A stretch of DNA of 64,000 nucleotides, taken from assembly GCF_001698205.1 (NCBI RefSeq), contig NZ_CP016591.1:2604001-2668000 (forward strand), in the 5' to 3' direction. This document shows positions 1 to 64,000 of this stretch, in pieces. The notes under the pieces were generated by a model, which worked only from the letters and a program-made list of their open reading frames with translations, was not told the origin of the DNA and ran no database searches. This stretch comes from Tsuneonella dongtanensis (GTDB lineage: Bacteria > Pseudomonadota > Alphaproteobacteria > Sphingomonadales > Sphingomonadaceae). Position numbers and translations under genes: made by a program. Every line of letters begins with the position of its first letter. The stretch's first letter is position 1.

Positions 1-3000
1 TGACCGTTGATCACGATCTCGACGCCGCCCGTCGGCGGGCTATCCGGAGCAATGACTTCGCTGTTGTCGAACGTCGTCAGGAAGCCGGCCGGGGTCAGGA
101 CGGTGCCGGTGTTCTGGATGTAGAACGTGTTCCCAGGATAGATTTCCAGCCCGAATGCGTTGAGTACGCCCTCGGGTCGAGCGACGGTCAAGGGCGTATT
201 GATGTCGGCGATATGGCCGACGTACCGCGGATCGGCGCGCAGTTTGGTGAGGATTTCGTCGCTGGCGACATGAATGTTGTCGGCTTCGATGTAGACCACA
301 CCGCCGAGGCCGCCCGAACTGTCCGCAAGCTTGATCGAACCTTGTACGGCTTCGAGTTCGACAGTCCCGGACAGCAGTGCCAGCGACGTGGTCGGCGTGA
401 AACCGGTCCCGCTGATCGCGCCGGAGACCCTCAGGATGCCCGCAGGTACTTCAGTCGCGGTATCACCGGTAGCGAGGATCAAAGTTCCGTCGGCTCCGTA
501 CAGCTGGTCGCCGGTCACCGTCAGGTTGCCGACCGTCATGTCGGTCGCCTGTGCCGTATCGACACCGACGATCGCGATCTCGCCGGAGCGGATCCGTCCG
601 AACTCCGCGTTGTCGAGGACGTATCCGGTCTGGGACGAACTTGCCCCGTCGCCGACGAAAACCCCCGCGGAGTTGATCGATTCGAGCAGCACTTCGCCGT
701 TCGTTGAAAGTGCATCCAGCGAACCGGTCGAGGCGATGACGATGTCGTTAGACAGGATATCGATCTTGCGGGGGGCGCGCCACGCGCCGTTGACCGTCGC
801 CACGCCGCCGAGATCGAAATCGATGGAGTCGGATGCCGTGATCGCCAGGCCGGTAAGCGAACCGGTGGCGGCACCGAAGATGCTGCCGGTCTGAATCGCG
901 CCGCCGAAGGTCACCGACCCACCGATCGCCGTCGGCTGGGTTTTGAAGATCGGCAGCGGCCCGGAAGGCCCACGGAACGCCTGGAAGACGTTAGTCGTCG
1001 AAGTGACCATCGACGAGTTGCCGAAGTAGATCGCGCCCGTCGGCGCTGCGATGGAGCCCGTCGTCAGGTTGCCGCCGGTCAGCAGAAGGACGTCACGTCC
1101 GGCAAGATTGCCGGTCGTGATCGCGCCGGTCGTCTGGATTCCCAAGTCGCCCGGTGTCGTGATCGCACCGGTCGTGACGGGGCCGACCGAACTACCGATC
1201 GCCACCTTGCCTGCGGCCGGCCCCGATCCCGTGGTGGTCAGGTTCCCGGTCGATATCGCTCCGCCCGAAACGATGGTGATCCGGTCGTCCGAATCGATGG
1301 CCAAGGTGGTTAGGCCCTGGCCGGCATTCAAGAGCACGTTGACGGCGTCGAGGGCGCCGGTGGAGATCGTGCCGCTGGCCGCGAGGTTCAGAAAGCCACC
1401 GGATGTGATGTTACCGGTGAGAAGCGAACCGTTGATGTTGAGCGCCCACCCGCCCGGGAAAACGAAGTTCGCGTAGGCCAGCAAGTCCTGCCCGGTGTTG
1501 ATGACCGGCGTTGCACCGAGGTTGAACGTACCCAGCGTGGTGGGCCGCATCGCCGGCAGTACGAAATTGCCGGCACTGAGAGACAGCGAACCCGCGTTGA
1601 CGGTCGACGTGTCGAGCGTGACGAGCATCTGTCCGGGGGTGCTGACGCTGAGCGCGCTGGCGATGTTGACGGTCGATTGCGACACGTTGATGTCGAACGG
1701 CTCGGGGGCGACCGTGACCTGCGTTGGTACCGGAACGCCCGTCGTGGTGTCCTGCACCTGCAATACGGTGGCGACGACGTTGGGCGGCAGGTCACCAGCA
1801 GTCGTCATCGAAAGACTGTTCAGCGACACGTCGGACTGGCGGATAAAGAACCCGCGCTCGCTACCGAAGGCTGCGGAATAGAACGATCGTCCGTCCACGG
1901 CGCCGGTGCCACCGATGCCGTCCGCAACGAAGATCAGGTTGTTGGCAGTGAGAGAACCACGCTCGGTCCGCTCGAACCGCTGCGTGACCGCTACACTGAG
2001 ATCGCCCGCGTAGCCGTCACCGCCGTTGCCAGCCACGGTTCCTGCGCCGCCGTCTCCGCCATATCCAGATGCGTCGAAGGTTGCATTGCCGAACGTCGCC
2101 GGCGAGCCGCGGACGAGGATGCTGCCCAAGCCGCCGTAGCCGATCCCGCCATTGCCGCCGTTCCCTTGCATGGTGCCGAGGCCGCCATCGCCGCCGTCGC
2201 CGCCGAAGGCCTGTACCAAAGCACTGACTAGGCCAAAGCTCGCAGAACCGGTGTTCTCGACCGTGTCGACCCCGCTTGCGGTGCCGAGGCCGGTTCCGCC
2301 GCCGACTGCGCGACCGCCGTCCCCGCCTCTGCCGCCGGGCGCGGTCGTTCCGCCGCTTCCTCCCTGTCCACCGAATCCGCCAAAGGCACTGGCGTCCAGC
2401 ACAGTGTCGCCATTGACCGTCAGTACGCCGCGACCCGCGTTGCCCTGCGCAAAGGCGAAGCCGCCGTATGCGTCGCCGCCCGCTCCGCCGGCCTGGCCCG
2501 AGGCACCTTCGCCGCCGAAGCCACCGCTGGCGCCGACGTCGATGAGCAGGCTGCCCACGGTCACGGCGCTCGGTCCGTTCTGGCTCTGGGCGTCGATACC
2601 CGCCTGTCCGGCGAACGCGGTGCCGCCGCGCCCGCCACCGATCGCGGTCGCGTTGCCGCCGAATGCCGCGGAGGAGAAAAGGGTCGACCCGGCGATGTCG
2701 ATCGTTCCGTTGAAGGAGCCGATCAAGCCGCGGGGCTGGCGGAAGGGCTGGAGGCTGATCGCATCGCCACCATTCAAGCCGTCACCACCGGTGGCGACGG
2801 TTTCCAGCTCTATATCGCCCGCAATGTCGATGTCGCCGCCATTGACGAACACATGGGCGCGGCCCGACGCGGCAGTTCCCCCGTTTCCGGTACCGAATGC
2901 GCTGCCGCCGTTGGAACTCGATTCGATCAGAACATCCTGCAGGCTGATGCTGCCGCGAAGCCCGGTGCCGTTGTTGTCACTCGCGAAGATCTGGGCAAAG

Positions 3001-6000
3001 CCGCTGCCGGCGTTGCCGCCGTTGCCGCCATCACGGCCGTCTCCGCCCGAAATGTCGCCGTCGAGCGCGGTGAAGCCGGTCACGGTCAGCGAGCCGTTGC
3101 TGACCGAAATGAATGCATTCTGGGCATTGGGATTGATGGGATTGCCCACCGCGCTGCCGCCGTTGACCCCGTCACCGCCGCTTGCGTTGCCATCGATCTC
3201 GAGATCGCCGTCGAGCGTCATGGTGCCGTTGTTGACGATCACCCGCGCCGAACCCGCGATGGCGTTGCCGCCGTTGCCGGTGACCGCTGCGAAACCGCCA
3301 AGCGAATCGACGTTGACGATGAAGCCTTCGGATACCGTCGCCGTCAGGGTCGCGCCGTTGGTGGCGAAGATCTGCGCTGCGCCGCCCTGCCCGTTCCCGG
3401 CGTTGCCCGAGGTGCCGAGGGCATCGCCGCCGATGCCATCTGCGCGAACCTCGATCCCGGTGAAGTCGAGCGTGGTGGTGCCGCTCGTGGCTTCGAGCGT
3501 GGCGAAGCCGCCCAAGCCGTTTCCGCCATTGCCGTTCATTGTCATGTCGGGCGTCGCGCCGAAGCCGCTGGCATCCACCGAAAGACTGACGCCGTTGATT
3601 GCGCCGCCCCTCAGCTGCAGGCGCGCGGTACCGCCGGTGCCGTTGCCACCTTGAGTCACGAAGCCCGTGCCGCCTTGGCCTTGGGCGATGACGTTGACGT
3701 TCGCTGCGTTCAGTGTGCTGTTGTTGACGAACAGCTGTGCGGTGCCGCCGGTGGCGTTGCCACCGGTCGTGCCGGGATTGTTCGCGCTGCCGCCGCCGAA
3801 CGCGTTGGCCGCGACCAGAACTTCCTGAGTCGCGCCCTGGCTGCTGACATTGACGGTCCCGCCGTTGTCGATCGCCAGAACGGCGTTACCGCTTATCGCG
3901 TTACCGCCAATCCCGCCGTCACCGCCCTGGTTCTGGGAAAATATGGCAAGTCGATCGGTAACGTTGAAGGTCGCGTTGTCGACGATGACGCTCGCCGAAC
4001 CGCCGGACGCATCACCACCGCGTCCAGTATCGGTGCCGGTTCCACCGACCGCTCCCGGGCCCCCTCCCGGTACCGATGCCGTCAGGGTACCGCCGTTGCG
4101 AACGGTAATGTTCCGCACTCCGCCGAACGCGTTACCGCCGTTGACCACGCCGATCGGCGGCTCGCTGGCGAAGGGCACGCCGCCCCCTTGCGCGAATGAA
4201 CTGGGCAAGAGGTCGGCCGAGGTCATCGTGGCATTGTCGACCGTGATGAAGATACTGCCGCCAGTCGCCTGGCCGCCGGTCGTGTTGGCATCGTTCACCA
4301 TGCCGCCGGAGGCACGCGCGATGATCCGGATGAGGCCGAATGAGCCACCCGTCGACGGACCATTAAAAATCGCACCGTTCAGGACGTCGATTCTTGCGGT
4401 GCCGCCGGTGGCAGCACCGCCCGTCGCGTTGCCGCCGCCGGACGTCCAGCCGCCGAAGGCTTCTGCCGAAAGAAAATCGAGATCCCCGGTGTTCTGATTG
4501 CCGGTCGAGTTGCCGAGATTGACGGTAAAGGTCGATCCCGGTCCGCTCGCCCTGAGCACGGCGGTGCCGCCGAAGGCCGCCCCCGCGCCGGATCCGGTCT
4601 CTGAATCTGCCCCGCCGACGCCGTCGGCAGCGACATTGAGTTCGTTGGTTGTGAAGGTACCGCCGGCTTCGACAAAGACCTCGGTATAGCCGCCGGTTCC
4701 GGTCCCGCCGGCCCCGCTCGAACCATTGTCCAGGCCAGCGATGCCGTAAGCGAGCGAACGGGTCACGCCGCCGACGCTGATCGATCCGCCGTTCGCGCTG
4801 ACACTCGCATTGCCGCCCGTGGCGCGGCCGTTACCGCTCGTGAAGCTGGTCGCCGATATGAGCGCATTCTGGCCAATCGAGATCGAACCGCCGGTCGATG
4901 CCGCGATCCTTGCCGATCCGGTAGTGACCGCCACTCCGTCGAGCGAGGAGTTCTGATCGTTGGTGACGAGGGCATTGCCGCCAATCGTGATCGATCCGCC
5001 GTTATCGGCATCGATCGCGGCAAAGTTCGAAACGGTATAGCCGCTCGATGGTGCCAGGTTCTTGGGATCGAGGGCGACGACGTTCACATTGCCCGCGATG
5101 TTGATCTGTCCGCCGTTGCCGGTCGCGCGCAACTGGACCGCGTTGAAGTTCGGATCGGCGGAAGCCTGGGTACCCGAAATATCGACGTCGGAAGCGAAGT
5201 TGATCGTCTCGCCCGCATTGGCGAAGACGAAGGTGTTCGCCGTCGCGCTCGCCGTCAAACTTGACGTGATATCGACATTCCCCGCGATCGTGATGGCCGC
5301 CTGTCCGGTGCCTCCGCCGCTCGAAGGTGCCTGGGTCACGTTGCCGAACCCGATGTCCTGACCCGCCGAGAGGATGATGGCGTTGCCCTGGACGTCTGCA
5401 GCATCGGCGATGTCGAAGCCAAGCGTGCTGCCATTGGCGATAACCATGCTGATCGCATCGTTCTTCGGGACGGCCACCATGTAGATGCGGCTCGCATTGC
5501 CCGGATCGCCCGCAGGCCCCGTGATGCTGCCGGTGTTAGTCAGCGTCGTTCCCGTACCGCTGGTGCCGGATGTCACCTGGATGTCGAACAGGCCATCGGT
5601 GCGGAAGGTCATCGTTGCCGCATCGGCACTCACGAGTGCCGAAACCCGCTTGCCGTCGATGCTGCCGCCCTGATTGATCACCGGCGCGACGATCGCAAGG
5701 TAGCTGCCGGTGACGGGATCGCTTCCCGTAATCTGTGCACCCGGCTGGATTGTGACCGCCGAACCCGGCCGCACTGCGCCGTTGAACTGGACGAACTCCG
5801 CACCCGGCGCACCTTGTTCGAACACGCCGCCGACGACGGCTGGATCGATGCTCGTCAGCCCAAGGTTGCCCACGTTGAACACCGCGCTCGAGCCGATGAT
5901 GATCCCGCCCGGGGTGTAGAAATACACGGTGCCGCCCGGCACATTCGATTGAAGCTGGAGCTGCGAGATCACCGTGCCGTTGAACTGGATAGGCCGGCTC

Positions 6001-6329
6001 TGGTCGGTCGGGAGAATCCGGTTCAGGACCGAAAAATCGGCGGTGGACTGGAACGTCGCCGTGGTGCCCGCTGGCTGAAAGATGATCGGGACATTCGGAT
6101 TGGTCGTGTCGAGCGCGGGCGTGACCGCCCAGTTGATTACGGCGTCGCTCGACGTGATGTCGATCGTCGTCGTGCCCGAACCAACCGAGATCGATCCCGA
6201 GCCGGACGCGAAGGTTCCGGCTCCCTCAAACGATTGCGCCCGGGCGTCGCTCGCGCCGACGACAAGGCCGACGGCGATCGCGAATGTTGAACAGAAGGCG
6301 AGAGCGATGCGGCTGCGATCCGTACGCAT
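1..6329 (-). CDS. TpsA-type filamentous haemagglutinin-like exoprotein, 3' part outside window
   Basis: A single minus-strand frame stays open from ATG 6329 to the window edge, more than 2,100 codons, and no stop was found where I translated it. The N-terminus is a signal peptide ending near SDARAQ. It is followed by a TPS/haemagglutination domain: around residues 130-150 it reads TPGGIIIGSSAVFNVG, the counterpart of the family motif NPNGI...NVG. Residues of roughly 540-1430 are dominated by GGDGG/GGNGG-type glycine-rich repeats. The rest is beta-helix-like TTG/ATG-type repetition (ITTGNL, AITTPG). The ATG overlaps the stop of tpsB (TGATG), so the two are translationally coupled. The product is expected to be secreted across the outer membrane by TpsB as an adhesin or other large surface protein. 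The C-terminal functional region is not in the window. Confidence 0.9.
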   Translation of the reverse strand, partial: MRTDRSRIALAFCSTFAIAVGLVVGASDARAQSFEGAGTFASGSGSISVGSGTTTIDITSSDAVINWAVTPALDTTNPNVPIIFQPAGTTATFQSTADFSVLNRILPTDQSRPIQFNGTVISQLQLQSNVPGGTVYFYTPGGIIIGSSAVFNVGNLGLTSIDPAVVGGVFEQGAPGAEFVQFNGAVRPGSAVTIQPGAQITGSDPVTGSYLAIVAPVINQGGSIDGKRVSALVSADAATMTFRTDGLFDIQVTSGTSGTGTTLTNTGSITGPAGDPGNASRIYMVAVPKNDAISMVIANGSTLGFDIADAADVQGNAIILSAGQDIGFGNVTQAPSSGGGTGQAAITIAGNVDITSSLTASATANTFVFANAGETINFASDVDISGTQASADPNFNAVQLRATGNGGQINIAGNVNVVALDPKNLAPSSGYTVSNFAAIDADNGGSITIGGNALVTNDQNSSLDGVAVTTGSARIAASTGGSISIGQNALISATSFTSGNGRATGGNASVSANGGSISVGGVTRSLAYGIAGLDNGSSGAGGTGTGGYTEVFVEAGGTFTTNELNVAADGVGGADSETGSGAGAAFGGTAVLRASGPGSTFTVNLGNSTGNQNTGDLDFLSAEAFGGWTSGGGNATGGAATGGTARIDVLNGAIFNGPSTGGSFGLIRIIARASGGMVNDANTTGGQATGGSIFITVDNATMTSADLLPSSFAQGGGVPFASEPPIGVVNGGNAFGGVRNITVRNGGTLTASVPGGGPGAVGGTGTDTGRGGDASGGSASVIVDNATFNVTDRLAIFSQNQGGDGGIGGNAISGNAVLAIDNGGTVNVSSQGATQEVLVAANAFGGGSANNPGTTGGNATGGTAQLFVNNSTLNAANVNVIAQGQGGTGFVTQGGNGTGGTARLQLRGGAINGVSLSVDASGFGATPDMTMNGNGGNGLGGFATLEATSGTTTLDFTGIEVRADGIGGDALGTSGNAGNGQGGAAQIFATNGATLTATVSEGFIVNVDSLGGFAAVTGNGGNAIAGSARVIVNNGTMTLDGDLEIDGNASGGDGVNGGSAVGNPINPNAQNAFISVSNGSLTVTGFTALDGDISGGDGRDGGNGGNAGSGFAQIFASDNNGTGLRGSISLQDVLIESSSNGGSAFGTGNGGTAASGRAHVFVNGGDIDIAGDIELETVATGGDGLNGGDAISLQPFRQPRGLIGSFNGTIDIAGSTLFSSAAFGGNATAIGGGRGGTAFAGQAGIDAQSQNGPSAVTVGSLLIDVGASGGFGGEGASGQAGGAGGDAYGGFAFAQGNAGRGVLTVNGDTVLDASAFGGFGGQGGSGGTTAPGGRGGDGGRAVGGGTGLGTASGVDTVENTGSASFGLVSALVQAFGGDGGDGGLGTMQGNGGNGGIGYGGLGSILVRGSPATFGNATFDASGYGGDGGAGTVAGNGGDGYAGDLSVAVTQRFERTERGSLTANNLIFVADGIGGTGAVDGRSFYSAAFGSERGFFIRQSDVSLNSLSMTTAGDLPPNVVATVLQVQDTTTGVPVPTQVTVAPEPFDINVSQSTVNIASALSVSTPGQMLVTLDTSTVNAGSLSLSAGNFVLPAMRPTTLGTFNLGATPVINTGQDLLAYANFVFPGGWALNINGSLLTGNITSGGFLNLAASGTISTGALDAVNVLLNAGQGLTTLAIDSDDRITIVSGGAISTGNLTTTGSGPAAGKVAIGSSVGPVTTGAITTPGDLGIQTTGAITTGNLAGRDVLLLTGGNLTTGSIAAPTGAIYFGNSSMVTSTTNVFQAFRGPSGPLPIFKTQPTAIGGSVTFGGAIQTGSIFGAATGSLTGLAITASDSIDFDLGGVATVNGAWRAPRKIDILSNDIVIASTGSLDALSTNGEVLLESINSAGVFVGDGASSSQTGYVLDNAEFGRIRSGEIAIVGVDTAQATDMTVGNLTVTGDQLYGADGTLILATGDTATEVPAGILRVSGAISGTGFTPTTSLALLSGTVELEAVQGSIKLADSSGGLGGVVYIEADNIHVASDEILTKLRADPRYVGHIADINTPLTVARPEGVLNAFGLEIYPGNTFYIQNTGTVLTPAGFLTTFDNSEVIAPDSPPTGGVEIVING

Positions 6330-8086
6330 CAGTTGGTCCTCCAGGGAAGAATTCGTGTCGATAGTGTCAGCAGGAAGCGGGCCTTCCCGCGCTGGGTCTG
6401 AATACCGGCGCGCTCGAGCGGCACGGCGACGGCAGCGTCAAGCCGCAACCGGTCGCCAAGGTAGGCACGCAAGCCGCCGCCGGTCGACGAGAGATTGTCG
6501 CTTCCGCCCGGCCCCTTGTTCCAGACATAAGCGATGTCGCCAAAGACATAGGGCTGCACCCTGAGTTCGGAATTGTCCGACAGCTTGTACCGCCCGCCCC
6601 GCAATTCCACGCTGGCACCAGCACCGCTGTCGCCAAGGATCGCACCCGGATCGTATCCGCGGCCCACGGTGTAATTGCCGCCGGTGAATTCCTCGAAACT
6701 CAGCAGCGGATCGAAAGCGTACTGCCCGCGGGGCTGGACCGCGATGGCGAAGTCGCGGCCAAGCGCGTGTTCGAAGTCGCCGGTGAAACGTACGAGAGTG
6801 GCCGTCGGATCGCCATCGACCCGGCTCGGCGGCGTACCCCCGGCAAGGCACCCGTTTGCGGCGCAGCCCGGCGACGCGCCGAAGATGTCGATCGCCTTGC
6901 GAACCTCGAACGATGCACCGGCCCGCCACTGGGGCCGCACATTCGCCAGATCGACCGCATCGTAATCCGCGCGCAGCCAAAGAACGCGCAGTTTGTCACG
7001 CGTCAGCTTGCCGATCAGGTCGACGTCCTGGTCGACGAAATCGAAGCCGCCGCCGAGCCAGAGATTCTCGCCCTGCGTGCGTTTGACCGGGTAGCGGCTG
7101 TGCACTTGTGCGAAGAGGGTACGCGCAGTGAGCGCGGGCCCGTTGGCACCCGCCGCACCGAGGTCGGGCTTGGTCCATGCGTATGTGAACTGGCCGCCGA
7201 CGACCATTCCTTCGCCGCCCGGACGGAATTCATGGCCGAGCTGGAAAATCCGCTGCTCGTCGAAATCGGCAGTCGAGTAGAACCCGATCGAGGTGACATC
7301 GCCGAGGCCGGTGAGGCCGAAAGCCTGTGCGCGCAGCTGCCCGCCCCAGCGACCGGTCGCGCTGGCGGCGAGGTTCTGCACCGTGAAGTCCACGGCATAA
7401 CGCCGGCGAACCACCGTGACTTCGCCGATGAGGTCTCCCGGCGCGGTTCCGGCAGGCTTGAGCGTCAGCTGGACGTCGTATCCGGGCAGATCGCGCGCAA
7501 GCAGCAGGTAGCGTTCGGCGCGGTAGCGGTTGAACACTTCGTCTTCGCTCAGCCGGCCGAGATACTCCTCGAGCTTGCTCTCGGCACCGCGCGTTTCACC
7601 GCGCGCGCGGATCGCACTGATGCGGGCGTAGAGGACCTCTAGCCGGACCTCTCCGTTCTCGATGCGCTGCGTGGGGACCTGGACCGCGGCAAGGTAGCCC
7701 TTGTTGCGCAGGATCGTTGCGGCAGCATCGCGGATTTCGCATATCACAGCCACCGAATGCGGTTGGCCGGCGAGCGGCTTCCAGGCCGCCTCGAGTTCGG
7801 CGGGGCTGACGCCTTTCAGGTTATTGAAGGTGACCTGGCTTATCGTGACCGGGATGTCCTGGTATTGCGGGTCGGCCAGAGGGCATGGTGAACGTTCAAT
7901 TCCGCCCGAAATGGAAAGCTGCGGCGCCGGAGCCGTGGTGGGACGGCTGATGGATTCGAGCTCGTCTCGTGTCGGACCGCTGACCGGGGGAGGAGTGACC
8001 TGAGCCAGCGCGGGTGCAGCGATCATTCCGATCGTCAAACCCGTGGCAGCCAGCCAGAAACCACGGCGTGCGCGCGTGTGCGCCAT
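6329..8086 (-). CDS. TpsB/ShlB-type two-partner secretion outer-membrane transporter
   Basis: This 585-residue protein belongs to the TpsB (Omp85) family that exports TpsA exoproteins. I chose ATG 8086, which gives a clean signal peptide (FWLAATGLTIG...AALAQ-like end at APALAQ). An in-frame start 29 codons further up would add a basic non-signal extension. After a proline-rich linker a POTRA domain follows (QDIPVTISQVTFNNLKGVSP to about residue 135). A 16-strand barrel comes next, with the family's VRGY-like motif seen as VGRGYDPG. The stop overlaps the tpsA ATG, placing the transporter first in a tpsB-tpsA operon. Family assignment is firm. Substrate assignment rests on the adjacency. Confidence 0.92.
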   Translation of the reverse strand: MAHTRARRGFWLAATGLTIGMIAAPALAQVTPPPVSGPTRDELESISRPTTAPAPQLSISGGIERSPCPLADPQYQDIPVTISQVTFNNLKGVSPAELEAAWKPLAGQPHSVAVICEIRDAAATILRNKGYLAAVQVPTQRIENGEVRLEVLYARISAIRARGETRGAESKLEEYLGRLSEDEVFNRYRAERYLLLARDLPGYDVQLTLKPAGTAPGDLIGEVTVVRRRYAVDFTVQNLAASATGRWGGQLRAQAFGLTGLGDVTSIGFYSTADFDEQRIFQLGHEFRPGGEGMVVGGQFTYAWTKPDLGAAGANGPALTARTLFAQVHSRYPVKRTQGENLWLGGGFDFVDQDVDLIGKLTRDKLRVLWLRADYDAVDLANVRPQWRAGASFEVRKAIDIFGASPGCAANGCLAGGTPPSRVDGDPTATLVRFTGDFEHALGRDFAIAVQPRGQYAFDPLLSFEEFTGGNYTVGRGYDPGAILGDSGAGASVELRGGRYKLSDNSELRVQPYVFGDIAYVWNKGPGGSDNLSSTGGGLRAYLGDRLRLDAAVAVPLERAGIQTQRGKARFLLTLSTRILPWRTN

Positions 8087-8156
8087 TCGAATAGCCCCCA
8101 ATATAACCCAGAACCTGCGGACGACCCGATATGCTTTTCTTTCGGGTTGTACTCCC

Positions 8157-8172
8157 TGACGGCGAGCCGTCA
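8157..8172. repeat. Perfect inverted repeat TGACGGC-GA-GCCGTCA upstream of tpsB
   Basis: Seven-base arms separated by two bases lie about 70 bases upstream of the tpsB start. The position suits an operator, or a hairpin in the tpsB leader. The sequence is unrelated to the TTGTCCGGACAA palindrome. No second copy was noticed in the window, so its role is open. Confidence 0.45.
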
Positions 8173-8373
8173 ACCGAACACAAGGCCTTCAATTCACGAC
8201 GATCCCGATCGCGACGAGGGGGCAGCGGGTAACAGGACGGACTCACCGTCACAACGCATATAAATGGCTAGTCGGTTCCGTTCGGAGCGATCCGATGGAC
8301 CGCAAATCTTTCTTGCTTTCCGCGCACCAGCGGAGCGCGGCTGTCGCAAAACAAACAGTCAGCACAGGCTGGT

Positions 8374-8385
8374 TTGTCCGGACAA
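8374..8385. promoter_or_regulatory. Operator palindrome TTGTCCGGACAA upstream of the 8437 operon
   Basis: This is a perfect 12-base palindrome ending 51 bases before the ATG at 8437. It is identical in core to seven other intergenic sites in this window. Unlike the sites at 35516-35544, 39215-39243 and 39991-40019, no TTGnnn hexamer sits 17 bases before its ACAACT end. The promoter geometry here may therefore differ. Confidence 0.75.
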
Positions 8386-8436
8386 CTTCGGGTATCGCTC
8401 AGACTGTAGGGATCGACTGCATCGAGGCGAGGAGCG

Positions 8437-9621
8437 ATGGGCAAAAGCCCTGTTGCCATAGTCGGGGCTGGGCCAGTCGGTGTATGCGCCGCGCACTTTC
8501 TCGCGCGTCGTGGAATCCCGAGCGTCCTCTTCGAAGCTGAGCCTGAGCCCGCAATTGACCTTCGCGCTTCGACATTTCATCCGCCGACGCTCGAGATGCT
8601 GGCGAAAGTTGGCCTCGCCGAACCGCTTATTGCTCTAGGGCTCGTGACCCCCGATTGGCAGGTTCGCATGCACGAAACCTGCGAGAGGGCGAAATTCGAT
8701 TTAGCGCACATCGCTTCAGACACACCCTACCCGTTTCGCCTGCAGTGCGAGCAATCGACCCTCGTTTCGCTCGCGCTCGAAACAGCACGCAACGAAGCCG
8801 CGATCGAGGTTCGCATGGGCGCGCGAGTGACCGCGGTTCAGCAAGACAGCGAAAGCGTGACGCTCTCGATTGCCGGGAGCGAACCGGTTCGCGCTCGTTT
8901 TGCGATCGCGGCAGACGGGGCGCGCAGCGCGCTGCGAGAAGCGGTGGGTGCCAGGTTCGAGGGGTTTACCTATCCCGAGACGACGATTCTGGCGACGACG
9001 ACTTTCCCGTTCCACGAGCACATCGACGGGTTGTCCAACGTCAATTACTGTTGGGCGACCGAAGGAACGTTCAGCCTGCTGCGATTGCCGAAGGTCTGGC
9101 GCTGCTCGCTCTACGCGGATGACGGCGAAAGCATCGAAGAGGCCACCACGCCCGCGTCTGTCACCGCAAAGCTTGAACGCATCGTACCGGGCGCAAGTCA
9201 GCACGACGTCCAGGAAATCCGGGCCTACCGCATCCACCAGCGAATCGTCGAACGCTACGATCACGGACGCGTCTTGCTCGCGGGCGATGCCGCGCATCTC
9301 AATTCACCGTCGGGGGGCATGGGGATGAACGGGGGCATCCATGACGCTTACGAACTGGCCGACACTCTTGCCGAAGTTTTCGCCGACGGCGATCTTGCGC
9401 GGCTCGGACGGTATTCGCGTCGCCGCAAGGCCGTGGCCGAGGACGCGATCCTGGCGCAGGCCCACCGCAACCGGACGCGCATGCAGGAACGCGACCCGGT
9501 CAAGCGCCGCGAAGAACTCGAAGCGCTGCAGCGCATCGCGAACGATCCGGTACGCTGCCGCGAGCACCTCCTGAAGACGTCGATGATCGCGGGGCTGAGG
9601 CAGGCGGAGGCGATTTCGTGA
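8437..9621 (+). CDS. FAD-dependent aromatic-type monooxygenase
   Basis: This is a 394-residue group A flavoprotein monooxygenase of the UbiH/PHBH/MhpA type. It carries the N-terminal dinucleotide motif GAGPVG (residues 10-15), a DG motif (ADGARSAL) and the GD motif (LLAGDAAH, Asp about 284, followed by NSPSGGMGMNGG), which binds the FAD ribityl chain. Such enzymes hydroxylate aromatic or enolic substrates with NAD(P)H and O2 in the cytoplasm. It is the first gene of a four-gene operon, and its stop overlaps the next GTG start. The operator at 8374-8385 lies just upstream. The substrate is unknown; by position it could initiate ring attack. Confidence 0.9.
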   Translation: MGKSPVAIVGAGPVGVCAAHFLARRGIPSVLFEAEPEPAIDLRASTFHPPTLEMLAKVGLAEPLIALGLVTPDWQVRMHETCERAKFDLAHIASDTPYPFRLQCEQSTLVSLALETARNEAAIEVRMGARVTAVQQDSESVTLSIAGSEPVRARFAIAADGARSALREAVGARFEGFTYPETTILATTTFPFHEHIDGLSNVNYCWATEGTFSLLRLPKVWRCSLYADDGESIEEATTPASVTAKLERIVPGASQHDVQEIRAYRIHQRIVERYDHGRVLLAGDAAHLNSPSGGMGMNGGIHDAYELADTLAEVFADGDLARLGRYSRRRKAVAEDAILAQAHRNRTRMQERDPVKRREELEALQRIANDPVRCREHLLKTSMIAGLRQAEAIS

Positions 9622-10268
9622 CCGCGGCCGTACTCACACCGATGGCGAACCCCACGGTCGAAGCGGAATTTCGCGCGTTGTTGCCGCCGACCCTGCCGTG
9701 GGTCACCGGCCGTCTGGTAAGCGACGAGCCCGACAGCATGAAACGCCTGGTCGCCTATGCGGAAGGCATGGCGGGCGCGATGCGCCAGTTCGACAGCCTG
9801 GCACTTTCGGCTGTCGCATTTGCCTGCACCGGGTCGAGCTACCTCGTCGGGCGCGAGCGCCAGGCGGAATTGGACGAAGCGATCTCCGTACCGGTAATCT
9901 GGGCGACCGATGCCATCGAGCGGCGGCTGGCCATGCTGGGTGCGCGCCGGATCGCGGTCGTTTCCCCATACCCGCCCGAACTGCACGCATCGGGTCTCAC
10001 TTATTGGCGCAAAGGCGGTCTGGAGATCGTATTCGACGCCCGCGTGGACATCGGCTCTGCAGATACCCGTGCGATCTATGCCCTGGGCAGCGATGCCGCG
10101 AATGAAGCGCTGGAATCCGCGCGTGCCGCACGGCCCGACGCCATTCTGCTCTCAGGCACCGGGATGCCGACGCTACCGCTTCTCGACCCGGACGGCACCC
10201 CGCCCGTGGTTTCTTCCAACCTGTGCCTGGCGGACGCTCTCGTTGCCGCCGTGGGAGATCGCTCATGA
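9618..10268 (+). CDS. Asp/Glu-racemase / maleate-isomerase-like protein with a single active-site Cys
   Basis: This 216-residue protein has the two-fold fold signatures of the Asp/Glu/hydantoin racemase, maleate cis-trans isomerase and arylmalonate decarboxylase family. The first active-site loop is AFACTGSS with Cys70. The second loop, which normally carries a cysteine, reads LLSGTGMP with Gly180 in that position. Maleate isomerase and racemases use two cysteines. Arylmalonate decarboxylase keeps only the second, so this is the opposite single-Cys arrangement. The GTG start overlaps the monooxygenase stop (GTGA), and its own stop overlaps the aldehyde dehydrogenase ATG. Isomerisation or decarboxylation of a cleaved ring product is plausible, but the reaction is not established. 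Confidence 0.8.
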   Translation: MTAAVLTPMANPTVEAEFRALLPPTLPWVTGRLVSDEPDSMKRLVAYAEGMAGAMRQFDSLALSAVAFACTGSSYLVGRERQAELDEAISVPVIWATDAIERRLAMLGARRIAVVSPYPPELHASGLTYWRKGGLEIVFDARVDIGSADTRAIYALGSDAANEALESARAARPDAILLSGTGMPTLPLLDPDGTPPVVSSNLCLADALVAAVGDRS

Positions 10269-11728
10269 CCGAAACCGTATCGAGCTTCATCGGAGGAGTG
10301 TTCACCGCCGGCGCGGGCGCGGAGCGCCTGCCGATCATCAATCCGCACGACGAGAGCGTGGTGGCCGAACTCGCCGAAGCCGATGCCGCGGAAGTCGACC
10401 GCGCGGTCGCCGCGGCGCGCAGGGCGTTTGCCGACGGCCCGTGGCGCCGAGCCCCGGTAGCACAACGGCAGAAGGTGCTGCGCCGCATCGCCGCGCTCAT
10501 CCGCGAGCGGGAAGGCGATCTCGTCCAGCGCGAGCTCGCGAACACCGGCATTCCAATCCGGCAGATCCGCGAGCGCCACGTCAAGCGCGCGGCGATGAAC
10601 TTCGAATTCTTCGCCGACTACATCGGTCAGGTCGCCAACGAGAGTTACGAGCAGGAGCCCCCCTTCCTGACCGTAGTCCGACGCGAGCCCGTTGGTGTCG
10701 CCGCCCTCGTCGCACCGTGGAACGCGCCGCTGGCGCTGGCGACGATGGAACTCGCCGGCGCGATCGCGTTCGGCAACTCGGCCATCCTGAAGCCGAGCGA
10801 GCTGACCCCGCTCGAATTCGTGACGATCATGGAAATCTGCCGCGATGCAGGCGTGCCCGACGGAGTCGTCGGCCTCGTCAACGGTCGCGGTCCGGTGACC
10901 GGGCAGGCACTTGTAGGCCATCCGGGGATAGACGTCATCGCATTCATCGGCGGGACCGAAACGGGGCGCCACATCGCGCGCGCGGCGGGCGGCAACCTCA
11001 AGAAGTACGTTGCCGAACTCGGTGGCAAGTCGGCCAACATCATAACCGCCCGCTGCGACCTCGAGAGGGCGCTGGACGCGGCGCTCGTCGGCATTTTCTC
11101 CAACAACGGTCAGCAATGCCTCGCAGGCTCGCGCGTCCTGGTCGAGGAAAGCGTTGCGGAACAGTTCATCGCTGACTTCGTCGCGCGGACGAAACGGTTG
11201 CGCGTGGGAGACCCCGCCGATCCCGCAACGGAAATCGGCCCAGTCATCAGCCGGGCGCAATATGACCGGGTGCTTCGCTTCGCCGCCGACGCCGATGTGA
11301 TCTGCGGCGGCACGCGCGCGGACGGCTTCGCAAAGGGCTTCTATGTCGCGCCGACCGTGGCTCGGGCCAGCGACAATTCCATTCCCCTTTGCCGTGAGGA
11401 AATCTTCGGGCCTTTCGCCACCTTCCTGACCTTCCGCGACATCGACGAGGCACTCGCTATCGCCAATGACAGCGAATTCGGCCTCGTGGCCTATCTCTGG
11501 TCCGACGACCTCCCGACGGTGATGAAGGCTGCCTCGACGCTCGATGCCGGGACGCTGTGGGTCAATACCCCGGTTGCCAGAGACCTGCGGGCACCTTTCG
11601 GTGGTTTCAAGAACTCGGGTGTCGGACGGACCGGAGGCCACTCGAGCCGTGCGCTGTTCACCGAGGAAAAGGTCCTCACGATGCCGATGGCGAATTTCCC
11701 GATCGCGCGGCTGGGAGTCGACGTTTGA
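10265..11728 (+). CDS. NAD(P)-dependent aldehyde dehydrogenase
   Basis: This is a 487-residue ALDH superfamily enzyme of normal length. The catalytic glutamate lies in the ELGGKSAN motif (Glu about 251) and the nucleophilic cysteine in NNGQQCLAG (Cys about 285). PWNAPL and EEIFGPF are also present. I start at ATG 10265, which overlaps the previous stop (ATGA), because the in-frame codons upstream lie inside the previous gene. It oxidises an aldehyde intermediate to the acid in the operon begun by the monooxygenase. Substrate specificity (hydroxymuconic-semialdehyde-like or betaine-aldehyde-like) cannot be decided by eye. Confidence 0.93.
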   Translation: MTETVSSFIGGVFTAGAGAERLPIINPHDESVVAELAEADAAEVDRAVAAARRAFADGPWRRAPVAQRQKVLRRIAALIREREGDLVQRELANTGIPIRQIRERHVKRAAMNFEFFADYIGQVANESYEQEPPFLTVVRREPVGVAALVAPWNAPLALATMELAGAIAFGNSAILKPSELTPLEFVTIMEICRDAGVPDGVVGLVNGRGPVTGQALVGHPGIDVIAFIGGTETGRHIARAAGGNLKKYVAELGGKSANIITARCDLERALDAALVGIFSNNGQQCLAGSRVLVEESVAEQFIADFVARTKRLRVGDPADPATEIGPVISRAQYDRVLRFAADADVICGGTRADGFAKGFYVAPTVARASDNSIPLCREEIFGPFATFLTFRDIDEALAIANDSEFGLVAYLWSDDLPTVMKAASTLDAGTLWVNTPVARDLRAPFGGFKNSGVGRTGGHSSRALFTEEKVLTMPMANFPIARLGVDV

Positions 11729-12270
11729 GAGCCGTCCTTGCATTCGCGGCGCTGGCCGCAGCCGCGCCGCTCGCTGCCGACGACGACCGGCAAGTGGCAA
11801 CCGCGATGGTTCGCGCGACTTTCGTGGTGCGCGACATCGATCGTTCGGTCGCGTTCTATCGCGACGTCTTCGGCTACACGGTCAGGTATGACGGCAAGAT
11901 CGGGTCCACGCCCGAAAACCGCGTGCTTCTTGCGCTGAGGCCGGGCGAAGACGCGCGGTTCGTGATCCTGGATGGCGAGCGCACGTTCTCGGGCCGCGAT
12001 CACAGCACAGTAGGGATCGGCCTTCTCGCGTTCCCGGACGATCGCAAACCCCGTCTCAAGCAACCGCGCGGCAATCAATTCGCCTATGGCCAGGCGATGC
12101 TGGCGCTCATGACCAGCGACATAGCCGCCGTTATCGAGCGACTGCGCGAACGCGGTGCGCCGATCCTCGCGGGGCCCGTCCATGGCCACGGCGGCAGCGA
12201 GACCGAGATCGTGACCAGCGACCCCGACGGCACGCGCATACACGTGGTCGAACAGCGCGAGAGCCTCTAG
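11725..12270 (+). CDS. Exported VOC (glyoxalase/dioxygenase-fold) protein
   Basis: The TTG start at 11725 overlaps the aldehyde dehydrogenase stop (TTGA) and yields a 181-residue protein that begins with an Ala/Leu-rich signal peptide (MRAVLAFAALAAAAPLAA). The mature part is one vicinal-oxygen-chelate module: TFVVRDIDRSVAFYRDVFGY near the start and the terminal TSDPDGTRIHVVEQRES. VOC enzymes are normally cytoplasmic metal-dependent isomerases, lyases or dioxygenases. A signal peptide suggests periplasmic work. It resembles 20999-21535 and 60667-61248 in architecture. Its stop shares the bases CTAG with the convergent MFS gene. Confidence 0.8.
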   Translation: MRAVLAFAALAAAAPLAADDDRQVATAMVRATFVVRDIDRSVAFYRDVFGYTVRYDGKIGSTPENRVLLALRPGEDARFVILDGERTFSGRDHSTVGIGLLAFPDDRKPRLKQPRGNQFAYGQAMLALMTSDIAAVIERLRERGAPILAGPVHGHGGSETEIVTSDPDGTRIHVVEQRESL

Positions 12271-13553
12271 GCGGGCTTCCGCCAAACGAAGAAGACCAGC
12301 GCAAGGATCGCCGGGATCGTCGCATAGATCAACGGAACGGCCGCGACCGCAAGGTGCAGGTTGTCTTCACCGACCACGCGGGTTGAAAGCATGCCGACCG
12401 TGGTGGGCCCCAGCAGTAGCCCAGCGAGGCTGATCGCCATGTAGTACATCGCCACGACTTGCCCGCGGATCTGCCCTGGCGTGATTGCCAGCAGCGCGGT
12501 GACGCCAACCGCGGAGATCGCGCTGATCGCCGCAGAGCCGATCACGAGGAACGCGAACGCGATCCACGGCCCCGGCATGAGCATGGCAAGCGCGTTTGCC
12601 GGGACGAGTAGAGCAATGCCCCACGCCATGATCCGCCGCGGTGCATTGCGATCACCCGCAGCCGCCAGTCGGTCGCAGTAGCTGCCTGCCCATAGGTAGA
12701 CTGCAGGACCGACGATGAGCGCGCTCAGCCCGTTCCACTGCGCGTAATACTCCGGCGGCCAGCCCCATCGGCGTTCGAATGCGGCCGCGAGAAAGCCCTG
12801 GCTGTAAGCAACGATGACCATGGCCGCCACGATCGAGACGATCAGCGCGTATTCCTTCGCATGTGATCCGACATGGCGCAGGGCGTCGCCGAAGCCGTTC
12901 GCATCGACACCGGCGCGGGACAGCCGCGGCGGATCGCGCAAGACCAGGAATGCCGCCGCAAGGAGCAATCCCGGCAAGCCGACTGCCAGGAACGTAAGCC
13001 GCCAGGGCGCGAGTTCACCAAGGAACGGGACTTCGACTCCGCCAGATTGCTTGGCCCAGGTCAGCACAACCGCACCGATCAGCGAGGCGAGGCCCGTGCC
13101 GAGCGTGATCGCCATCGAATATACTGCGATCGGGCGCGCGCGCTTTTCCTCCGGGAAACTGTCGCCGATCATCGAGAACGCCGCTGGGCTGAGTACCGCT
13201 TCCCCAACGCCGACAGTCATGCGCGCGGCGAAGAGCTGCGGGAAACCGCGCACGAGGCCCGAAAACGCGGTCGCCGCCGACCACAGCGCAATCCCAGCGG
13301 CAATCAGCTTGGTACGCGAGCGGCGGTCGACGAGCCAGCCGAGCGGGACCCCGATCGTCGCGTAGAAGATCGCAAATGCGGGCCCGAGTACGAGTCCGAT
13401 CTGCTCATCGGAAAGCGACAGGTCGGCCTTGATCGGCTGGATCAGGAGGCCGAGGATCGCCCGGTCGACATAGCTGACCAGGTACGCGACCGTCAGCAGC
13501 GCGACCATGCCCCAGGCCGCGCGCGGGCGCGGCCAGGTGTGACCGTCAGACAC
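12267..13553 (-). CDS. MFS transporter
   Basis: This is a 428-residue major facilitator protein with about 12 hydrophobic segments. The loop between helices 2 and 3 reads GWLVDRRSRTK, a GXXXDRXGR-type signature. I place the start at GTG 13553, which overlaps the stop of the upstream VOC gene by eight bases. An in-frame ATG eight codons further up lies inside that gene. It is the last gene of the 15083-12267 operon and is expected to carry an organic anion or small hydrophobic substrate across the inner membrane. Its stop overlaps that of 11725-12270. Confidence 0.87.
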   Translation of the reverse strand: MSDGHTWPRPRAAWGMVALLTVAYLVSYVDRAILGLLIQPIKADLSLSDEQIGLVLGPAFAIFYATIGVPLGWLVDRRSRTKLIAAGIALWSAATAFSGLVRGFPQLFAARMTVGVGEAVLSPAAFSMIGDSFPEEKRARPIAVYSMAITLGTGLASLIGAVVLTWAKQSGGVEVPFLGELAPWRLTFLAVGLPGLLLAAAFLVLRDPPRLSRAGVDANGFGDALRHVGSHAKEYALIVSIVAAMVIVAYSQGFLAAAFERRWGWPPEYYAQWNGLSALIVGPAVYLWAGSYCDRLAAAGDRNAPRRIMAWGIALLVPANALAMLMPGPWIAFAFLVIGSAAISAISAVGVTALLAITPGQIRGQVVAMYYMAISLAGLLLGPTTVGMLSTRVVGEDNLHLAVAAVPLIYATIPAILALVFFVWRKPA

Positions 13554-13980
13554 GGTAGAGCACCGCCGCGTGGCCATCGGCGTCGATCACACCGACTTCG
13601 CGCCCCAGCCTGCCGTCGTGCGTGTGCAACTGGCGCTCGGGCAGCACGGTGACGCCGTCAAGGGTCGCTATGCGATCAAGTGCGGCGCCGATATCCGCGA
13701 CCTCGATGACAGTCGCCGCCGAAGGACGGCTGAGCTTCGGCGGCGGCGGGACTACCTCGATCAGGGCAAGAGTGCGTTCCTGGCCATCCGGTCCATCGAG
13801 TGCGGCCATCCTCATCGTCGCACCGGGATCGATGCCGAAAATCTCATAGCTGTAGCTGTCGGAAGCGGACTGCTTGATCGACTGGAGACGAAACCCGAGC
13901 GCGTCGCGGTATAGCGCGAGTGCGCGGTCGAGGTCGCCGACGATGAGCGCCGCACGCTTGAACCGCACCGGATCCGTCAC
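13546..13980 (-). CDS. Single-domain VOC family protein
   Basis: This 144-residue protein starts at GTG 13980, which overlaps the reductase stop (GTGA). It has the VOC opening RAALIVGDLDRALALYRDALGF and the closing IDADGHAAVLYRV, so one complete glyoxalase-like module. No signal peptide is seen, in contrast to the VOC proteins at 11725, 20999 and 42323. It is likely a cytoplasmic metal-dependent enzyme, or a binding protein paired with the CurA-like reductase encoded upstream. Confidence 0.8.
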   Translation of the reverse strand: MTDPVRFKRAALIVGDLDRALALYRDALGFRLQSIKQSASDSYSYEIFGIDPGATMRMAALDGPDGQERTLALIEVVPPPPKLSRPSAATVIEVADIGAALDRIATLDGVTVLPERQLHTHDGRLGREVGVIDADGHAAVLYRV

Positions 13981-15083
13981 AGGCCGAGCTCCGCATCCGA
14001 CAATGGATCGGCGACGCGCACGACCTGCTTGCCGAGGTTGCGGCCTTCGAACAAGCGGCAGAGCGCTTCCGGCATCCGGTCGAAGCCGTCGAGCACGTCC
14101 TCGCGCCACCTGAGTCTCCCCTCGCGAATCCAGTCCGCCATCTTTGCCTCCGCTTCGGCGAAGCGGTGCCGATACTCGTAGACGAAAAAGCCCTGCATGC
14201 GCGCTGAATTCTCCCCGATCCGCCACCAGTTCGCGAGGGCGTGATTGGGCCCATCGACGTACTGCGATATCCGCCCGCAGCTGACCACCCGCGCATAGCG
14301 GTTGATCCGGGCGAGCGCGGTGTCGAGAACCGAACCTCCGACATTGTCGAAAATCACGTCGATGCCATCGGGTGTCGCGTCGGCGAGGCGTTGGGCGAAG
14401 TTCCCGGATCGATAGTTCACGGCCTCGTCGAACCCGAGTTCTTCCGTGAGCATGTCGCACTTTTCGGGAGTACCCGCGATGCCGATCACGCGGCACCCGG
14501 CTATCTTGGCAAGCTGCCCTGCGATCGACCCGACTCCCCCGGCCGCGCCCGACACCACCACGGTCTCTCCCTCAACCGGCTGACCGATGTCGAATAGCCC
14601 GACAAAGGCTGAAAATCCGGTCATGCCCAGTACGCCGAGTGCAGTGGAATGCGGCAGATCGCGCGATCCGACCGGAAACATCAGCTTGTCGTCCGCCCCG
14701 TCGCTGATGGCGTGATCCTGCCAACCCAACTTTCCGTGAACGATCGTTCCAACCGGGAAATCGCTGTTCCGCGATTCGATGATCTGCCCCACCCCGCGGC
14801 CGTGAATGACGTCTCCCGGACGAAGCGGCAGTTCGATGCCTGCGCCGTCGATCATGTACTGCCGCATGACGGGAGCGACTGAGAGGAAGAGCGTGCGGAC
14901 GAGAAATTCGCCTTGAGCGACCTCGGGCACCGGCGCCTCCATCAGGCGGAAATTGTCCAAGGATACCGCACCTTGCGGCGCCGCGGCGAGCACCCACTGG
15001 CGGCGAACAAGAGGTCGCGGCAAGCCAACCCCGGCCTTCTTGCGCTCGCGCGCCAATGCATGATCGTTTCCCGCTCCCACCAC
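13977..15083 (-). CDS. NADP-dependent MDR oxidoreductase, curcumin-reductase/2-alkenal-reductase type
   Basis: The protein belongs to the zinc-less medium-chain dehydrogenase/reductase group that reduces the C=C bond of enones. Visible features are RRQWVLAAAPQG at the N-terminus, the cofactor motif VVVSGAAGGVGSIAGQLAK and the C-terminal EGRNLGKQVVRV. The start is uncertain. GTG 15083 gives 368 residues, TTG 15056 gives 359 and TTG 15023 gives 348, against a usual 335-345. It is the first gene of a minus-strand operon with the VOC and MFS genes, divergent from a LysR regulator. The LysR-type box at 15111-15130 lies upstream. Confidence 0.85.
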   Translation of the reverse strand: MVGAGNDHALARERKKAGVGLPRPLVRRQWVLAAAPQGAVSLDNFRLMEAPVPEVAQGEFLVRTLFLSVAPVMRQYMIDGAGIELPLRPGDVIHGRGVGQIIESRNSDFPVGTIVHGKLGWQDHAISDGADDKLMFPVGSRDLPHSTALGVLGMTGFSAFVGLFDIGQPVEGETVVVSGAAGGVGSIAGQLAKIAGCRVIGIAGTPEKCDMLTEELGFDEAVNYRSGNFAQRLADATPDGIDVIFDNVGGSVLDTALARINRYARVVSCGRISQYVDGPNHALANWWRIGENSARMQGFFVYEYRHRFAEAEAKMADWIREGRLRWREDVLDGFDRMPEALCRLFEGRNLGKQVVRVADPLSDAELGL

Positions 15084-15110
15084 ATCAGATGGGATTTTCC
15101 CCTTTGCAGT

Positions 15111-15130
15111 GTCCAATTTATAGTTTTTAA
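15111..15130 (-). promoter_or_regulatory. Candidate LysR-regulator box upstream of the reductase operon
   Basis: On the minus strand this 20-base AT-rich element matches a plus-strand element at 16105-16124 at 16 of 20 positions (cores TAAAAACTATAAA and TAAAAATTATAAA). It lies in the gap between the LysR gene and the divergent reductase, the classical place for a LysR binding site. Both copies are oriented toward the operon they precede. The assignment to the LysR protein is inference. Confidence 0.5.
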
Positions 15131-15166
15131 TGAAGCACGCAAAAGTGCAAATAGCGGGCAACGAAT

Positions 15167-16087
15167 ATGGCCGTGATGGAATTCAGTCTTCGGCAGGTCA
15201 GCTACTTTCTGAGACTGGTCGAGCGAGGGTCCTTCACCCAGGCGGCAGAAGCCTTGCACATCACCCAGCCCGCACTCAGCATCGCGATCGCTCAGCTGGA
15301 AAAGGCGCTTGGCGCATCGCTGGTCGATCGCGGAACGAGCCCGCTGTCCCTGACCGAAGAGGGGCGCGTTTTCTACCGCTATGCATTGCGGGTCGAGCGT
15401 GATCTCTCCGAAGCGCGCGAGGAACTGGGCGCCCTCGGGGCCGGGACAGCGGGCCGGCTGGAAATCTGCATGGGGCCAAGCGCCGCCACTCCAGAAGTGG
15501 GCGCTGCGCTCGCGACGATGTCGGCGGACTTTCCCGGCCTCGACATAGCGATATCGCTTGGGGTCGCCCCGCCGGCGCTGGAACGCCTCGCCGACGGTGA
15601 GTTCTCGATGTACTTGGGAACAGTCCCCGACGCGGCCCTGATCGACCCGCGCTTCGCGATCACGCGGCTCGCCTTCCTGCGCCTGTTGCTCGTCGCATCG
15701 CCCGATCATCCTCTCGTAACCCGCAAGCGAGTCGGCCTTTCGGATCTGGCTGCTGCGGCGTGGATCGAGATCGGCAGCCTCGAGGAGAACTTGCCCGCGT
15801 GGAGCGCCATGTTTCGCGACGCAGGCCTGAACCCGCCTCAGCCAGCGATCAACGTCCGCAATCTGGCGATCGTGCAGACGTTGCTAGGCGAAGGTCACTT
15901 CGTCACGGTCCTTCCCGAAAGTATGATCGCGCGCCAATTACACGCGGGCGTCCTCGCACCAATCGCTCCGCAAAGGTTCAACTGGTCGCTTCCGCTCAGC
16001 CTGGTGGAGCGGCAGGGAAAGCCGCTTCCTGCCGCTGCACGCCAACTGCGAACGCGCCTGTTATCAGCGTTTGCAGGAGCGACATAA
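15167..16087 (+). CDS. LysR-type transcriptional regulator
   Basis: This is a 306-residue LTTR. The winged helix-turn-helix is at residues of about 5-65 (FTQAAEALHITQPALSIAIAQ, with the family's QPALS), followed by an effector-binding domain. ATG 15167 is used; ATG 15176 (MEFSLRQ) is an equally good start. It is divergent from the reductase operon and sits just upstream of the first TonB-receptor operon. Near-identical AT-rich elements precede both, so it probably controls both in response to a pathway intermediate. The effector is unknown. Confidence 0.9.
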   Translation: MAVMEFSLRQVSYFLRLVERGSFTQAAEALHITQPALSIAIAQLEKALGASLVDRGTSPLSLTEEGRVFYRYALRVERDLSEAREELGALGAGTAGRLEICMGPSAATPEVGAALATMSADFPGLDIAISLGVAPPALERLADGEFSMYLGTVPDAALIDPRFAITRLAFLRLLLVASPDHPLVTRKRVGLSDLAAAAWIEIGSLEENLPAWSAMFRDAGLNPPQPAINVRNLAIVQTLLGEGHFVTVLPESMIARQLHAGVLAPIAPQRFNWSLPLSLVERQGKPLPAAARQLRTRLLSAFAGAT

Positions 16088-16104
16088 CCGAAACATATCC
16101 AATG

Positions 16105-16124
16105 GTAAAAATTATAAACTAGAC
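16105..16124 (+). promoter_or_regulatory. Candidate LysR-regulator box upstream of the first TonB-receptor operon
   Basis: This is a plus-strand copy of the element at 15111-15130, matching 16 of 20 bases. It ends 59 bases before the receptor ATG. It lies between the LysR gene stop and the receptor start, so it could place that operon under the same regulator. It could instead simply be a shared promoter element. Confidence 0.5.
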
Positions 16125-16183
16125 CAGCACGCCGTCTTTCCTAACTTGCACCGTAAGGGACGTGTGCATTGAGGGAGGCCGCG

Positions 16184-18616
16184 ATGAGGGTAAGGCTGCT
16201 AGCGGGAACCGCGCTGGTGTCGATGGGGGCACTGCCGACGGCAGTATTGGCCCAGGACACCGCGCCGCAGGCGACGGACCGCTCGGTCACTTCGGGCGAG
16301 ATCATCGTCACTGCGCGCAAGAAGGAAGAGCAGCTGATAGACGTGCCGCTCGCGATCACCGCGATCGGAGAGGCCGAAATCCAGGCTTCGGGCATCGAGA
16401 ACGTGTCTGACCTGTCGCGGCAGGTTCCGGGCTTCAGCTTCAAACAGGGCTTTGGGCGTACAGGCTCGGGCGATGGCGGCGCAAGCGTTCGCCCGTCGAT
16501 CCGCGGCATGTCGAACATTCTCGGCACGCCAAACGCCGGTTTCTTCGTGGACGGCATCTTCGTTTCGCAGAACATCACCAGCTATCAGCTCGACAACCTG
16601 GAACGCGTCGAAGTCATTCGCGGTCCGCAGTCGGCCCTGTTCGGCCGCCAGACGTTCTCTGGTGCGATCAATTTCGTGACCCGCAAGCCTGGCAACGAGT
16701 TGCGCGGTGCCATCAACGCGACCGCCGGCCAGTGGGGGCATGGCGAGGTCTCGGGCTATATCCAGGTCCCGCTGGTCGAGGATCGGCTGGCGATCGAACT
16801 CAACGGCCGCGTCTATCACTTCGGCGGCGACTATGTGAACCAGGACAACGGCAAGCGCGACATCAACGCGCAGGACAGCCAGAATTTCGGCGCACGCCTA
16901 CGATGGACGCCGTCCAGCAACCTCGAAGTCCTGATCGGCGGCGCGGTCGGGCACGACAGGGACAAGGGCTATTCCTCGTTCATCGTGCCGTCGACGGCCC
17001 TTAATTGCTTTCTACCAAATATCGTCGGGACGATCGCAGGGATCCCGCGCAGTTCCACTCGTTCGCGCGGTTACTTCTGCGGCGAGATCAAGACGCCCGA
17101 TACCTTTGCCTACAACAATGCCGAGATCGAGGCGCTGGGCTACCACCCTCTCGAACGCAGCTACCTGCGCGCCGACGCGACGATCGAGTACACGACCGAG
17201 AGCGACTGGACGTTGACCGCGGTCGGCGCCTTCAACTGGCAAGAGAACCAGAACGGGTTCGATAACACGTACCTGCCGTCGACCAATCCGAGCCTGTCGA
17301 TCGGCTATCGCAGCAATCGCGATCACAGCCTCGAAGCACGCATCCAGACCCCGCAGAGCTGGCGCGTGCGCGGACTGTTCGGGGGTTACTACTACCAAGC
17401 TGACGACGACGAGCAGTATACCGTTAACACGACTACCACGAGCGCCAATTATCGCCTGCGGTCGAACGCGTTTTCGGACGATGCGGTGCGCAATCTCGCG
17501 CTGTTCGGCTTGATCGAGGCCGACGTAACCGACCGCCTGACGCTCAGTGCCGAGGGCCGCTACGAAGTGGACCGGATCACCGGCAGCCAGGAGAATGAAG
17601 TCCTGCTCGGCTATGGCCAGCCGACCAACATCCGTTCGAAGACCTACAAGATCTTCCTGCCGCGCGTCACCGCGCGTTACGAGCTGGCGCCCAACTGGAA
17701 CCTTTACGGCTCGGTCGCCAAGGGCAACAAGCCGGGGGGGTTCAATGACTACCCGTCCGACGCCCGTGCGGCCTCGATCGCGGATTTCGACAGTCGCAAT
17801 CTGGGTGCCTTCGACGAAGAAAGCGTCTGGTCCTACGAGCTCGGCACCAAGGGTCGTATCGGAGGGGTCAACTTCAACGTCGCGGCGTACCATCTCGATT
17901 GGTCGCAGCAACAGTTGACCCTGTCCTATCCCTATCAGCGAACGCAGGGTGATTTCCGGACCACGCCGTTCATCGTCAACGCCGGCCAGTCGCGGGTCAA
18001 CGGCTTTGAGGTCGAGCTGTTCGGGGCGCTGAGCGACTGGTTCGATTTCCGCGTCGCCTATGCCTACAACGACGCCAAATTCGTCGACTTCTACGACGAG
18101 AACACCGAACAGATTTACGATACCGACGGTCGGCCGAGCTTCCTCGATCCCGAGCAGACGCAGGTCAACCCGGCCGACGTCGACGGGCCTGATGGACAGG
18201 TCAAGGGCAACCGGCTCCCGCAGACGCCGGTCCACCAGCTCGCGGTCAACGGCAACGTCAAGTTTCCGGTATCGAACACCGCCGCGTTTTTCATTCGCTC
18301 GGACTTCACCTACGACACGAAGCGTTATGTCCAGGTCCACAATCTGGCGCACACGGGTGACAGCCTGAATGTGAACCTGCGGACCGGCGTGGAGCTGGAC
18401 AACAAGCTGACGCTGACGCTGTTCGTAAACAACCTGACCGACGATCGCTCGCCGGTAGTCGGCACCAGACTGTTCGAGTTCAGCCGGACCTTGTTGGTGC
18501 CCGATCCTCTGCGCGTCACGTTTGGCCAGCCGGTGCTCTTGAGCTTCTACCGCAACTTCCTCGTCTCGGCTCCGCGGCGGCGGCAGATCGGGGTGAGCGC
18601 CAACTACAAGTTCTAG
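16184..18616 (+). CDS. TonB-dependent outer-membrane receptor 1
   Basis: This is an 810-residue receptor. I start at ATG 16184 because a GGGAGG ribosome binding site precedes it and the signal peptide (VRLLAGTALVSMG...VLAQ) follows directly; an upstream TTG has no such support. The plug domain begins with the TonB-box-like stretch EIIVTARKKEEQ and includes VEVIRGPQSALFGRQTFSGAI. The barrel ends in a terminal phenylalanine (ANYKF), as expected for BamA insertion. It should import a substrate too large or scarce for porins, energised by TonB. It heads a six-gene operon whose other products are membrane or exported proteins. Confidence 0.95.
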   Translation: MRVRLLAGTALVSMGALPTAVLAQDTAPQATDRSVTSGEIIVTARKKEEQLIDVPLAITAIGEAEIQASGIENVSDLSRQVPGFSFKQGFGRTGSGDGGASVRPSIRGMSNILGTPNAGFFVDGIFVSQNITSYQLDNLERVEVIRGPQSALFGRQTFSGAINFVTRKPGNELRGAINATAGQWGHGEVSGYIQVPLVEDRLAIELNGRVYHFGGDYVNQDNGKRDINAQDSQNFGARLRWTPSSNLEVLIGGAVGHDRDKGYSSFIVPSTALNCFLPNIVGTIAGIPRSSTRSRGYFCGEIKTPDTFAYNNAEIEALGYHPLERSYLRADATIEYTTESDWTLTAVGAFNWQENQNGFDNTYLPSTNPSLSIGYRSNRDHSLEARIQTPQSWRVRGLFGGYYYQADDDEQYTVNTTTTSANYRLRSNAFSDDAVRNLALFGLIEADVTDRLTLSAEGRYEVDRITGSQENEVLLGYGQPTNIRSKTYKIFLPRVTARYELAPNWNLYGSVAKGNKPGGFNDYPSDARAASIADFDSRNLGAFDEESVWSYELGTKGRIGGVNFNVAAYHLDWSQQQLTLSYPYQRTQGDFRTTPFIVNAGQSRVNGFEVELFGALSDWFDFRVAYAYNDAKFVDFYDENTEQIYDTDGRPSFLDPEQTQVNPADVDGPDGQVKGNRLPQTPVHQLAVNGNVKFPVSNTAAFFIRSDFTYDTKRYVQVHNLAHTGDSLNVNLRTGVELDNKLTLTLFVNNLTDDRSPVVGTRLFEFSRTLLVPDPLRVTFGQPVLLSFYRNFLVSAPRRRQIGVSANYKF

Positions 18617-18622
18617 GCGCCG

Positions 18623-19207
18623 ATGCCCGCCGGCAACACCGATAAGGCCTGGGGGAGCGTCGCCAAGACGCTCCACTGGGTCATCGCGGCGCTGATCATC
18701 TTCACCTCGATCTTCATCCTCCACGTCAACGATTCGACCTGGTGGTTCAAGTCGAGCCCGATGGTGTTCATCACCTACATCCACTGGCACAAGGCGCTGG
18801 GTATCATCGCCTTCGTGCTGATCGTGCTGCGCATCGTCTGGCGGCGCCGCAACCCTGTGCCGCAGACGGCGCCGCTGACCGTGCGCGAGAAGCTGTGGAG
18901 CCACCGCGTCCACATCGCGATCTACGTCCTGATGATCGCGGTTCCGGTGACCGGTTTCCTCGCGTCGAGCTTCTTCGGCAGCGGTACCAAGTTCTGGGGA
19001 CTGTTCGAGATCCCCTCGCCGCTACCCAAGTGGAAGTTCGGCGTGGCGGTGGGGTACTGGGCGCACTTCGTGCTGGCCTGGACCCTGCTGACCCTTGTCG
19101 CGGGGCACATCGGGGCCGCGCTCTATCATCACTTCGTCCGCAAGGACCGCACGCTCATCGCGATGCTGCCCGGCGGATCTTCCGGCAACGAGGAACACAA
19201 TCAATGA
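18623..19207 (+). CDS. Cytochrome b561-family membrane protein
   Basis: This 194-residue integral membrane protein has four predicted helices and the family's haem histidines: KTLHWV near residue 18, IHWHKALG near 53-55, WSHRVHIAIY near 93-96 and AHFVLAW plus VAGHIGAALYHH near the end. Bacterial b561 proteins pass electrons between quinone and periplasmic acceptors. Encoded between a TonB receptor and two exported DUF1838-like proteins, it may supply or remove electrons for a periplasmic reaction. It overlaps the next ATG by four bases. Confidence 0.85.
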   Translation: MPAGNTDKAWGSVAKTLHWVIAALIIFTSIFILHVNDSTWWFKSSPMVFITYIHWHKALGIIAFVLIVLRIVWRRRNPVPQTAPLTVREKLWSHRVHIAIYVLMIAVPVTGFLASSFFGSGTKFWGLFEIPSPLPKWKFGVAVGYWAHFVLAWTLLTLVAGHIGAALYHHFVRKDRTLIAMLPGGSSGNEEHNQ

Positions 19208-20094
19208 TCGCCCGAACCCTGATGCCCCTGTTGGCCGCAGCAGCGATCACGGCTGCGCCGGCCGATGCCCGCCGCCTCGATCCCGCGAAGGCCGAGGATG
19301 CGCTGGCCATCATGCAGAAGACCATCTGCTCGACCAAGGAAGGCGAAACCGTCATCCACTGGTGGAAGGGCGGGATGTTCAGCCGGGTAGAGGGCGAAAA
19401 GGATCGCAAGCTGTTCGACCTGCAAGGCATGAACATCCGCCAGTGCCAGAACCTGAAGGATCCCAAGCGCGGGCCCGGCTTCCGCGCGGTCAGCCGCGAG
19501 ATCATGCTCCATCTCGATCCCGAGACGGGCAAGATCATGGATCGCTGGACGAACCCGTGGACTGGCGAAGACCTGGAAGTGATCCATGTCGCCAACGACC
19601 CCGTGAACATGCGGAACCCGATGTTTGCGTACCGCGCCGACGGAACCCCGATGACCGCCGACCTCACGGTAATGCGCGGGCGCGCGTTCCGCACGGGCAA
19701 CACGCCGCTGTTCTACGAAAATCCTCTTGGCGGCGAATTCCAGGAGTGGGTCGGCGGCAAGTATCACGCGCAGGAAATGGGTGCCGACTTCTTCTATGCC
19801 GACGACTTGTTCGACAGCACGCGGAGCATGCCGGAACACCACTCGCTCAGCTGGACCCGGCTGTCGGGCTGGCTGCCGTGGATGAAGATGGGAGACCGCA
19901 ACGGGGTAATCTACACGGCCACCGTCGGGGGGCGCACCGACAGTCTCGACAAGCTGCCCGAGCCGATGCGGACGATCCTGAAGGAACGGTACCCGCAATA
20001 CCTCGCTCCCCCGCCGCTTGACGACACGCGCCCCAACGAGACGAGCTGGGAAGTCTTCAAGAAACGCAAGGGTGCCAAGGGAGAGACGAAATGA
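19204..20094 (+). CDS. Exported DUF1838-like protein, copy 1
   Basis: This 296-residue protein has a cleavable signal peptide (LMPLLAAAAITAAPADA). I believe, from memory, that it falls in the DUF1838 family, which has no assigned function. Recurrent blocks shared with the two other copies are GMNIRQC, SREIMLHLDPETG, NPWTGED, NDPVNMR, GWLPWMKMGDR and DDTRPNETSW. The high Trp/Met/His content and these blocks suggest a substrate-binding or enzymatic beta-rich domain acting in the periplasm. It is coupled by ATGA to both the cytochrome b561 gene and copy 2. Confidence 0.75.
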   Translation: MIARTLMPLLAAAAITAAPADARRLDPAKAEDALAIMQKTICSTKEGETVIHWWKGGMFSRVEGEKDRKLFDLQGMNIRQCQNLKDPKRGPGFRAVSREIMLHLDPETGKIMDRWTNPWTGEDLEVIHVANDPVNMRNPMFAYRADGTPMTADLTVMRGRAFRTGNTPLFYENPLGGEFQEWVGGKYHAQEMGADFFYADDLFDSTRSMPEHHSLSWTRLSGWLPWMKMGDRNGVIYTATVGGRTDSLDKLPEPMRTILKERYPQYLAPPPLDDTRPNETSWEVFKKRKGAKGETK

Positions 20095-21002
20095 TCCGCG
20101 CAGCCCTGCCCCTCGTCGCCGCGCTCGCGCTCTCGATGCCCGCCGCGGCCCAGCAGCTCGATCCGAAGAACCCTGACGACGCGTTCCGCATGAACACCAA
20201 GCAGTTCTGCTCGCTGAAGGAAGGCGAGTGGGCGGTCCATTACTGGGAAGGCACCGTCTACAGCCGCATACGCGGGGAGAAGGACCGCCACCTGCTCGAC
20301 GTCGCAGCGATGAGCATGCGTCAGTGCAAGCCGTTCTCCGATCCGGTCAAGGGCCCCGGCTCGCGCAGCGTCAATCGGGAAATCGTGTTTTACATGGAGC
20401 CTGGCACCAAGAAGGTGCTCGACACCTGGAAGAACCCCTTCACCAACGAAGAGGTCGAGGTGGTCCATGTCCACAACGACCCCGTGAATGCCCGCGCGCC
20501 CTCCTATGCGCGCAACGACGATGGGTCGCCCCGTGCGGAGTTCGACGACTTCGTGATGGACGGATACGCCTATTCGGGCGGCGGCGCGGCTCTGCTGTTC
20601 TACGACAACCCTCTCGCGGGCGACTATCAGGACTTCGTCGGCAACAAGTACCAGGCTTCCGAATTCCTCACGGCGGTTATGCCGATGGCCGACGTCCTCG
20701 ACGCCAAGGCCACCCGGGTGCGCGACAACGTGTTCTCGTGGGGCCGGATCAGCCGCTGGATGCCGTGGATGAAGATGGGCGGTCGCGAGGGTCTGCTGGT
20801 CCACTACATGGGCGGACTGCGGCTCGACAGCTACGACCAGTTACCGGACTGGATGAAGAAGGAAGTCGAAACGCGCTTCCCGGTCTACACCACCCCGCCG
20901 CCGGTCGACGACACCCGTCCCAACGAGACGAGCTGGACGGTGTTCAAGAAGCACATCGACGAAAAGCGCGCAGCCGAAGCCGCCAAGCCCAAAGCCGAAT
21001 GA
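20091..21002 (+). CDS. Exported DUF1838-like protein, copy 2
   Basis: This 303-residue paralogue of 19204-20094 has the signal peptide LVAALALSMPAAAQQ. It shares DPVKGPG, NREIVFYMEPGTK, NPFTNEE, NDPVNAR, RWMPWMKMGGR and DDTRPNETSW. It diverges from copy 1 in the central region (for example GYAYSGGGAALLFYDNP) and adds a charged Lys/Ala-rich tail. The tandem arrangement suggests either a heteromeric complex or two related substrates. Function is unknown. Confidence 0.75.
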   Translation: MIRAALPLVAALALSMPAAAQQLDPKNPDDAFRMNTKQFCSLKEGEWAVHYWEGTVYSRIRGEKDRHLLDVAAMSMRQCKPFSDPVKGPGSRSVNREIVFYMEPGTKKVLDTWKNPFTNEEVEVVHVHNDPVNARAPSYARNDDGSPRAEFDDFVMDGYAYSGGGAALLFYDNPLAGDYQDFVGNKYQASEFLTAVMPMADVLDAKATRVRDNVFSWGRISRWMPWMKMGGREGLLVHYMGGLRLDSYDQLPDWMKKEVETRFPVYTTPPPVDDTRPNETSWTVFKKHIDEKRAAEAAKPKAE

Positions 21003-21535
21003 GGGCCTTGCTCGCCGCGCTGGTACTGCTCGCCGCCGCCCCGGCGCTGGCGCAAGCGGCACCGGCCGGCGGCAAGAGCGACGGTACGGTCATGCGCCGT
21101 ACCACGCTGCTGGTGCACGATATCGACCGTTCGGCCCGCTTCTACGAAATCCTCGGCTTCGCGAAATGGTACGTCGGAAAGCCCGGCACAGTGCGCGAAG
21201 GCGGTTTGCCGGTGAAGGGCGTGAAGGTCGGCGACCCGAGCCGTTTCATCATCATGAAGGGCAAGGACCCCTATCTCGGGATGATCGGACTGCTCCAGTA
21301 CGGGCCCAAACGGAAGCCGGCGAAGTTCGCGCTGCGCGTCGGTGATCCAGTGCTGATGATAGAGATCGCCGGCATGGACCGGGTGGCTGCAACGCTTGCC
21401 GCAGAAGGCTTCGCGATCCACAAGGCGCCCGAGACGACGCGTGTGGAGAGCGTCGGCAGCGCATGGGATGCCAAGTTCATGTTCGCGATCGACCCCGATG
21501 GCCACATGCTCGAGCTGACCGAGCGGCTCAATTGA
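20999..21535 (+). CDS. Exported VOC family protein
   Basis: This 178-residue protein begins with the signal peptide MRALLAALVLLAAAPALAQ, followed by a VOC module (RRTTLLVHDIDRSARFYEILGF ... IDPDGHMLELTERLN). The start at ATG 20999 overlaps the DUF1838-like stop. Its place among exported proteins and behind a TonB receptor suggests periplasmic chemistry on the imported compound. It resembles 11725-12270 and 60667-61248. Confidence 0.82.
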   Translation: MRALLAALVLLAAAPALAQAAPAGGKSDGTVMRRTTLLVHDIDRSARFYEILGFAKWYVGKPGTVREGGLPVKGVKVGDPSRFIIMKGKDPYLGMIGLLQYGPKRKPAKFALRVGDPVLMIEIAGMDRVAATLAAEGFAIHKAPETTRVESVGSAWDAKFMFAIDPDGHMLELTERLN

Positions 21536-22413
21536 TCCGCCGCCGGGACGTCCTGACCGGCGGCCTTGCCATGATGGCGGGTCTTGCCGCACCGGCACTC
21601 GCCCTGCCCGAGCCTGCGGGACAAGTGCGCCGCAGCTATCTGGACGGTCCTTTCGGACAAGTGCACGTGCGCATCGCCGGCAAACACGAAAAGGCACCTC
21701 CGCTCGTCTTGCTCCACCAGACCCCCCTCTCGGGCCGGATGTTCGAGCGTATCATGCCCGCATTGGCGCTCGACCGTCTGGTCGTCGCGGTCGACACGCC
21801 GGGTTACGGAGAGAGCGACCGGCCAGAGGAGCGACCATCGCTCGCGGGCTATGGCGATGCCATCCTCGCAGCTCTCCGCCCGCGCTTCGGCAAGCGGTTC
21901 GACATGCTCGGCTATCACACAGGAGCGGTGATTGCGGCGGACCTCTCTGCGCGCACCAGCGCGGTGCGGCGCCTGGTGTTGGTCTCATTCCCGCTTTTCG
22001 GGACCGAGCGCCGCGAGGCGTTGCTTGCGCAACTGGCAGCACCCGAGGAACCTTATTCCGACGACGGCTCGCACCTGCTGCCGATGTGGAAAGGCACGAT
22101 GTCCGTCCGCCCGAAGGCGCAGTCGATGGACGATGCGGCGCGTCTCGTCGCCGAGAAGTTGCGTCCCGGCCCTTATCGCGAATGGGCGCTGCTCTCCGCG
22201 ATGGAGCGCGACCTGGCGCCCATGCTCGCGGCGATCCGGGTTCCCACGCTTGCAGTCGCGCCGCACGACGGTTTGCAGGATGCGACAAAAGACGCCGCGC
22301 GTCTGGTGCCCGGGAGTGACTTTGCCGACCTGCCGGACGCCGGTTACGGCCTGTTCGACGCCGCGCCGGATGCAATCGCTGGCCTGGTCACCCCCTTCCT
22401 CGACAGGCGCTAG
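21532..22413 (+). CDS. Tat-exported alpha/beta-hydrolase-fold protein lacking the usual nucleophile
   Basis: The TTG start at 21532 overlaps the previous stop (TTGA) and gives 293 residues beginning MIRRRDVLTGGLAMMAGLAAPALA, a twin-arginine signal. The fold is shown by LVLLHQTPLSG, VAVDTPGYGESDRP and the elbow LGYHTGA. In that elbow the GXSXG serine position is His129. The usual C-terminal catalytic histidine region reads AGYGLFDAAPD, without histidine. It is therefore either a different chemistry or a non-hydrolytic member. It ends the receptor 1 operon; its stop shares CTAG with the convergent VOC gene. Confidence 0.8.
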   Translation: MIRRRDVLTGGLAMMAGLAAPALALPEPAGQVRRSYLDGPFGQVHVRIAGKHEKAPPLVLLHQTPLSGRMFERIMPALALDRLVVAVDTPGYGESDRPEERPSLAGYGDAILAALRPRFGKRFDMLGYHTGAVIAADLSARTSAVRRLVLVSFPLFGTERREALLAQLAAPEEPYSDDGSHLLPMWKGTMSVRPKAQSMDDAARLVAEKLRPGPYREWALLSAMERDLAPMLAAIRVPTLAVAPHDGLQDATKDAARLVPGSDFADLPDAGYGLFDAAPDAIAGLVTPFLDRR

Positions 22414-23306
22414 GCTTCGGCGATCTCCACCAGCTCGACCAGTTCGCCCGCCGCGCCCACGGTCGTCGCGCTACGCCGCCCGCGATAGAGCGGCGCGCCG
22501 TGCACCTGCGGCGGCACGATCCACGCGCAATCGCATCGGTCGAGATCGGCAACCGCCAGGCTGACCAGCGCGTTCCCGGGCGGCAACTTTCCATCACGAC
22601 GTGGTCGGACCGATGCCTGCGGAGGGTAATCGTCGATCTCGACGATGGGCATGCGGCCATTCTGGATCATCGTCAGTCCCGATGTCGTGCCCGCCGGCAG
22701 CCCGAACGCGCGGTTGATCATCGTGTACTCGATCACGTAGCTCGCGCCCTCGTCGAAGCCGAGCCGGTCGCGGTACCACGCGACGCTCGCCGCCCGATCC
22801 GGCGTGCCGAGGATCACGATGAAAAGGTGATCCACCGGAGACTTGGCCTTGGGCATGTCGTTGGTCGGCGTGTCCGCGCGACTCTCGTTGAGGTAGATCA
22901 TTTCGCCGCCGGTCCCCACGACCTGCATCGCGACGAAGTAGGGAAGTCCGGGTATCTCGCGCGGCGGGCCGACCACCTCGAACCCGCTTCCCGCGAGCCT
23001 ATCCGGCCAGTCGAACACGTCCTCAACGGTGATCTCGAACGAGTTCCAGCCATATGTGGTCGTCGGACGATAGCCGGGCGGCATCGGCTGTTCCACCAGC
23101 CGGAGAAAGCAGTGCGATCCGCTCGTCGGCCGCAGCGTCGCCATGCGGCTCGCGGCATTGCCCTGACACCCCCAGCTTTCCGCCAGGGCCTCGCCGACCG
23201 TGTTCTCTTCGACGAGCGACAAGCCGAGCAGGTCGCGATAGTCCGCGAGCGCCGCGTCGAGATCGGGCACCGTCACCACCCCGCCGACGATCGCGCCCGC
23301 CTTCAT
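22410..23306 (-). CDS. Two-domain VOC family protein
   Basis: This is a 298-residue cytoplasmic protein with two glyoxalase-like modules. The first is residues of about 1-130 (VGGVVTVPDLDAALADYRDLLGL ... GGEMIYLN). The second is about 145-298 (PVDHLFIVILGTPDRAASVAWYRDRLGF). ATG 23306 overlaps the hydratase stop (ATGA). Tandem modules are typical of extradiol dioxygenases and related metal enzymes, but I do not see a clear extradiol His-His-Glu set, so no reaction is assigned. It is the last gene of the 29821-22410 operon. Confidence 0.8.
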   Translation of the reverse strand: MKAGAIVGGVVTVPDLDAALADYRDLLGLSLVEENTVGEALAESWGCQGNAASRMATLRPTSGSHCFLRLVEQPMPPGYRPTTTYGWNSFEITVEDVFDWPDRLAGSGFEVVGPPREIPGLPYFVAMQVVGTGGEMIYLNESRADTPTNDMPKAKSPVDHLFIVILGTPDRAASVAWYRDRLGFDEGASYVIEYTMINRAFGLPAGTTSGLTMIQNGRMPIVEIDDYPPQASVRPRRDGKLPPGNALVSLAVADLDRCDCAWIVPPQVHGAPLYRGRRSATTVGAAGELVELVEIAEA

Positions 23307-24058
23307 CGCTCGAACCGGGCCTTGCGCTTGGCGAGAAAGGCACCGACGCCCTCGCGGAAGTCGCTGCCCTGGAACGCACCGGCAAAGGTGGTCCATGTAT
23401 AGTCGTCGTCCTCGGACTGGCCGTCGCCGACGCGGCGGACGAGCTCCTTGGTTTCGCGCACCGAGAACGGCGAGACGGCCGCGATCGCGTCGACCATCTC
23501 GCCCGGACCGTCCGCGATCGCTTCGACCAGCCCAATGCGATGGGCTTCGGCGGCGCCGATGATCGCACCCGTAAACATCAGCCGCTTGGCCTGCCCCGGC
23601 CCGATCAGGTCGACGAGCAATTTCACGTCGTGGAGCGGGTAGATGAGGCCGAGCTTCGCCGGGGTTACCGCGAACCGCGCGGCGGGCGTTGCAACGCGCA
23701 AGTCGCACGCCACCGCCAGTCCGCACCCGCCGCCGATGCAATCGCCCTCGACGAAGGCGACCGTCGGCAGCGCCGCTCGAGCGACCGCGCGCTGGGTGCG
23801 ATTGATGGCGTGCTGGCTCTCGGTAAGCCAGTCCACGTCGTCGGCATGCGCCATGAATTCGCCGAGGTCGGCCCCGGCGCAGAACGGCCCGGGCTCGGCG
23901 GCGCGCACCACCAGCACCTTGACCGAGCGGTCGGCCACCGCCTGCTCGACGAGGCCGGGCATCGCCAACCACATGTCCTGAGTCATCGAATTGCGCTTCG
24001 CCGCACGGTCGATCACGAGGTGCGCCGCCTCCCCGTGACGCTCCAGCCGCACACTCAT
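23303..24058 (-). CDS. Enoyl-CoA hydratase/isomerase family protein
   Basis: This 251-residue crotonase-fold protein is of usual length. The start at ATG 24058 overlaps the deacetylase stop. The oxyanion-hole segments are visible as PFCAGADLGEF and FVEGDCIGGGCGLAVACDLRVAT, and the region around AVTPAKLGLIYPL matches the catalytic-glutamate loop without an obvious glutamate pair. It probably hydrates or isomerises a CoA thioester made by the ligase encoded upstream in the same operon. Confidence 0.87.
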   Translation of the reverse strand: MSVRLERHGEAAHLVIDRAAKRNSMTQDMWLAMPGLVEQAVADRSVKVLVVRAAEPGPFCAGADLGEFMAHADDVDWLTESQHAINRTQRAVARAALPTVAFVEGDCIGGGCGLAVACDLRVATPAARFAVTPAKLGLIYPLHDVKLLVDLIGPGQAKRLMFTGAIIGAAEAHRIGLVEAIADGPGEMVDAIAAVSPFSVRETKELVRRVGDGQSEDDDYTWTTFAGAFQGSDFREGVGAFLAKRKARFER

Positions 24059-24924
24059 GCCAAATCGACCGCGGCGAGGTGGTCGGCGATCGCCTTGCGG
24101 GTGGTGACCCATACGCTGTCACCATGCTGCGCGACGTAATCGAGGAAGGCCTCCAGCGCCCAGATGCGCCCTGGCCGCCCGATTATGCGCAGGTGCAGAC
24201 CGACGCTCATCATCTTCGGGTTGCCTGCCTCGCCCTCCTTCATCAGTTGGTCGAAATTACGCTTCGCATACGTCAGCCAGTCGTCCGGCGAATAGGCCGG
24301 GTCGGTCCAGAACTTCATGTCGTTGGTATCGACCTGGTAGGGCACGATAGCGATCGGCCGTCCCGGCACCGTGTCCCGATCCCAGAACGGCACGTCGCCG
24401 CTGAAATCATCCATGTGATACGAAAAGCCCTCCTCGACCAGCAAACGCCGGGTGTTGTCGGTGAGGAGATAGCGGCTGAGCCAGCCGTAGGGCCGGACGC
24501 CGCAGGTTTTCTCGATGCTTTGCACGGCCTGCCGGATGAAGGCGCGCTCGGCCTCCTCGTCCATGCGGAACTGGTGGATCCAGCGGTAGCCGTGGCTGAC
24601 CGGCTCGTGCCCCAGATCGACTATCGCACGGGCGAGCTCGGGGTGGTTTTCCAGACTTTGCGCCGCAACCGTCCAGCTCGCCGCGAGGCCACGGTCCTTC
24701 AGCAGCCTCACGACCCGCGGCGCGCCGGCCTTGATGCCGTAGAGGTAGTTCGATTCGTTGGCGTAGTTGCGGATCGCGCCCTTCACGAACACACCCAGTT
24801 CGTCGACGGGCTCCATCCCCTTGTCGCCGCGCGCGACCGATTGCTCGGACCCTTCCTCGACATTGACGACCAGCGACAGCGCCAACTTCGCGCCGTTCGG
24901 CCAGTCGATGCGCTCCTCTTGCAT
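24055..24924 (-). CDS. Polysaccharide-deacetylase-fold protein of the PuuE/allantoinase type
   Basis: This 289-residue member of the deacetylase superfamily has PuuE-like motifs: VNVEEGSEQ in the metal/acid region, SHGYRWIHQF, and YGWLSRYLLTDNT. Proteins of this subgroup hydrolyse cyclic amides such as allantoin in place of sugar N-acetyl groups. ATG 24924 overlaps the SDR stop (TGATG). Two more distant relatives are encoded at 52007 and 52912. In this operon, with an amidase two genes upstream, a ring-opening amidohydrolase role is plausible. Confidence 0.83.
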   Translation of the reverse strand: MQEERIDWPNGAKLALSLVVNVEEGSEQSVARGDKGMEPVDELGVFVKGAIRNYANESNYLYGIKAGAPRVVRLLKDRGLAASWTVAAQSLENHPELARAIVDLGHEPVSHGYRWIHQFRMDEEAERAFIRQAVQSIEKTCGVRPYGWLSRYLLTDNTRRLLVEEGFSYHMDDFSGDVPFWDRDTVPGRPIAIVPYQVDTNDMKFWTDPAYSPDDWLTYAKRNFDQLMKEGEAGNPKMMSVGLHLRIIGRPGRIWALEAFLDYVAQHGDSVWVTTRKAIADHLAAVDLA

Positions 24925-25724
24925 CAGTGCATTTCCTCGCCGCCCGAGACGTTGAGCGCCTCGCCGGTCACGTATACCGCTTCGTCGCTGGCGAGCCATG
25001 CCACCGCGCTCGCGGTATCGCTTGGCAGGCCGGGGCGGCCCATCGGGTTTTTCGCCGCCATGTTGGCGAGGTAGGCCTCCACGGTCGGAAAGCCGAGGAG
25101 CTTGGAGAAATACTCGTTTTGCTCAGCCCCGAGCGCGGTTGTCACGTGGTTGGGACACACCGCGTTGACGGTGATGCCGTGCGCACCGAGTTCGACCGCC
25201 GAGGCCCGCGTCAGGCCGATCATGCCGTGCTTAGAACTGACGTAGGCGGGAAGATGCGGGAACCCGGTCTTGGCGGCCTGGCTGGCGATGTTCACGATGC
25301 GCCCTCCCTCGCCGCGCCGGACCATGTCCTTTGCCGCAGCCTTCGTGCAGTAGAACGCGCCCGACAGGTTGACCGCGATGACCTTGGCCCAGTCGGCCGG
25401 ATCGACATCGAGGAACGGCTTCATCATGAAACCGATGCCGGCGTTGTTGACCATTACGTCGACTGCGCCGAACTCCGCCGCCGCTGCCACCACGAGCGCA
25501 TCGCATTGCGCCGGGTCGGAGACATCGCAAGCGATCGCGATGGCCTGCGCTCCGCGTCCTCGCAATTCTTGGGCAACCTCCTCGGCCTCGTCGCCGATCC
25601 TCACGTCGGAAACGACGCAGTTCGCGCCCTCGTCGGCGAAACGCTGGAGGATGCCCTGCCCCAGCCCCTTGTGGCGCCCCGAGCCGGTGACGACCACGGT
25701 CTTGCCTGCGAAGCGCATGGTCAC
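24924..25724 (-). CDS. Short-chain dehydrogenase/reductase
   Basis: This 266-residue classical SDR has the cofactor motif TGSGRHKGLGQG (residues about 13-24), NNAG, the catalytic serine region NIAS and the YVSSK active-site pair. The C-terminus carries VTGEALNVSGG. GTG 25724 overlaps the HapK-like stop (GTGA); ATG 25718 is an alternative start. It probably oxidises a hydroxyl intermediate, for example a 3-hydroxyacyl-CoA or cyclic alcohol. Confidence 0.9.
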   Translation of the reverse strand: MTMRFAGKTVVVTGSGRHKGLGQGILQRFADEGANCVVSDVRIGDEAEEVAQELRGRGAQAIAIACDVSDPAQCDALVVAAAAEFGAVDVMVNNAGIGFMMKPFLDVDPADWAKVIAVNLSGAFYCTKAAAKDMVRRGEGGRIVNIASQAAKTGFPHLPAYVSSKHGMIGLTRASAVELGAHGITVNAVCPNHVTTALGAEQNEYFSKLLGFPTVEAYLANMAAKNPMGRPGLPSDTASAVAWLASDEAVYVTGEALNVSGGEEMH

Positions 25725-26026
25725 AGGTCTTCGGTCAGGATGAAGACCGGGTTGTCGGCGAACTCGCCGAAAGCCGCCGCGACCTTCTGGAACTCGGGAT
25801 CGGACACGTCCGCCACGAAATCGTCCATGCCGTGGATATCGATCACCTCGATGTAGTCGTAGGGCGGCTTCGCATCCGACCCGAATACTCCGGTCGAGCG
25901 GTGGACGGTGAACCCGCGCACGCTGCCGAGCGCATTGACGCCGGGAATGTCGGTCCCGCGCGCCCAGGCCTCGTAGTCCTCGCGGCTGGCGCCGTCCTTG
26001 AGGTTGAACAGGCAGACTATGCGCAT
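25721..26026 (-). CDS. Small HapK/REDY-like or EthD-like protein
   Basis: This 101-residue protein contains KDGASREDYEAWARG, resembling the REDY-type motif of HapK-like proteins, and the ferredoxin-like dimeric alpha-beta-barrel pattern (HRSTGVF, YDYIEVIDIHGMDDF, DPEFQKVAAAF). Such proteins are small cyclases, isomerases or heme-free oxygenase-like factors; the function here is unassigned. Its first 10 bases overlap the amidase end, and its stop overlaps the SDR start, so it is a coupled operon member. Confidence 0.7.
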   Translation of the reverse strand: MRIVCLFNLKDGASREDYEAWARGTDIPGVNALGSVRGFTVHRSTGVFGSDAKPPYDYIEVIDIHGMDDFVADVSDPEFQKVAAAFGEFADNPVFILTEDL

Positions 26027-27183
26027 TGCGGTTCTCCTTGGAATGCAGGCGGGGCGACGAAGCCTCCGAGCGCGGGTTCGATGCGGCGAGCGAGATCGAT
26101 CAGGCCGGGCTCGCTTCCCGCCGGGCCGATGAGTTGAACGCTAAGCGGAAGGCCGCTGTCGTCGCGGCCCGCGGGACAGGCCAGCGCGGGCAGTCCGGCA
26201 ACGTTCGCGAGACCTGTGAACAGTGGCTGGGACGCAGGCGGGCGCGGGGTATGCGCGAAGGCAACCTGTGGCGCGGTCGGGAGGACCAGCACTCCATCTT
26301 CGCCCAGCGCCTCGACAATGGCCGATTTCGCGCGAGCGAGCAGTTCCTCGTCGAAGGGCATGCCCAGCGCCGCATTGATGACGAAGTGCAACTCCTTCGA
26401 GATGCCGTCGCCGTCGATGTCAGGGCCAAGGTCTTCCGCGATCGCACGGCCGATTCCGGCGAAGGCGGCAAGGCGGATCGATTCGAGCGAGGCAGGTAGC
26501 TCGACCTGCCCGCGCGGAAGGTCAATCGCGGCGAGCGCCCTCCGCCAGGCGTCGCGGACCTGCGGCTCGAGCTCCACGCCGGAAGGGTCGGCGAGGGTAA
26601 AGGCGCGCTGAAACTGCACCGCTTCGCCCGGCCGGTCGGCGATCGTCCGCCAGCCGGCCGCCAATGTGTCGAGGTCGCGCGCCAGCGGGCCGATCGCATC
26701 GAGCCGGGCGTCGAGCACTACCAGGCCGTCCTGCGGCACCGCGCCCGCGGTCGGCTTGAGGCCGTAGACCCCACAATAGGCCGCCGGGATGCGGACCGAC
26801 CCCAGCGTGTCTGTTCCGAGCGCAAGGTCGCACAGGCCCGCCGTCACCGCAGCGCCGCTGCCGCCCGACGAACCGCCCGGGGTAAAGCCTTCGCGGTGCG
26901 GGTTGATAGTGCGGCCGTAGAACGGGTTGTCGGTGGTCGAGCCGAGCGCGGCCTCGTGCATGTTGAGCGTGCCGAGGATCGCCGCGCCCGCCCTGCGGAG
27001 GCGCGCGACAACCTCTGCATCGCGCTCTGCGATGATGCCACGGCGCAGGCCCATCCCGGCGGTCCACGGCAGGCCCGCGACCGCGATATTCGATTTGATG
27101 CCGACACGAACGCCAGCCAGCGGGCCGTTGCCGGGTGCCGCGTCCGGATCGGTGTCGACGAAGGCATTAAAACGATCGCTCAC
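26017..27183 (-). CDS. Amidase-signature family amidohydrolase
   Basis: This 388-residue protein belongs to the amidase-signature family. The Ser-cisSer-Lys triad can be placed: Lys in GIKSNIAV (about residue 30), cis-Ser in TPGGSSGGSGAAV and the nucleophile in GTDTLGSVRIPA. It is somewhat short for the family (usual 450-500) but complete in the conserved core. The ATG start overlaps the ligase stop. It would hydrolyse an amide, or an allophanate/ureido-like product, in the operon that also holds the PuuE-like protein. Confidence 0.9.
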   Translation of the reverse strand: MSDRFNAFVDTDPDAAPGNGPLAGVRVGIKSNIAVAGLPWTAGMGLRRGIIAERDAEVVARLRRAGAAILGTLNMHEAALGSTTDNPFYGRTINPHREGFTPGGSSGGSGAAVTAGLCDLALGTDTLGSVRIPAAYCGVYGLKPTAGAVPQDGLVVLDARLDAIGPLARDLDTLAAGWRTIADRPGEAVQFQRAFTLADPSGVELEPQVRDAWRRALAAIDLPRGQVELPASLESIRLAAFAGIGRAIAEDLGPDIDGDGISKELHFVINAALGMPFDEELLARAKSAIVEALGEDGVLVLPTAPQVAFAHTPRPPASQPLFTGLANVAGLPALACPAGRDDSGLPLSVQLIGPAGSEPGLIDLARRIEPALGGFVAPPAFQGEPQCA

Positions 27184-28535
27184 AGACCGCGCTCGTCAAT
27201 CAGGCGCAAGGGCTTCTGGCGTACGTCGACCTGCGTTGCCGCTGCCGTGCCACCTGGCTCGCAAAGCACCACCTCAACCTCCACACCGAGGCCGCGTCGC
27301 AGCAGTTCCGCGATCTGCCCCACGTCGCTGCCACCGCGACTTTCAAGCTCGACTTCCATGCTGTCGCGCCCGCCTGCATCGCGGCGGATGCGGCAGACGT
27401 ATTCGCCGGTGAGGTCGGCACGGTCCTCTATCAGTGCGGCGACTGCGTGCGGAAACACGTTGATCCCGCGCAGCTTGACCATGTTGTCGCTGCGCCCCTC
27501 GAAACCCGCGATGCGCTTGAACGCGAGCTCGCCGCGGCCCGCCAGTTCGTGGGTCACATCATGGGTGTTGAAGCGGATGCAGGGCGCCACGTCGTCCTTG
27601 TAGAGGCAGGTGACGACCATGTCCCCGGTTCCGCCAGTATCGACCGGAGCGCCGCTGTCGACGTCGAGCAGTTCGAGGTAGTGCGCGTCTTCCCACACGT
27701 AGAGCCCGTCACGGTCCGGGCCCTCGCCGGCGATCGATCCGGTGTCTCCGACCCCGTACCAGTCGTAGGCCTTCGATCCCGGCCAGACGCGTTCGATCGC
27801 CGCGCGGTCCTCGGTGCCGAGGTGGCCGATGATCACCCGCAGGGGGATTTGGTCTTTGACGCCCTCCGCCTCGGCGACCTCGGCCAGCTTGCGGATGTAG
27901 TCGACGAAGCCCACCGCCACCGTCGCGCCGAAGTCGGCCATCAAGCGCACCTGCTGCGCTGATCGCGTCTCGACGCCTGTACCCGCGGACAGGAACAACG
28001 CGTTGGTGAAGTGGGTCACCGCCTCGCGGATGTAGTGCCCACCGTTGATCATGCCGTGGCCGTAGACCGAGTGGACGACGTCGGTGTGGTCGATCCCGAT
28101 CCAGCGATACATGCGCGCGACGAGCAGGTTGCCGACCTCGCGTCCCTTTGGGCCGAACAGCAGCACCTGCGGTCGCCCGGTCGTGCCGCTGGTGGTGTGC
28201 ATGACCACCGGCGATTCCCCGCGTCCGTGGAAATCGCCGAGCGGCGGGTGTTCGGCGATCGAGGCCATCAGGTCCGACTTGTCGTATGTTGGCAGCCTGG
28301 CGATGTCGGCCAGGCCCGCGATGTCGCCCGGTTCGATACCCTGCGCGCCCCAGAGCCTGCGGTAGAAGGGAATTTCCCAGCCCCGCTTCATCAGGGTGCG
28401 GAAGCGCACGTCTTGCAGCGCGAAGAGCTCGTCGCGGCTCATACCCGCATATCGCGCGGTGAAGGCGTCGCCGATCGGATAATCTTCGAGCAGCCGCCGC
28501 ACGTCGAGCGTTTCGAGGTAGGTCGGATGGCTCAT
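27180..28535 (-). CDS. AMP-forming acyl/aryl-CoA ligase, PaaK-like
   Basis: This 451-residue adenylate-forming enzyme resembles phenylacetate-CoA ligase. The ATP-binding loop is HTTSGTTGRPQ, and YGVGDTGSIAGE and GRSDNMVKLRGINVFP are also characteristic. ATG 28535 overlaps the MmgE/PrpD stop. It activates an aromatic or short acid to its CoA thioester, feeding the hydratase and SDR of the same operon. The acid is not identifiable from sequence. Confidence 0.9.
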   Translation of the reverse strand: MSHPTYLETLDVRRLLEDYPIGDAFTARYAGMSRDELFALQDVRFRTLMKRGWEIPFYRRLWGAQGIEPGDIAGLADIARLPTYDKSDLMASIAEHPPLGDFHGRGESPVVMHTTSGTTGRPQVLLFGPKGREVGNLLVARMYRWIGIDHTDVVHSVYGHGMINGGHYIREAVTHFTNALFLSAGTGVETRSAQQVRLMADFGATVAVGFVDYIRKLAEVAEAEGVKDQIPLRVIIGHLGTEDRAAIERVWPGSKAYDWYGVGDTGSIAGEGPDRDGLYVWEDAHYLELLDVDSGAPVDTGGTGDMVVTCLYKDDVAPCIRFNTHDVTHELAGRGELAFKRIAGFEGRSDNMVKLRGINVFPHAVAALIEDRADLTGEYVCRIRRDAGGRDSMEVELESRGGSDVGQIAELLRRGLGVEVEVVLCEPGGTAAATQVDVRQKPLRLIDERGL

Positions 28536-29821
28536 GCGTTCACCAGATAGCCGATCGGGTCGTCGAAAATGCGCGGGTCGCACGTCCGCGACGCGAGTTC
28601 GCGGCAAAGGCCGTACTTCGCCGCCGACTGTCGTGAATCGAGCAAGCGCTCCGGGGAGCCGAGAGTGACGGGAATGGCGATGTCCCTTCGCTCGCCGTCC
28701 GCGAATTCCACCTCGACGCGCTGCGGCGCCATCGCATTGGGGTCGTCGTTGCCGTCGTCGCGGATTTCCACCCGCGTGGCGAGTGCGGCGAGTGCCGGGT
28801 CGGCGAACGCATCGGGCGTAAAGCGCCGCGGGTCGATCGCTCGCTCGGTCAGCATCAGGGCGCAGAGGAACGGCAGGCACAGCCGCGCATACGCAGGCGT
28901 CATGTCGGGCCTGTGGGGCCGGTCGACCAGATGGCGGATCAACGGGGGGACATGGGCGACGACCTTCGCCACCTCGCGGTTCTCAAGGTCCGCAAGCGCG
29001 CCCAGCACGGCATGGCTCGCCCGGCCCGAGGGGTAAGGCTTCACGCACATCTCGGCGATGCGCCAGCGACCGAGATCGCGAGTGTAGTCCTCGAGATTAC
29101 CGTCCTCGAACAGCGCGAAATGGCCGAATGGCCCCTCGAACGGATCGTGCGGGCCGGTCAGACCGTTCTTGACGAGATCGACCGCATGGATCGCGCCGCG
29201 AGCGGCGTTCGCGAACTGGAGCGGCAGCGCGATCGACCCCTCCGTGTGCGCCTGCATGGTCCCCGCGGCATGCGCATGCGCGAGGCCCAAAACGTCGGCA
29301 AACTGCGCCTCGTCCAGACCCTCTATCCGCGCGACAGCAGCGGCGGCGCCGTAGATGCCGGTGATGGCGGGGCGGAAGAAGCGGAGCGGACTGCTCGCCG
29401 CAACGCCCAGCCCGGCTGCGATATCCACGCCGACCGCGATGGCCGCCATGGCATCGTCCGGTTGCACCGGCGCTTCGGCCCGGTCGATTGCGGCAAGCAC
29501 TGCCGGAACCACCGCGGTCATCGCGTGGACCACCGCGCCCTCGTGGACCGCGTCCCATTCGAGGCAGTGCATCGCAAAACAGTTGACGTAGGCGGCGCCG
29601 TTTGCGGGCAAGCGCGCGTGGGCATCGCCGACCAGGCGGCAGGCCGCGCCCTCGCCCCAGCCTTTCGCGGTGGCGAGTACGCCATCAAGTCCCGGTCCGC
29701 TCCAGCCGGCAGCTCCGACGGCCAGCGTATCTGCAACGAAACGCTCGGTCGCAGCGCGCACTTCGGCCGGCAAGGCGTGGCGGGCGGCGGCAAAGGCGAC
29801 GAGGTCGGAGGTTGCGCTCAT
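28532..29821 (-). CDS. MmgE/PrpD family protein
   Basis: This 429-residue member of the 2-methylcitrate dehydratase/cis-aconitate decarboxylase superfamily has the N-terminal block VADTLAVGAAGW and the conserved CLEWDAVHEGAVVH and ASHAVLGALADL stretches. Members dehydrate or decarboxylate branched tricarboxylates; many are of unknown substrate. It is the promoter-proximal gene of the eight-gene minus operon ending at 22410, divergent from the GntR gene. If it is a cis-aconitate-decarboxylase relative, its product itaconate would match the C5-CoA operon at 30648-35474, but this is speculative. Confidence 0.85.
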   Translation of the reverse strand: MSATSDLVAFAAARHALPAEVRAATERFVADTLAVGAAGWSGPGLDGVLATAKGWGEGAACRLVGDAHARLPANGAAYVNCFAMHCLEWDAVHEGAVVHAMTAVVPAVLAAIDRAEAPVQPDDAMAAIAVGVDIAAGLGVAASSPLRFFRPAITGIYGAAAAVARIEGLDEAQFADVLGLAHAHAAGTMQAHTEGSIALPLQFANAARGAIHAVDLVKNGLTGPHDPFEGPFGHFALFEDGNLEDYTRDLGRWRIAEMCVKPYPSGRASHAVLGALADLENREVAKVVAHVPPLIRHLVDRPHRPDMTPAYARLCLPFLCALMLTERAIDPRRFTPDAFADPALAALATRVEIRDDGNDDPNAMAPQRVEVEFADGERRDIAIPVTLGSPERLLDSRQSAAKYGLCRELASRTCDPRIFDDPIGYLVNA

Positions 29822-29889
29822 CGACCGGCCTCGCCATAGCGAAGCGACGAAGGGTTCCCCGCGGACAGGCGGCGAACCGGGAGACGAAA

Positions 29890-30645
29890 TTGACCCAGCC
29901 GGCCGCGCTTGCCGAACGTCGCGAACCCCCGCGCTACCTCCAGCTTGCGGGCGAACTGCGCAGCCAGATCATGGCGGGCAAGTTTGCCGCGCGCGATGCG
30001 TTTCCCACCGAAAGCGAACTCTGCCAGCAGTACGGCGTCAGCCGGTTCACCGTGCGCGAAGCGCTGCGGCGGCTGCAGAACGAAGGCCTCATTTCGCGCA
30101 AGCGTGGTTCGGGCACGGTCGTCCAGCCAGCGGCGGCGCGCGGCGGGGCGCTGCACCAACCGCTGTCGAACGTCGGAGAAATCCTCCAGTACGCGCGCGA
30201 CACGCAGGTCGCCTACGAGCCGAAGGGCAAGGGCGCGCTCCCGCGCAAGGTTGCCGAGCAGATCGCCGCCGACACCGCGGGCCACTGGACGGTTTTTCGC
30301 GGCACCCGCCGCCACGAGGGCGACGCGCTGCCGATCGCAGTGATCGACGCCTATTTCCACCAGCGCCTGGATGATGCGGTCGCTCAATTCGACCTCGGCG
30401 CCGGCACCTTGTTCTCGCAGATCGAGGCATTCGCCGGGGTCACGGTCGGCACCGTCACGCAGGATATCCAGGCGGTCGCCGCGCCGTCCGATGTCGCCGA
30501 GGCACTCGGCATCGCCCGCCGCGCACCGGTGCTGCGCATCCTGCGCTGCTACCACGACCCCGCGGGCAAGCTGTTCGAGATTTCGGTCAGCCACCACCCG
30601 GGCGACCGGTTCGCCTACTCGATGCATATCGACGTGGACGGCTGA
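29890..30645 (+). CDS. GntR-family transcriptional regulator with UTRA domain (HutC subfamily)
   Basis: This is a 251-residue regulator. The TTG start at 29890 is preceded by GGGAG at good spacing; no better start exists in frame. The winged helix-turn-helix spans residues of about 16-75 (FPTESELCQQYGVSRFTVREALRRLQNEGLI in part). The UTRA ligand-binding domain fills the rest, ending ISVSHHPGDRFAYSMHIDV. It sits between the two largest minus-strand operons and is the best candidate for the TTGTCCGGACAA operators, though none lies in its own 68-base upstream gap. Its stop is two bases from the convergent CaiB stop. Confidence 0.9.
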   Translation: MTQPAALAERREPPRYLQLAGELRSQIMAGKFAARDAFPTESELCQQYGVSRFTVREALRRLQNEGLISRKRGSGTVVQPAAARGGALHQPLSNVGEILQYARDTQVAYEPKGKGALPRKVAEQIAADTAGHWTVFRGTRRHEGDALPIAVIDAYFHQRLDDAVAQFDLGAGTLFSQIEAFAGVTVGTVTQDIQAVAAPSDVAEALGIARRAPVLRILRCYHDPAGKLFEISVSHHPGDRFAYSMHIDVDG

Positions 30646-30647
30646 CA

Positions 30648-31730
30648 TCAGCGTTCGTCCAGGTCGGGCACGTGGCCCGGCACCCAATCCGGTTCGGACG
30701 CGAAGCGGATCGGCGGAGCGAGATGGTGACGGCCCTCGTGCTCGACGAGCAGCCCGCGTTCGGCGAAATGCGGCGCGTCGAACGCCTCGCGAAAGTCGAG
30801 AACCGGCGAGAAGGCGACATCCTTGTCGGCGAACCATTCGACCCACTCGTCGCGCGTGCGGCTGGCGAAGGTTTCGCGCAGGAAAGCGATGAGTTCGCCC
30901 TGCTCGCCCGCGTCGCGCTCGGCGATGGGGATCAGATCCGGCCGATCCAGCGCGGTCATCAGGTTGGTCACGAACTTCATCTCGCGCGCGCCCAGCACCA
31001 CGTGACGCTCGTCCGAGGTGCGATAGACCTGGTAGAACGCCGCGCCGCCGAGCGAGCGCTGGCGGGCCGAGACCGGCGGCTCCCCGCCCGCGATCGCGCT
31101 GCCCGCGTGATGCGCGCACCACAGCATCATGCTGTCGAACATCGCACAGTCGATATAATCGCCCTCACCGGTCTTCTCGCGCCCGATAAGGGCCATCAGG
31201 ATTGCCGACAGCGCAGTCAGACCCGCAGCCATGTCCGCTCCCGGCACGCCCGGCACGACCGGGGTTCCGTCGGTCCCGTCATTGACGCTGAGAAATCCCG
31301 AGAGCGCCTGCACCGCGAGGTCGTGCGCCGGGTGATGTGCCAATTCTCCCTCCTGCCCGAAGGCGGAGATCGAGCAATAGACGATAGCGGGATTGAGCGC
31401 CCGGACCGCGGCGTAATCGAACCCCAGACGCTTCATCACGCCGGGCCGGAAACCCTCGACGAAAACGTCGGCTTCGCGGCACAGGTCGGCGAGTTCGGCC
31501 TTGCCCGTCTCGCTCTTCAGGTCGAGCACGCGGCTTTCCTTGCCGCGGTTGAGGTTGGCGTACCACACCGAGTGGCCGTTCTCGAACGGCGCCTGGCTGC
31601 GGGTGGGATCGCCGGCCGCGGGCTCGATCTTGATCACCCGCGCGCCCTGGTCGGCCATCATCACCCCGAGCATCGGCCCGGGAAGAAACTGCGTCAGGTC
31701 GATAACGGTCAGCCCGCTCAGCTTTCCCAT
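30648..31730 (-). CDS. CaiB/BaiF family CoA-transferase A
   Basis: This is a 360-residue class III CoA-transferase. The family opening is GLTVIDLTQFLPGP and the CoA-carboxylate aspartate lies in HDLAVQALSG. NRGKESRVLDLK is the conserved nucleotide-binding stretch. It is a neighbour and distant paralogue of 31735-32946. Class III enzymes move CoA from a donor thioester to a dicarboxylic acid, as in itaconate, mesaconate or benzylsuccinate activation. It is the last gene of the HpcH-MaoC-acyl-CoA dehydrogenase operon. Confidence 0.93.
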   Translation of the reverse strand: MGKLSGLTVIDLTQFLPGPMLGVMMADQGARVIKIEPAAGDPTRSQAPFENGHSVWYANLNRGKESRVLDLKSETGKAELADLCREADVFVEGFRPGVMKRLGFDYAAVRALNPAIVYCSISAFGQEGELAHHPAHDLAVQALSGFLSVNDGTDGTPVVPGVPGADMAAGLTALSAILMALIGREKTGEGDYIDCAMFDSMMLWCAHHAGSAIAGGEPPVSARQRSLGGAAFYQVYRTSDERHVVLGAREMKFVTNLMTALDRPDLIPIAERDAGEQGELIAFLRETFASRTRDEWVEWFADKDVAFSPVLDFREAFDAPHFAERGLLVEHEGRHHLAPPIRFASEPDWVPGHVPDLDER

Positions 31731-31734
31731 CGGT

Positions 31735-32946
31735 TCAGACGACGCCTCCGGCGCGCAGTTGCGCTACTTCATCCGGGTCGTAGCCGAGTTCCTCGAGAAT
31801 CGCATCGTTGTCGGCGCCCAGCAATGGCGCAGCGCGGTTGGGCAACCGCTTGCCGTCGATCTTCAGCGGGCTCGCAAGCACGGTCACGCTCTCGCGGTCG
31901 GGATGGTGGACGGTGTCCCGCATTCCGATCGTGTCGAGCCATGGATTGTCGAGCGCCTGGTCCAGCTCGTAAACCGGGGCGACCGGGACGTGTCCTTCGA
32001 GCAAGCGCTGCCAGTGCGCCATCGGCTGGGCCGAGAAATGCGCGTCGAGGATTTCGGTCAGCTCGGCCCGATTGGCCAGCCGGTCGGCATTGGTTGCGAA
32101 GCGCGGGTCGCCGGCCAGCGCGTCCAGACCCACGCGGTCGATCATGATCGTCCAGAATTTGGGCAACTGGCACATGACGAACAACCATCCGTCGCGCGCG
32201 CGAACCGTCTGGCTCGGCGTGGCGTTGGGATGCGCCGAGCGCGGGGTCCGGCCGGTCTTCGTGCCGTGGTTCATGTACCACAGTGCCGGGTAGCTCGTCT
32301 GGTGGATGGCGGAGGCAAACAAGTCGGTATCGACGTCGCGCCCCTTGCCGGTGCGCTGGGCATCGACAAGCGCTGCCAGGAAGCCCGTCGCAATGATCGT
32401 GCCGGAGATGAAGTCGACCATCGACAGGCCCATCCGCTGGGGCTCGCCGTCCGGATCGCCGGTGAGCGCCATGTAGCCGGCCTCGGCCTGCATCAGGTAG
32501 TCGTATCCCGGCCAGCGCGCGCGATCGTTGTCCCGCCCGTAGGCGGAAAGGTGCGCGCAGACGATCGCCGGGTTCACTTCGGACAGCGCGCCGTACGTCA
32601 GACCGAGCCGGGCCGGCAGGTCGCCGCGCAGGTTGTTGACCATGCCGTGCGCCGTGGCGACGAGACGGTGCAGCACTTCCTGGCCCGCAGGCGCGTTGAG
32701 ATCGAGCGTCAGCGATTTCTTGTTGAGGTTGAAGCCCTGGAAGTAGAGGCTCTCGCCTTCGCGCAGGAAATGCGGACCGACCGAACGCGCGGTGTCGCCG
32801 CCACCTTTCCCGTCCTTGCGCGGCGGCTCGATCTTGATGACCTCGGCGCCAAGTTGGGCGAGGAACATCGTACCATAGGGTCCCGCCCCGTACTGTTCGG
32901 CGCTGACGATCCGGAATCCGGTCAGGGGCAGGCGGTCCGCGCTCAC
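31735..32946 (-). CDS. CaiB/BaiF family CoA-transferase B
   Basis: This is a 403-residue class III CoA-transferase. GTG 32946 overlaps the acyl-CoA dehydrogenase stop (GTGA). Conserved segments are GFRIVSAEQYGAGPYGT, FNLNKKSLTLDL and the catalytic-aspartate region PGYDYLMQAEAG. Lying four bases upstream of a second transferase, it may form a hetero-oligomer with it, as in benzylsuccinate CoA-transferase, or act on a different acid. Confidence 0.92.
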   Translation of the reverse strand: MSADRLPLTGFRIVSAEQYGAGPYGTMFLAQLGAEVIKIEPPRKDGKGGGDTARSVGPHFLREGESLYFQGFNLNKKSLTLDLNAPAGQEVLHRLVATAHGMVNNLRGDLPARLGLTYGALSEVNPAIVCAHLSAYGRDNDRARWPGYDYLMQAEAGYMALTGDPDGEPQRMGLSMVDFISGTIIATGFLAALVDAQRTGKGRDVDTDLFASAIHQTSYPALWYMNHGTKTGRTPRSAHPNATPSQTVRARDGWLFVMCQLPKFWTIMIDRVGLDALAGDPRFATNADRLANRAELTEILDAHFSAQPMAHWQRLLEGHVPVAPVYELDQALDNPWLDTIGMRDTVHHPDRESVTVLASPLKIDGKRLPNRAAPLLGADNDAILEELGYDPDEVAQLRAGGVV

Positions 32947-34130
32947 GCCGGATTCCGCTTGACCCACTGCTTGCTGATGATGATCCGCTGCATCTCGTTG
33001 GTCCCCTCACCGATGCACATCAGCATGCTGTCGCGATAGAAGCGCTCGATGTCGTACTCCTTCGAGTACGAGTAGCCCCCGTAGATCCGCATCGCTTCCT
33101 GGCTGTTCGCCACCGCCGCTTCGGAGGCGAAGTACTTGGCCATGCCGGCCTCCATGTCGCACCGCTCGCCGCGATCGTAGGCTTCCGCCGCATCCAGCGT
33201 GAGCAGCCGCGCGGCGCGCGCGCGGGTGACCATCTCGCCGATCTTGAGCTGGATCGCCTGGTGTTCCGAAATAGGCTTGCCCATCGTCTCGCGCTGCTGG
33301 GCGTACTCGGTGGCCAGGCGCAAGCTGCCTTCGGCCAGCCCCACGCCGCGGGCCGCCACGTTGATCCGGCCGAGCTCGAGCCCGCCGGTCGCCTGGAAGA
33401 AGCCCTGCCCCTCTACACCGCCGATGAGCTGGTCGGCGGGCAGCACGTAGTCCTCGAAGATCAGCTCGGCGCTGTCGATCGACTTGTATCCCAGCTTCTC
33501 GAACTTCTTGCCGGTGGCGAACCCGTCGCGCTTGTCGGCGATGAACAGGCTCATGCCCTTGTACCGGGGGTTGGCGTCCGGGTCGGTCTTGGCGAGCAGC
33601 GCAAACGCCGAGCCGTTGAGCGCGTTCGAAATCCAGGTCTTGGTGCCGTTGAGGACGTAGTGATCGCCATTTTTCCTGGCGACCGAGCGGATCGCTTGCA
33701 GATCGGTGCCGGCGTTGGGCTCGGTCAGCGCGAGCCCGCCGCGGATCTCGCCTGCGGCCAGCTTGGGCAACCACTTGGCCTTCTGCTCGGGCGTTCCGAA
33801 CCGCTCGATTGCGGCCGCCATGATGAGGTGCGAATTGAAGATGCCGGTGATCGCCATCCAGTAGCTGGAAATGCGCATGACGATCTTGGCATACGTCGTC
33901 GCGGGCAGCCCCAGGCCGCCGTATTCCTGCCCGATGGTCGCGCCGAACAGGCCCAGCTCGACCATCTCGTCGACCAGTTTGGCGGGCCACTTGTCGGCAT
34001 GGTCGTGTTCCATGACGACCGGAATGACCGAGCGTTCGAGCCAGCGGTCGATTGCTTCGAGGAAGGCTTCCTCTTCATGCGGGTCGATGGTGCGGCCTTG
34101 ATCGGCCATCAGGACGGGCGCGGTGGCCAC
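32943..34130 (-). CDS. Acyl-CoA dehydrogenase
   Basis: This is a 395-residue FAD enzyme of normal length. The GTG start at 34130 is preceded by AGGAG at good spacing; the alternative ATG 34109 lacks that support. Visible are LTEPNAGTDLQAIRS (FAD/substrate loop), the helix QAIQLKIGEMVTRARAARLL and the C-terminal YGGYSYSKEYDIERFYRDS followed by GTNEMQR. It would introduce a C=C bond into an acyl-CoA; between MaoC and CoA-transferase genes a (methyl)succinyl-CoA-like substrate is a reasonable guess. Confidence 0.93.
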   Translation of the reverse strand: MATAPVLMADQGRTIDPHEEEAFLEAIDRWLERSVIPVVMEHDHADKWPAKLVDEMVELGLFGATIGQEYGGLGLPATTYAKIVMRISSYWMAITGIFNSHLIMAAAIERFGTPEQKAKWLPKLAAGEIRGGLALTEPNAGTDLQAIRSVARKNGDHYVLNGTKTWISNALNGSAFALLAKTDPDANPRYKGMSLFIADKRDGFATGKKFEKLGYKSIDSAELIFEDYVLPADQLIGGVEGQGFFQATGGLELGRINVAARGVGLAEGSLRLATEYAQQRETMGKPISEHQAIQLKIGEMVTRARAARLLTLDAAEAYDRGERCDMEAGMAKYFASEAAVANSQEAMRIYGGYSYSKEYDIERFYRDSMLMCIGEGTNEMQRIIISKQWVKRNPA

Positions 34131-34147
34131 GGCGGTTCTCCTGCTTG

Positions 34148-34657
34148 TCAGTCGTCGTTGGGGCCGCAGCCCCGCTTCCACACCAGCACGGTGCGCTTGT
34201 AATGGCTTACGACCGTGCCGTCCTGGTTCTTGCCCACGGTCTTGAAGGTGACGATCCCCTGGTCGGGGCGGCTCTTGCTCTCGCGCTTGTCCAGCACCTC
34301 GCTCTCGCAATAGAGCGTGTCGCCGCAGAACAGCGGGTGGGTCATCCGCACCTCGTCCCAGCCAAGGTTGGCGATTGCCTTGCCGCTGGTGTCGGACACG
34401 CTCATACCGGTCATCAACGCGATCGTCAGCGGGCTGACGACGAGCGGCTTGCCGAATTCGGTCTTCTTGGCAAATTCGTAGTCGAAGTGCGCCGGGTGCG
34501 TGTTCATCGTCAGCAGCGTGAACCACACGTTGTCGGCATCGGTGATCGTCCGCCCGGGACGGTGCTCGTACACGTGACCCACCTCGAAATCCTCGAAGTA
34601 GCGGCCCTGCACTTCACGGAAGCGTCCCGGTGCGACTTCCCTTACCCCTTCACGCAT
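34148..34657 (-). CDS. MaoC-like hydratase, mesaconyl-CoA-hydratase type
   Basis: This 169-residue hot-dog-fold protein resembles the mesaconyl/2-methylfumaryl-CoA hydratase branch of MaoC proteins: RYFEDFEVGHVYEHRPGRT, NTHPAHFDYEFAKKTEFG with the hydratase Asp/His pair, and NLGWDEVRMTHPLFCGDTL. It overlaps the HpcH/CitE stop by eight bases. With the downstream acyl-CoA dehydrogenase and upstream lyase it forms a hydrate-then-cleave module for a C5 or similar CoA ester. Confidence 0.88.
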   Translation of the reverse strand: MREGVREVAPGRFREVQGRYFEDFEVGHVYEHRPGRTITDADNVWFTLLTMNTHPAHFDYEFAKKTEFGKPLVVSPLTIALMTGMSVSDTSGKAIANLGWDEVRMTHPLFCGDTLYCESEVLDKRESKSRPDQGIVTFKTVGKNQDGTVVSHYKRTVLVWKRGCGPNDD

Positions 34658-35474
34658 TCACGATGTCCTTGCTGCGCGCGAGTACCGCGCGGTAATGCTT
34701 GACCAGCGGCGCCTCGAGCATGCGCCCGTTGTGACGAATGGCTTGCTGACCGCCCTCATCGTAGGCGCGCAGCGCTTCGGCGGCTTCGTTGATCTCTTTT
34801 TCGGATGGCGCAAAGGCCTTGTCGATCGCGGGGACCTGCGCCGGATGGATCGCTGCCTTGGCCGCAAAACCAAGCGCCTTTGACCGTGCGCATTCCTCGG
34901 CCAGCGCGTCCTCGTCCTCGAGTCTGACGAACGGCACGTCGATCGCCGGAACAAGGGCTTCGGCGCAGGCAAGCAACAGTTGCTGGCGTGCCACGAGCAG
35001 CGGCTCCCAGGCCAGCTTGACGCCGAGCTCGGCCGCGAAGTCGCCTCCGCCGAACATCACCGCCGCCACTTTCGGCGCGCGGGCGATGTCCAGGGCGTTT
35101 CGTAATCCGCGCGGCGTCTCGATAAGGGGCACGAGCAATGGGCATCGCTCGCCCAGCGCTCCAGCCACGATCTCGAGGTCGCGCGCATGCTCGGCCATCG
35201 GGATCAAGAGCATTCCGGGCAGCCGGTCCGCACCCACGAGCATTCCCAGGTCGGCGATTCCCGCCGCAGTCGCGACGGCGTTGATCCTTACCGCGAAGTG
35301 ATCGCCGTCTTCGCCCACAGCCTCGACCGCCGCCTCGCGAGCGGACTCCTTGTCGCCATCCGCAACCGCGTCTTCGAGGTCGATGACGGTCACCCCCGCG
35401 CCCGCCGCGCGCGCCTTGGCAAAGCGGTCGGGACGCGATCCCGGCACGAACAAAAGGCTGGTAGCGGCGAGCAT
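34650..35474 (-). CDS. HpcH/HpaI-CitE family CoA-ester lyase
   Basis: This 274-residue CitE-like TIM-barrel protein starts at ATG 35474. It shows SLLFVPGSRPDRFAKA, VIDLEDAVADGDKESAR (acidic metal ligands), LLVPLIETPRGL and FGGGDFAAELG. Relatives cleave malyl-, citramalyl- or beta-methylmalyl-CoA to acetyl-CoA plus an oxo acid. It is promoter-proximal in the operon and faces the operator at 35529-35544, shared with the divergent DUF1838-like gene. Confidence 0.9.
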   Translation of the reverse strand: MLAATSLLFVPGSRPDRFAKARAAGAGVTVIDLEDAVADGDKESAREAAVEAVGEDGDHFAVRINAVATAAGIADLGMLVGADRLPGMLLIPMAEHARDLEIVAGALGERCPLLVPLIETPRGLRNALDIARAPKVAAVMFGGGDFAAELGVKLAWEPLLVARQQLLLACAEALVPAIDVPFVRLEDEDALAEECARSKALGFAAKAAIHPAQVPAIDKAFAPSEKEINEAAEALRAYDEGGQQAIRHNGRMLEAPLVKHYRAVLARSKDIVNA

Positions 35475-35515
35475 TCGGCGGTGCCTGGTTCCCCTGTGTG
35501 CGACCCGAGTTGCAC

Positions 35516-35544
35516 TTGCCCCTTCACAATTTGTCCGGACAAAT
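35516..35544 (+). promoter_or_regulatory. Predicted promoter of the 35596 gene with embedded operator
   Basis: A TTGCCC hexamer (35516-35521), 17 bases and ACAAAT (35539-35544) form a promoter-like pair whose -10 end lies inside the operator palindrome. The same spacing, including exactly 10 bases between the first hexamer and TGTCC, recurs at 39215-39243 (minus) and 39991-40019 (plus). Confidence 0.5.
35529..35544. promoter_or_regulatory. Operator palindrome ATTTGTCCGGACAAAT between divergent operons
   Basis: This perfect 16-base palindrome, one of the two longest copies in the window, lies 51 bases before the DUF1838-like ATG (35596) and 54 bases before the HpcH/CitE ATG (35474, minus). 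It is placed to control both transcription units. Confidence 0.8.
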
Positions 35545-35595
35545 CTAAAGTCAAGCCGAAAGCGCGCGATGCGCGGATTTCTGGGAGATTCTGAC

Positions 35596-36501
35596 ATGAG
35601 CAAAGCGAAATTCTTGGCTGCGGTGGCGCTCGGTGCGACGCTGGCCACGCCTGCGCTGGCGCGGCAACTCGATCCATCGGTCCCCGCCGACGCGCTTGAG
35701 ATTTCGAAGCGCGTGCAATGCGGCGAGGCGGACGGCAAGCCCGCGGTCTACCACTGGCAGGGCAATGTCTATTCGCGTGTCGCCGGCGAGCCGGACCGGT
35801 TGCTGTTCAAGGGCGAAGGCATGAACATCCGCACCTGCACGACCGTCGAGGATCCCAAGCGGGGCAAGGGCTGGCGCCTCGTTAGCCGCGAGATCATGCT
35901 CTACCTCGATCCCAAGACCGGCGAGGTCCTGCGCAAGTGGGACAACCCGTGGACCGGCGAGACGGTGGATGTGATGCACATCGCCAACGACCCGGTGAAT
36001 CAGCGTCCGAGCTTTCCCATCAATGCCGACGGGACGCCCTACGCCAACGCCTCGCTGCGGCGCGAAGGCCGCTGGTTCTTCATGCCGTTCGAAGTGCCGC
36101 TGTTCTATACCAACCCGCTCGGCGGCAAGTACCAGGACTGGACGGGCGGCAAGTACCACGCGATGGAGATCTTCGACTTCGCGTTCGACGCGGACGAGAT
36201 GCTCGATACGAAGAACAAGACGGCCTACCCGATCGTCAGCTGGGTGCGCATCTCGGACTGGATGCCGTGGATGAAGATGCGCGGGCGCCAGGGTCAGATG
36301 GTCTTCAACGCCATGGGCAACAAGCTGACCGGCTACGACGAACTGCCGGCTGTCCTCAAGGATGAGATCGCGCTCAATTACCCGGCCTATACGACAGCGC
36401 CGCCGGTGGATGACGCCCGTCCCAATGAGACGACCTGGACCGTCTTCATGAAGTGGGTCGACGACAAGATGCCTGCTGCCAAGCCTTCGGGCGGCCACTG
36501 A
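35596..36501 (+). CDS. Exported DUF1838-like protein, copy 3
   Basis: This is a 301-residue paralogue of 19204-20094 and 20091-21002. Its signal peptide is KAKFLAAVALGATLATPALA. Shared blocks are GMNIRTC, SREIMLYLDPKTG, NPWTGET, NDPVNQR, DWMPWMKMRGR and DDARPNETTW; it is closer to copy 1 than to copy 2. I start at ATG 35596, directly downstream of the operator promoter. It is a single-gene unit that ends at a strong terminator. Confidence 0.78.
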   Translation: MSKAKFLAAVALGATLATPALARQLDPSVPADALEISKRVQCGEADGKPAVYHWQGNVYSRVAGEPDRLLFKGEGMNIRTCTTVEDPKRGKGWRLVSREIMLYLDPKTGEVLRKWDNPWTGETVDVMHIANDPVNQRPSFPINADGTPYANASLRREGRWFFMPFEVPLFYTNPLGGKYQDWTGGKYHAMEIFDFAFDADEMLDTKNKTAYPIVSWVRISDWMPWMKMRGRQGQMVFNAMGNKLTGYDELPAVLKDEIALNYPAYTTAPPVDDARPNETTWTVFMKWVDDKMPAAKPSGGH

Positions 36502-36520
36502 ACGGGCTAACAAGGAAAAA

Positions 36521-36557
36521 GGGGCGGGTGCCGCAGCGGCGCCCGCCCCTTTGTTTT
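36521..36557. terminator. Strong Rho-independent terminator between convergent genes
   Basis: A 12-base-pair stem (36521-36532 with 36538-36549, one G-T wobble) of almost pure G+C closes a five-base loop and is followed by TTTGTTTT. An A-rich run precedes it on the other side, so it can act in both directions, for the DUF1838-like gene (plus) and receptor 2 (minus). It is the only clear hairpin-plus-T-run terminator I noticed. Confidence 0.88.
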
Positions 36558-36571
36558 GCCCCCTGCACAGG

Positions 36572-39166
36572 TCAGAAGTTGAAAGTCGCCTCCGCACCGA
36601 ATGTCCGGCCCTTGCGCAGCGTGCCGAAGAAGGCGCGCGGGGCGCCGGTTTCGATCACTGCCGGGCGGCCATCGAACGTCACGGTGTTGGCTGCCGGGAG
36701 CCCGGTCGTGCCCGCGCCATAGCGATAGTCGAACCAGCGGGTTGCGAGCGGGATGGTGTCTTCGTCAGTCAGGTTGCGACCGAATACCGAGATCGTGAAT
36801 CGGTCCGTGCGATACCCCAGCCGCGCATTGACCAGGAAGGTGTCGCCAGTCTTTGCCAGATTGTGGACCTGCACGTACTTCGATGCCTCGAGGCTCCAGT
36901 TCGTGTTGAACCACAGCGATCCCGCGGCCGATAGCGGCAGCTCGTAATCGAGAGAACCGTTAGCGATCCACGGGCTGCCGAGCGGCAGCCGGTTGCCCGA
37001 AATGTCGCACAGGGCGAGGCCGGCAGCGGTCGGATTGCGGGTGTCGAAGTTCGGCCGCAATCCACCGGAATTGAGGATGAACTGATCGGCATCGCACCCC
37101 GACGTGAAGTGCGCGTCGACGTACGAAATGCCCATGGTGACGTTGAGATCGCGCGTGGGCGCCATCTGCAGCTCAAGTTCGAAGCCCGACGCCCGCCCAT
37201 CGCCCTGGTTGGTCACGACCGAGTTGATCGCGCCGGTGCCGTTGGGATTGGGAATCGCGCTGGTGAGCTGGATGCTCGAGAGCGTATTGCGGAATGCCGA
37301 CGCGGCAACCCGGAGCCGGCGATCGAGCGCATCGAACTTGGTGCCGATCTCGAAGCTCTCGACCTTTTCCGGCAGGTATTGGACCAGCGGCTGGCCAAGT
37401 TGCGCGGTGGCGGTCACGCCAGCGCCGCCGTTGAAGCCGCCTGGCTTCCGACCGCGCGCGTAAATGCCGTAGACCAGCAGACCACTCGGGAAGAGATAGT
37501 CGACCGTGATGCGCGGATCGGTCCCGGTTTCCTTGAGTGCGGGCTGGCAGAGCGTGGCGGTCAGATTGGTGAACCCCTCCAGCCCCGCATAGCCTGCGCA
37601 GAACGGCGCCGTGACCGAACTCGAATAATCGAGCTGGCGCTTGCGTTCGACCTGGTGGCGAACCTCACCGGTGATTGACAGGCCCTCCACCGGCTCGACG
37701 GTGAGCGAGGCGAAGATCGCCCTGTCCTCGAGCCAGTTGAACGACGAGCCGAGCGTGCCGAAGGGATCGCCTTGCAGCGGGTTGGCGAACGTAAGGTCGC
37801 GGCCTTCCTGCACCTGCTTGAAATAGTAGAGGCCTACGAGACCACGGATCGGCCGATCCTGCGGAGTGGCGAGGCGCACCTCCTGGCTGAAGTCCCACGA
37901 ATCCTTCGTATTCGTGTTGGCGAATGCAGGCTCGCCCACCGGTCCGCCGAAGTAGAAGAACGAATCCGAGTGATCGGAATCGGTGCCGAAGCGGTTCTTG
38001 TTGTCGCGGTACCCGGTCAGGCTGCTCAGCACGAAGCCGGAACCGCCGATGTCCCAGTCCGCAACCTGCGATGCGTACCACTGGCGGTTGTAGATCCCGT
38101 CGAAGGCCGTGCCATCCCGGGTGATCGTTGCGCCCGGAAACGAGGGAACTCCGGGGATGAACGACGTGATTGCGGGGAACACCACGGTCGTTTCATCGGT
38201 GTTGAGCGCAACGTTATCGGGTTGCGGCTTGATTGTGCCGCAGAAGTACTGGTTGGTGTTGGTCGAGGTCCCGAGTGTCGCCGGCACGTAAGGGAGGAAG
38301 ATCGATCGCGAGCGGTAGCGCGGCGAGCGAAAACCCGGCTGACAGTTGTTGAATGCGGCGCCTTGCAGGAAGATCGCCAGCGGCCCGTCCCGATCGCGCT
38401 GGTAAGACAGGCGCTGGCGCACCTTGACGTCGCCGCCGTTGTCCCAGTCGAGCGTCAGGTAGCCGCTCGTGGTCTTTTCCTGTCCGACCTTCTTGCCGGT
38501 GAGGCGGTTGGTGTACTCCCCGCCGTATTCGTAGTGGCGGCCGCCCACGCGGAAGCCGAGCAGGTCCGGGATCAGCGGCCCTGAAACCGAGCCGGCGAGC
38601 TGGAATTCGTTGTGTTCGGCCACCGTCGCCCGGCCTGAAGCCGTGAACGTGTCGCTTGCCGCCTTGGTGATGTAGTTGATCGCGCCGGCATAGGTATTGC
38701 GTCCGTAGAGCGCGGATTGCGGCCCCTTGATGATCTCCACCCGTTCGATCGAGAGAGGGTCGAACCCCTGGATGTCGCCCTGGTAATAGATGCCGTCGAC
38801 GAAATAGGCTGCACCCGTTTCGACCCCGAACTGGACGTTGGCGAGCACGTTCGACTGACCGCGAATGACCGGGCGGTCGGACGACCGGCCGAACGCCTGG
38901 CTGAAGCTGATGCCGGTCGCGGTCCGGGCGAAGTCGTCGATCGAATTGAGGCCCTGTTCGGCGATGGTTTCGGACGTCACGGCCGATACCGCGATCGGAG
39001 CGGTCGAAAGCGTTTCCTCGGTCTTGCGCGCGGTGACGATGATTTCCTTGATGCCGCCATCGTCGTCCGCTGGCTGGGTCGTATTGGAAACGGCTTGGGC
39101 ATAGGCGGCCTGAGAACCGAGCGCCGTCGCGCACAGCAGCGTGGCCCGAACAAAAGTCCGCATCAT
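36572..39166 (-). CDS. TonB-dependent outer-membrane receptor 2
   Basis: This is an 864-residue receptor. ATG 39166 is chosen because GGGAGG precedes it by six bases and the signal peptide (VRATLLCATALGSQAAYAQ) follows. The plug has KEIIVTARKTEETL and VEIIKGPQSALYGRNTYAGAI. The barrel ends with EATFNF, a terminal Phe. Two operator copies lie upstream at 39217-39256. It is closer in its plug to receptor 1 than to receptor 3. The substrate is unknown but is presumably the regulon's inducer or a relative. Confidence 0.95.
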   Translation of the reverse strand: MMRTFVRATLLCATALGSQAAYAQAVSNTTQPADDDGGIKEIIVTARKTEETLSTAPIAVSAVTSETIAEQGLNSIDDFARTATGISFSQAFGRSSDRPVIRGQSNVLANVQFGVETGAAYFVDGIYYQGDIQGFDPLSIERVEIIKGPQSALYGRNTYAGAINYITKAASDTFTASGRATVAEHNEFQLAGSVSGPLIPDLLGFRVGGRHYEYGGEYTNRLTGKKVGQEKTTSGYLTLDWDNGGDVKVRQRLSYQRDRDGPLAIFLQGAAFNNCQPGFRSPRYRSRSIFLPYVPATLGTSTNTNQYFCGTIKPQPDNVALNTDETTVVFPAITSFIPGVPSFPGATITRDGTAFDGIYNRQWYASQVADWDIGGSGFVLSSLTGYRDNKNRFGTDSDHSDSFFYFGGPVGEPAFANTNTKDSWDFSQEVRLATPQDRPIRGLVGLYYFKQVQEGRDLTFANPLQGDPFGTLGSSFNWLEDRAIFASLTVEPVEGLSITGEVRHQVERKRQLDYSSSVTAPFCAGYAGLEGFTNLTATLCQPALKETGTDPRITVDYLFPSGLLVYGIYARGRKPGGFNGGAGVTATAQLGQPLVQYLPEKVESFEIGTKFDALDRRLRVAASAFRNTLSSIQLTSAIPNPNGTGAINSVVTNQGDGRASGFELELQMAPTRDLNVTMGISYVDAHFTSGCDADQFILNSGGLRPNFDTRNPTAAGLALCDISGNRLPLGSPWIANGSLDYELPLSAAGSLWFNTNWSLEASKYVQVHNLAKTGDTFLVNARLGYRTDRFTISVFGRNLTDEDTIPLATRWFDYRYGAGTTGLPAANTVTFDGRPAVIETGAPRAFFGTLRKGRTFGAEATFNF

Positions 39167-39214
39167 CGATGTCCTCCCTGGACCGGACCTCTGGGGTCGG
39201 GTCTTCTGATTCCA

Positions 39215-39243
39215 ATTTGTCCGGACACGGTGCGCCATGTCAA
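39215..39243 (-). promoter_or_regulatory. Predicted promoter of receptor 2 with embedded operator
   Basis: On the minus strand TTGACA (39243-39238), a 17-base spacer and ACAAAT (39220-39215) precede the receptor ATG by about 48 bases. The -10 side is part of the operator copy at 39217-39228. The geometry equals that of the promoters at 35516 and 39991. Confidence 0.6.
39217..39228. promoter_or_regulatory. Operator copy TTGTCCGGACAC overlapping the receptor 2 promoter
   Basis: This copy differs from the perfect palindrome only in the last base. It overlaps the predicted -10 region of receptor 2. Its centre is 28 bases from the next copy at 39245-39256. Confidence 0.72.
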
Positions 39244-39244
39244 T

Positions 39245-39256
39245 ATGTCCGGACAA
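39245..39256. promoter_or_regulatory. Operator copy ATGTCCGGACAA upstream of receptor 2
   Basis: This copy differs from the perfect palindrome only in the first base. It lies just upstream of the TTGACA of the receptor 2 promoter and immediately after the stop of the 39260-39952 gene. Confidence 0.72.
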
Positions 39257-39259
39257 ATT

Positions 39260-39952
39260 TCATATGAGCGCCTTGGTCGAACCCAAGTACGAAGTGGCCA
39301 GCAACAATAGATAAGTCGTCCAGACCCAGACCCGGGTGCGGTCCATCGTCCGGCGCAATGGCACCTCGGTCTCGTCGCTCGAGCCTTGGGTGAGGACAGC
39401 GGCGAGCTGTGCCCCGACCGGTTTGAACGAGACGTCGATCATGATGGCCGCCACGAAGATCAGGCCGAACAGCAGTGCCTTCCAGGCAAGCCACGGCGCC
39501 GCGATCGGATCGCCGAGCAGCAACGATTGTCCGCCGAGCCAGAGATAAAAGGCGGCGAGCGCATAGCGGATCCATCCCTCGATCCGCCGGTTGCGCGCCG
39601 CGCGCGGTGTCTGGTCGTGATTGTGCGCGTCCCACACCAGCCAGAGCCAGACGCCGCCGACGATCCAGCCTGCCCAGAGCAGCCAGCCGGGCACTTCCCA
39701 CCAACCGCCCATGGCCGAAACGCTGAGCGACAGCGGCACCATCAGCGCCCAGGCGCTGCGCGGAGTCATGTCGACCAGCACCAGCAGCTTGAGCAACGCG
39801 ATGCGCTGGTCGAGCGTGTAGCGGTCGCGCTTGCGGAAATGCTGGCCGAGCAGGAACACCCCCACGTCCGCCCCCAGCCACAGCACGAAAAGCAGCAAGT
39901 GTACGTAGACGAGCGTCGGGTAGGCCAGGTCGGTCAGGGTCACGAATCGCAC
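39260..39952 (-). CDS. Multi-pass membrane protein, paralogue of 61253-61945
   Basis: This 230-residue integral membrane protein has about five hydrophobic segments. Both paralogues begin with a histidine-containing helix of the form H-x8-LG-x3-GVF (here YVHLLLFVLWLGADVGVF) and an RxALLKLLVLVDMTPR/RxDILARTGIVLL-like second segment. The pattern recalls small haem or copper-related membrane proteins, but I cannot name the family. It is divergent from receptor 3 and upstream of receptor 2, so it may assist uptake or electron transfer. Confidence 0.75.
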   Translation of the reverse strand: MRFVTLTDLAYPTLVYVHLLLFVLWLGADVGVFLLGQHFRKRDRYTLDQRIALLKLLVLVDMTPRSAWALMVPLSLSVSAMGGWWEVPGWLLWAGWIVGGVWLWLVWDAHNHDQTPRAARNRRIEGWIRYALAAFYLWLGGQSLLLGDPIAAPWLAWKALLFGLIFVAAIMIDVSFKPVGAQLAAVLTQGSSDETEVPLRRTMDRTRVWVWTTYLLLLATSYLGSTKALI

Positions 39953-39961
39953 TCCCGCATA

Positions 39962-39977
39962 ATTTGTCCGGACAAAT
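39962..39977. promoter_or_regulatory. Operator palindrome ATTTGTCCGGACAAAT between 39952 and receptor 3
   Basis: This perfect 16-base palindrome lies 10 bases before the membrane-protein ATG (39952, minus) and upstream of the receptor 3 promoter. It is 42 bases, centre to centre, from the copy at 40006-40017. Confidence 0.8.
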
Positions 39978-39990
39978 CACATTTTCGCGG

Positions 39991-40019
39991 TTGACAAAAG
40001 TCCAAATGTCCGGACAAAT
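39991..40019 (+). promoter_or_regulatory. Predicted promoter of receptor 3 with embedded operator
   Basis: TTGACA (39991-39996), a 17-base spacer and ACAAAT (40014-40019) precede ATG 40102. The -10 side belongs to the operator copy at 40006-40017, so bound regulator should block RNA polymerase. Confidence 0.6.
40006..40017. promoter_or_regulatory. Operator copy ATGTCCGGACAA overlapping the receptor 3 promoter
   Basis: This copy differs from the perfect palindrome only in its first base. It occupies the spacer and -10 region of the predicted receptor 3 promoter. Confidence 0.75.
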
Positions 40020-40101
40020 CTTCCTTATGGGAGGGGTCGTCGGAAAAGGGCGCGTGCGGTGGACGCACGCGGTCGACGGTTACATGAGGAAGGAAGATCG
40101 C

Positions 40102-42321
40102 ATGCTTCGAGCCGCACTCCTGGCGAGCGCCGCACTTGCCGCCGTGCCAGCCACCGCTTGGGCCCAGGAAACGGGCACTGCTTCAGGCGACGCAAACGTG
40201 ACCGGCGTCGGCGAGATCATCGTCACCGCGCAGCGCCGTGCGCAGAACCTGCAGGACGTTCCGGCTGCGGTCACCGCGCTGACCGGCGATGCGCTCGAGC
40301 AGCGCCAGATCGCCGACACCAACGACCTCCAGAACACCATCCCCAACGTCGTCATCTCGACCGGCACCGGTACCTCGAATTCGGCGCGCATCTATTTCCG
40401 CGGTATCGGCGAGGACGAGTCGCGCGGCGCGATCGACCCTGCGGTCGGCATTTATATCGACGACGTCTATCTCGGCCGAACGGTCGGCTCGCTTGTCGAC
40501 CTGGTCGACATCCAGCAGGTCGAAGCACTGCGCGGACCGCAGGGCACTCTCTACGGCCGCAACACCAACGGCGGCGCCATCAAGGTCACTTCGGTTCGTC
40601 CGCAGATCGGCGAAACCTCGGTCGCAGGCGAACTGGGCTATGGCAACTTCGACCGCATCCAGGGCAAGGCGACGGTCAATCTCGCCGCGTGGGACAGCGG
40701 CGCAATCCGCATCTCCGGCCTTTATCGCGAGCGCGACGGGTATTTCACGATCAACCCGAACGGGGCGCTCGCCAACCTCGCCGGAACGCGCCTTGGCGAC
40801 GAGAAGGTCTATGCCCTGCGCGGCAGCTTCTACGGCGAGTTGTCACCCGACTGGAGCTTCCTGGCGATCGTCGATTATACCAAGGACAAGAGCCAGCCGG
40901 TTCCCAGCTCGATCATCGCCGAAAGCGACAACGCGGCTGTCGTCACCGACCGCGACCAGAATATCTTCACCATCGAGCCCGCCCCCGGCGCGACCTGCGC
41001 CGCGACGACGACCTCGATCGGATGTTTCACCGGCTATCGCAGCGAAGTCGACGCGTTCGGCGTGTCCTACCAGCTGAAGGGCGATCTAGGCGGGGCGACG
41101 CTGACATCGACCACGGCCTACCGGACGCTCAAGGACGATCTCGCCTCGCACATCACGTTCCCGTATTTCCAGAAGACCGACCAGAACCAGTTCAGCCAGG
41201 AATTGCTGCTGAACACCAATCTCGGCAACATCGATCTCACGGGCGGCGCGTTCTACTACAACGAGGACGCCGATCTCGCGTTCACGTTCATCTTCCCGTT
41301 CGACATCCGCACCAAGACCGACAGCTTCGCGGTATTCGGACAAGCGAGCGCCGAGCTCGGCCCGGTCACGGTGACCGGAGGACTGCGCTGGACCACCGAG
41401 GATCGCACGATCACCAGCAGTGCCGGGGGTCCGCTCGCCGGCTTCGGTACCAACATCGTCCGTGAATTCGATACCGATAACGTCACTTGGACCGCGAAGG
41501 CCAGCTACGACCTGACCGACGACATCATGGTCTATGCTTCCTACGCGACCGGCACCAAGTCGCCCGGCGGATCGGCCGACTGCTTCAGCCCGGCCGGCTG
41601 CTTCCTGCCGGTGAACGAGGAAAAGCTCGACAGCATCGAAGGCGGCCTGCGGGCCCAGTTCGGCCCGGCCACCTTCAACGCGACGTATTTCTACAACGAT
41701 TACCAGGACCTGCAGATCAGCGGGACCCTGCCCAATGGCGCCTTCACGCGCATCAACGCGGGCAAGGCTCGGATCCAGGGCGTGGAGATCGAGTTCGGCG
41801 TGTCGCCCGTCACAGGCCTCAGCCTTTACGGCAATGCGAGCTGGCTCGACGGCAAGTACAAGGACGTCAACTTCAACCAGGCTGGCCTGCTGACCGGAAG
41901 CACCAACACCGTCCGCGGCCCGACCTGCACCAACGCCACGCCGGGCTCCGCCACCTACCAGCAGCAGGTCATCGACTGCGCCCTGGGTCTGAGCCTGAAG
42001 AACGCGCCCGAATGGAAGGCGCTCGTCGGCTTCAGCTACAACGTCGACATGGGCGGCGGAGAAATCTTCTTCGGTGCCGATGCCGCTTACGAGGCCGACA
42101 GCTTCGCGCTGGTCTCCAACACGCCGGGATCGCTCGTCGAGCCGGGCGTACGGATCGATGCGCGGGCCGGCTGGAAGGCGGCGGACGACCGCTGGAGCGT
42201 GACGGTCTGGGGCAAGAACCTGACCGACCGCGAATACTTCCGCGCGACCACTTCGGTGAACCAGGTCTATCCCGCACCTCCGCTCACCTTCGGGGTCGAT
42301 GTCGGGTTCAAATTCAACTGA
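40102..42321 (+). CDS. TonB-dependent outer-membrane receptor 3
   Basis: This 739-residue receptor starts at ATG 40102, behind an AGGAAGGA-type ribosome binding site; in-frame ATGs upstream lie in or near the operators and lack one. It has a signal peptide ending TAWAQ, the TonB-box-like EIIVTAQRRAQNLQ, and the plug motif VEALRGPQGTLYGRNTNGGAI typical of sphingomonad receptors. The barrel ends DVGFKFN, one residue past the usual terminal Phe. It heads a seven-gene operon containing an MFS transporter and cytoplasmic enzymes. Confidence 0.95.
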   Translation: MLRAALLASAALAAVPATAWAQETGTASGDANVTGVGEIIVTAQRRAQNLQDVPAAVTALTGDALEQRQIADTNDLQNTIPNVVISTGTGTSNSARIYFRGIGEDESRGAIDPAVGIYIDDVYLGRTVGSLVDLVDIQQVEALRGPQGTLYGRNTNGGAIKVTSVRPQIGETSVAGELGYGNFDRIQGKATVNLAAWDSGAIRISGLYRERDGYFTINPNGALANLAGTRLGDEKVYALRGSFYGELSPDWSFLAIVDYTKDKSQPVPSSIIAESDNAAVVTDRDQNIFTIEPAPGATCAATTTSIGCFTGYRSEVDAFGVSYQLKGDLGGATLTSTTAYRTLKDDLASHITFPYFQKTDQNQFSQELLLNTNLGNIDLTGGAFYYNEDADLAFTFIFPFDIRTKTDSFAVFGQASAELGPVTVTGGLRWTTEDRTITSSAGGPLAGFGTNIVREFDTDNVTWTAKASYDLTDDIMVYASYATGTKSPGGSADCFSPAGCFLPVNEEKLDSIEGGLRAQFGPATFNATYFYNDYQDLQISGTLPNGAFTRINAGKARIQGVEIEFGVSPVTGLSLYGNASWLDGKYKDVNFNQAGLLTGSTNTVRGPTCTNATPGSATYQQQVIDCALGLSLKNAPEWKALVGFSYNVDMGGGEIFFGADAAYEADSFALVSNTPGSLVEPGVRIDARAGWKAADDRWSVTVWGKNLTDREYFRATTSVNQVYPAPPLTFGVDVGFKFN

Positions 42322-42322
42322 C

Positions 42323-43378
42323 GTGAGATCTATCCTCCCCGGATGGACCCGGCCGCTGCTTGCGGCGGCCGGGCTCTTCTTCTCCGCTCAGGCAGCGGCG
42401 GGCACCCCCGCGGAGGAGTTCGGCGTCGCGCCCTGGACCGAAGCCGTGGTCTCGGTCGCCGAGTTCGAGCCCGCGACACGCCTATTTCGGGAAGCCGGAG
42501 GCTGGCGATTGACCCTGTCCGGCGACATAGCGCGGCGGGAGCTCGACTACTGGAAGCTGCCAGCCGCAGTCTCGGCGCGCTTCGAGCGGTGGTGCGCACC
42601 GCTTGCAGAGACCGGATGCATTCGCTTCGTCCGGTTCGCAGGCTTGGCGCAGGAGCCAATCCGCCCCGGGGCCCGGGCGTGGGACACCGGCGGAATCTAT
42701 TCGGTCATGGTCCGCAGCGACGATGTCGAAGCGCTCTACCGGCATGCGCTCTCGATCGGATGGTGGGCCGAAAGTCCTCCCATCTCCTTCCGCTTCGGCC
42801 AGTCGGACCTCAAGAACGTGGTCCTCCAGGGACCGCACGGGATCAACCTTGCGGTGTATGAGCGGGTGTCGCCTGCCTTTGCCACATTTCCGGTCGGGCG
42901 GATCAGCCAGGGCTTCAATTCGATGCGCATGGTGAAAAGTCGCCCGGCGGCGCGTGATTTCTACCGCGACGCGCTTGGATTCGGGGTGCTGTTCGACAGC
43001 GATCGCGAGCCTCCAGAGCCAGCGTTCTCGAACTTCGGAATCCCTTACAACCTGACCCCGCAAATCGCCCGCGCTGCTGCAGCACTTTATCCGGTCGCAG
43101 GCGAGACCGGCCGCGTCGAGGTCATGCAGATCCAGGGTTTCACCGGCCGCGACCATTCCGCGAAGGCCGTCCCGCCCAACCTCGGCGTTCTGTCGGTGCG
43201 CTATCCAGTGCGCGATCTTGCCGCCTACCGATCGCGGCTGCTCGCGAAGAACGCGCCCATCCCCTACGAGACGGATCGGGTGCCCGTGGCAGGGATCGGA
43301 ACGGTCGATCTTGTCGCGGTGCGCGACCCCGACGGCAATCTCACTGAATTCTACTCCGTGCAGGACCGCGCTCAATGA
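42323..43378 (+). CDS. Exported two-domain VOC family protein
   Basis: From GTG 42323, one base after the receptor stop, this is a 351-residue protein with an N-terminal signal (PLLAAAGLFFSAQAAAG) and two VOC-like halves. The first half contains DTGGIYSVMVRSDDVEALYRHALSIGW and the second NSMRMVKSRPAARDFYRDALGFGVLF ending VRDPDGNLTEFYSV. It differs from the cytoplasmic two-domain VOC at 22410-23306 in being exported. Behind a TonB receptor, it probably acts on the imported compound in the periplasm. Confidence 0.8.
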   Translation: MRSILPGWTRPLLAAAGLFFSAQAAAGTPAEEFGVAPWTEAVVSVAEFEPATRLFREAGGWRLTLSGDIARRELDYWKLPAAVSARFERWCAPLAETGCIRFVRFAGLAQEPIRPGARAWDTGGIYSVMVRSDDVEALYRHALSIGWWAESPPISFRFGQSDLKNVVLQGPHGINLAVYERVSPAFATFPVGRISQGFNSMRMVKSRPAARDFYRDALGFGVLFDSDREPPEPAFSNFGIPYNLTPQIARAAAALYPVAGETGRVEVMQIQGFTGRDHSAKAVPPNLGVLSVRYPVRDLAAYRSRLLAKNAPIPYETDRVPVAGIGTVDLVAVRDPDGNLTEFYSVQDRAQ

Positions 43379-44079
43379 GCTTCCTCCCTCTCCCCCGCCG
43401 CTCAGGCCGTATCGCCTATCGCCGCCGCGGGGATCACGGACTTTGGGGAACCGAGGATTTCTCCATTACCCGTGACCGCGAGGGCAACCGTACGTTGGTC
43501 GCGCATTGCGAGATGGCATTCGGCGAAGACGATGTGGTGCGCGAGACGACCATGACGGTCGACGCCGGGTTCCAGCCGCTCGACGCCTATGTCCGCATCC
43601 TCAACCACGGTCGCTGGACCGGTTCCGGCTGGTTCCGTTTCGGTGAGAGCGAAGCACGTGGCCACGGCTGGAACGCGGAAGACGGCGACTGGTCCGCCAC
43701 CGCGCCACTCCAGCGCCCGATGCGCGGCTTCGGGATCCACGCGCTCATTGGCGATGGCTGGCTGGCGGCGGCCTACCCCTTCGACAAGGGACCGGGCAGC
43801 GAACACTTCTTCGGCACCAACCTGCTGCACAGCCTGCATCACTTCGGCGCGACCGGGCCGCGGTTCGAAACGTCTACCAGCGGGCTGCGATACGACGGGA
43901 TCGAGAGCGTGGCGGTGCCGGCCGGCACGTTCGATTGCCACCGATTCGGCTTCATCGGCATGACCAACAATCATCCGCCCTACACGCTGTGGATCGGCGC
44001 GGACGGCGACTTTCTCTATGTCCGGGGCGTGGTCGAAGGCTACATGGACTCGGTCTTCGAACTCGAGGAGCTCGACTGA
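43375..44079 (+). CDS. Protein of unknown function, paralogue of 47935-48657
   Basis: This 234-residue protein without a signal peptide is predicted to be beta-rich. It shares with 47935-48657 the blocks GSGWFRFGESE/GSGWMAYDSET, GIHALIGDGW/GTHPVVGDGF, VPAGTFDCHRF/VEAGTFACRRY and a C-terminal GYMDSVFELEEL/GYMMNRYELVSL. The pattern recalls DUF3108-like calycin-type domains, but I do not assign a family. Two copies flank the transporter, oxidase and hydrolase genes in one operon. ATG overlaps the VOC stop. Confidence 0.75.
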   Translation: MSFLPLPRRSGRIAYRRRGDHGLWGTEDFSITRDREGNRTLVAHCEMAFGEDDVVRETTMTVDAGFQPLDAYVRILNHGRWTGSGWFRFGESEARGHGWNAEDGDWSATAPLQRPMRGFGIHALIGDGWLAAAYPFDKGPGSEHFFGTNLLHSLHHFGATGPRFETSTSGLRYDGIESVAVPAGTFDCHRFGFIGMTNNHPPYTLWIGADGDFLYVRGVVEGYMDSVFELEELD

Positions 44080-45336
44080 ATGGCTGCACGCTCGGAATTC
44101 CGCCTCGGTTGGAAGACCCTGGTGGCGGGGATCGTGGGGGTCGCCTGCGGGGCTTCTCCCCTGCCCTTCAACACCATCGGCTTCACCATCGGCCCGATCC
44201 ACGAAGAGACCGGGTGGAGCTTTGCCGAAATCAGTCTGGGGATCACCGTCTACGGGATCGTCGCTTCGCTGCTCGCGCCCGTGTTCGGCTGGCTGGCCGA
44301 CAAGTACGGGGTACGCCCGGTAGCGCTGTGGTCGACGTTCGCCTTCGCGATCGCCTTCGCGCTCGTGGGCTTCGCACCGGTCATGCTCGGGGCATTCTAC
44401 GCCACGTGGTTCTTCGTCGGACTGGTGGGCATCGGTTCGACCCCGGTGACGTGGAGCCGCGCGGTGAACATGTGGTTCTTCAGGAACCGCGGCCTCGCAC
44501 TCGGACTGCTGCTTGTCGGCACCAGCATCGCCGCGCTGACGGTCCCGCGGCTCGCGGTCATAGCCATCGATGTCTATGGCTGGCGCGGCATGTATCCCGC
44601 GCTCGCACTGCTGCCGCTGCTGATAGCCCTGCCCATCGCGTTCATCTGGTTCCGCGAGCCGCGGCCTGATGAGCAGCCCGCCGAGATCACCGCTGGCGGA
44701 ACGCTGGTGGGCGTGTCGCTCGGCGAGGCGCTGCGCGACCGGCGCTTCTGGACGATCTGGCTGTCCATCGCGCTCGTCGCACTCGCCTACGGCGGGGCGC
44801 ACATCCACATGCCCGAGATCATCAAGCAGCATGGTATGACCGCCGCCGAAGGGGCCGGGATCATGGGCCTGATTGGCGTTGCGCTGCTCGCCGGGCGCAT
44901 CATTACCGGCTTCCTGCTCGACCGCTTCTGGGCACCGGCGGTGTGCCTGCCGATCCTCACGATTCCTGCGATCGCCTGCTGGTGGCTGATGGGCACTTCG
45001 AGCGACACCACCACGATATACCTCGGCGCATTCATGCTCGGCTTCGCCGCGGGGGCCGAGAGCGACCTCATTGCCTACCTCGCCAGCCGCTACTTCGGGA
45101 TGGCGAATTACGGGCGGATCTACGGAATGCTCTACATGCCGTTCGGTATCGCATCGGCTATCTCGCCGGTGCTGTACGGACGCGTGCGTGACGTGACCGG
45201 CAGCTACGACGGGATGCTATGGGCGGCGATGTTCCTGTTCGTCGGCGGCGCACTGCTGCTGTTGACGCTGGGCCGGTACCCCACTTTCGGGCGCAGCGCG
45301 GAGCAGGAGCCGACCCCCGGCGCGGTTCCGGCATGA
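44080..45336 (+). CDS. MFS transporter, monocarboxylate/oxalate-formate-like
   Basis: This 418-residue protein has 12 predicted helices. GWLADKYGVRPVALWS gives the MFS loop 2-3 signature and FLLDRFW the loop 8-9 counterpart. It starts the base after the previous stop. It may carry the substrate delivered by receptor 3 across the inner membrane, or export a product. It is unrelated in detail to the MFS protein at 12267-13553. Confidence 0.9.
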   Translation: MAARSEFRLGWKTLVAGIVGVACGASPLPFNTIGFTIGPIHEETGWSFAEISLGITVYGIVASLLAPVFGWLADKYGVRPVALWSTFAFAIAFALVGFAPVMLGAFYATWFFVGLVGIGSTPVTWSRAVNMWFFRNRGLALGLLLVGTSIAALTVPRLAVIAIDVYGWRGMYPALALLPLLIALPIAFIWFREPRPDEQPAEITAGGTLVGVSLGEALRDRRFWTIWLSIALVALAYGGAHIHMPEIIKQHGMTAAEGAGIMGLIGVALLAGRIITGFLLDRFWAPAVCLPILTIPAIACWWLMGTSSDTTTIYLGAFMLGFAAGAESDLIAYLASRYFGMANYGRIYGMLYMPFGIASAISPVLYGRVRDVTGSYDGMLWAAMFLFVGGALLLLTLGRYPTFGRSAEQEPTPGAVPA

Positions 45337-46880
45337 GCGCCGCACTCGCCGAACCGCTATCGGCGCTGGAAGCCGCGGCACCGGGGTCTTGGGACAGTAC
45401 GCCCGAGGCCATCGAACTCCACCGCCACGACGTCTGGTCGCGCGGGCCTACACCGCGCGCGGTCTTTCGCCCAGCATCGGTCGAGGCGCTGTCCAAGGGC
45501 ATTGCCGCCGCCACCGCGCAGGGCCTCGCCGTGGTCCCCCGTGGCGGGGGCATGAGCTATACCGGCGGCTACATTCCCGAAGTGACGAATTTCATCCTCG
45601 TCGACACCGCTGAAATCGACACAATCATCGCCATCGACGAAACCGACATGACCGTCACCGTCGAGTGCGGGGTCACCTGGGACGCGCTTCGCCGCGCGCT
45701 CCAGCCCCGGGGCTTGCGAGCGAAGGCCTGGGGCACCCTCTCCGGTATCAACGCCACCGTCGGCGGCGGCATGAGCCAGAACGGCGTGTTCTGGGGCGCG
45801 AGCGGTGGCACGGTTGTCGACAGCGCATTGTCCTTCGACGTTGTCTTGGCCGATGGCACGATAATCTCCACCGGCAGTGAATTCTTCCGCCCCTACGGGC
45901 CCGACGTGACCGGACTTTTCGCCGCCGATTGCGGCGCATTCGGGATCAAAGCGCGCGCAACGCTGCGGCTGGTGCGGGAGGTCGCGGGCCTGGCCTACGG
46001 CAGCTTCGCGTTCGACGAGGCCGACGCGATCTTCGCCGCGATGAGTGCAATCGCACGCGAGGGCCTCGCGAGCGAGAGCTTCGGCTTCGACCCCTTCCTG
46101 CAGTCGCAGCGGATGAAGCGCGACAGCCTCGCTTCGGATGCGAAAAGCCTCGTCACGATGATGAAGGCGCAGGGGTCGCTGCTGAAGGGATTGAAGGAAG
46201 GCGCCAAGGTCGCGCTCGCGGGGCGTTCCTTCCTCGACGACGTGCCGTTCTCCCTGCACACGATCGCCGAACGACGGCGGCAGGGAGAGGCCGACACCGA
46301 CATGGCCGAGATAGAGCGGTTGGTGCGCGAGGCCGGCGGCCGGGCGGTCGAAAACACGATCCCCAAGATCCTGCGCGCAAATCCCTTTCCTCCGGTCAAC
46401 TCGATGGTCGGCCCCGCGGGCGAGCGCTGGGTGCCGGTGCACGGCTTCCTGCCGCATTCGAAGCTGGTAGACGGGTGGAACGCGGTTCAGGCGCTCTACG
46501 CCGCGCACGCTGCCGAAATGGCGGAATACGGGGTCGAGGCAGGCGCCATGCTCGCCGCGCTGAGCCCGCAGGCCTGCCTGATCGAGCCGGTGTTCTTCTG
46601 GCCCGAGGAGCTCAACCCGCTCCACCGCCACGCGGTCGAGAAGGACCATCTCGCCAAGCTCAAAGGCTTCGCGGCGAACCCCGACGCGACCGCGCTCGTC
46701 GCAAAGCTGCGGCGGGGCGTCATCGACGCGTTCCAGGCGCTCGGCGGCAACCACCTGCAGATCGCGCGCACCTATCCCTTGCGCGAGAACCACGATCCGG
46801 CGGCATGGGACCTGCTCGTCGCGCTCAAGAAGCAAGTCGATCCGCGCGGGCTGATGAACCCCGGGAGCCTCGGCCTGTGA
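45333..46880 (+). CDS. FAD-linked (PCMH/VAO-type) oxidase
   Basis: This 515-residue flavoprotein has the PCMH FAD-binding motif PRGGGMSYTGGYIP near residue 70 and GTLSGINATVGGGMSQNG near 140. The C-terminal half ends LKKQVDPRGLMNPGSLGL, as in glycolate oxidase GlcD or 4-cresol dehydrogenase relatives. It oxidises a hydroxy acid, an alcohol or a phenolic side chain. No N-terminal signal is seen, so it acts in the cytoplasm. ATG overlaps the MFS stop; its own stop overlaps the next GTG. Confidence 0.9.
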   Translation: MSAALAEPLSALEAAAPGSWDSTPEAIELHRHDVWSRGPTPRAVFRPASVEALSKGIAAATAQGLAVVPRGGGMSYTGGYIPEVTNFILVDTAEIDTIIAIDETDMTVTVECGVTWDALRRALQPRGLRAKAWGTLSGINATVGGGMSQNGVFWGASGGTVVDSALSFDVVLADGTIISTGSEFFRPYGPDVTGLFAADCGAFGIKARATLRLVREVAGLAYGSFAFDEADAIFAAMSAIAREGLASESFGFDPFLQSQRMKRDSLASDAKSLVTMMKAQGSLLKGLKEGAKVALAGRSFLDDVPFSLHTIAERRRQGEADTDMAEIERLVREAGGRAVENTIPKILRANPFPPVNSMVGPAGERWVPVHGFLPHSKLVDGWNAVQALYAAHAAEMAEYGVEAGAMLAALSPQACLIEPVFFWPEELNPLHRHAVEKDHLAKLKGFAANPDATALVAKLRRGVIDAFQALGGNHLQIARTYPLRENHDPAAWDLLVALKKQVDPRGLMNPGSLGL

Positions 46881-47938
46881 GCGAGACCCCTACCCCTTAC
46901 GCCGCGGTCGCCATGCAGTTGACCGCGCGCTCGACCGAGGCCTGCGCCGACACCGCCGCTGTGCGCGCGCAGATCCTGGCGCACATCGGCGAGATCGAGG
47001 GTGCGATCCGTTCCGCCGCGATCTTCATCGAGCAATATGCGGGCCGCCCGGTAAAGCTCGCAGTGCTGCCGGAATACCTCTTCACCAGCTACCCGGGCCG
47101 CATCGGCATCCCGGAGTTCGCCGAGCGGGTCGGCTTCGCCGCCGATGGCCCGGAATACGCCGCGCTCGGCACCGTCGCGCAGCGGCTCGGGCTGCACCTT
47201 GCGGGCAATGCCTACGAGGTCGATGCGCATTTCCCGGGGTTCTACTTCCAGACGAGTTTCCTCGTCGCGCCCTCGGGCGATGTCGTGCTGCGGTACCGCC
47301 GCCTGCTGTCGATGTTCGCCCCTTCGCCGCACGATGTCTGGGACGCCTACCTCGATCGCTACGGCATCGACGGGGTGTTCCCCGTCGCGCAAACCGAGAT
47401 CGGCACCCTCGCCTGCATCGCCAGCGAGGAAATCCTCTACCCAGAGATCGCGCGCGCCTTCGCGTTTCGCGGTGCCGAGGTCCTGTGCCATTCCTCGTCC
47501 GAGATCGGATCGCCGCTCGCGACCGCCAAGGACGTCGCCAAGCGGGCGCAGGCGTGGGAGAGCATGGCCTATGTCGTCTCGGCCAACACCGCGGGCATTT
47601 CCGGCACCGCGATGCCGCTCGCGAGCGCGGACGGGAACAGCCAGGTCGTCGGGCCCGACGGAAAGGTGCTCGCCCAGTCGCTGTCGGGCGAGACCTACAC
47701 CGCCTTCGCGACGATCGACCTCGCCGCGCTGCGCGCCGCTCGCCGCACGCCTGCGATGACCAACAGCCTCGCGCGCCAGCGCCCCTCGCTGTTCGCCGGG
47801 GTCTATGCCGACGCGCCGGGGCAGGACGCGAATGCGATGCTCGACGGCGGCACCGCCCGCGTCCCCGAGCGCGACGATTTCCGGCGGATGCAGACGGCGA
47901 TGATCGAGAAACTCGTCAAAGCCGGAGTGATCACGTGA
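46877..47938 (+). CDS. Carbon-nitrogen hydrolase (nitrilase superfamily) with altered Lys position
   Basis: This 353-residue protein has the nitrilase fold. The catalytic Glu is in AVLPEYLF (Glu66) and the nucleophile in LACIASEEILYPE (Cys180). The lysine of the Glu-Lys-Cys triad would lie in the Tyr-Arg-Lys motif; here the sequence is RYRRLLSMF with Arg142 in that place. The Arg could substitute, or the true lysine could be elsewhere. It is expected to hydrolyse an amide, nitrile or carbamoyl bond. GTG overlaps the oxidase stop. Confidence 0.83.
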   Translation: MSETPTPYAAVAMQLTARSTEACADTAAVRAQILAHIGEIEGAIRSAAIFIEQYAGRPVKLAVLPEYLFTSYPGRIGIPEFAERVGFAADGPEYAALGTVAQRLGLHLAGNAYEVDAHFPGFYFQTSFLVAPSGDVVLRYRRLLSMFAPSPHDVWDAYLDRYGIDGVFPVAQTEIGTLACIASEEILYPEIARAFAFRGAEVLCHSSSEIGSPLATAKDVAKRAQAWESMAYVVSANTAGISGTAMPLASADGNSQVVGPDGKVLAQSLSGETYTAFATIDLAALRAARRTPAMTNSLARQRPSLFAGVYADAPGQDANAMLDGGTARVPERDDFRRMQTAMIEKLVKAGVIT

Positions 47939-48657
47939 AGCACCGCACCGTCACCGGACAGATCCGCTACACCTCGATGAAGCCGGGCAAGGAAGGGCAC
48001 GAGCGCGGACGCGAGTGGTTCCGCTTCACCCACCACGCCGACGGCAGCACGATCATGCGCGCGACCTGCGAGATCGAGGAGCCCGACCCGACCGTGCTGC
48101 GCGACGTGGTGTGCCACATCGGACCCGACCGCGCGCCGCGCAACCTGCTCGTCCACCTGACGCTCGGCGACGAATACCTCGGCTCGGGCTGGATGGCCTA
48201 CGACTCCGAAACGGACCGGATCACCTGCGAGAGCGAGGGCCCCGCCATCGGCCGCAATTCCGAAAGCCGCGCGGCGGGCGCGTTCGACGCGTTCGGCACG
48301 CACCCGGTGGTCGGCGACGGCTTTACAACGCGGTTGATGGACGTGAGCCGAGGACCGCACCGACGCAAGCTGCGCTTCTTCCTCCCCTCGCCCGACCACC
48401 GCGGCGCGAGCGTCCCGCAGATCGCCGAGGTGGAGATGGTCATGGAATACGTCGGCGAGGAGGAGAAGACGGTCGAGGCGGGCACCTTTGCCTGCCGCCG
48501 CTATCGCTACGTCGACGAGAGCGAGGGCGGCATGGGCGGCGAGCGCCATCCCGATTTCGACATGTGGGTGACCGCCGACGCGGACTCGGTGCTCGTCTAC
48601 GGCTCGATCGACGGGTACATGATGAACCGCTACGAGCTGGTTTCGCTCGAGCGCTAG
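47935..48657 (+). CDS. Protein of unknown function, paralogue of 43375-44079
   Basis: This is a 240-residue protein from GTG 47935, overlapping the hydrolase stop (GTGA). It shares four conserved blocks with 43375-44079 (described there) but has a different N-terminal third. No signal peptide or membrane segment is visible. It is the last gene of the receptor 3 operon, and its stop shares CTAG with the convergent reductase gene. Confidence 0.75.
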   Translation: MKHRTVTGQIRYTSMKPGKEGHERGREWFRFTHHADGSTIMRATCEIEEPDPTVLRDVVCHIGPDRAPRNLLVHLTLGDEYLGSGWMAYDSETDRITCESEGPAIGRNSESRAAGAFDAFGTHPVVGDGFTTRLMDVSRGPHRRKLRFFLPSPDHRGASVPQIAEVEMVMEYVGEEEKTVEAGTFACRRYRYVDESEGGMGGERHPDFDMWVTADADSVLVYGSIDGYMMNRYELVSLER

Positions 48658-49664
48658 CCCACCTCCACCAGCACCTTGCCCATGTGCGCGCCGCTTTCGA
48701 GGTGGCGCAGCGCCGCAGATGCTTCATCGAACGCGAAGCTGCGGTCGACCACCATCTCGATTCCATGCTGCGCGACGACGTCGAGCGCCGCGGCCAGCAT
48801 CGCGCGGCTGCCCGAGGCGACGCCCTTGATCGTCAGGTTCTTGCCGATGATCGCGCCTTGGCTCGCCCCCGCCTGCGCCTGCGGCGTGCCCGAAAGCGCG
48901 CCCACGGTCGCGATGCGCGCATTGGTCGCGCAGGCAGCGATAGTCTCCCCGAGCGCGCCGAAGCCGATCGTGTCGACGACGAGGTCGGCGCCTCGCCCGC
49001 CGGTCGCCTCCAGCAGCGCCGCCGCCCAGTCGGGCCGCGCGCGGTAGTCGATCGCGAAATCGGCCCCCATCGCGCGGCAGCGGTCGAGCTTGTACGCGCT
49101 CGAGGACGTGATCGCGACGTCAGCACCCAGCGCCTTGGCAAGCTGGAGCGTAAACAGCGCGACCCCACCGGTGCCCTGCGTCAGCACCAGTTCGCCGGGC
49201 TGCAAACCGCCGAACGTCACGAGCGCGTGCCAGACGGTCGCGCCCACCGCGGCGAGCGTCGCGGCCGTGGCGTCGCGCACGCCGTCCGGCACCTCGACCA
49301 GCGAATCGGTGGGCAGGACGATGCGGTCCGCCAGCCAGCCATCGCGGCTCACGCCGAGATCGGCGGCGAACACCGCGGGCGAGTATGGCCCGTCGATCCA
49401 GCCGGTGAAATGGGGAGCGATCACGCGCTTGCCGACGAGGGCCGCGTCACCCGCGATCACGACGCCAACCCCGTCGCCGAGCGGCACGCGCGTTTCGGGC
49501 AAGTCGCGTCCGTAAAGCCCGGCCAGCACCATCAGGTCGCGATAGTTGAGACCCGCGGCGCGCACCGCGACCAGCGCGTCACCGGGGCTCGGAACCGGAT
49601 CGGGCCGCTCGACGCGCCGCAGCCCGTCGATACCCGTCCGCCCGCCGATCTGCCAGGCGCGCAT
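48654..49664 (-). CDS. Zinc-free MDR quinone-oxidoreductase-like protein
   Basis: This 336-residue medium-chain reductase has AAGLNYRDLMVLAG and the cofactor motif LTQGTGGVALFTLQLAKALGA. It lacks the cysteine cluster of zinc alcohol dehydrogenases. It probably reduces an activated C=C bond or quinone with NADPH. It is the last gene of the isochorismatase-deacetylase operon and is only distantly related to the CurA-like reductase at 13977. Confidence 0.9.
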   Translation of the reverse strand: MRAWQIGGRTGIDGLRRVERPDPVPSPGDALVAVRAAGLNYRDLMVLAGLYGRDLPETRVPLGDGVGVVIAGDAALVGKRVIAPHFTGWIDGPYSPAVFAADLGVSRDGWLADRIVLPTDSLVEVPDGVRDATAATLAAVGATVWHALVTFGGLQPGELVLTQGTGGVALFTLQLAKALGADVAITSSSAYKLDRCRAMGADFAIDYRARPDWAAALLEATGGRGADLVVDTIGFGALGETIAACATNARIATVGALSGTPQAQAGASQGAIIGKNLTIKGVASGSRAMLAAALDVVAQHGIEMVVDRSFAFDEASAALRHLESGAHMGKVLVEVG

Positions 49665-50143
49665 CAGGGATGCGCCGCGCCGACTTGTTCGACCGCGGCG
49701 GCATCAAACGGCGCCCGGTAGGCGTTGTCGCCCACGCTGCCGAGCATGTCCCCCCGCAATGGCGCCTCGGGATAGACCGAGACCACGTAGTCCCCCGCCG
49801 ACGGGTTCAACCGCAGCGGCTTGATCGTTTCCTGATACACCCTGCTGTTCCAGAACGCCTGCGCGTTGGCGAGGCACGGAAAGCGAACGATCAGCGTGGT
49901 GTAGCCGGCAGGCGCCTCGCCCTCGAACCGCGCGAGTTCCTGCGGCACGTTCACGTAGTACCCGCCAAGCTGCTTGTAGAGGCCGCTGTCGGCGATCGCT
50001 TTGCCATAGGCGAGCATCCGCGCGCGGTCGTGCGTCGGTCCGGCAACGACCATCAGCACGGGCTTGTCGCAGATCTCCGCCTTCGGAGCCGGAGCCGTCG
50101 CCCCCGCCTGCGCCGCGAGCGCGAGAATCAGCGACCCCATCAT
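49664..50143 (-). CDS. Small DUF1330-like protein with possible signal peptide
   Basis: This 159-residue protein begins with a short hydrophobic stretch (MMGSLILALAAQAGATAPAP), a possible signal peptide. The body resembles DUF1330 dimeric alpha-beta barrels: LMVVAGPTHDRARMLAYGKAI, ARFEGEAPAGYTTLIVRFPCLANAQAFWNS and YQETIKPLR. The function of such domains is unknown. ATG 50143 overlaps the upstream stop and its own stop lies at the reductase start. Confidence 0.72.
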   Translation of the reverse strand: MMGSLILALAAQAGATAPAPKAEICDKPVLMVVAGPTHDRARMLAYGKAIADSGLYKQLGGYYVNVPQELARFEGEAPAGYTTLIVRFPCLANAQAFWNSRVYQETIKPLRLNPSAGDYVVSVYPEAPLRGDMLGSVGDNAYRAPFDAAAVEQVGAAHP

Positions 50144-50595
50144 CCGACTTTCTCCTCGTTGCACAGCGTCCATTTCCACGGGACGCCGTCCCTGAACCAT
50201 TCCCACGTCCGCGAGCGGGTGCGCCCGTCGGCGGCGATGGCGATCATCTCGATGTAATAGGCGCCCGGCACGTCCTGCCGTTCCAGCCGCAGCATCAGCA
50301 CATCCTCGTGCGTCTGCCAGCCGTAGCCGGAAAAACGATCGGTCTCCCACACCAGCCGGTCGCCGACGAGCTTGCCGCCGAACTCATAGGTCGCGGTGTG
50401 CCCGTCGGGCCAGATCAGTTCGTTGTGCTGGACGTAGTGCCACTCGCCCTCGTCGGGAAACTCGCACCAGGTCTTGACCCGATGCGCGTCGAGCAGCGCG
50501 CCTTCGCCGTCGAAGTGCCGGTACCACCCGTCCCAGTGCCCTTCGTGGAGCAGCATGGCGGGCATGACGGCGGCGAGCGCGGCGCGGTTGCTCAC
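50140..50595 (-). CDS. Small lipocalin-like (DUF3598-like) protein, paralogue of 55896-56378
   Basis: This 151-residue protein shares with 55896-56378 an opening MPAMLLHEGHWDGWYRHF / MPLLARHEGVWDGTYTYF, the block WPDGHTATYEFGG / WADGRTDVRDFPA and an SRTWEWFRDG / CRTWHWIRNG close. The pattern suggests a small beta-barrel binding protein such as a DUF3598-like lipocalin. It may bind a hydrophobic intermediate. The two copies are in the two operons that diverge at 54472/54559. Confidence 0.75.
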   Translation of the reverse strand: MSNRAALAAVMPAMLLHEGHWDGWYRHFDGEGALLDAHRVKTWCEFPDEGEWHYVQHNELIWPDGHTATYEFGGKLVGDRLVWETDRFSGYGWQTHEDVLMLRLERQDVPGAYYIEMIAIAADGRTRSRTWEWFRDGVPWKWTLCNEEKVG

Positions 50596-52010
50596 TGGGC
50601 TGGCCCCTCGCGGAACATCTCGATCGTCGCGGGGGTGCCCGTCTGCCGGATCAGGGCCTGGCGCCGCAGGAAGCGGAGCATGCCCTCGTCGCCCATCCGG
50701 CTGGGCCCGAGGCCCGAACCTTTGCGCGAATGATTGGTGGCGTCGCCCACCATGGTCGTCAGCGCACCGTCCTGCAGCGAGATCGCGCCGGCATCGATCC
50801 GCTCGCCGATCGCCGCGGCTTCCTCCGCATCACCCGCGATGACCGAGGCGGACAGCCCGTAATCCCCCGCGTTGGCGAGCGCGATCGCCTCTTCGACGGT
50901 GTCGAACGGGATCACCGGGATGACCGGCCCGAAGGTTTCCTCGCGCATGAGCGCCATTTCGTCGGTCAGGCCGGTCAGCACCGTGGGGCGCATGTATCGT
51001 CCGCCGCCCTGCGTCTCGATCTCGCCGCCGGTGTGGATGGTCGCGCCCCTGGCCCGTGCATCGTCGATCTGCGCTGCGACCTTGGCGGCCTGCGCGGGGA
51101 AGATGAACGGGCCGAGATGGCCGCGCGTCGGGTCGGCGCCCGTCGTTTCCACCGCTTCTGCCGCCTCGACCAGCGCGGCGAGGAACGGCTGGAAGATGGC
51201 GCGCGCGACATAGACCCGCTCGATCGACTGGCATCCCTGCCCGGTCGCCACCACCGAGGCGCGGAGCGCGACCTGCGCCGCGTGGACCGGGTCCGCCGAG
51301 GCGGTAACGATCATCGGGTCCTTGCCGCCAAGTTCGAGGTTCGCCGGGATCAGCGCGCGGGCCGCCGTCTCGGCGACCTTGCGCCCGGTCGCCGTCGACC
51401 CGGTGAAGCAGACGTAGTCGACACTGGCGATCAAAGCCTGACCGGTCTCCGCGCCGCCCATGACGTAGGCCAGCGGCAGTTCGGGCACTTCGGCCAGCGC
51501 CGCGCGCAGCGGCTCGACGAAGCGCGGGGTCACTTCGCTCGGCTTGATGAGCGCGGCGCACCCGGCGGCGAGCGCGGGCAGCGCATCGATGTGCGACAGC
51601 AGCAGCGGGAAGTTCCACGGAGCGATGGCGCCGAACAGCGGATAGGCCGACCAGCGCGGTTCGATGGTGAAGCCGGGCGTTGCGGACGGCGTGGCGTCGC
51701 GCGGCAGCCCCGCGAACACCTGCGGCCCGCGCATGGCCCAGCCGCGCGCGCGGCGCGCCACACTCTCGAGTTCGACCCGGGCGATGGCGGTGCGCCCCGT
51801 GTCGACTTCCAGCGCGGCGACGATCGGGGCCGCGTGGCGCTCCAACGCGTCGGCAAAAGCTTGAAGGATCGCCGCCCGCCCTTCCGGACCGCGCGCCTCC
51901 CACTCGGGCTGCAACGACCGCAGTCGGGCCGCAGCCTCTGCGACGGCGCCCGGCGAATCCTCGTCGAACGCGTAGTCCGCTTCGCCGGTGCGCGGGTTGA
52001 TCGCCTTCAT
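50592..52010 (-). CDS. Aldehyde dehydrogenase, coniferyl-aldehyde-dehydrogenase-like length
   Basis: This is a 472-residue ALDH superfamily protein from ATG 52010. It has APWNFPLLLSHIDALPAL, the catalytic-glutamate motif NLELGGKDPMIV, the nucleophile in ATGQGCQSIERV and EETFGPVIPV. The shorter C-terminus and MVGDATNHSRKGSGLG fit the coniferyl-aldehyde/benzaldehyde dehydrogenase subgroup. It oxidises an aldehyde in the second ring-opening operon and is only distantly related to the enzyme at 10265. Confidence 0.92.
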   Translation of the reverse strand: MKAINPRTGEADYAFDEDSPGAVAEAAARLRSLQPEWEARGPEGRAAILQAFADALERHAAPIVAALEVDTGRTAIARVELESVARRARGWAMRGPQVFAGLPRDATPSATPGFTIEPRWSAYPLFGAIAPWNFPLLLSHIDALPALAAGCAALIKPSEVTPRFVEPLRAALAEVPELPLAYVMGGAETGQALIASVDYVCFTGSTATGRKVAETAARALIPANLELGGKDPMIVTASADPVHAAQVALRASVVATGQGCQSIERVYVARAIFQPFLAALVEAAEAVETTGADPTRGHLGPFIFPAQAAKVAAQIDDARARGATIHTGGEIETQGGGRYMRPTVLTGLTDEMALMREETFGPVIPVIPFDTVEEAIALANAGDYGLSASVIAGDAEEAAAIGERIDAGAISLQDGALTTMVGDATNHSRKGSGLGPSRMGDEGMLRFLRRQALIRQTGTPATIEMFREGPAQ

Positions 52011-52915
52011 TGCTGCCCTGCCCAGCAGTCGACGATCGCATCGCCGCGCGCGAACCAGGCTTCGGGTCGCGCCGCGAGCTTCGTTATCAGGCTCTCGAAC
52101 GCTTCGATGCGATAGGGCAGGCCCATGATATACGGCGTCACGTGGATCGGGAGCATTCGTCCGCCCCCTTCGCGGGCTGCTTCTGCGGCGAGCCAGTCGA
52201 AGGCGTCTTCCATGCTTTGCGCCCAACTGTCGGCGGATTGCTGCTGCACGGCGACGATCTGGCGGTCGGACAGCTCGTGATTGAGCGGCAGATCGATCAG
52301 GCCGTTCGCGAAGCGATAGGGCAGTTCGTCGTTCACCCAGTCGCAGCAATAGGTGAGGCCTGCCCGCTTGAGCAGGTCGAGCGTGCGCCAAGACTGCGAG
52401 CGCGCGATCGACAGCCAGCCGCTGGGCTTAACCCCGCACGCCCCGAGCCGTGCGAGCGAGTCGTCGATCAAGGCGCGCTCGTCGGCTTCGGCCAAGGTTG
52501 AATCGATTGTGCCGTTCATGTCGGTCGCGTGCGCGATCACTTCGTGCCCGCCCTCTACGACCGCGGCGAGCAGTTCGGGATAGCGTTCGGCCACCGCGGC
52601 ATTCGTTGCGAATGAAGCGCTTACGCCTGCCTTCTCGAACGCGTCGAGGAAGCGCCAGGCGCCGACCCGGTTGCCGTAATCGCGCGCAGTGTAGTGGCGA
52701 ACGTCCGGATAGGCGGTCTGCATGTGCCCCGGAGCCGTGAACGCCCCGCCGGGCACTATGGGAAACCACTCGAGGCTGACGCAGCCCCACACTGCCACCG
52801 AGCCCTGCGGCCAGGTCACCGGCGGGCGTTCATGCAGGTTCGACCAGGCGTAAAGATCGTGGTCGTAACCGTTGGAACGGTTGGGATATTCGAGATAGCC
52901 GGGATCGAGCGTCAT
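52007..52915 (-). CDS. Polysaccharide-deacetylase-fold protein, divergent copy A
   Basis: This 302-residue member of the deacetylase/allantoinase superfamily has DYGNRVGAWRFLDAFEKAGVSASFATN, HEVIAHATDMNGTID in the place of the family's SHGYxW, and SGWLSIARSQSWRTLDLL. The acidic EEG pair of PuuE-type proteins is replaced by SLEWFP. It adjoins a second copy at 52912-53790 with four bases overlap; the pair could form a hetero-oligomer or act in sequence on cyclic amide bonds. Confidence 0.82.
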   Translation of the reverse strand: MTLDPGYLEYPNRSNGYDHDLYAWSNLHERPPVTWPQGSVAVWGCVSLEWFPIVPGGAFTAPGHMQTAYPDVRHYTARDYGNRVGAWRFLDAFEKAGVSASFATNAAVAERYPELLAAVVEGGHEVIAHATDMNGTIDSTLAEADERALIDDSLARLGACGVKPSGWLSIARSQSWRTLDLLKRAGLTYCCDWVNDELPYRFANGLIDLPLNHELSDRQIVAVQQQSADSWAQSMEDAFDWLAAEAAREGGGRMLPIHVTPYIMGLPYRIEAFESLITKLAARPEAWFARGDAIVDCWAGQQ

Positions 52916-53790
52916 ATCTGCGCCCTCCACGCATCGACGATCTCGCCAGCGCGCGCGATCCACGCCCGGCCGTCGGCAGCGATGTGCCGCAGCGCCTCCT
53001 CGAACGGACCGATGCGGTGCGGCTGGCCGATCAGGTAGGCATGCAAGGGGATGCACATGACCGTGCCCGACGCCTCCCCCTCGGCGGCCAGCCGCTCGTA
53101 TTGCCGGATCAGCGTATCGGCGTATTCGCGCGGGCTCATGTTGTAGATGAAGAAGCCGTAGTGATCGTTGACCTCGAGGCTGTAGGGGATCGAGGCGAGC
53201 CTGCCTTTGGCGACCTTCACCTCCTGCACCTGGTCGTCGTGATAGAGGTCGCAGGTATAGTCCAGCCCGTACTCGGCGATCAGGTCGAGCGTGCGCGGGG
53301 TGTGGGTCAGTGCTGGGGCGAGCCAGCCGCGGATCGTCTGCCCGGTCGCCTCGCGCACCGTGCGGATCGAATCCGCGATAATCGCGCGCTCCTGGTCCTC
53401 GGACATCTCGTAGGCGTAGCGGGTGTTGTAGATGCCGTGGCTGAAGAACTCCCACCCGCGCGCGACGCCGTCCGCGACCACTTCGGGGTGATGCTGGCAG
53501 AGCGCCACCGACAGGCTGACCGATCCCGGAAATCCGTGTTTCGACATGACCTCGGCCATGCGCCAGTGGCTGACCCGGTTCGAATGATCGCGGTGCGAAT
53601 ATCCGACGACATCGGGATGCGGCCGCGCCCAGGCCTTGCGCTTGGGATGCGCGGGCGGATCGATTTCGTAGTATTCGAGGTTCGGCGCCACCCACACCGC
53701 GCAGGTCTTGCCGCCCGGCCAGACGATCTTCCTGCGCCCGCGATAGGGCGCGTAATCGTACAGCTCCGGATCGCCGGATCCCTCGCGCAC
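52912..53790 (-). CDS. Polysaccharide-deacetylase-fold protein, divergent copy B
   Basis: This 292-residue protein starts at GTG 53790, one base after the isochorismatase-like stop. It shows WVAPNLEYYEIDPPAHP, DHSNRVSHWRMAEVMSKHGFPGSVS, FFSHGIYNTRYAYEMSEDQER and RGWLAPALTHTPRTLDL. SHGIYNTRY matches the metal-binding block of allantoinase-like deacetylases, but the EEG pair is again absent. It is related to 52007-52915 and, more distantly, to 24055-24924. Confidence 0.83.
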   Translation of the reverse strand: MREGSGDPELYDYAPYRGRRKIVWPGGKTCAVWVAPNLEYYEIDPPAHPKRKAWARPHPDVVGYSHRDHSNRVSHWRMAEVMSKHGFPGSVSLSVALCQHHPEVVADGVARGWEFFSHGIYNTRYAYEMSEDQERAIIADSIRTVREATGQTIRGWLAPALTHTPRTLDLIAEYGLDYTCDLYHDDQVQEVKVAKGRLASIPYSLEVNDHYGFFIYNMSPREYADTLIRQYERLAAEGEASGTVMCIPLHAYLIGQPHRIGPFEEALRHIAADGRAWIARAGEIVDAWRAQI

Positions 53791-53791
53791 G

Positions 53792-54472
53792 TCAGCGCGC
53801 CTCCAGCCAGTCGATCACCGCCTGCACCGGCTCGACGTCGGCGTACTTGAGCTGGAGGTCGGTGAGGTTGGCGAAGTGGTAGCTTTCGTGCTTGTCGGCA
53901 CAGGTCTCGATAGGGACGATCGTGCGGTAGCCGTGGCTCAGCGCATCCACCGCCGTCGCCCGCACGCAGCCGCTGGTCGAGCCGCCGGTCACCACCACGG
54001 TATCGACCTTGTGCCACACGAGATAGCTCGCAAGCGGCGTCTCAAAGAACGCACTCGGCATGCGCTTGGTGTACTGGAGGTCGTCGGGCTGGATGTCGCA
54101 GCGTTCGTCGTACTGGTGCCGCTCGGACTCGTACTTGATGTTCTGCAAGGAGTCGGGCGTGTCGGTGCGTGTGCCCCACACCCCCGCGTCGCCGGCGTCG
54201 TCCTTGTAGGCGACCCGTGTCCACACCACCGGCATGCCCCGCTCCCGCGCTAGGCGGCTGATCGTGTTCGCATGGTCTATCTGGCGCGGGTCGGTCTCGT
54301 AGGCGGTCGCGAACCTGTCGATCCGGGTGTAGGCCTGCTGGAAATCGACGTTCACGATGGCGAGCTTTTCGCCGAAGCCGAACTTCCTGCGCGCCGGGTT
54401 CGCCATCACTTCCTCGAACAGCTGGCGTGCGGTCTTGCCGTCGCTGACCATTCGCGTGCCGATCAAATCCAT
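53792..54472 (-). CDS. Isochorismatase-family cysteine hydrolase, N-carbamoylsarcosine-amidase-like
   Basis: This 226-residue protein has the complete Asp-Lys-Cys triad: Asp43 in NVDFQQAY, Lys136 in YTKRMPSAF and Cys169 in GGSTSGCVRATAVDA. The stretch after Cys169 (LSHGYRTIVPIETCADKHESYHFANL) resembles N-carbamoylsarcosine amidase and ureidoacrylate amidase. I start at ATG 54472, which follows AGGAG, rather than 11 codons earlier. It would hydrolyse an N-carbamoyl or amide product. It is promoter-proximal, next to the operator at 54537-54548. Confidence 0.9.
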   Translation of the reverse strand: MDLIGTRMVSDGKTARQLFEEVMANPARRKFGFGEKLAIVNVDFQQAYTRIDRFATAYETDPRQIDHANTISRLARERGMPVVWTRVAYKDDAGDAGVWGTRTDTPDSLQNIKYESERHQYDERCDIQPDDLQYTKRMPSAFFETPLASYLVWHKVDTVVVTGGSTSGCVRATAVDALSHGYRTIVPIETCADKHESYHFANLTDLQLKYADVEPVQAVIDWLEAR

Positions 54473-54536
54473 TGTGCTCCTCGCCTTCCTACTGGACCCC
54501 GACAATAATCCCGCGTAGGGGCTTGTCGAGTGAAAT

Positions 54537-54548
54537 TTGTCCGGACAA
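54537..54548. promoter_or_regulatory. Operator palindrome TTGTCCGGACAA between divergent operons
   Basis: This perfect 12-base palindrome lies in the 86-base gap between the isochorismatase-like (minus) and alpha/beta-fold (plus) genes, and ends 10 bases before GTG 54559. A TTGTCG hexamer lies 16 bases before its ACAACT end. It can serve both operons. Confidence 0.78.
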
Positions 54549-54558
54549 CTTTGCGGCA

Positions 54559-55899
54559 GTGATAACGCGCCACGTACTCACCATTCCGGCTTCCGGCCGC
54601 CGTGTCCACTACCGCAAGTGCGGCAGCGGGCCCTTGCTTCTGATGGTGCATCAGAGCCCGCGCAGTTCCGCCGAGTACGAGCGGCTCATGCGCGAGTGGA
54701 GCGCGCATTTCACCTGCGTGGCGCCCGACACACCGGGCTTCGGCCAGTCCGATCCGCTGCCCGGCGAACCCGAGATCGCTGATTTCGCAGACGCGCTCGA
54801 CGAATTCCTGGCGGCGCTCGGAGTCGAAACCTGCGCGGCCTATGGGTTCCACTCCGGCGGGATCATCCTCGTCACCGCGCTCAAGCGACACCCGGAGCGT
54901 TTCTCTGGGCTCGCGATCGGCGGTTACGCGATCTGGACCGAGGAAGAGATGCGCATTTTCGGCGACAGCTACCTGCCGCCGTTCCGCCCTTCTTCATACG
55001 GCGAGCACCTCACGTGGCTTTGGAACCGGATGCTCGAGCAGAGCTGGTTCTTCCCGTGGTTCGATATTCGCGACGAAGCGCGCCTGTCGGTCGCGCACAC
55101 CGATGTCGGCCGGGTCAACGCCGCGGTGATGGAGATGCTCGACGCGGGCGACGCCTATCGCGCGGGATACGGCGCGGTCCTGCGCGCGCCCCGCGACATT
55201 CCGGCACCCGAATCCATAACGGCTCCAGTTCTGATCACCGCGTACCAGGGCGATCCATTGTGTGCGCATATCGAGCGGCTCGGAGACATGCCGCCGAATT
55301 GGCACGCGCATGCAGTCGCCACGCCGGCCGAGCACGAAGCGGAGAGCCTCGCCTTCCTTCGCCGCCATGCAACCGACGCACCGGCGCTAATCGCGGAAGA
55401 TGCGAACGAAGGCTGGCTCACTATCGGCGAGGGCCTGATCCACTGGCGCGGAGAGCGCGATGCCGAGCGGATGGTGCTCCAGGCTCCCGCAAACGAACTG
55501 ACCGACCCGGGGCCGAACGAAGTCGCGATCGACGTGCCGGGACACGGGCTGTCGTCGGATTTCGCCGACATGGAGGACGCGATAGAGGCCGCACGCGATG
55601 CACTCGGCGCGCGGCACATCGCCTGGCCGCAGGTCCCGCAGGGCGACCCCGACCTGCTCTACCCCGACCTCGCCCCCGACAGGTACGGCAGCCATCTGCT
55701 TCGCGCATGGAGCGCGGCCCGCGCCGAGGCGCTGTTCCGCCCCTGGTACGCCGCCGACAAGGATCACGCGCTGCCGGTCGATTCCGCCGCGCTCGACCCT
55801 GAAGCCATCGCCCGCCGCGCCCGTGCCCGCCTGCGCGCCGGCGGCGCGGCGCGTCGCTTCCACAAGCTTCTCATCGACCGAACCGGAGACCCCGCTTGA
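54559..55899 (+). CDS. Alpha/beta-hydrolase-fold protein with His in the nucleophile position and a C-terminal extension
   Basis: From GTG 54559 this is a 446-residue protein, about 170 longer than single-domain hydrolases. Residues of about 1-270 form the fold (LLLMVHQSPRSSAEYERLM, VAPDTPGFGQSDPLPGE). The elbow reads YGFHSGGIILV, so the GXSXG serine is His98, as in 21532-22413. The extension has a second hydrolase-like strand (EVAIDVPGHGLSSDF) and may be a degenerate second domain. I choose GTG because the in-frame ATG upstream would translate through the operator. It opens the operon that runs to 61248. Confidence 0.82.
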   Translation: MITRHVLTIPASGRRVHYRKCGSGPLLLMVHQSPRSSAEYERLMREWSAHFTCVAPDTPGFGQSDPLPGEPEIADFADALDEFLAALGVETCAAYGFHSGGIILVTALKRHPERFSGLAIGGYAIWTEEEMRIFGDSYLPPFRPSSYGEHLTWLWNRMLEQSWFFPWFDIRDEARLSVAHTDVGRVNAAVMEMLDAGDAYRAGYGAVLRAPRDIPAPESITAPVLITAYQGDPLCAHIERLGDMPPNWHAHAVATPAEHEAESLAFLRRHATDAPALIAEDANEGWLTIGEGLIHWRGERDAERMVLQAPANELTDPGPNEVAIDVPGHGLSSDFADMEDAIEAARDALGARHIAWPQVPQGDPDLLYPDLAPDRYGSHLLRAWSAARAEALFRPWYAADKDHALPVDSAALDPEAIARRARARLRAGGAARRFHKLLIDRTGDPA

Positions 55900-56378
55900 C
55901 CGACATACGTACCGCGATGCCGCTACTCGCCCGCCACGAAGGCGTGTGGGACGGGACCTACACCTATTTCAACGCCGCCAACGAGAAGATTGACGAGCAT
56001 GCAAGCCGCCTGTTCTGCCGCTTTCCCGAAGACGGCCCGCACGCCTATCACCAGACCAACCATTACACCTGGGCCGACGGCCGCACCGACGTGCGCGATT
56101 TTCCCGCCGAGTACCGCGATGGGCGCGTCTGGTGGGACAACGACCTCATCAAGGGCTGGGCGGCCGAAGTCCCGCTCGACGAGTACAACCGCACAGTCAT
56201 GCTCTACTGGCAGCGGCAGGGCGATCCGTCGCTCTATCTCTACGAGATGATCCAGCTCGCCGACGACGGGCAGAGCCGCTGCCGCACGTGGCACTGGATC
56301 CGCAATGGCCAGCTCGAGACCCGAACCGCCATTCAGGAGACGCTCGTCACACGCGACTGGCGGTCGCTGGAAGGGTAG
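55896..56378 (+). CDS. Small lipocalin-like (DUF3598-like) protein, paralogue of 50140-50595
   Basis: This 160-residue protein starts at TTG 55896, coupled to the hydrolase stop. It shares the HEGxWDG, WxDGRTD and CRTWHW blocks with its paralogue. No signal peptide is seen. The function is probably binding of a hydrophobic intermediate; the family call is tentative. Confidence 0.72.
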   Translation: MTDIRTAMPLLARHEGVWDGTYTYFNAANEKIDEHASRLFCRFPEDGPHAYHQTNHYTWADGRTDVRDFPAEYRDGRVWWDNDLIKGWAAEVPLDEYNRTVMLYWQRQGDPSLYLYEMIQLADDGQSRCRTWHWIRNGQLETRTAIQETLVTRDWRSLEG

Positions 56379-56387
56379 ACTGGATCC

Positions 56388-57764
56388 ATGCCGCAGACGC
56401 TGGTCGACAGGATCTGGGACGCGCACCGGGTGGCAACCACCCCCGGCGGCGCGGACCTGATCGCGATCGACCGGGTGTTTCTGCACGAGCGGACCGGCGC
56501 TTCGGCCCTGAAGCGCATGGCCGAGATGGGCCGCTCCGTGCACGATCCGGCGCGGGTGTTCGCAGTGACCGATCACATCGTCGATACCCGCCCCGGCCGA
56601 ACCGACGCGACGCTGATGCCCGGCGGGCAGGCCTTCATCTCCGAGACGCGCGAGGCCTGCCGCGCGGCGGGCATCACGCTGTTCGACGTCGACAGCCCCG
56701 ACCAGGGGATCGTCCACGTGATCTCGCCCGAACTCGGCATCGTGCTGCCCGGCATCACCCTCGTCGCGCCCGACAGCCACACGTGCACCCAGGGGGCCTT
56801 CGGCGCGCTCGCGTGGGGCATCGGTTCGAGCGAGGCCGAGCACGCGATGGTCACCGGCACCCTGCGCCTGCCGCGTCCGCAGACCATGCGTGTCAGCTTC
56901 GACGGGGCACTCTCCCCCGGGGTCACCGCCAAGGATATGGCACTCGCGCTCATCGCACGCCACGGCGCAGGCGGCGGCGCGGGCTTCGCGGTCGAGTTCG
57001 CCGGAAGCGCGGTGCGCGCGCTCGACATGGAAGCGCGCATGACGCTGTGCAACATGGCAACCGAGTTCGCGGCGATGACCGGGATCGTCGCGCCGGACGA
57101 AGCGGCCTTTGCCTGGCTCGCTGGCCGCCGCTACGCCCCCGCAGCCTTCGACCATCCCCACTGGGCGACGCTCCGCAGCGACGACGCCGCGACGTTCGAC
57201 CGCGAGATTGCGATCGACGCTTCCTCGATCGCGCCGATGGTCAGTTGGGGCACCAGCCCCGAACAGGCGATCCCGGTGGACGGAGCGGTGCCCCAGGGGC
57301 CGGCGAGAGCGCACGACTACATCGGCCTCGATGCCGGACACGCGATCGGTGGGACCCCGGTCGACGCCGCCTTCATCGGCAGTTGCACCAACAGCCGGCT
57401 GTCGGACTTGCGCAAGGCCGCAGCGCTCCTGCGCGGCAAGCGGATCGCGCCATCGATCCGCAAGGCGCTCGTTGTGCCCGGCAGCATGGCGGTGAAGCGT
57501 GCGGCGGAAGCCGAAGGGCTCGACAAGGTGTTCGAGGCGGCCGGGTTCGAGTGGCGGATGAGCGGCTGCTCGCTGTGCTTCTATGCGGGCGGCGAAGGCT
57601 TCGCGCCGGGCAGCCGGGTGATCTCCAGCACCAACCGCAATTTCGAAGGGCGCCAGGGCCCGGGCATCCGCACGCACATTGCCTCGCCGGAAACGGTCGC
57701 CGCAAGCGCGCTCGCGGGGGCCATCGCCGATCCGCGGCCGCTGCTCGCAAGGGTCGCCGCATGA
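56388..57764 (+). CDS. LeuC-like hydro-lyase large subunit (isopropylmalate/methylmalate dehydratase type)
   Basis: This is a 458-residue aconitase-superfamily large subunit. The three [4Fe-4S] ligands are Cys333 in GSCTNSR and Cys394 and Cys397 in SGCSLC. It also has APDSHTCTQGAFGALAWGIGSSEAEH. It pairs with the LeuD-like subunit encoded next. In a catabolic operon with an HMG-CoA-lyase-like gene and CoA-transferase it is more likely a (dimethyl)malate, citramalate or homologue dehydratase than biosynthetic LeuC. The substrate is inference. Confidence 0.9.
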   Translation: MPQTLVDRIWDAHRVATTPGGADLIAIDRVFLHERTGASALKRMAEMGRSVHDPARVFAVTDHIVDTRPGRTDATLMPGGQAFISETREACRAAGITLFDVDSPDQGIVHVISPELGIVLPGITLVAPDSHTCTQGAFGALAWGIGSSEAEHAMVTGTLRLPRPQTMRVSFDGALSPGVTAKDMALALIARHGAGGGAGFAVEFAGSAVRALDMEARMTLCNMATEFAAMTGIVAPDEAAFAWLAGRRYAPAAFDHPHWATLRSDDAATFDREIAIDASSIAPMVSWGTSPEQAIPVDGAVPQGPARAHDYIGLDAGHAIGGTPVDAAFIGSCTNSRLSDLRKAAALLRGKRIAPSIRKALVVPGSMAVKRAAEAEGLDKVFEAAGFEWRMSGCSLCFYAGGEGFAPGSRVISSTNRNFEGRQGPGIRTHIASPETVAASALAGAIADPRPLLARVAA

Positions 57765-58390
57765 ATCCCGTGACGACCATCACCAGCCCGGCCGTGCCGC
57801 TGCTGCGCGACAACATCGACACCGACACGATCATCCCCAGCCGTGAGATGAAGAGCACGGGACGCGCGGGCCTTGCCGACGGGCTGTTCGCGCCGTGGCG
57901 CTACACCGATGCCGCGAGCCGCACGCGCGATCCTTCGTTCGTGCTCAACCAGCGCGACGCGATCGGCACCCGCCTCATCCTCGCGGGCAAAAACTTCGGC
58001 TGCGGTTCGAGCCGAGAGCACGCGGTCTGGGCGCTAGCCGAGTTCGGCATCGAGGCGATCATCGCCCCCAGCTTCGCGCCGATCTTCAAGGCCAACTGCA
58101 TCCGCAACGGCCTCTTGCCAATCGAACTGCCCGAAGAGGTCGTTCGCTCGCTCGCCTGGGAGATGGTGCGGATCGACCTCGCGGCACAGACCGTCAGCGC
58201 GGGCGAGGAGAGCTGGCCGTTCGAAATCGATCCCGAGGCGAAGGAGATGCTGCTCGGCGGGCTCGATGCGATCGACGTTACGCTGAACCATCTCAAGGAC
58301 ACGTTCGACCGCTGGATGCGCGTGGACATGACCAGGAGGCCATGGGTCTATCTTTCGCCGCGTCGGACGGATGACGGAGCGCAGCGATGA
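57761..58390 (+). CDS. LeuD-like hydro-lyase small subunit
   Basis: This 209-residue small subunit is the partner of 56388-57764, coupled by ATGA. It shows LRDNIDTDTIIPSREMK, GKNFGCGSSREHAVWAL and IFKANCIRNGLLPIEL. The C-terminal tail (RRPWVYLSPRRTDDG) is basic and longer than the family norm. It provides the mobile active-site domain of the dehydratase. A four-base overlap joins it to a possible small gene at 58387. Confidence 0.9.
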   Translation: MNPVTTITSPAVPLLRDNIDTDTIIPSREMKSTGRAGLADGLFAPWRYTDAASRTRDPSFVLNQRDAIGTRLILAGKNFGCGSSREHAVWALAEFGIEAIIAPSFAPIFKANCIRNGLLPIELPEEVVRSLAWEMVRIDLAAQTVSAGEESWPFEIDPEAKEMLLGGLDAIDVTLNHLKDTFDRWMRVDMTRRPWVYLSPRRTDDGAQR

Positions 58391-58575
58391 CCGCTTTCCT
58401 ACACGCACAGGATCCATGCACATTCCCGGTCTGGGAAGGGAGGACCCTGTTGGATTCGCAAAGGTTACATGTCCAGCACGGATTTTGCGGAAATTGCCTT
58501 CATGACCAATCATTTGGCGCCAGGGCGCGTTTGCAGAAAAAGCCCCCTTTCACTGTGACAGGTCCCGTCCGATGA
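58387..58575 (+). CDS. Possible 62-residue coupled small protein
   Basis: This reading frame begins with ATGA overlapping the LeuD-like stop and ends with ATGA overlapping the HMG-CoA-lyase-like ATG, exactly like the real genes around it. It encodes 62 residues with a CysXXCys pair (GFCGNCLHD). Against it, codon use is unlike the neighbours (TTA, CTA, AGG, GGA, lower G+C in third positions) and no family is recognised. It may be a genuine small gene, or leftover intergenic sequence with chance overlaps. Confidence 0.35.
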   Translation: MTAFLHAQDPCTFPVWEGRTLLDSQRLHVQHGFCGNCLHDQSFGARARLQKKPPFTVTGPVR

Positions 58576-59489
58576 CCCGTATCCTCGTCTCCGAAGTCGG
58601 CCCGCGCGACGGCTTGCAGTCGATCGACCGGGTCATGCCGCTCGAAGCCAAGAAGGCGTGGATCGCCGCCGAGGCCGCCGCGGGCGTGCGCGAGATCGAG
58701 GTCGGCAGCTTCGTTCCGCCCAGCCTCCTGCCGCAGATGGCCGACACCACCGAACTTGTCGCTTTCGCCAAGACCATTCCCGGCCTCAACGTCGTCGCGC
58801 TGGTGCCCAACGCCAAGGGCGCGGCGCGCGCGGTCGAGGCCGGGGTCGACGCGATGAGCATCCCGTTCTCGATGAGCGAAACGCACTCGATCAAGAACGT
58901 CCGCAAGGACCATCCGGCCATGTTGCTGGAAATCGAGGAAGCCGCGCGCATCGCCCATGCCGGCGGCAAGCACTTCGCGGTCGGGCTCGCCACCGCGTTC
59001 GGGTGCACGATCGAAGGCGCGGTGCCGCAGGACACCGTTGTACGCTTGGCGGAGAAGGCGCTCGAGGCGGGCGCCGACGAGGTCGGGCTGTCGGACACGA
59101 CCGGCTATGCCGACCCGGCCCAGGTCAGGCGGCTTGTCCAGGCCGTCCGGCGCGTCGCCGGCGACCGGCTGACCACGCTCCATCTCCACAACACCCGCGG
59201 CCTCGGCCTCGCCAATGCGGTGGCGGGGCTGGAGGTCGGGATCACCACGCTCGACGCCTCGCTCGGCGGGCTCGGCGGCTGCCCGTTCGCCCCGGGAGCA
59301 TCGGGCAATATCGTCACCGAAGACCTTGTGCTGATGCTCAACAGCATGGGTTTCGATACGGGAATCGACCTCGAGAAACTGCTCGAAGTGCGCAAGATCG
59401 TCGCCGAGGCGCTGCCGGGCGAGCCGCTCTACGGGTTCACGCCCGATGCCGGACCGATGCTCGACTACGCCGAAAGGATCGCAGGATGA
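58572..59489 (+). CDS. HMG-CoA-lyase-like aldolase
   Basis: This 305-residue TIM-barrel protein of the HMGL family has the metal and substrate motif GPRDGLQ near the start, EVGSFVPPSLLPQM, HLHNTRGLGLANAVAGLEVG and the signature GGLGGCPFAPGASGN containing the active-site cysteine. It cleaves a 3-hydroxy-3-methylglutaryl-CoA-like thioester to acetyl-CoA or a related ester and an oxo acid. It follows the LeuCD-like genes and precedes a CoA-transferase, forming a dehydratase-activation-cleavage set. Confidence 0.92.
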   Translation: MTRILVSEVGPRDGLQSIDRVMPLEAKKAWIAAEAAAGVREIEVGSFVPPSLLPQMADTTELVAFAKTIPGLNVVALVPNAKGAARAVEAGVDAMSIPFSMSETHSIKNVRKDHPAMLLEIEEAARIAHAGGKHFAVGLATAFGCTIEGAVPQDTVVRLAEKALEAGADEVGLSDTTGYADPAQVRRLVQAVRRVAGDRLTTLHLHNTRGLGLANAVAGLEVGITTLDASLGGLGGCPFAPGASGNIVTEDLVLMLNSMGFDTGIDLEKLLEVRKIVAEALPGEPLYGFTPDAGPMLDYAERIAG

Positions 59490-60670
59490 GCGACGGCCCC
59501 GCTCCGCTCGCCGGCATCCGCGTCGTCGAATTCACCCACATGGTGATGGGGCCCACCGTGGGGCACATCCTCGCCGGGCTCGGTGCAGACGTCGTCCGCG
59601 TCGAGCCGATCGGCGGCGATCAGACACGGCGCTTGCTCGGTTCGGGCGCGGGGTATTTCCCGATGTACAACCGCGGCAAGGCGTCGATCTGCCTCGACCT
59701 CAAGTCGGACGCGGGGCTGGAGGTCGCGCGCGACCTGTGCGCGAACGCCGACGTGCTGGTCGAGAACTTCCGCCCCGGCGCGCTCGACCGGCTGGGCCTA
59801 GACTTCGACACGCTGTCCGAAACCAATCCGCGGCTGATCTATTGCTCTGAAAAGGGCTTCCTTCCCGGCCCGTACGAACAGCGCACCGCGCTGGACGAAG
59901 TTGCGCAGATGATGGGCGGGCTCGCCTACATGACCGGGCCGCCGGGACGCCCCTTGCGCGCCGGGGCGAGCGTGATCGACGTGACCGGCGGCATGTTCGG
60001 CGTGATCGGCGTGCTCGCCGCGCTCGAGGAGCGGCACCGCACCGGGCGCGGGCAGAAGGTCGTCGCATCGCTGTTCGAGACCACCGTCTATCTCGTCGGC
60101 CAACACATGGCCCAGTTCGCCGCGACCGGGAAACCCGCCGCGCCGATGCCCGCGCGGGTCAGCGCCTGGGCGATCTACGATGTATTCGAGACGCGGGACG
60201 AGCCGGTGTTCATCGGCGTCGTGACCGACGCGCTGTGGGAGAAATTCTGCGGCCTGTTCGGGCTCGACGACCTCTGGGCCGACGAGAGCTTGCGCGCCAA
60301 CAACAGCCGCGTGCTCGCTCGCGACCGGATCATGCCCCGCATCCGCGACCTCATCGGCACCATGACCCGCGCGGAGGTGATCGAGAAACTCGACAGCACC
60401 GGCATGCCATTCGCGCCGATCGGGCGACCGGAGGATCTGTTCGACGACCCCCACCTTGCCGCGCATGGGTTGGAACCGGTCACGCTCGATGACGGACGCG
60501 AAACGAGACTTCCGACCATTCCGCTCGAGATGGACGGCAAGCGCCCCGGCGGCGCGACCGCCCTGCCTCGCCCCGGCGCCGATGCGAGGATGGTGCTCGC
60601 CGGGCTCGGCTATGACGAAGACCGAATAGAGGCGCTGCTGTCCGGCGGCGCGGTGGAGGAAACGCGATGA
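59486..60670 (+). CDS. CaiB/BaiF family CoA-transferase C
   Basis: This is a 394-residue class III CoA-transferase. It opens with GIRVVEFTHMVMGPTVGHILAGLGADV; NRGKASICLDLKS and the catalytic-aspartate region TALDEVAQMMGGLAYMTG follow. ATG overlaps the HMGL stop. By context it activates the acid that the HMG-CoA-lyase-like enzyme cleaves. It differs substantially from copies A and B. Confidence 0.93.
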   Translation: MSDGPAPLAGIRVVEFTHMVMGPTVGHILAGLGADVVRVEPIGGDQTRRLLGSGAGYFPMYNRGKASICLDLKSDAGLEVARDLCANADVLVENFRPGALDRLGLDFDTLSETNPRLIYCSEKGFLPGPYEQRTALDEVAQMMGGLAYMTGPPGRPLRAGASVIDVTGGMFGVIGVLAALEERHRTGRGQKVVASLFETTVYLVGQHMAQFAATGKPAAPMPARVSAWAIYDVFETRDEPVFIGVVTDALWEKFCGLFGLDDLWADESLRANNSRVLARDRIMPRIRDLIGTMTRAEVIEKLDSTGMPFAPIGRPEDLFDDPHLAAHGLEPVTLDDGRETRLPTIPLEMDGKRPGGATALPRPGADARMVLAGLGYDEDRIEALLSGGAVEETR

Positions 60671-61248
60671 GGATTGCTGCGCTAGCCCTGGGATTGCTTC
60701 TCGCTGGATGTGCAGCGACCCCGCCGCCGCAATTTGCCGCGACATCGTCACCTGGGGTGGAGGCGCCGAAGGATCGCCTCCCCACCGACGTACGCCGTAC
60801 GACGCTGATCGTGCGCAACATGGAAGACAGCCTGAAGCTCTACCGCGACGTCGTTGGCATGAAGGTCAACTACGACACCGTGGTCGAGATGTCGGGCGTC
60901 GCGCTGCCCGCGGGTGTTCCCGGCGCGAAAGCGCGGCTGGTGCTGCTCAATGCGAACGACCCGTTTATCGGCTGGATCGGCCTCATGGAGTGGCTCGACC
61001 CGAAGCTCGCCGATCCCGGTCCCTATCCGAAGCGCATGGGGCCGGGCGGCGTGGTGATCGTTATGAATACCGACGACGTCGAAGGGCGCTGCGCCGCCGC
61101 GAAGTCGGTACCCGGCGTGACCTTCACCGCGGAGCCGCGGCTCCAGGAATACGAGGGCCGCAACGGCGGTCCGCCGATCCGCGTGATGGGCTGCAACTTC
61201 TTCGACCCCGACGGCATCCTGATCGAGATGAACCAGCTGCTGAAGTGA
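60667..61248 (+). CDS. VOC-domain lipoprotein
   Basis: This 193-residue protein has a lipoprotein signal with lipobox LLLAGC (Cys at residue 15), followed by a VOC module (RRTTLIVRNMEDSLKLYRDVVGM ... GCNFFDPDGILIEMNQLLK). It should be anchored by lipid in the inner or outer membrane facing the periplasm. Its VOC domain resembles the secreted forms at 11725 and 20999. It ends the operon from 54559; ATG overlaps the CoA-transferase stop. Confidence 0.83.
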   Translation: MRIAALALGLLLAGCAATPPPQFAATSSPGVEAPKDRLPTDVRRTTLIVRNMEDSLKLYRDVVGMKVNYDTVVEMSGVALPAGVPGAKARLVLLNANDPFIGWIGLMEWLDPKLADPGPYPKRMGPGGVVIVMNTDDVEGRCAAAKSVPGVTFTAEPRLQEYEGRNGGPPIRVMGCNFFDPDGILIEMNQLLK

Positions 61249-61252
61249 GGCC

Positions 61253-61945
61253 TCAGAACGGCTTCACCGCCCCCAGGAAGCATACCGTCGCGATGGTGAT
61301 CCAGTAGATGTAGGCCGCTATCCGCGCCTGGCCGATCTCGCGCGCCAGTGCCGCTTCCTGCTCGGCATCGGGACCCGCGGCGAGAATGCGGAAGCGCGCC
61401 GTCCAGCGCCGCATGACGAGCCGCAGGAACAACCCGATGCAGAGCGCGAAGGCGTACATCAGCATCTTGGTCGGGTACCAGAAATTGCCTTCAGAAACCT
61501 CCACCGGCCCGCTGCCGCCATATGCCATGACGGACACGACGATGATTGCCGCGATCAGGGGATAGCGCAGCAGCTCCTCGGTGCGGGTCACCTTGATCCC
61601 GATGTCGGTCTCGCGCTTGATGAAGGCGGTCCAGGTCATCGCCAGCCAGACCGCGAAGAACAGCCACATCAGCCAGATGCCGCCGCCATCGAGCGAGGGC
61701 ACGAAGCCGTAGAGCTTGCCCATGTGGAGCCCCAGTGGGAGCAGCAGCACGATGCCGGTCCGCGCCAGGATGTCGATGCGGTAGGCGGTTTCCATGTGTC
61801 GGCGGCGCTCTTCCAACGGGAGCGCCGGATTGGTCACGTGGTAGCTCGTCTGGAACACCCCCCACTCGCCGCCGAGCCAGTAGACCATCGCGAGGATGTG
61901 CAGCCAGCGAAGGATGCTGAGCTCGTTCGTCGTCAGGAATTCCAT
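61253..61945 (-). CDS. Multi-pass membrane protein, paralogue of 39260-39952
   Basis: This 230-residue membrane protein has five or so hydrophobic segments and starts at ATG 61945 behind GGGAGGGG. Like its paralogue it opens with a histidine-bearing helix of the form H-x8-LG-x3-GVF (RWLHILAMVYWLGGEWGVF). It also keeps a conserved internal W-x4-W region. Each copy is associated with the operator regulon. Function is unknown; electron or metal handling is a guess from the histidines. Confidence 0.78.
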   Translation of the reverse strand: MEFLTTNELSILRWLHILAMVYWLGGEWGVFQTSYHVTNPALPLEERRRHMETAYRIDILARTGIVLLLPLGLHMGKLYGFVPSLDGGGIWLMWLFFAVWLAMTWTAFIKRETDIGIKVTRTEELLRYPLIAAIIVVSVMAYGGSGPVEVSEGNFWYPTKMLMYAFALCIGLFLRLVMRRWTARFRILAAGPDAEQEAALAREIGQARIAAYIYWITIATVCFLGAVKPF

Positions 61946-61966
61946 TTGCCCCTCCCCTTCGGCCCA

Positions 61967-62338
61967 CTATTCGCGCGCCAGTCGCTCGACCCATTCCATG
62001 ATCGGCGGGTCGTCAGCCTCCATCGCTTCGAGTTCCTGCTGCAGCGCGCGCATGACCCGCGCGATGTAGGCCCGCGTGGCCAGCGCGCGTTCCTCGCCCG
62101 CGGCGCGGTCGGGCGCATAGGTCTCGATATCCTCGCGCCGGATGGTTCCGCTCTTCTCGAGGAGTCGCTCGACCGTATCGAGCCGCTCGCGCAGCACCGA
62201 AACTTCGCCGACGAGCGCCATCACGATCGACAGCAGGCGGTCGGTCGCGGGGTCGTCGAAGTACTCGGGCCGCTTGCCTTTTGCCCGCTTCCCCGAGCGG
62301 GAGATCCAGTCGATCTGTTCGTCCGCGGGATCGCTCAC
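61967..62338 (-). CDS. Small coiled-coil protein of unknown function
   Basis: This 123-residue protein starts at GTG 62338 and overlaps the methyltransferase stop. The N-terminus is basic (SRSGKRAKGKRPEYF). Residues of about 30-60 form a heptad-rich helix (VMALVGEVSVLRERLDTVERLLE) and the C-terminus is a second acidic helix. No catalytic motif or helix-turn-helix is visible. It may form a complex with the methyltransferase or act as a small adaptor. Confidence 0.7.
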   Translation of the reverse strand: MSDPADEQIDWISRSGKRAKGKRPEYFDDPATDRLLSIVMALVGEVSVLRERLDTVERLLEKSGTIRREDIETYAPDRAAGEERALATRAYIARVMRALQQELEAMEADDPPIMEWVERLARE

Positions 62339-63549
62339 GCCGCGGCAGCCTGTGCAGCGGGCTTCCACGCACCGTACGCGTTCCACACCGCGGCGCGGCC
62401 GAAGTCCTCGCCCTCGCCCGACGGCGCGTCGGGGAAGATGTCCCGGTCGACAACCGCGCGCACCCCGATCACAAACTGGCTGTCCTTCGGGAAGCCGGCA
62501 TCGGCCATGACCTGCTTCAGGTCATGTCCGTGCATCGCCGACCAGAAGGGCTCGTTGTTATTGAACGCGTCCCAGTCGCGCATGAATTGCTCGAACAGCG
62601 GCATCTCGTCCGAGTATTGCGGTTGCTCGACGTGCAGGATCAGCCCGCCGGGCGCGAGGACGCGGTGACATTCGGCGAGCAGCCGCGGCATCGCTTTCGA
62701 CGACAGTTCGTGCAGGAACATTGTCGTCTGCACCCAGTCGAAATAGCCATCCGGCCAGCGCGACAGGTCCTCGCCGCTCGCCTGCACGAAGCGGATGTTC
62801 TTCACGCCGAGCCCAGCCGCCCGTGCCGCGCCATAACGCAGCGAGGCGGCAGCCGTGTCGATCGCGATTACCTCTGCGTCGGGAAAGGCCTGCGCGATGG
62901 GAATGGCGTTGTGGCCCACCGTCGCCCCAACATCCAGGATCCGCAGCGGTTGCCAATCAGGACGCTCCCTGCGCGCCCAAGCGGCGACTGCCTGACCCCC
63001 GCCGTCGTTGAGCCCGCCGAGCTGACCTCCAGTGGTCGCGAAGATCCCGACGTCGTAGTTCGCGCCGACGGACACGTCGCCGGGCCGCTCCTCCGAGTGA
63101 TAACCGCCCGGCTGGCAGTGGATGTCGACCGCGGTCTGATAGAATGGCTGTTCGACCTTGGGATCGAGTTCGAGCTGTCCCGAGTGCTCGTTGAACTGCC
63201 GCGCCATCGCATCGAGCGCGTCGAGCTGGCGCAGCACCACCTGGCGCCCGTTGTGCTGGCGCATCTCCATCGAATTGCGCTTTAAGCCGGACCAGAACCG
63301 GTGCCACGGATCACGGTTCATCGCGTCGCGGACTTCGTAGCGATGCTCGGGATCGCGGCCGTGCTCGGCGCGAAAGGCCGGAAGCACGCGTTTCTCGTAA
63401 GCAAGCCGGTTGCCCGCGCCGATCGCTCCCGACAGGTACTGGTTGAGCCCGGCGAGGAAGTTGAACCGCGCCGCCTCGTCGTGCGAGACGTCCGGCAGCA
63501 TGGGGTGGCGCGTGAGCGCGGTGAACGGCGGAGGAGGAGCGGCGGTCAT
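62335..63549 (-). CDS. Class I SAM-dependent methyltransferase
   Basis: This 404-residue protein has an N-terminal helical domain of about 190 residues and a C-terminal methyltransferase domain. Motif I is ILDVGATVGHNAIP, motif II EVIAIDTAAASLRYG, and WVQTTMFLHELSSKAMPRLLAECHRVLAPGGLILHVEQ covers motifs IV-VI. Three prolines follow the N-terminal MTAAP. It presumably methylates a pathway compound or demethylation partner; the acceptor is unknown. An operator lies 20 bases upstream of the start. Confidence 0.87.
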   Translation of the reverse strand: MTAAPPPPFTALTRHPMLPDVSHDEAARFNFLAGLNQYLSGAIGAGNRLAYEKRVLPAFRAEHGRDPEHRYEVRDAMNRDPWHRFWSGLKRNSMEMRQHNGRQVVLRQLDALDAMARQFNEHSGQLELDPKVEQPFYQTAVDIHCQPGGYHSEERPGDVSVGANYDVGIFATTGGQLGGLNDGGGQAVAAWARRERPDWQPLRILDVGATVGHNAIPIAQAFPDAEVIAIDTAAASLRYGAARAAGLGVKNIRFVQASGEDLSRWPDGYFDWVQTTMFLHELSSKAMPRLLAECHRVLAPGGLILHVEQPQYSDEMPLFEQFMRDWDAFNNNEPFWSAMHGHDLKQVMADAGFPKDSQFVIGVRAVVDRDIFPDAPSGEGEDFGRAAVWNAYGAWKPAAQAAAA

Positions 63550-63568
63550 CGTGATTCCGATCGCATAA

Positions 63569-63580
63569 TTTGTCCGGACA
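63569..63580. promoter_or_regulatory. Operator palindrome TTGTCCGGACAA upstream of the methyltransferase operon
   Basis: This perfect 12-base palindrome (one base uncertainty in position) lies about 20 bases before the methyltransferase start. A TTGACA on the minus strand lies at about 63604-63609, but the spacing to this operator differs from that in the three conserved promoters. It is the eighth and last copy in the window. Confidence 0.75.
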
Positions 63581-63651
63581 ACTTTCCCGCTCGGTACGTG
63601 CTTGTCAAGCGGTCACGCGATGATGCGACAGTCGCGGCAGCGCGGCAAGCG

Positions 63652-64000
63652 TCAGTCGGCGCGCGAACAACTGCCCTGTACCCAGCGCAAGTTGATGCCG
63701 ATCAATTTCGCGCTCGGGTCCGCCCAGGAATAGGACACGGCTTTCTCTGGCGCATCCGGTTTGATCACGTAGAGGACGAGCGATGGCTTGTTGGTCGACG
63801 GCGCCGGCCAGACGACCTGGCGCAAGCGGAAGATTACTTCGGGCGCCCCGCTGTCGCCGCCTCCCGCGGTTACCCGGCCACCCTGGTCGTGGACCGACAT
63901 CTTGCTCGCGAAGACGAGATCGTCGCTGCCGTCGGGCTTCTTGGCGAACTTCGGGATCGCCATCCAGCATGTGAATTCCTGGCCGCGCCGCAGTTCGGTC
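63652..64000 (-). CDS. Unknown protein, 5' end outside window
   Basis: This minus-strand frame stays open to the right window edge and includes ...RRGQEFTCWMAIPKFAKKPDGSDD before the internal ATG at 63963, so the gene may begin beyond 64000. About 115 residues are visible, ending GINLRWVQGSCSRAD. It looks beta-rich with a possible disulfide pair. No family is recognised. The 71 bases to the methyltransferase operator hold the methyltransferase promoter. Confidence 0.5.
   Translation of the reverse strand, partial: TELRRGQEFTCWMAIPKFAKKPDGSDDLVFASKMSVHDQGGRVTAGGGDSGAPEVIFRLRQVVWPAPSTNKPSLVLYVIKPDAPEKAVSYSWADPSAKLIGINLRWVQGSCSRAD

Follow-up and report, generated by a model that had tools for sequence, protein, structure and literature searches.

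A palindromic operator and a putative GntR/UTRA repressor of a catabolic island in Tsuneonella dongtanensis

Related regulators and pathways

NagR/YvoA of Bacillus subtilis, a GntR/HutC regulator of GlcNAc genes, recognizes a palindromic operator in which Arg48 reads G-4 and Arg38 reads G-5. A second group for comparison is formed by the HutC regulons of Proteobacteria, which include TonB receptors in Sphingomonadales and, like the island described here, combine a GntR/HutC repressor with catabolic operons and an outer-membrane transporter; the pathway and genes differ, and the island regulon is not named in the available portions of that study (PMC5343134).

On the metabolic side, the itaconate pathway resembles the island in its CoA-transferases, MaoC hydratase and adjoining citramalyl-CoA-lyase-like gene, whereas the RipC-like gene found here falls under the model cut-off (218 bits against 375 for NCBIfam RipC) and lies within a larger gene set. 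In nicotinate fermentation, the 2,3-dimethylmaleate hydratase/lyase branch uses a LeuCD-type hydratase for the alkylmaleate, followed by C-C cleavage. Counterparts of both are predicted in the window (the whole 64-kb stretch of the genome analyzed here), and some plasmid versions of the gene block add a PEP-mutase-family lyase; unlike the dimethylmaleate branch, the window contains CoA-transferases, HMGL- and RipC-like lyases, and extra imidase-like and amidase-like steps.

Chlorophyll turns over on a scale of 10^12 kg yearly and, like heme, breaks down chemically to propentdyopents, maleimides and hematinic acid; the study describing this cites earlier finds of both hematinic acid and maleimides, from senescent leaves and from lake sediments, while its own leaves yielded hematinic acid with maleimides not detected (PMC7318184). 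Such chemical breakdown would supply compounds for the proposed island enzymes, and the parts of the study consulted describe no bacterial enzymes or genes (PMC7318184). Searches of titles and abstract openings in the open-access literature found neither this regulon nor a bacterial maleimide route described, and they yielded no bacterial gene set for degrading chlorophyll remnants.

Palindrome sites and their confinement

Searching the window for TTGTCCGGACAA with up to two mismatches returned eight matches, five exact, three with one mismatch and none with two (Table 1). This confirms the eight copies claimed by the initial annotation, seven at the starts it gave and the last at 63570 rather than 63569. 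Across 100 dinucleotide shuffles of the window, the mean was 1.71 matches and the maximum 6, with none attaining eight, and the expectation from base composition is 0.002 exact and 0.08 one-mismatch copies per 64 kb.

Table 1 Features of the window (operators are called from sequence, their binding being predicted)
Feature	Position	Strand	Remarks
Operator, exact	8374..8385	.	210 bp upstream of FAD monooxygenase-like gene call (8596+); peripheral operon
MmgE/PrpD, PaaK-like ligase, amidase, HapK-like, SDR, PuuE-type imidase-like, enoyl-CoA hydratase, VOC	22410..29821	-	
GntR/UTRA (HutC-type) regulator, putative repressor	29890..30645	+	Antisense, flanked by two catabolic gene blocks
CoA module: RipC-like lyase, MaoC hydratase, acyl-CoA dehydrogenase, two family III CoA-transferases	30648..35474	-	
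Putative promoter TTCACA-17 bp-TAAAGT of DUF1838 gene	35523..35551	+	Spacer contains extended operator
Operator, exact	35531..35542	.	Between divergent RipC-like lyase gene (34650-35474, -) and DUF1838 gene (35596+)
DUF1838 protein, signal-peptide-like start	35596..36501	+	Strong type, tracking the regulator
TonB-dependent receptor, plug domain	36572..39166	-	
Operator, one mismatch	39217..39228	.	50 bp upstream of TonB receptor gene (39166-36572, -)
Operator, one mismatch	39245..39256	.	Pair with 39217, upstream of the same receptor gene
Operator, exact	39964..39975	.	Between conserved membrane-protein gene (39260-39943, -) and TonB receptor gene (40102, +)
Operator, one mismatch	40006..40017	.	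Partner of 39964, 42 bp apart
TonB receptor, VOC, unassigned protein, MFS, FAD oxidase, CN-hydrolase, weak DUF3108-like	40102..48657	+	
MDR dehydrogenase, DUF1330, calycin, aldehyde dehydrogenase, two PuuE-like deacetylases, isochorismatase-family amidase-like	48654..54472	-	
Operator, exact	54537..54548	.	Between divergent isochorismatase-family block (-) and hydrolase/calycin/LeuCD/HMGL block (+)
Alpha/beta hydrolase, CpeS-like calycin, LeuC/LeuD-like, HMGL-like lyase, CoA-transferase III, VOC	54559..61248	+	
Membrane protein (paralog of 39260-39943), small protein, methyltransferase-domain protein	61253..63549	-	
Operator, exact	63570..63581	.	20 bp upstream of methyltransferase-domain gene (62335-63549, -)

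A whole-genome motif scan, which the same annotation had asked for, gave 12 places with at most one mismatch in the complete 3.0-Mb genome: the eight in the window, a ninth island site just beyond its right edge at window coordinate 64327, and three strays. As predicted there, the exact copies are confined to the island (5/5) and all lie in gaps. All nine island sites are located outside called genes, as had been claimed, and are spread over seven gaps in an interval whose extragenic share is 3.7%; this count uses a start for the receptor gene beside 40006 that was re-read at 40102, where the signal peptide begins. The strays (genome positions 861645, 1876712 and 2970493) each carry one mismatch, always in the inner palindrome, and equal in number the three places found genome-wide with the reversed-pattern control. 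They cannot all be dismissed as intragenic, since their coding scores differ: 2970493 lies within an open reading frame that scores as coding and 1876712 at the start of another (likely a gene start), and the reading frames overlying 861645 score as non-coding. The extended 18-mer AATTTGTCCGGACAAATT, allowing three mismatches, occurs at eight places genome-wide, all within window coordinates 8371 to 64341, with none for the control; site 40006, with four mismatches to the 18-mer, is absent from this list.

The cognate regulator and the DUF1838 promoter

The regulator contains a GntR winged helix-turn-helix (PF00392, E 2.4e-21, residues 16-78) and a UTRA effector domain (PF07702, E 1.8e-18, residues 134-241), and its best PDB relative is NagR, matched over nearly the whole length (residues 13-248, E 5.7e-21). 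The equivalent of Arg48 is arginine in 62/62 regulator rows (the window counted twice, and some genomes twice), the wing glycine is kept in all 62 as well, and the operator retains G-4. Judged by sequence, the palindrome also lies over predicted target promoters, as operators of the GntR/HutC group do. Unlike NagR/YvoA, the residue equivalent to Arg38 is never arginine (Ser, Thr, Ala or Asn) and operator position -5 is T. The GG at -5/-4 with two arginines that marks NagR/DasR is therefore lacking, the Pfam matches of the proteins scanned in the window include no GlcNAc genes, and the targets would instead be a large catabolic island.

Among 199 sampled genomes of the family, an exact site was present in 35, with two or more in 20, and an ortholog of the GntR protein (E<=1e-40) in 21, namely all 20 multi-site genomes and one single-site genome. 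The 178 ortholog-less genomes include 14 with exactly one exact site and none with two. The association of the regulator with two or more exact sites (Fisher 1.4e-26) treats genomes as independent though they share kinship, and uses a two-copy threshold chosen after the counts were known. Ten genera mix regulator-bearing and regulator-less genomes, and there the 16 regulator-less genomes have no exact site. A strong-type DUF1838 (E<1e-60) was detected in 20 of the 21 regulator-bearing genomes and in none of the others. Outside the family, a UTRA regulator at 35-37% identity is present in five genomes where the motif is linked to DUF1838, with a one-mismatch site about 1.4 kb away in three and none in its neighborhood in two; a similarly close regulator (32 and 35%) occurs in two of six genomes with no site near DUF1838, and in these two (L193 and L199) a site stands about 100 bp upstream of the start of the regulator. 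On plasmids, the GntR protein had no match at E 1e-40, and the palindrome with at most one mismatch was absent from the five loci examined.

With its co-occurrence with the motif across the family and DNA-contact residues that fit the operator, the GntR/UTRA protein, already the initial annotation's candidate, is almost certainly the cognate regulator by prediction, and we consider the regulon and its regulator, jointly as described, very probable. The further proposal that one regulator governs a multi-operon pathway is supported, within limits. Sites remain upstream of orthologous genes in relatives with a different gene order, and the runs of same-strand genes that start at a site comprise about forty genes. 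The limits are that no site in the window precedes gntR or the blocks at 22410-29821, 16184-22413 (which holds one receptor and, of three DUF1838 genes, two) and 12267-15161, and that the motif clusters compared in eight relatives, two of these clusters being only 20 kb long, lack the first two genes that follow the 8374 site. The best match to an autoregulatory site before gntR in the window has 7/12 bases; upstream of gntR in several relatives, 10 or 11 of the 12 palindrome bases are present. The gene is antisense between two catabolic gene blocks in 44/44 loci, and here is convergent with the gene at 30648, 2 bp away.

In 80 named loci found through DUF1838, there were 238 sites versus one for the reversed pattern, and in 61 of these loci a site lies upstream of the DUF1838 match at a distance of no more than 400 bp. 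With the window included, 62 sources have such an upstream site; 40 of them keep both promoter boxes, equally spaced and agreeing with TTCACA and TAAAGT in five or six of the six bases, and the conserved boxes are absent in 22. The promoter at 35523 is the sole promoter-like match between 28 and 37 kb of the window, which carries little weight alone given a chance mean of 0.8. As the operator fills a 17-bp spacer whose boxes are kept in 40/62, occlusion is the likely mode of repression, judging from this arrangement. The structure model of the DUF1838 protein is confident (pLDDT 89) and had no PDB match below E 1e-3 and no confident structural relative.

Gene content and proposed substrate

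Gene families were assigned through Pfam and NCBIfam, with 60 window proteins scanned by Pfam. The TonB receptors, imidase-like, amidase-like and LeuCD-like proteins, CoA-transferases, lyases, phycobilin-lyase-like calycins and HapK-like protein of the island are suggestive of a pathway that degrades a cyclic imide or pyrrole. A putative two-subunit LeuCD-like hydratase is present (PRK12466 above cut-off, PF00694 for the small subunit), and family likeness points to possible hydrolysis of an imide and a maleamate by the PuuE-family proteins, including those at 24055 and 52912, and the isochorismatase-family protein at 53792. Calycins are encoded at 50140 and 55917; the calycin model resembles CpcS/CpeS phycobilin lyases, DUF3598 and nitrobindin, its best fold match being BFA1, which is no pigment protein. 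Known enzymes of tetrapyrrole ring opening, heme oxygenase and chlorophyllase among them, were absent from the Pfam matches of the 60 proteins, and a Staygreen search gave zero matches anywhere, controls included. The 60 proteins also contain no dimethylmalate lyase of the isocitrate lyase/PEP mutase family; the deacetylase/isochorismatase/LeuCD block recurs on plasmids with PEP-mutase-family or HMGL lyases, the former adjoining it on three. Reaction-centre genes were above cut-off in 33/199 genomes (8/21 with the regulator versus 25/178 without, p 0.010), with none in the Tsuneonella dongtanensis genome itself, and a link of the regulon to phototrophy was dropped as too weak.

We infer a GntR-repressed catabolic island with a tetrapyrrole as best-guess substrate, and assign this explanation as a whole a probability of roughly 0.75. 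The GntR/UTRA repressor would bind the palindrome in its extended form at nine sites in seven gaps and block transcription of one patchily distributed island of ~56 kb, in at least the case of the DUF1838 promoter by occupying the spacer that separates the -35 and -10 boxes, until an inducer, probably a pathway intermediate, releases it from DNA. TonB receptors would import a bulky compound that DUF1838 and VOC proteins may attack in the periplasm, after which pyrrole- or imide-type fragments would be degraded: PuuE-type deacetylases would hydrolyze the cyclic imide, the isochorismatase-type enzyme the half-amide, and the LeuCD-like enzyme would hydrate the product ahead of CoA transfer and C-C cleavage. 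A tetrapyrrole (a chlorophyll or bilin remnant) would yield alkylmaleimides and hematinic acid; taken by itself, this choice of substrate, with tetrapyrrole-derived maleimides as the best guess, is tentative, at somewhat less than even odds.

The chances are about even that the regulon and repressor are as described and the substrate is another cyclic imide, a lactam, a ureide, or an amide-bearing aromatic or natural product, which would enter the same imidase-like, amidase-like and CoA steps. The assignments are broad enough for this, with the PuuE-like proteins below the PuuE model cut-off and the isochorismatase-family protein close to N-carbamoylsarcosine amidohydrolase; the block is also found beside other GntR genes on Sphingomonas, Sphingobium, Acidiphilium and Burkholderia plasmids, with no DUF1838 in the stretches compared, for which the gene tables are incomplete. 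However, a LeuCD-like hydratase with RipC- and HMGL-like lyases and CoA-transferases would suit an alkylmaleate over ureides or purines, and CpeS-like calycins and a HapK-like protein lie within the island. Control by a regulator other than GntR, for example the LysR protein encoded inside the island at 15167, is highly improbable and was rejected, as LysR has a match in only one of the eight relatives' motif clusters (27% identity; two clusters of only 20 kb) compared with GntR in 8/8, and a palindrome with G at -4 suits HutC-type reading. Equally improbable is a non-regulatory dispersed repeat (an iterated palindrome, or an uptake or modification site), a pattern seen in one relative, G072, with 36 exact copies genome-wide and A/T flanks not generally conserved in 18 sampled outside the island, and rejected for Tsuneonella dongtanensis, where many genome-wide and intragenic copies are not found, the exact copies are confined to gaps of one island and the promoter boxes around one site are kept across species.

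Returning to the GntR-repressed island, its most far-reaching form seems unlikely: a complete, undescribed bacterial pathway mineralizing tetrapyrroles (chlorophyll or bilin remnants) via alkylmaleimides and hematinic acid, in which DUF1838 would be a novel periplasmic enzyme and the antisense repressor gene, lodged between the catabolic-block halves with no room for a terminator, would be silenced by read-through as soon as induction of the pathway begins, a conserved antisense-driven on-switch. The locus is a clear example of a probable repressor gene embedded in antisense orientation among the genes it presumably controls, and DUF1838, a family of unknown function, gains a regulatory and pathway context. 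With a defined regulator, an operator and a set of about forty genes, all in sphingomonads that can be cultured, the question of tetrapyrrole remnants becomes accessible to experiment.

Placement of the palindrome in the window and genome

The initial annotation had described eight copies of the 12-bp palindrome TTGTCCGGACAA, and eight were indeed recovered in the window at up to one mismatch; its coordinates were correct for all but the last site, which lies at 63570 and not at 63569. No copy with exactly two mismatches was present in the window, and shuffled windows gave a mean of 1.71 matches with up to two mismatches allowed. The window is 2604001-2668000 of one 3,009,495-base contig, and the whole genome contains 12 places matching TTGTCCGGACAA with at most one mismatch. 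All five exact copies fall inside the window, while the one-mismatch copies comprise three in the window, one at window coordinate 64327 and three elsewhere, equal to the three places found genome-wide by a reversed-pattern control. These three strays, all mismatched in the palindrome's inner part, lie within a coding-scoring open reading frame, at the start of another, and under reading frames that score as non-coding. Searching the genome with the 18-mer AATTTGTCCGGACAAATT at up to three mismatches returned eight places, all in the interval of the catabolic island, and none for the control.

Genes were called with a home-made coding-score script, and families were assigned by Pfam for 60 proteins (8596 to just beyond the right end) and by NCBIfam for ten of them. 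On re-reading, the receptor gene near 40006 most likely starts with its signal peptide at 40102, and the call at 63652-63963 was extended in frame to 64290. With both re-readings, all nine island sites lie outside genes, spread over seven gaps, in an interval of which 3.7% is outside gene calls (computed before the extension to 64290, which leaves site 64327 outside a gene). In the window, no site was found ahead of the blocks at 12267-15161, 16184-22413 and 22410-29821, nor ahead of gntR. At 1-8086, a very large gene (2263 aa, beginning left of base 1) next to a 585-aa protein looks, by eye, like a two-partner secretion pair.

Operator sites of the island and the genes around them
Site(s)	Placement
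8374	before FAD-monooxygenase gene
35531	between CoA module and DUF1838 gene
39217, 39245	before a receptor gene
39964, 40006	42 bp apart; membrane-protein gene on one side, receptor gene on the other
54537	between isochorismatase/deacetylase block and hydrolase/LeuCD/HMGL block
63570	before methyltransferase-domain gene
64327	between divergent genes at 64290 and 64361

The GntR-type regulator and its probable operator

The 60 proteins scanned include a single GntR protein, the product of gntR (29890-30645); it has GntR and UTRA domains (Pfam), and NagR is its nearest PDB relative. Among 199 sampled family genomes, 35 carry an exact site and 20 carry two or more, a two-copy threshold that was picked after the counts were seen. 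Orthologs of the regulator (E up to 1e-40) were found in 21 of the 199, namely all 20 multi-site genomes and one with a single site (G132); the 14 other single-site genomes have none. Fisher's test for this co-occurrence gave 1.4e-26, ignoring relatedness of the genomes. In ten genera some genomes have the regulator and others do not; the 16 that do not are free of exact sites. All three sampled genomes of the window's own genus have neither regulator nor site, so the island looks acquired or patchily retained. The earlier proposal of one regulator over a multi-operon set, with the GntR protein as candidate, is an interpretation that the sequence supports well.

One genome, G072, contains 36 exact copies of TTGTCCGGACAA. 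In 18 copies sampled outside its island the conserved A/T flanks are generally missing, and blastn among their surroundings found no similarity, so 36 is not a regulon size; these copies look like an iterated palindrome or uptake-type sequence. One further genome of this genus had no exact copy. Outside the family, UTRA regulators at 32-35% identity on the stretches L193 and L199 (genomes of L161 and L170) have the palindrome about 100 bp before their own start, one exact and one with one mismatch, hinting at the same regulator-palindrome pair.

Passages of PMC4333415 describe a NagR-DNA structure in which Arg48 reads G-4, Arg38 reads G-5 and Gly69 anchors the wing, and state that AraR keeps, of NagR's arginines, just that for G-4. 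In TTGTCC|GGACAA, counted from the centre, position -4 is G and position -5 is T. An alignment of 62 regulator rows includes the window twice and some genomes from two collections; all 62 have Arg at the Arg48 position and Gly at the wing position, and the Arg38 position is taken by Ser (35), Thr (21), Ala (5) or Asn (1). Compared with NagR, regulator and operator here keep G-4 and its Arg and lose the Arg38 equivalent and G-5, a joint loss of the kind expected of a cognate pair.

A profile search for DUF1838 (35596-36501 in the window) in named genomes yielded 118 relatives, of which 80 were kept; their loci come from Novosphingobium, Sphingorhabdus, Erythrobacter, Porphyrobacter, Blastomonas, Sphingobium, Sandarakinorhabdus and others. 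These loci contain 238 sites at up to one mismatch versus 1 for the reversed pattern, and in 61/80 a site lies no more than 400 bp ahead of the DUF1838 match (contig ends cut short three of the 19 without). Alignment of 74 distinct stretches gave the consensus cTTCACA-ATTTGTCCGGACAAATc-TAAAGTcaa, with the TTCACA and TAAAGT boxes both exact in 35; at least five of six bases per box at the same spacing occur in 40 of 62 sources, window included, and not in 22. The operator fully occupies the 17-bp spacer, where a bound dimer would exclude RNA polymerase from the DUF1838 promoter. A promoter scan of 28-37 kb of the window returned a single match, at 35523-35551 (chance mean 0.8). In many Erythrobacter loci another operator follows 39 or 40 bp downstream.

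Conservation in relatives and the antisense position of gntR

Searches of window genes by tblastn against six whole clusters of relatives and two partial ones of 20 kb showed the 22.4-65.4 kb block to be largely conserved, with the isochorismatase-type protein at 82-88% in the six and acyl-CoA dehydrogenase at 79-87% in all eight. Gene maps of the six show that gene order varies, yet sites mostly stand ahead of the same genes; some precede genes without a site in the window, such as the homologs of 47935 and 61253 in G108, G142 and G089. Outside called genes lie 42 of the 46 sites in the six whole clusters, the exceptions being a one-mismatch site within the G060 isochorismatase-type gene, a site at the gntR start codon in G089, and two sites, one in G095 and one in G089, close to starts that the script may have called too far upstream.

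In 44/44 loci showing all three genes (some possibly from one genome), gntR separates two catabolic gene blocks, standing antisense between the CoA-transferase gene (30648 in the window) and the MmgE/PrpD gene (29821). The convergent gap is usually 2-20 bp, and 2 in the window, with outliers of -391, -37, -4, 152 and 170; no terminator-like site was found at this gap in the window. A transcript running on from 35.5 kb would pass through gntR in antisense to the 22410-29821 block, which lacks its own operator in the window, and we infer that such read-through happens. At the 29821-29890 position, a second MmgE/PrpD-like gene is present in all six whole clusters, with just one such gene in the window, and 43/44 loci have about 1.3 kb from start to start, versus 69 bp in the window.

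Gene content and proposed pathway

Beside or behind the sites are genes for two TonB receptors, an MFS carrier, an FAD oxidase, PuuE-like deacetylases, an isochorismatase-family protein (best named PDB relative N-carbamoylsarcosine amidohydrolase), LeuC/LeuD-, HMGL-, RipC- and MaoC-like proteins and CoA-transferases. The proposed route would lead from an imide through a half-amide, alkylmaleate and alkylmalate to cleavage, steps to which enzyme names such as cyclic imide hydrolase, maleamate amidase and dimethylmalate lyase would apply. The block of isochorismatase, two deacetylases and LeuCD also occurs on plasmids, next to a PEP-mutase-family lyase or an HMGL-like lyase with CoA-transferase. 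In four plasmid blocks (L089, L090, L091 and L092; Sphingomonas, Acidiphilium, Sphingobium and Burkholderia) it adjoins other GntR genes, and no site was found there at up to one mismatch.

Two further signs point to pyrroles. The 22410-29821 block encodes a HapK-like (REDY-like) protein, HapK being linked to prodigiosin, and the island has two paralogous calycins, whose AlphaFold model (pLDDT 91.5) has BFA1, Ycf58 (3bdr), DUF3598 and the phycobilin lyase CpeS as best natural-protein matches, with nitrobindins lower. A CpeT/CpcT-family gene (E 1.9e-20) adjoins the island just right of the window (L013:1454-2041); it was not found in the relatives' clusters compared. Passages of PMC7318184 give propentdyopents, methyl-ethyl and methyl-vinyl maleimides and hematinic acid as oxidation products of chlorophyll and heme and cite their occurrence in senescent leaves and lake sediments; for the study's own leaves, those passages report hematinic acid and no maleimides. 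Counting against the pyrrole reading, the Pfam matches include no known ring-opening enzyme, and the confident, mostly-beta model of the DUF1838 protein has no PDB match below E 1e-3. This model may represent a new fold.

The motif finding is confirmed, and at the sequence level a GntR/HutC-type repressor regulon of about 56 kb is well supported. As far as the literature searched shows, this instance of a familiar type of control has not been reported before, and the pathway under it may be new.
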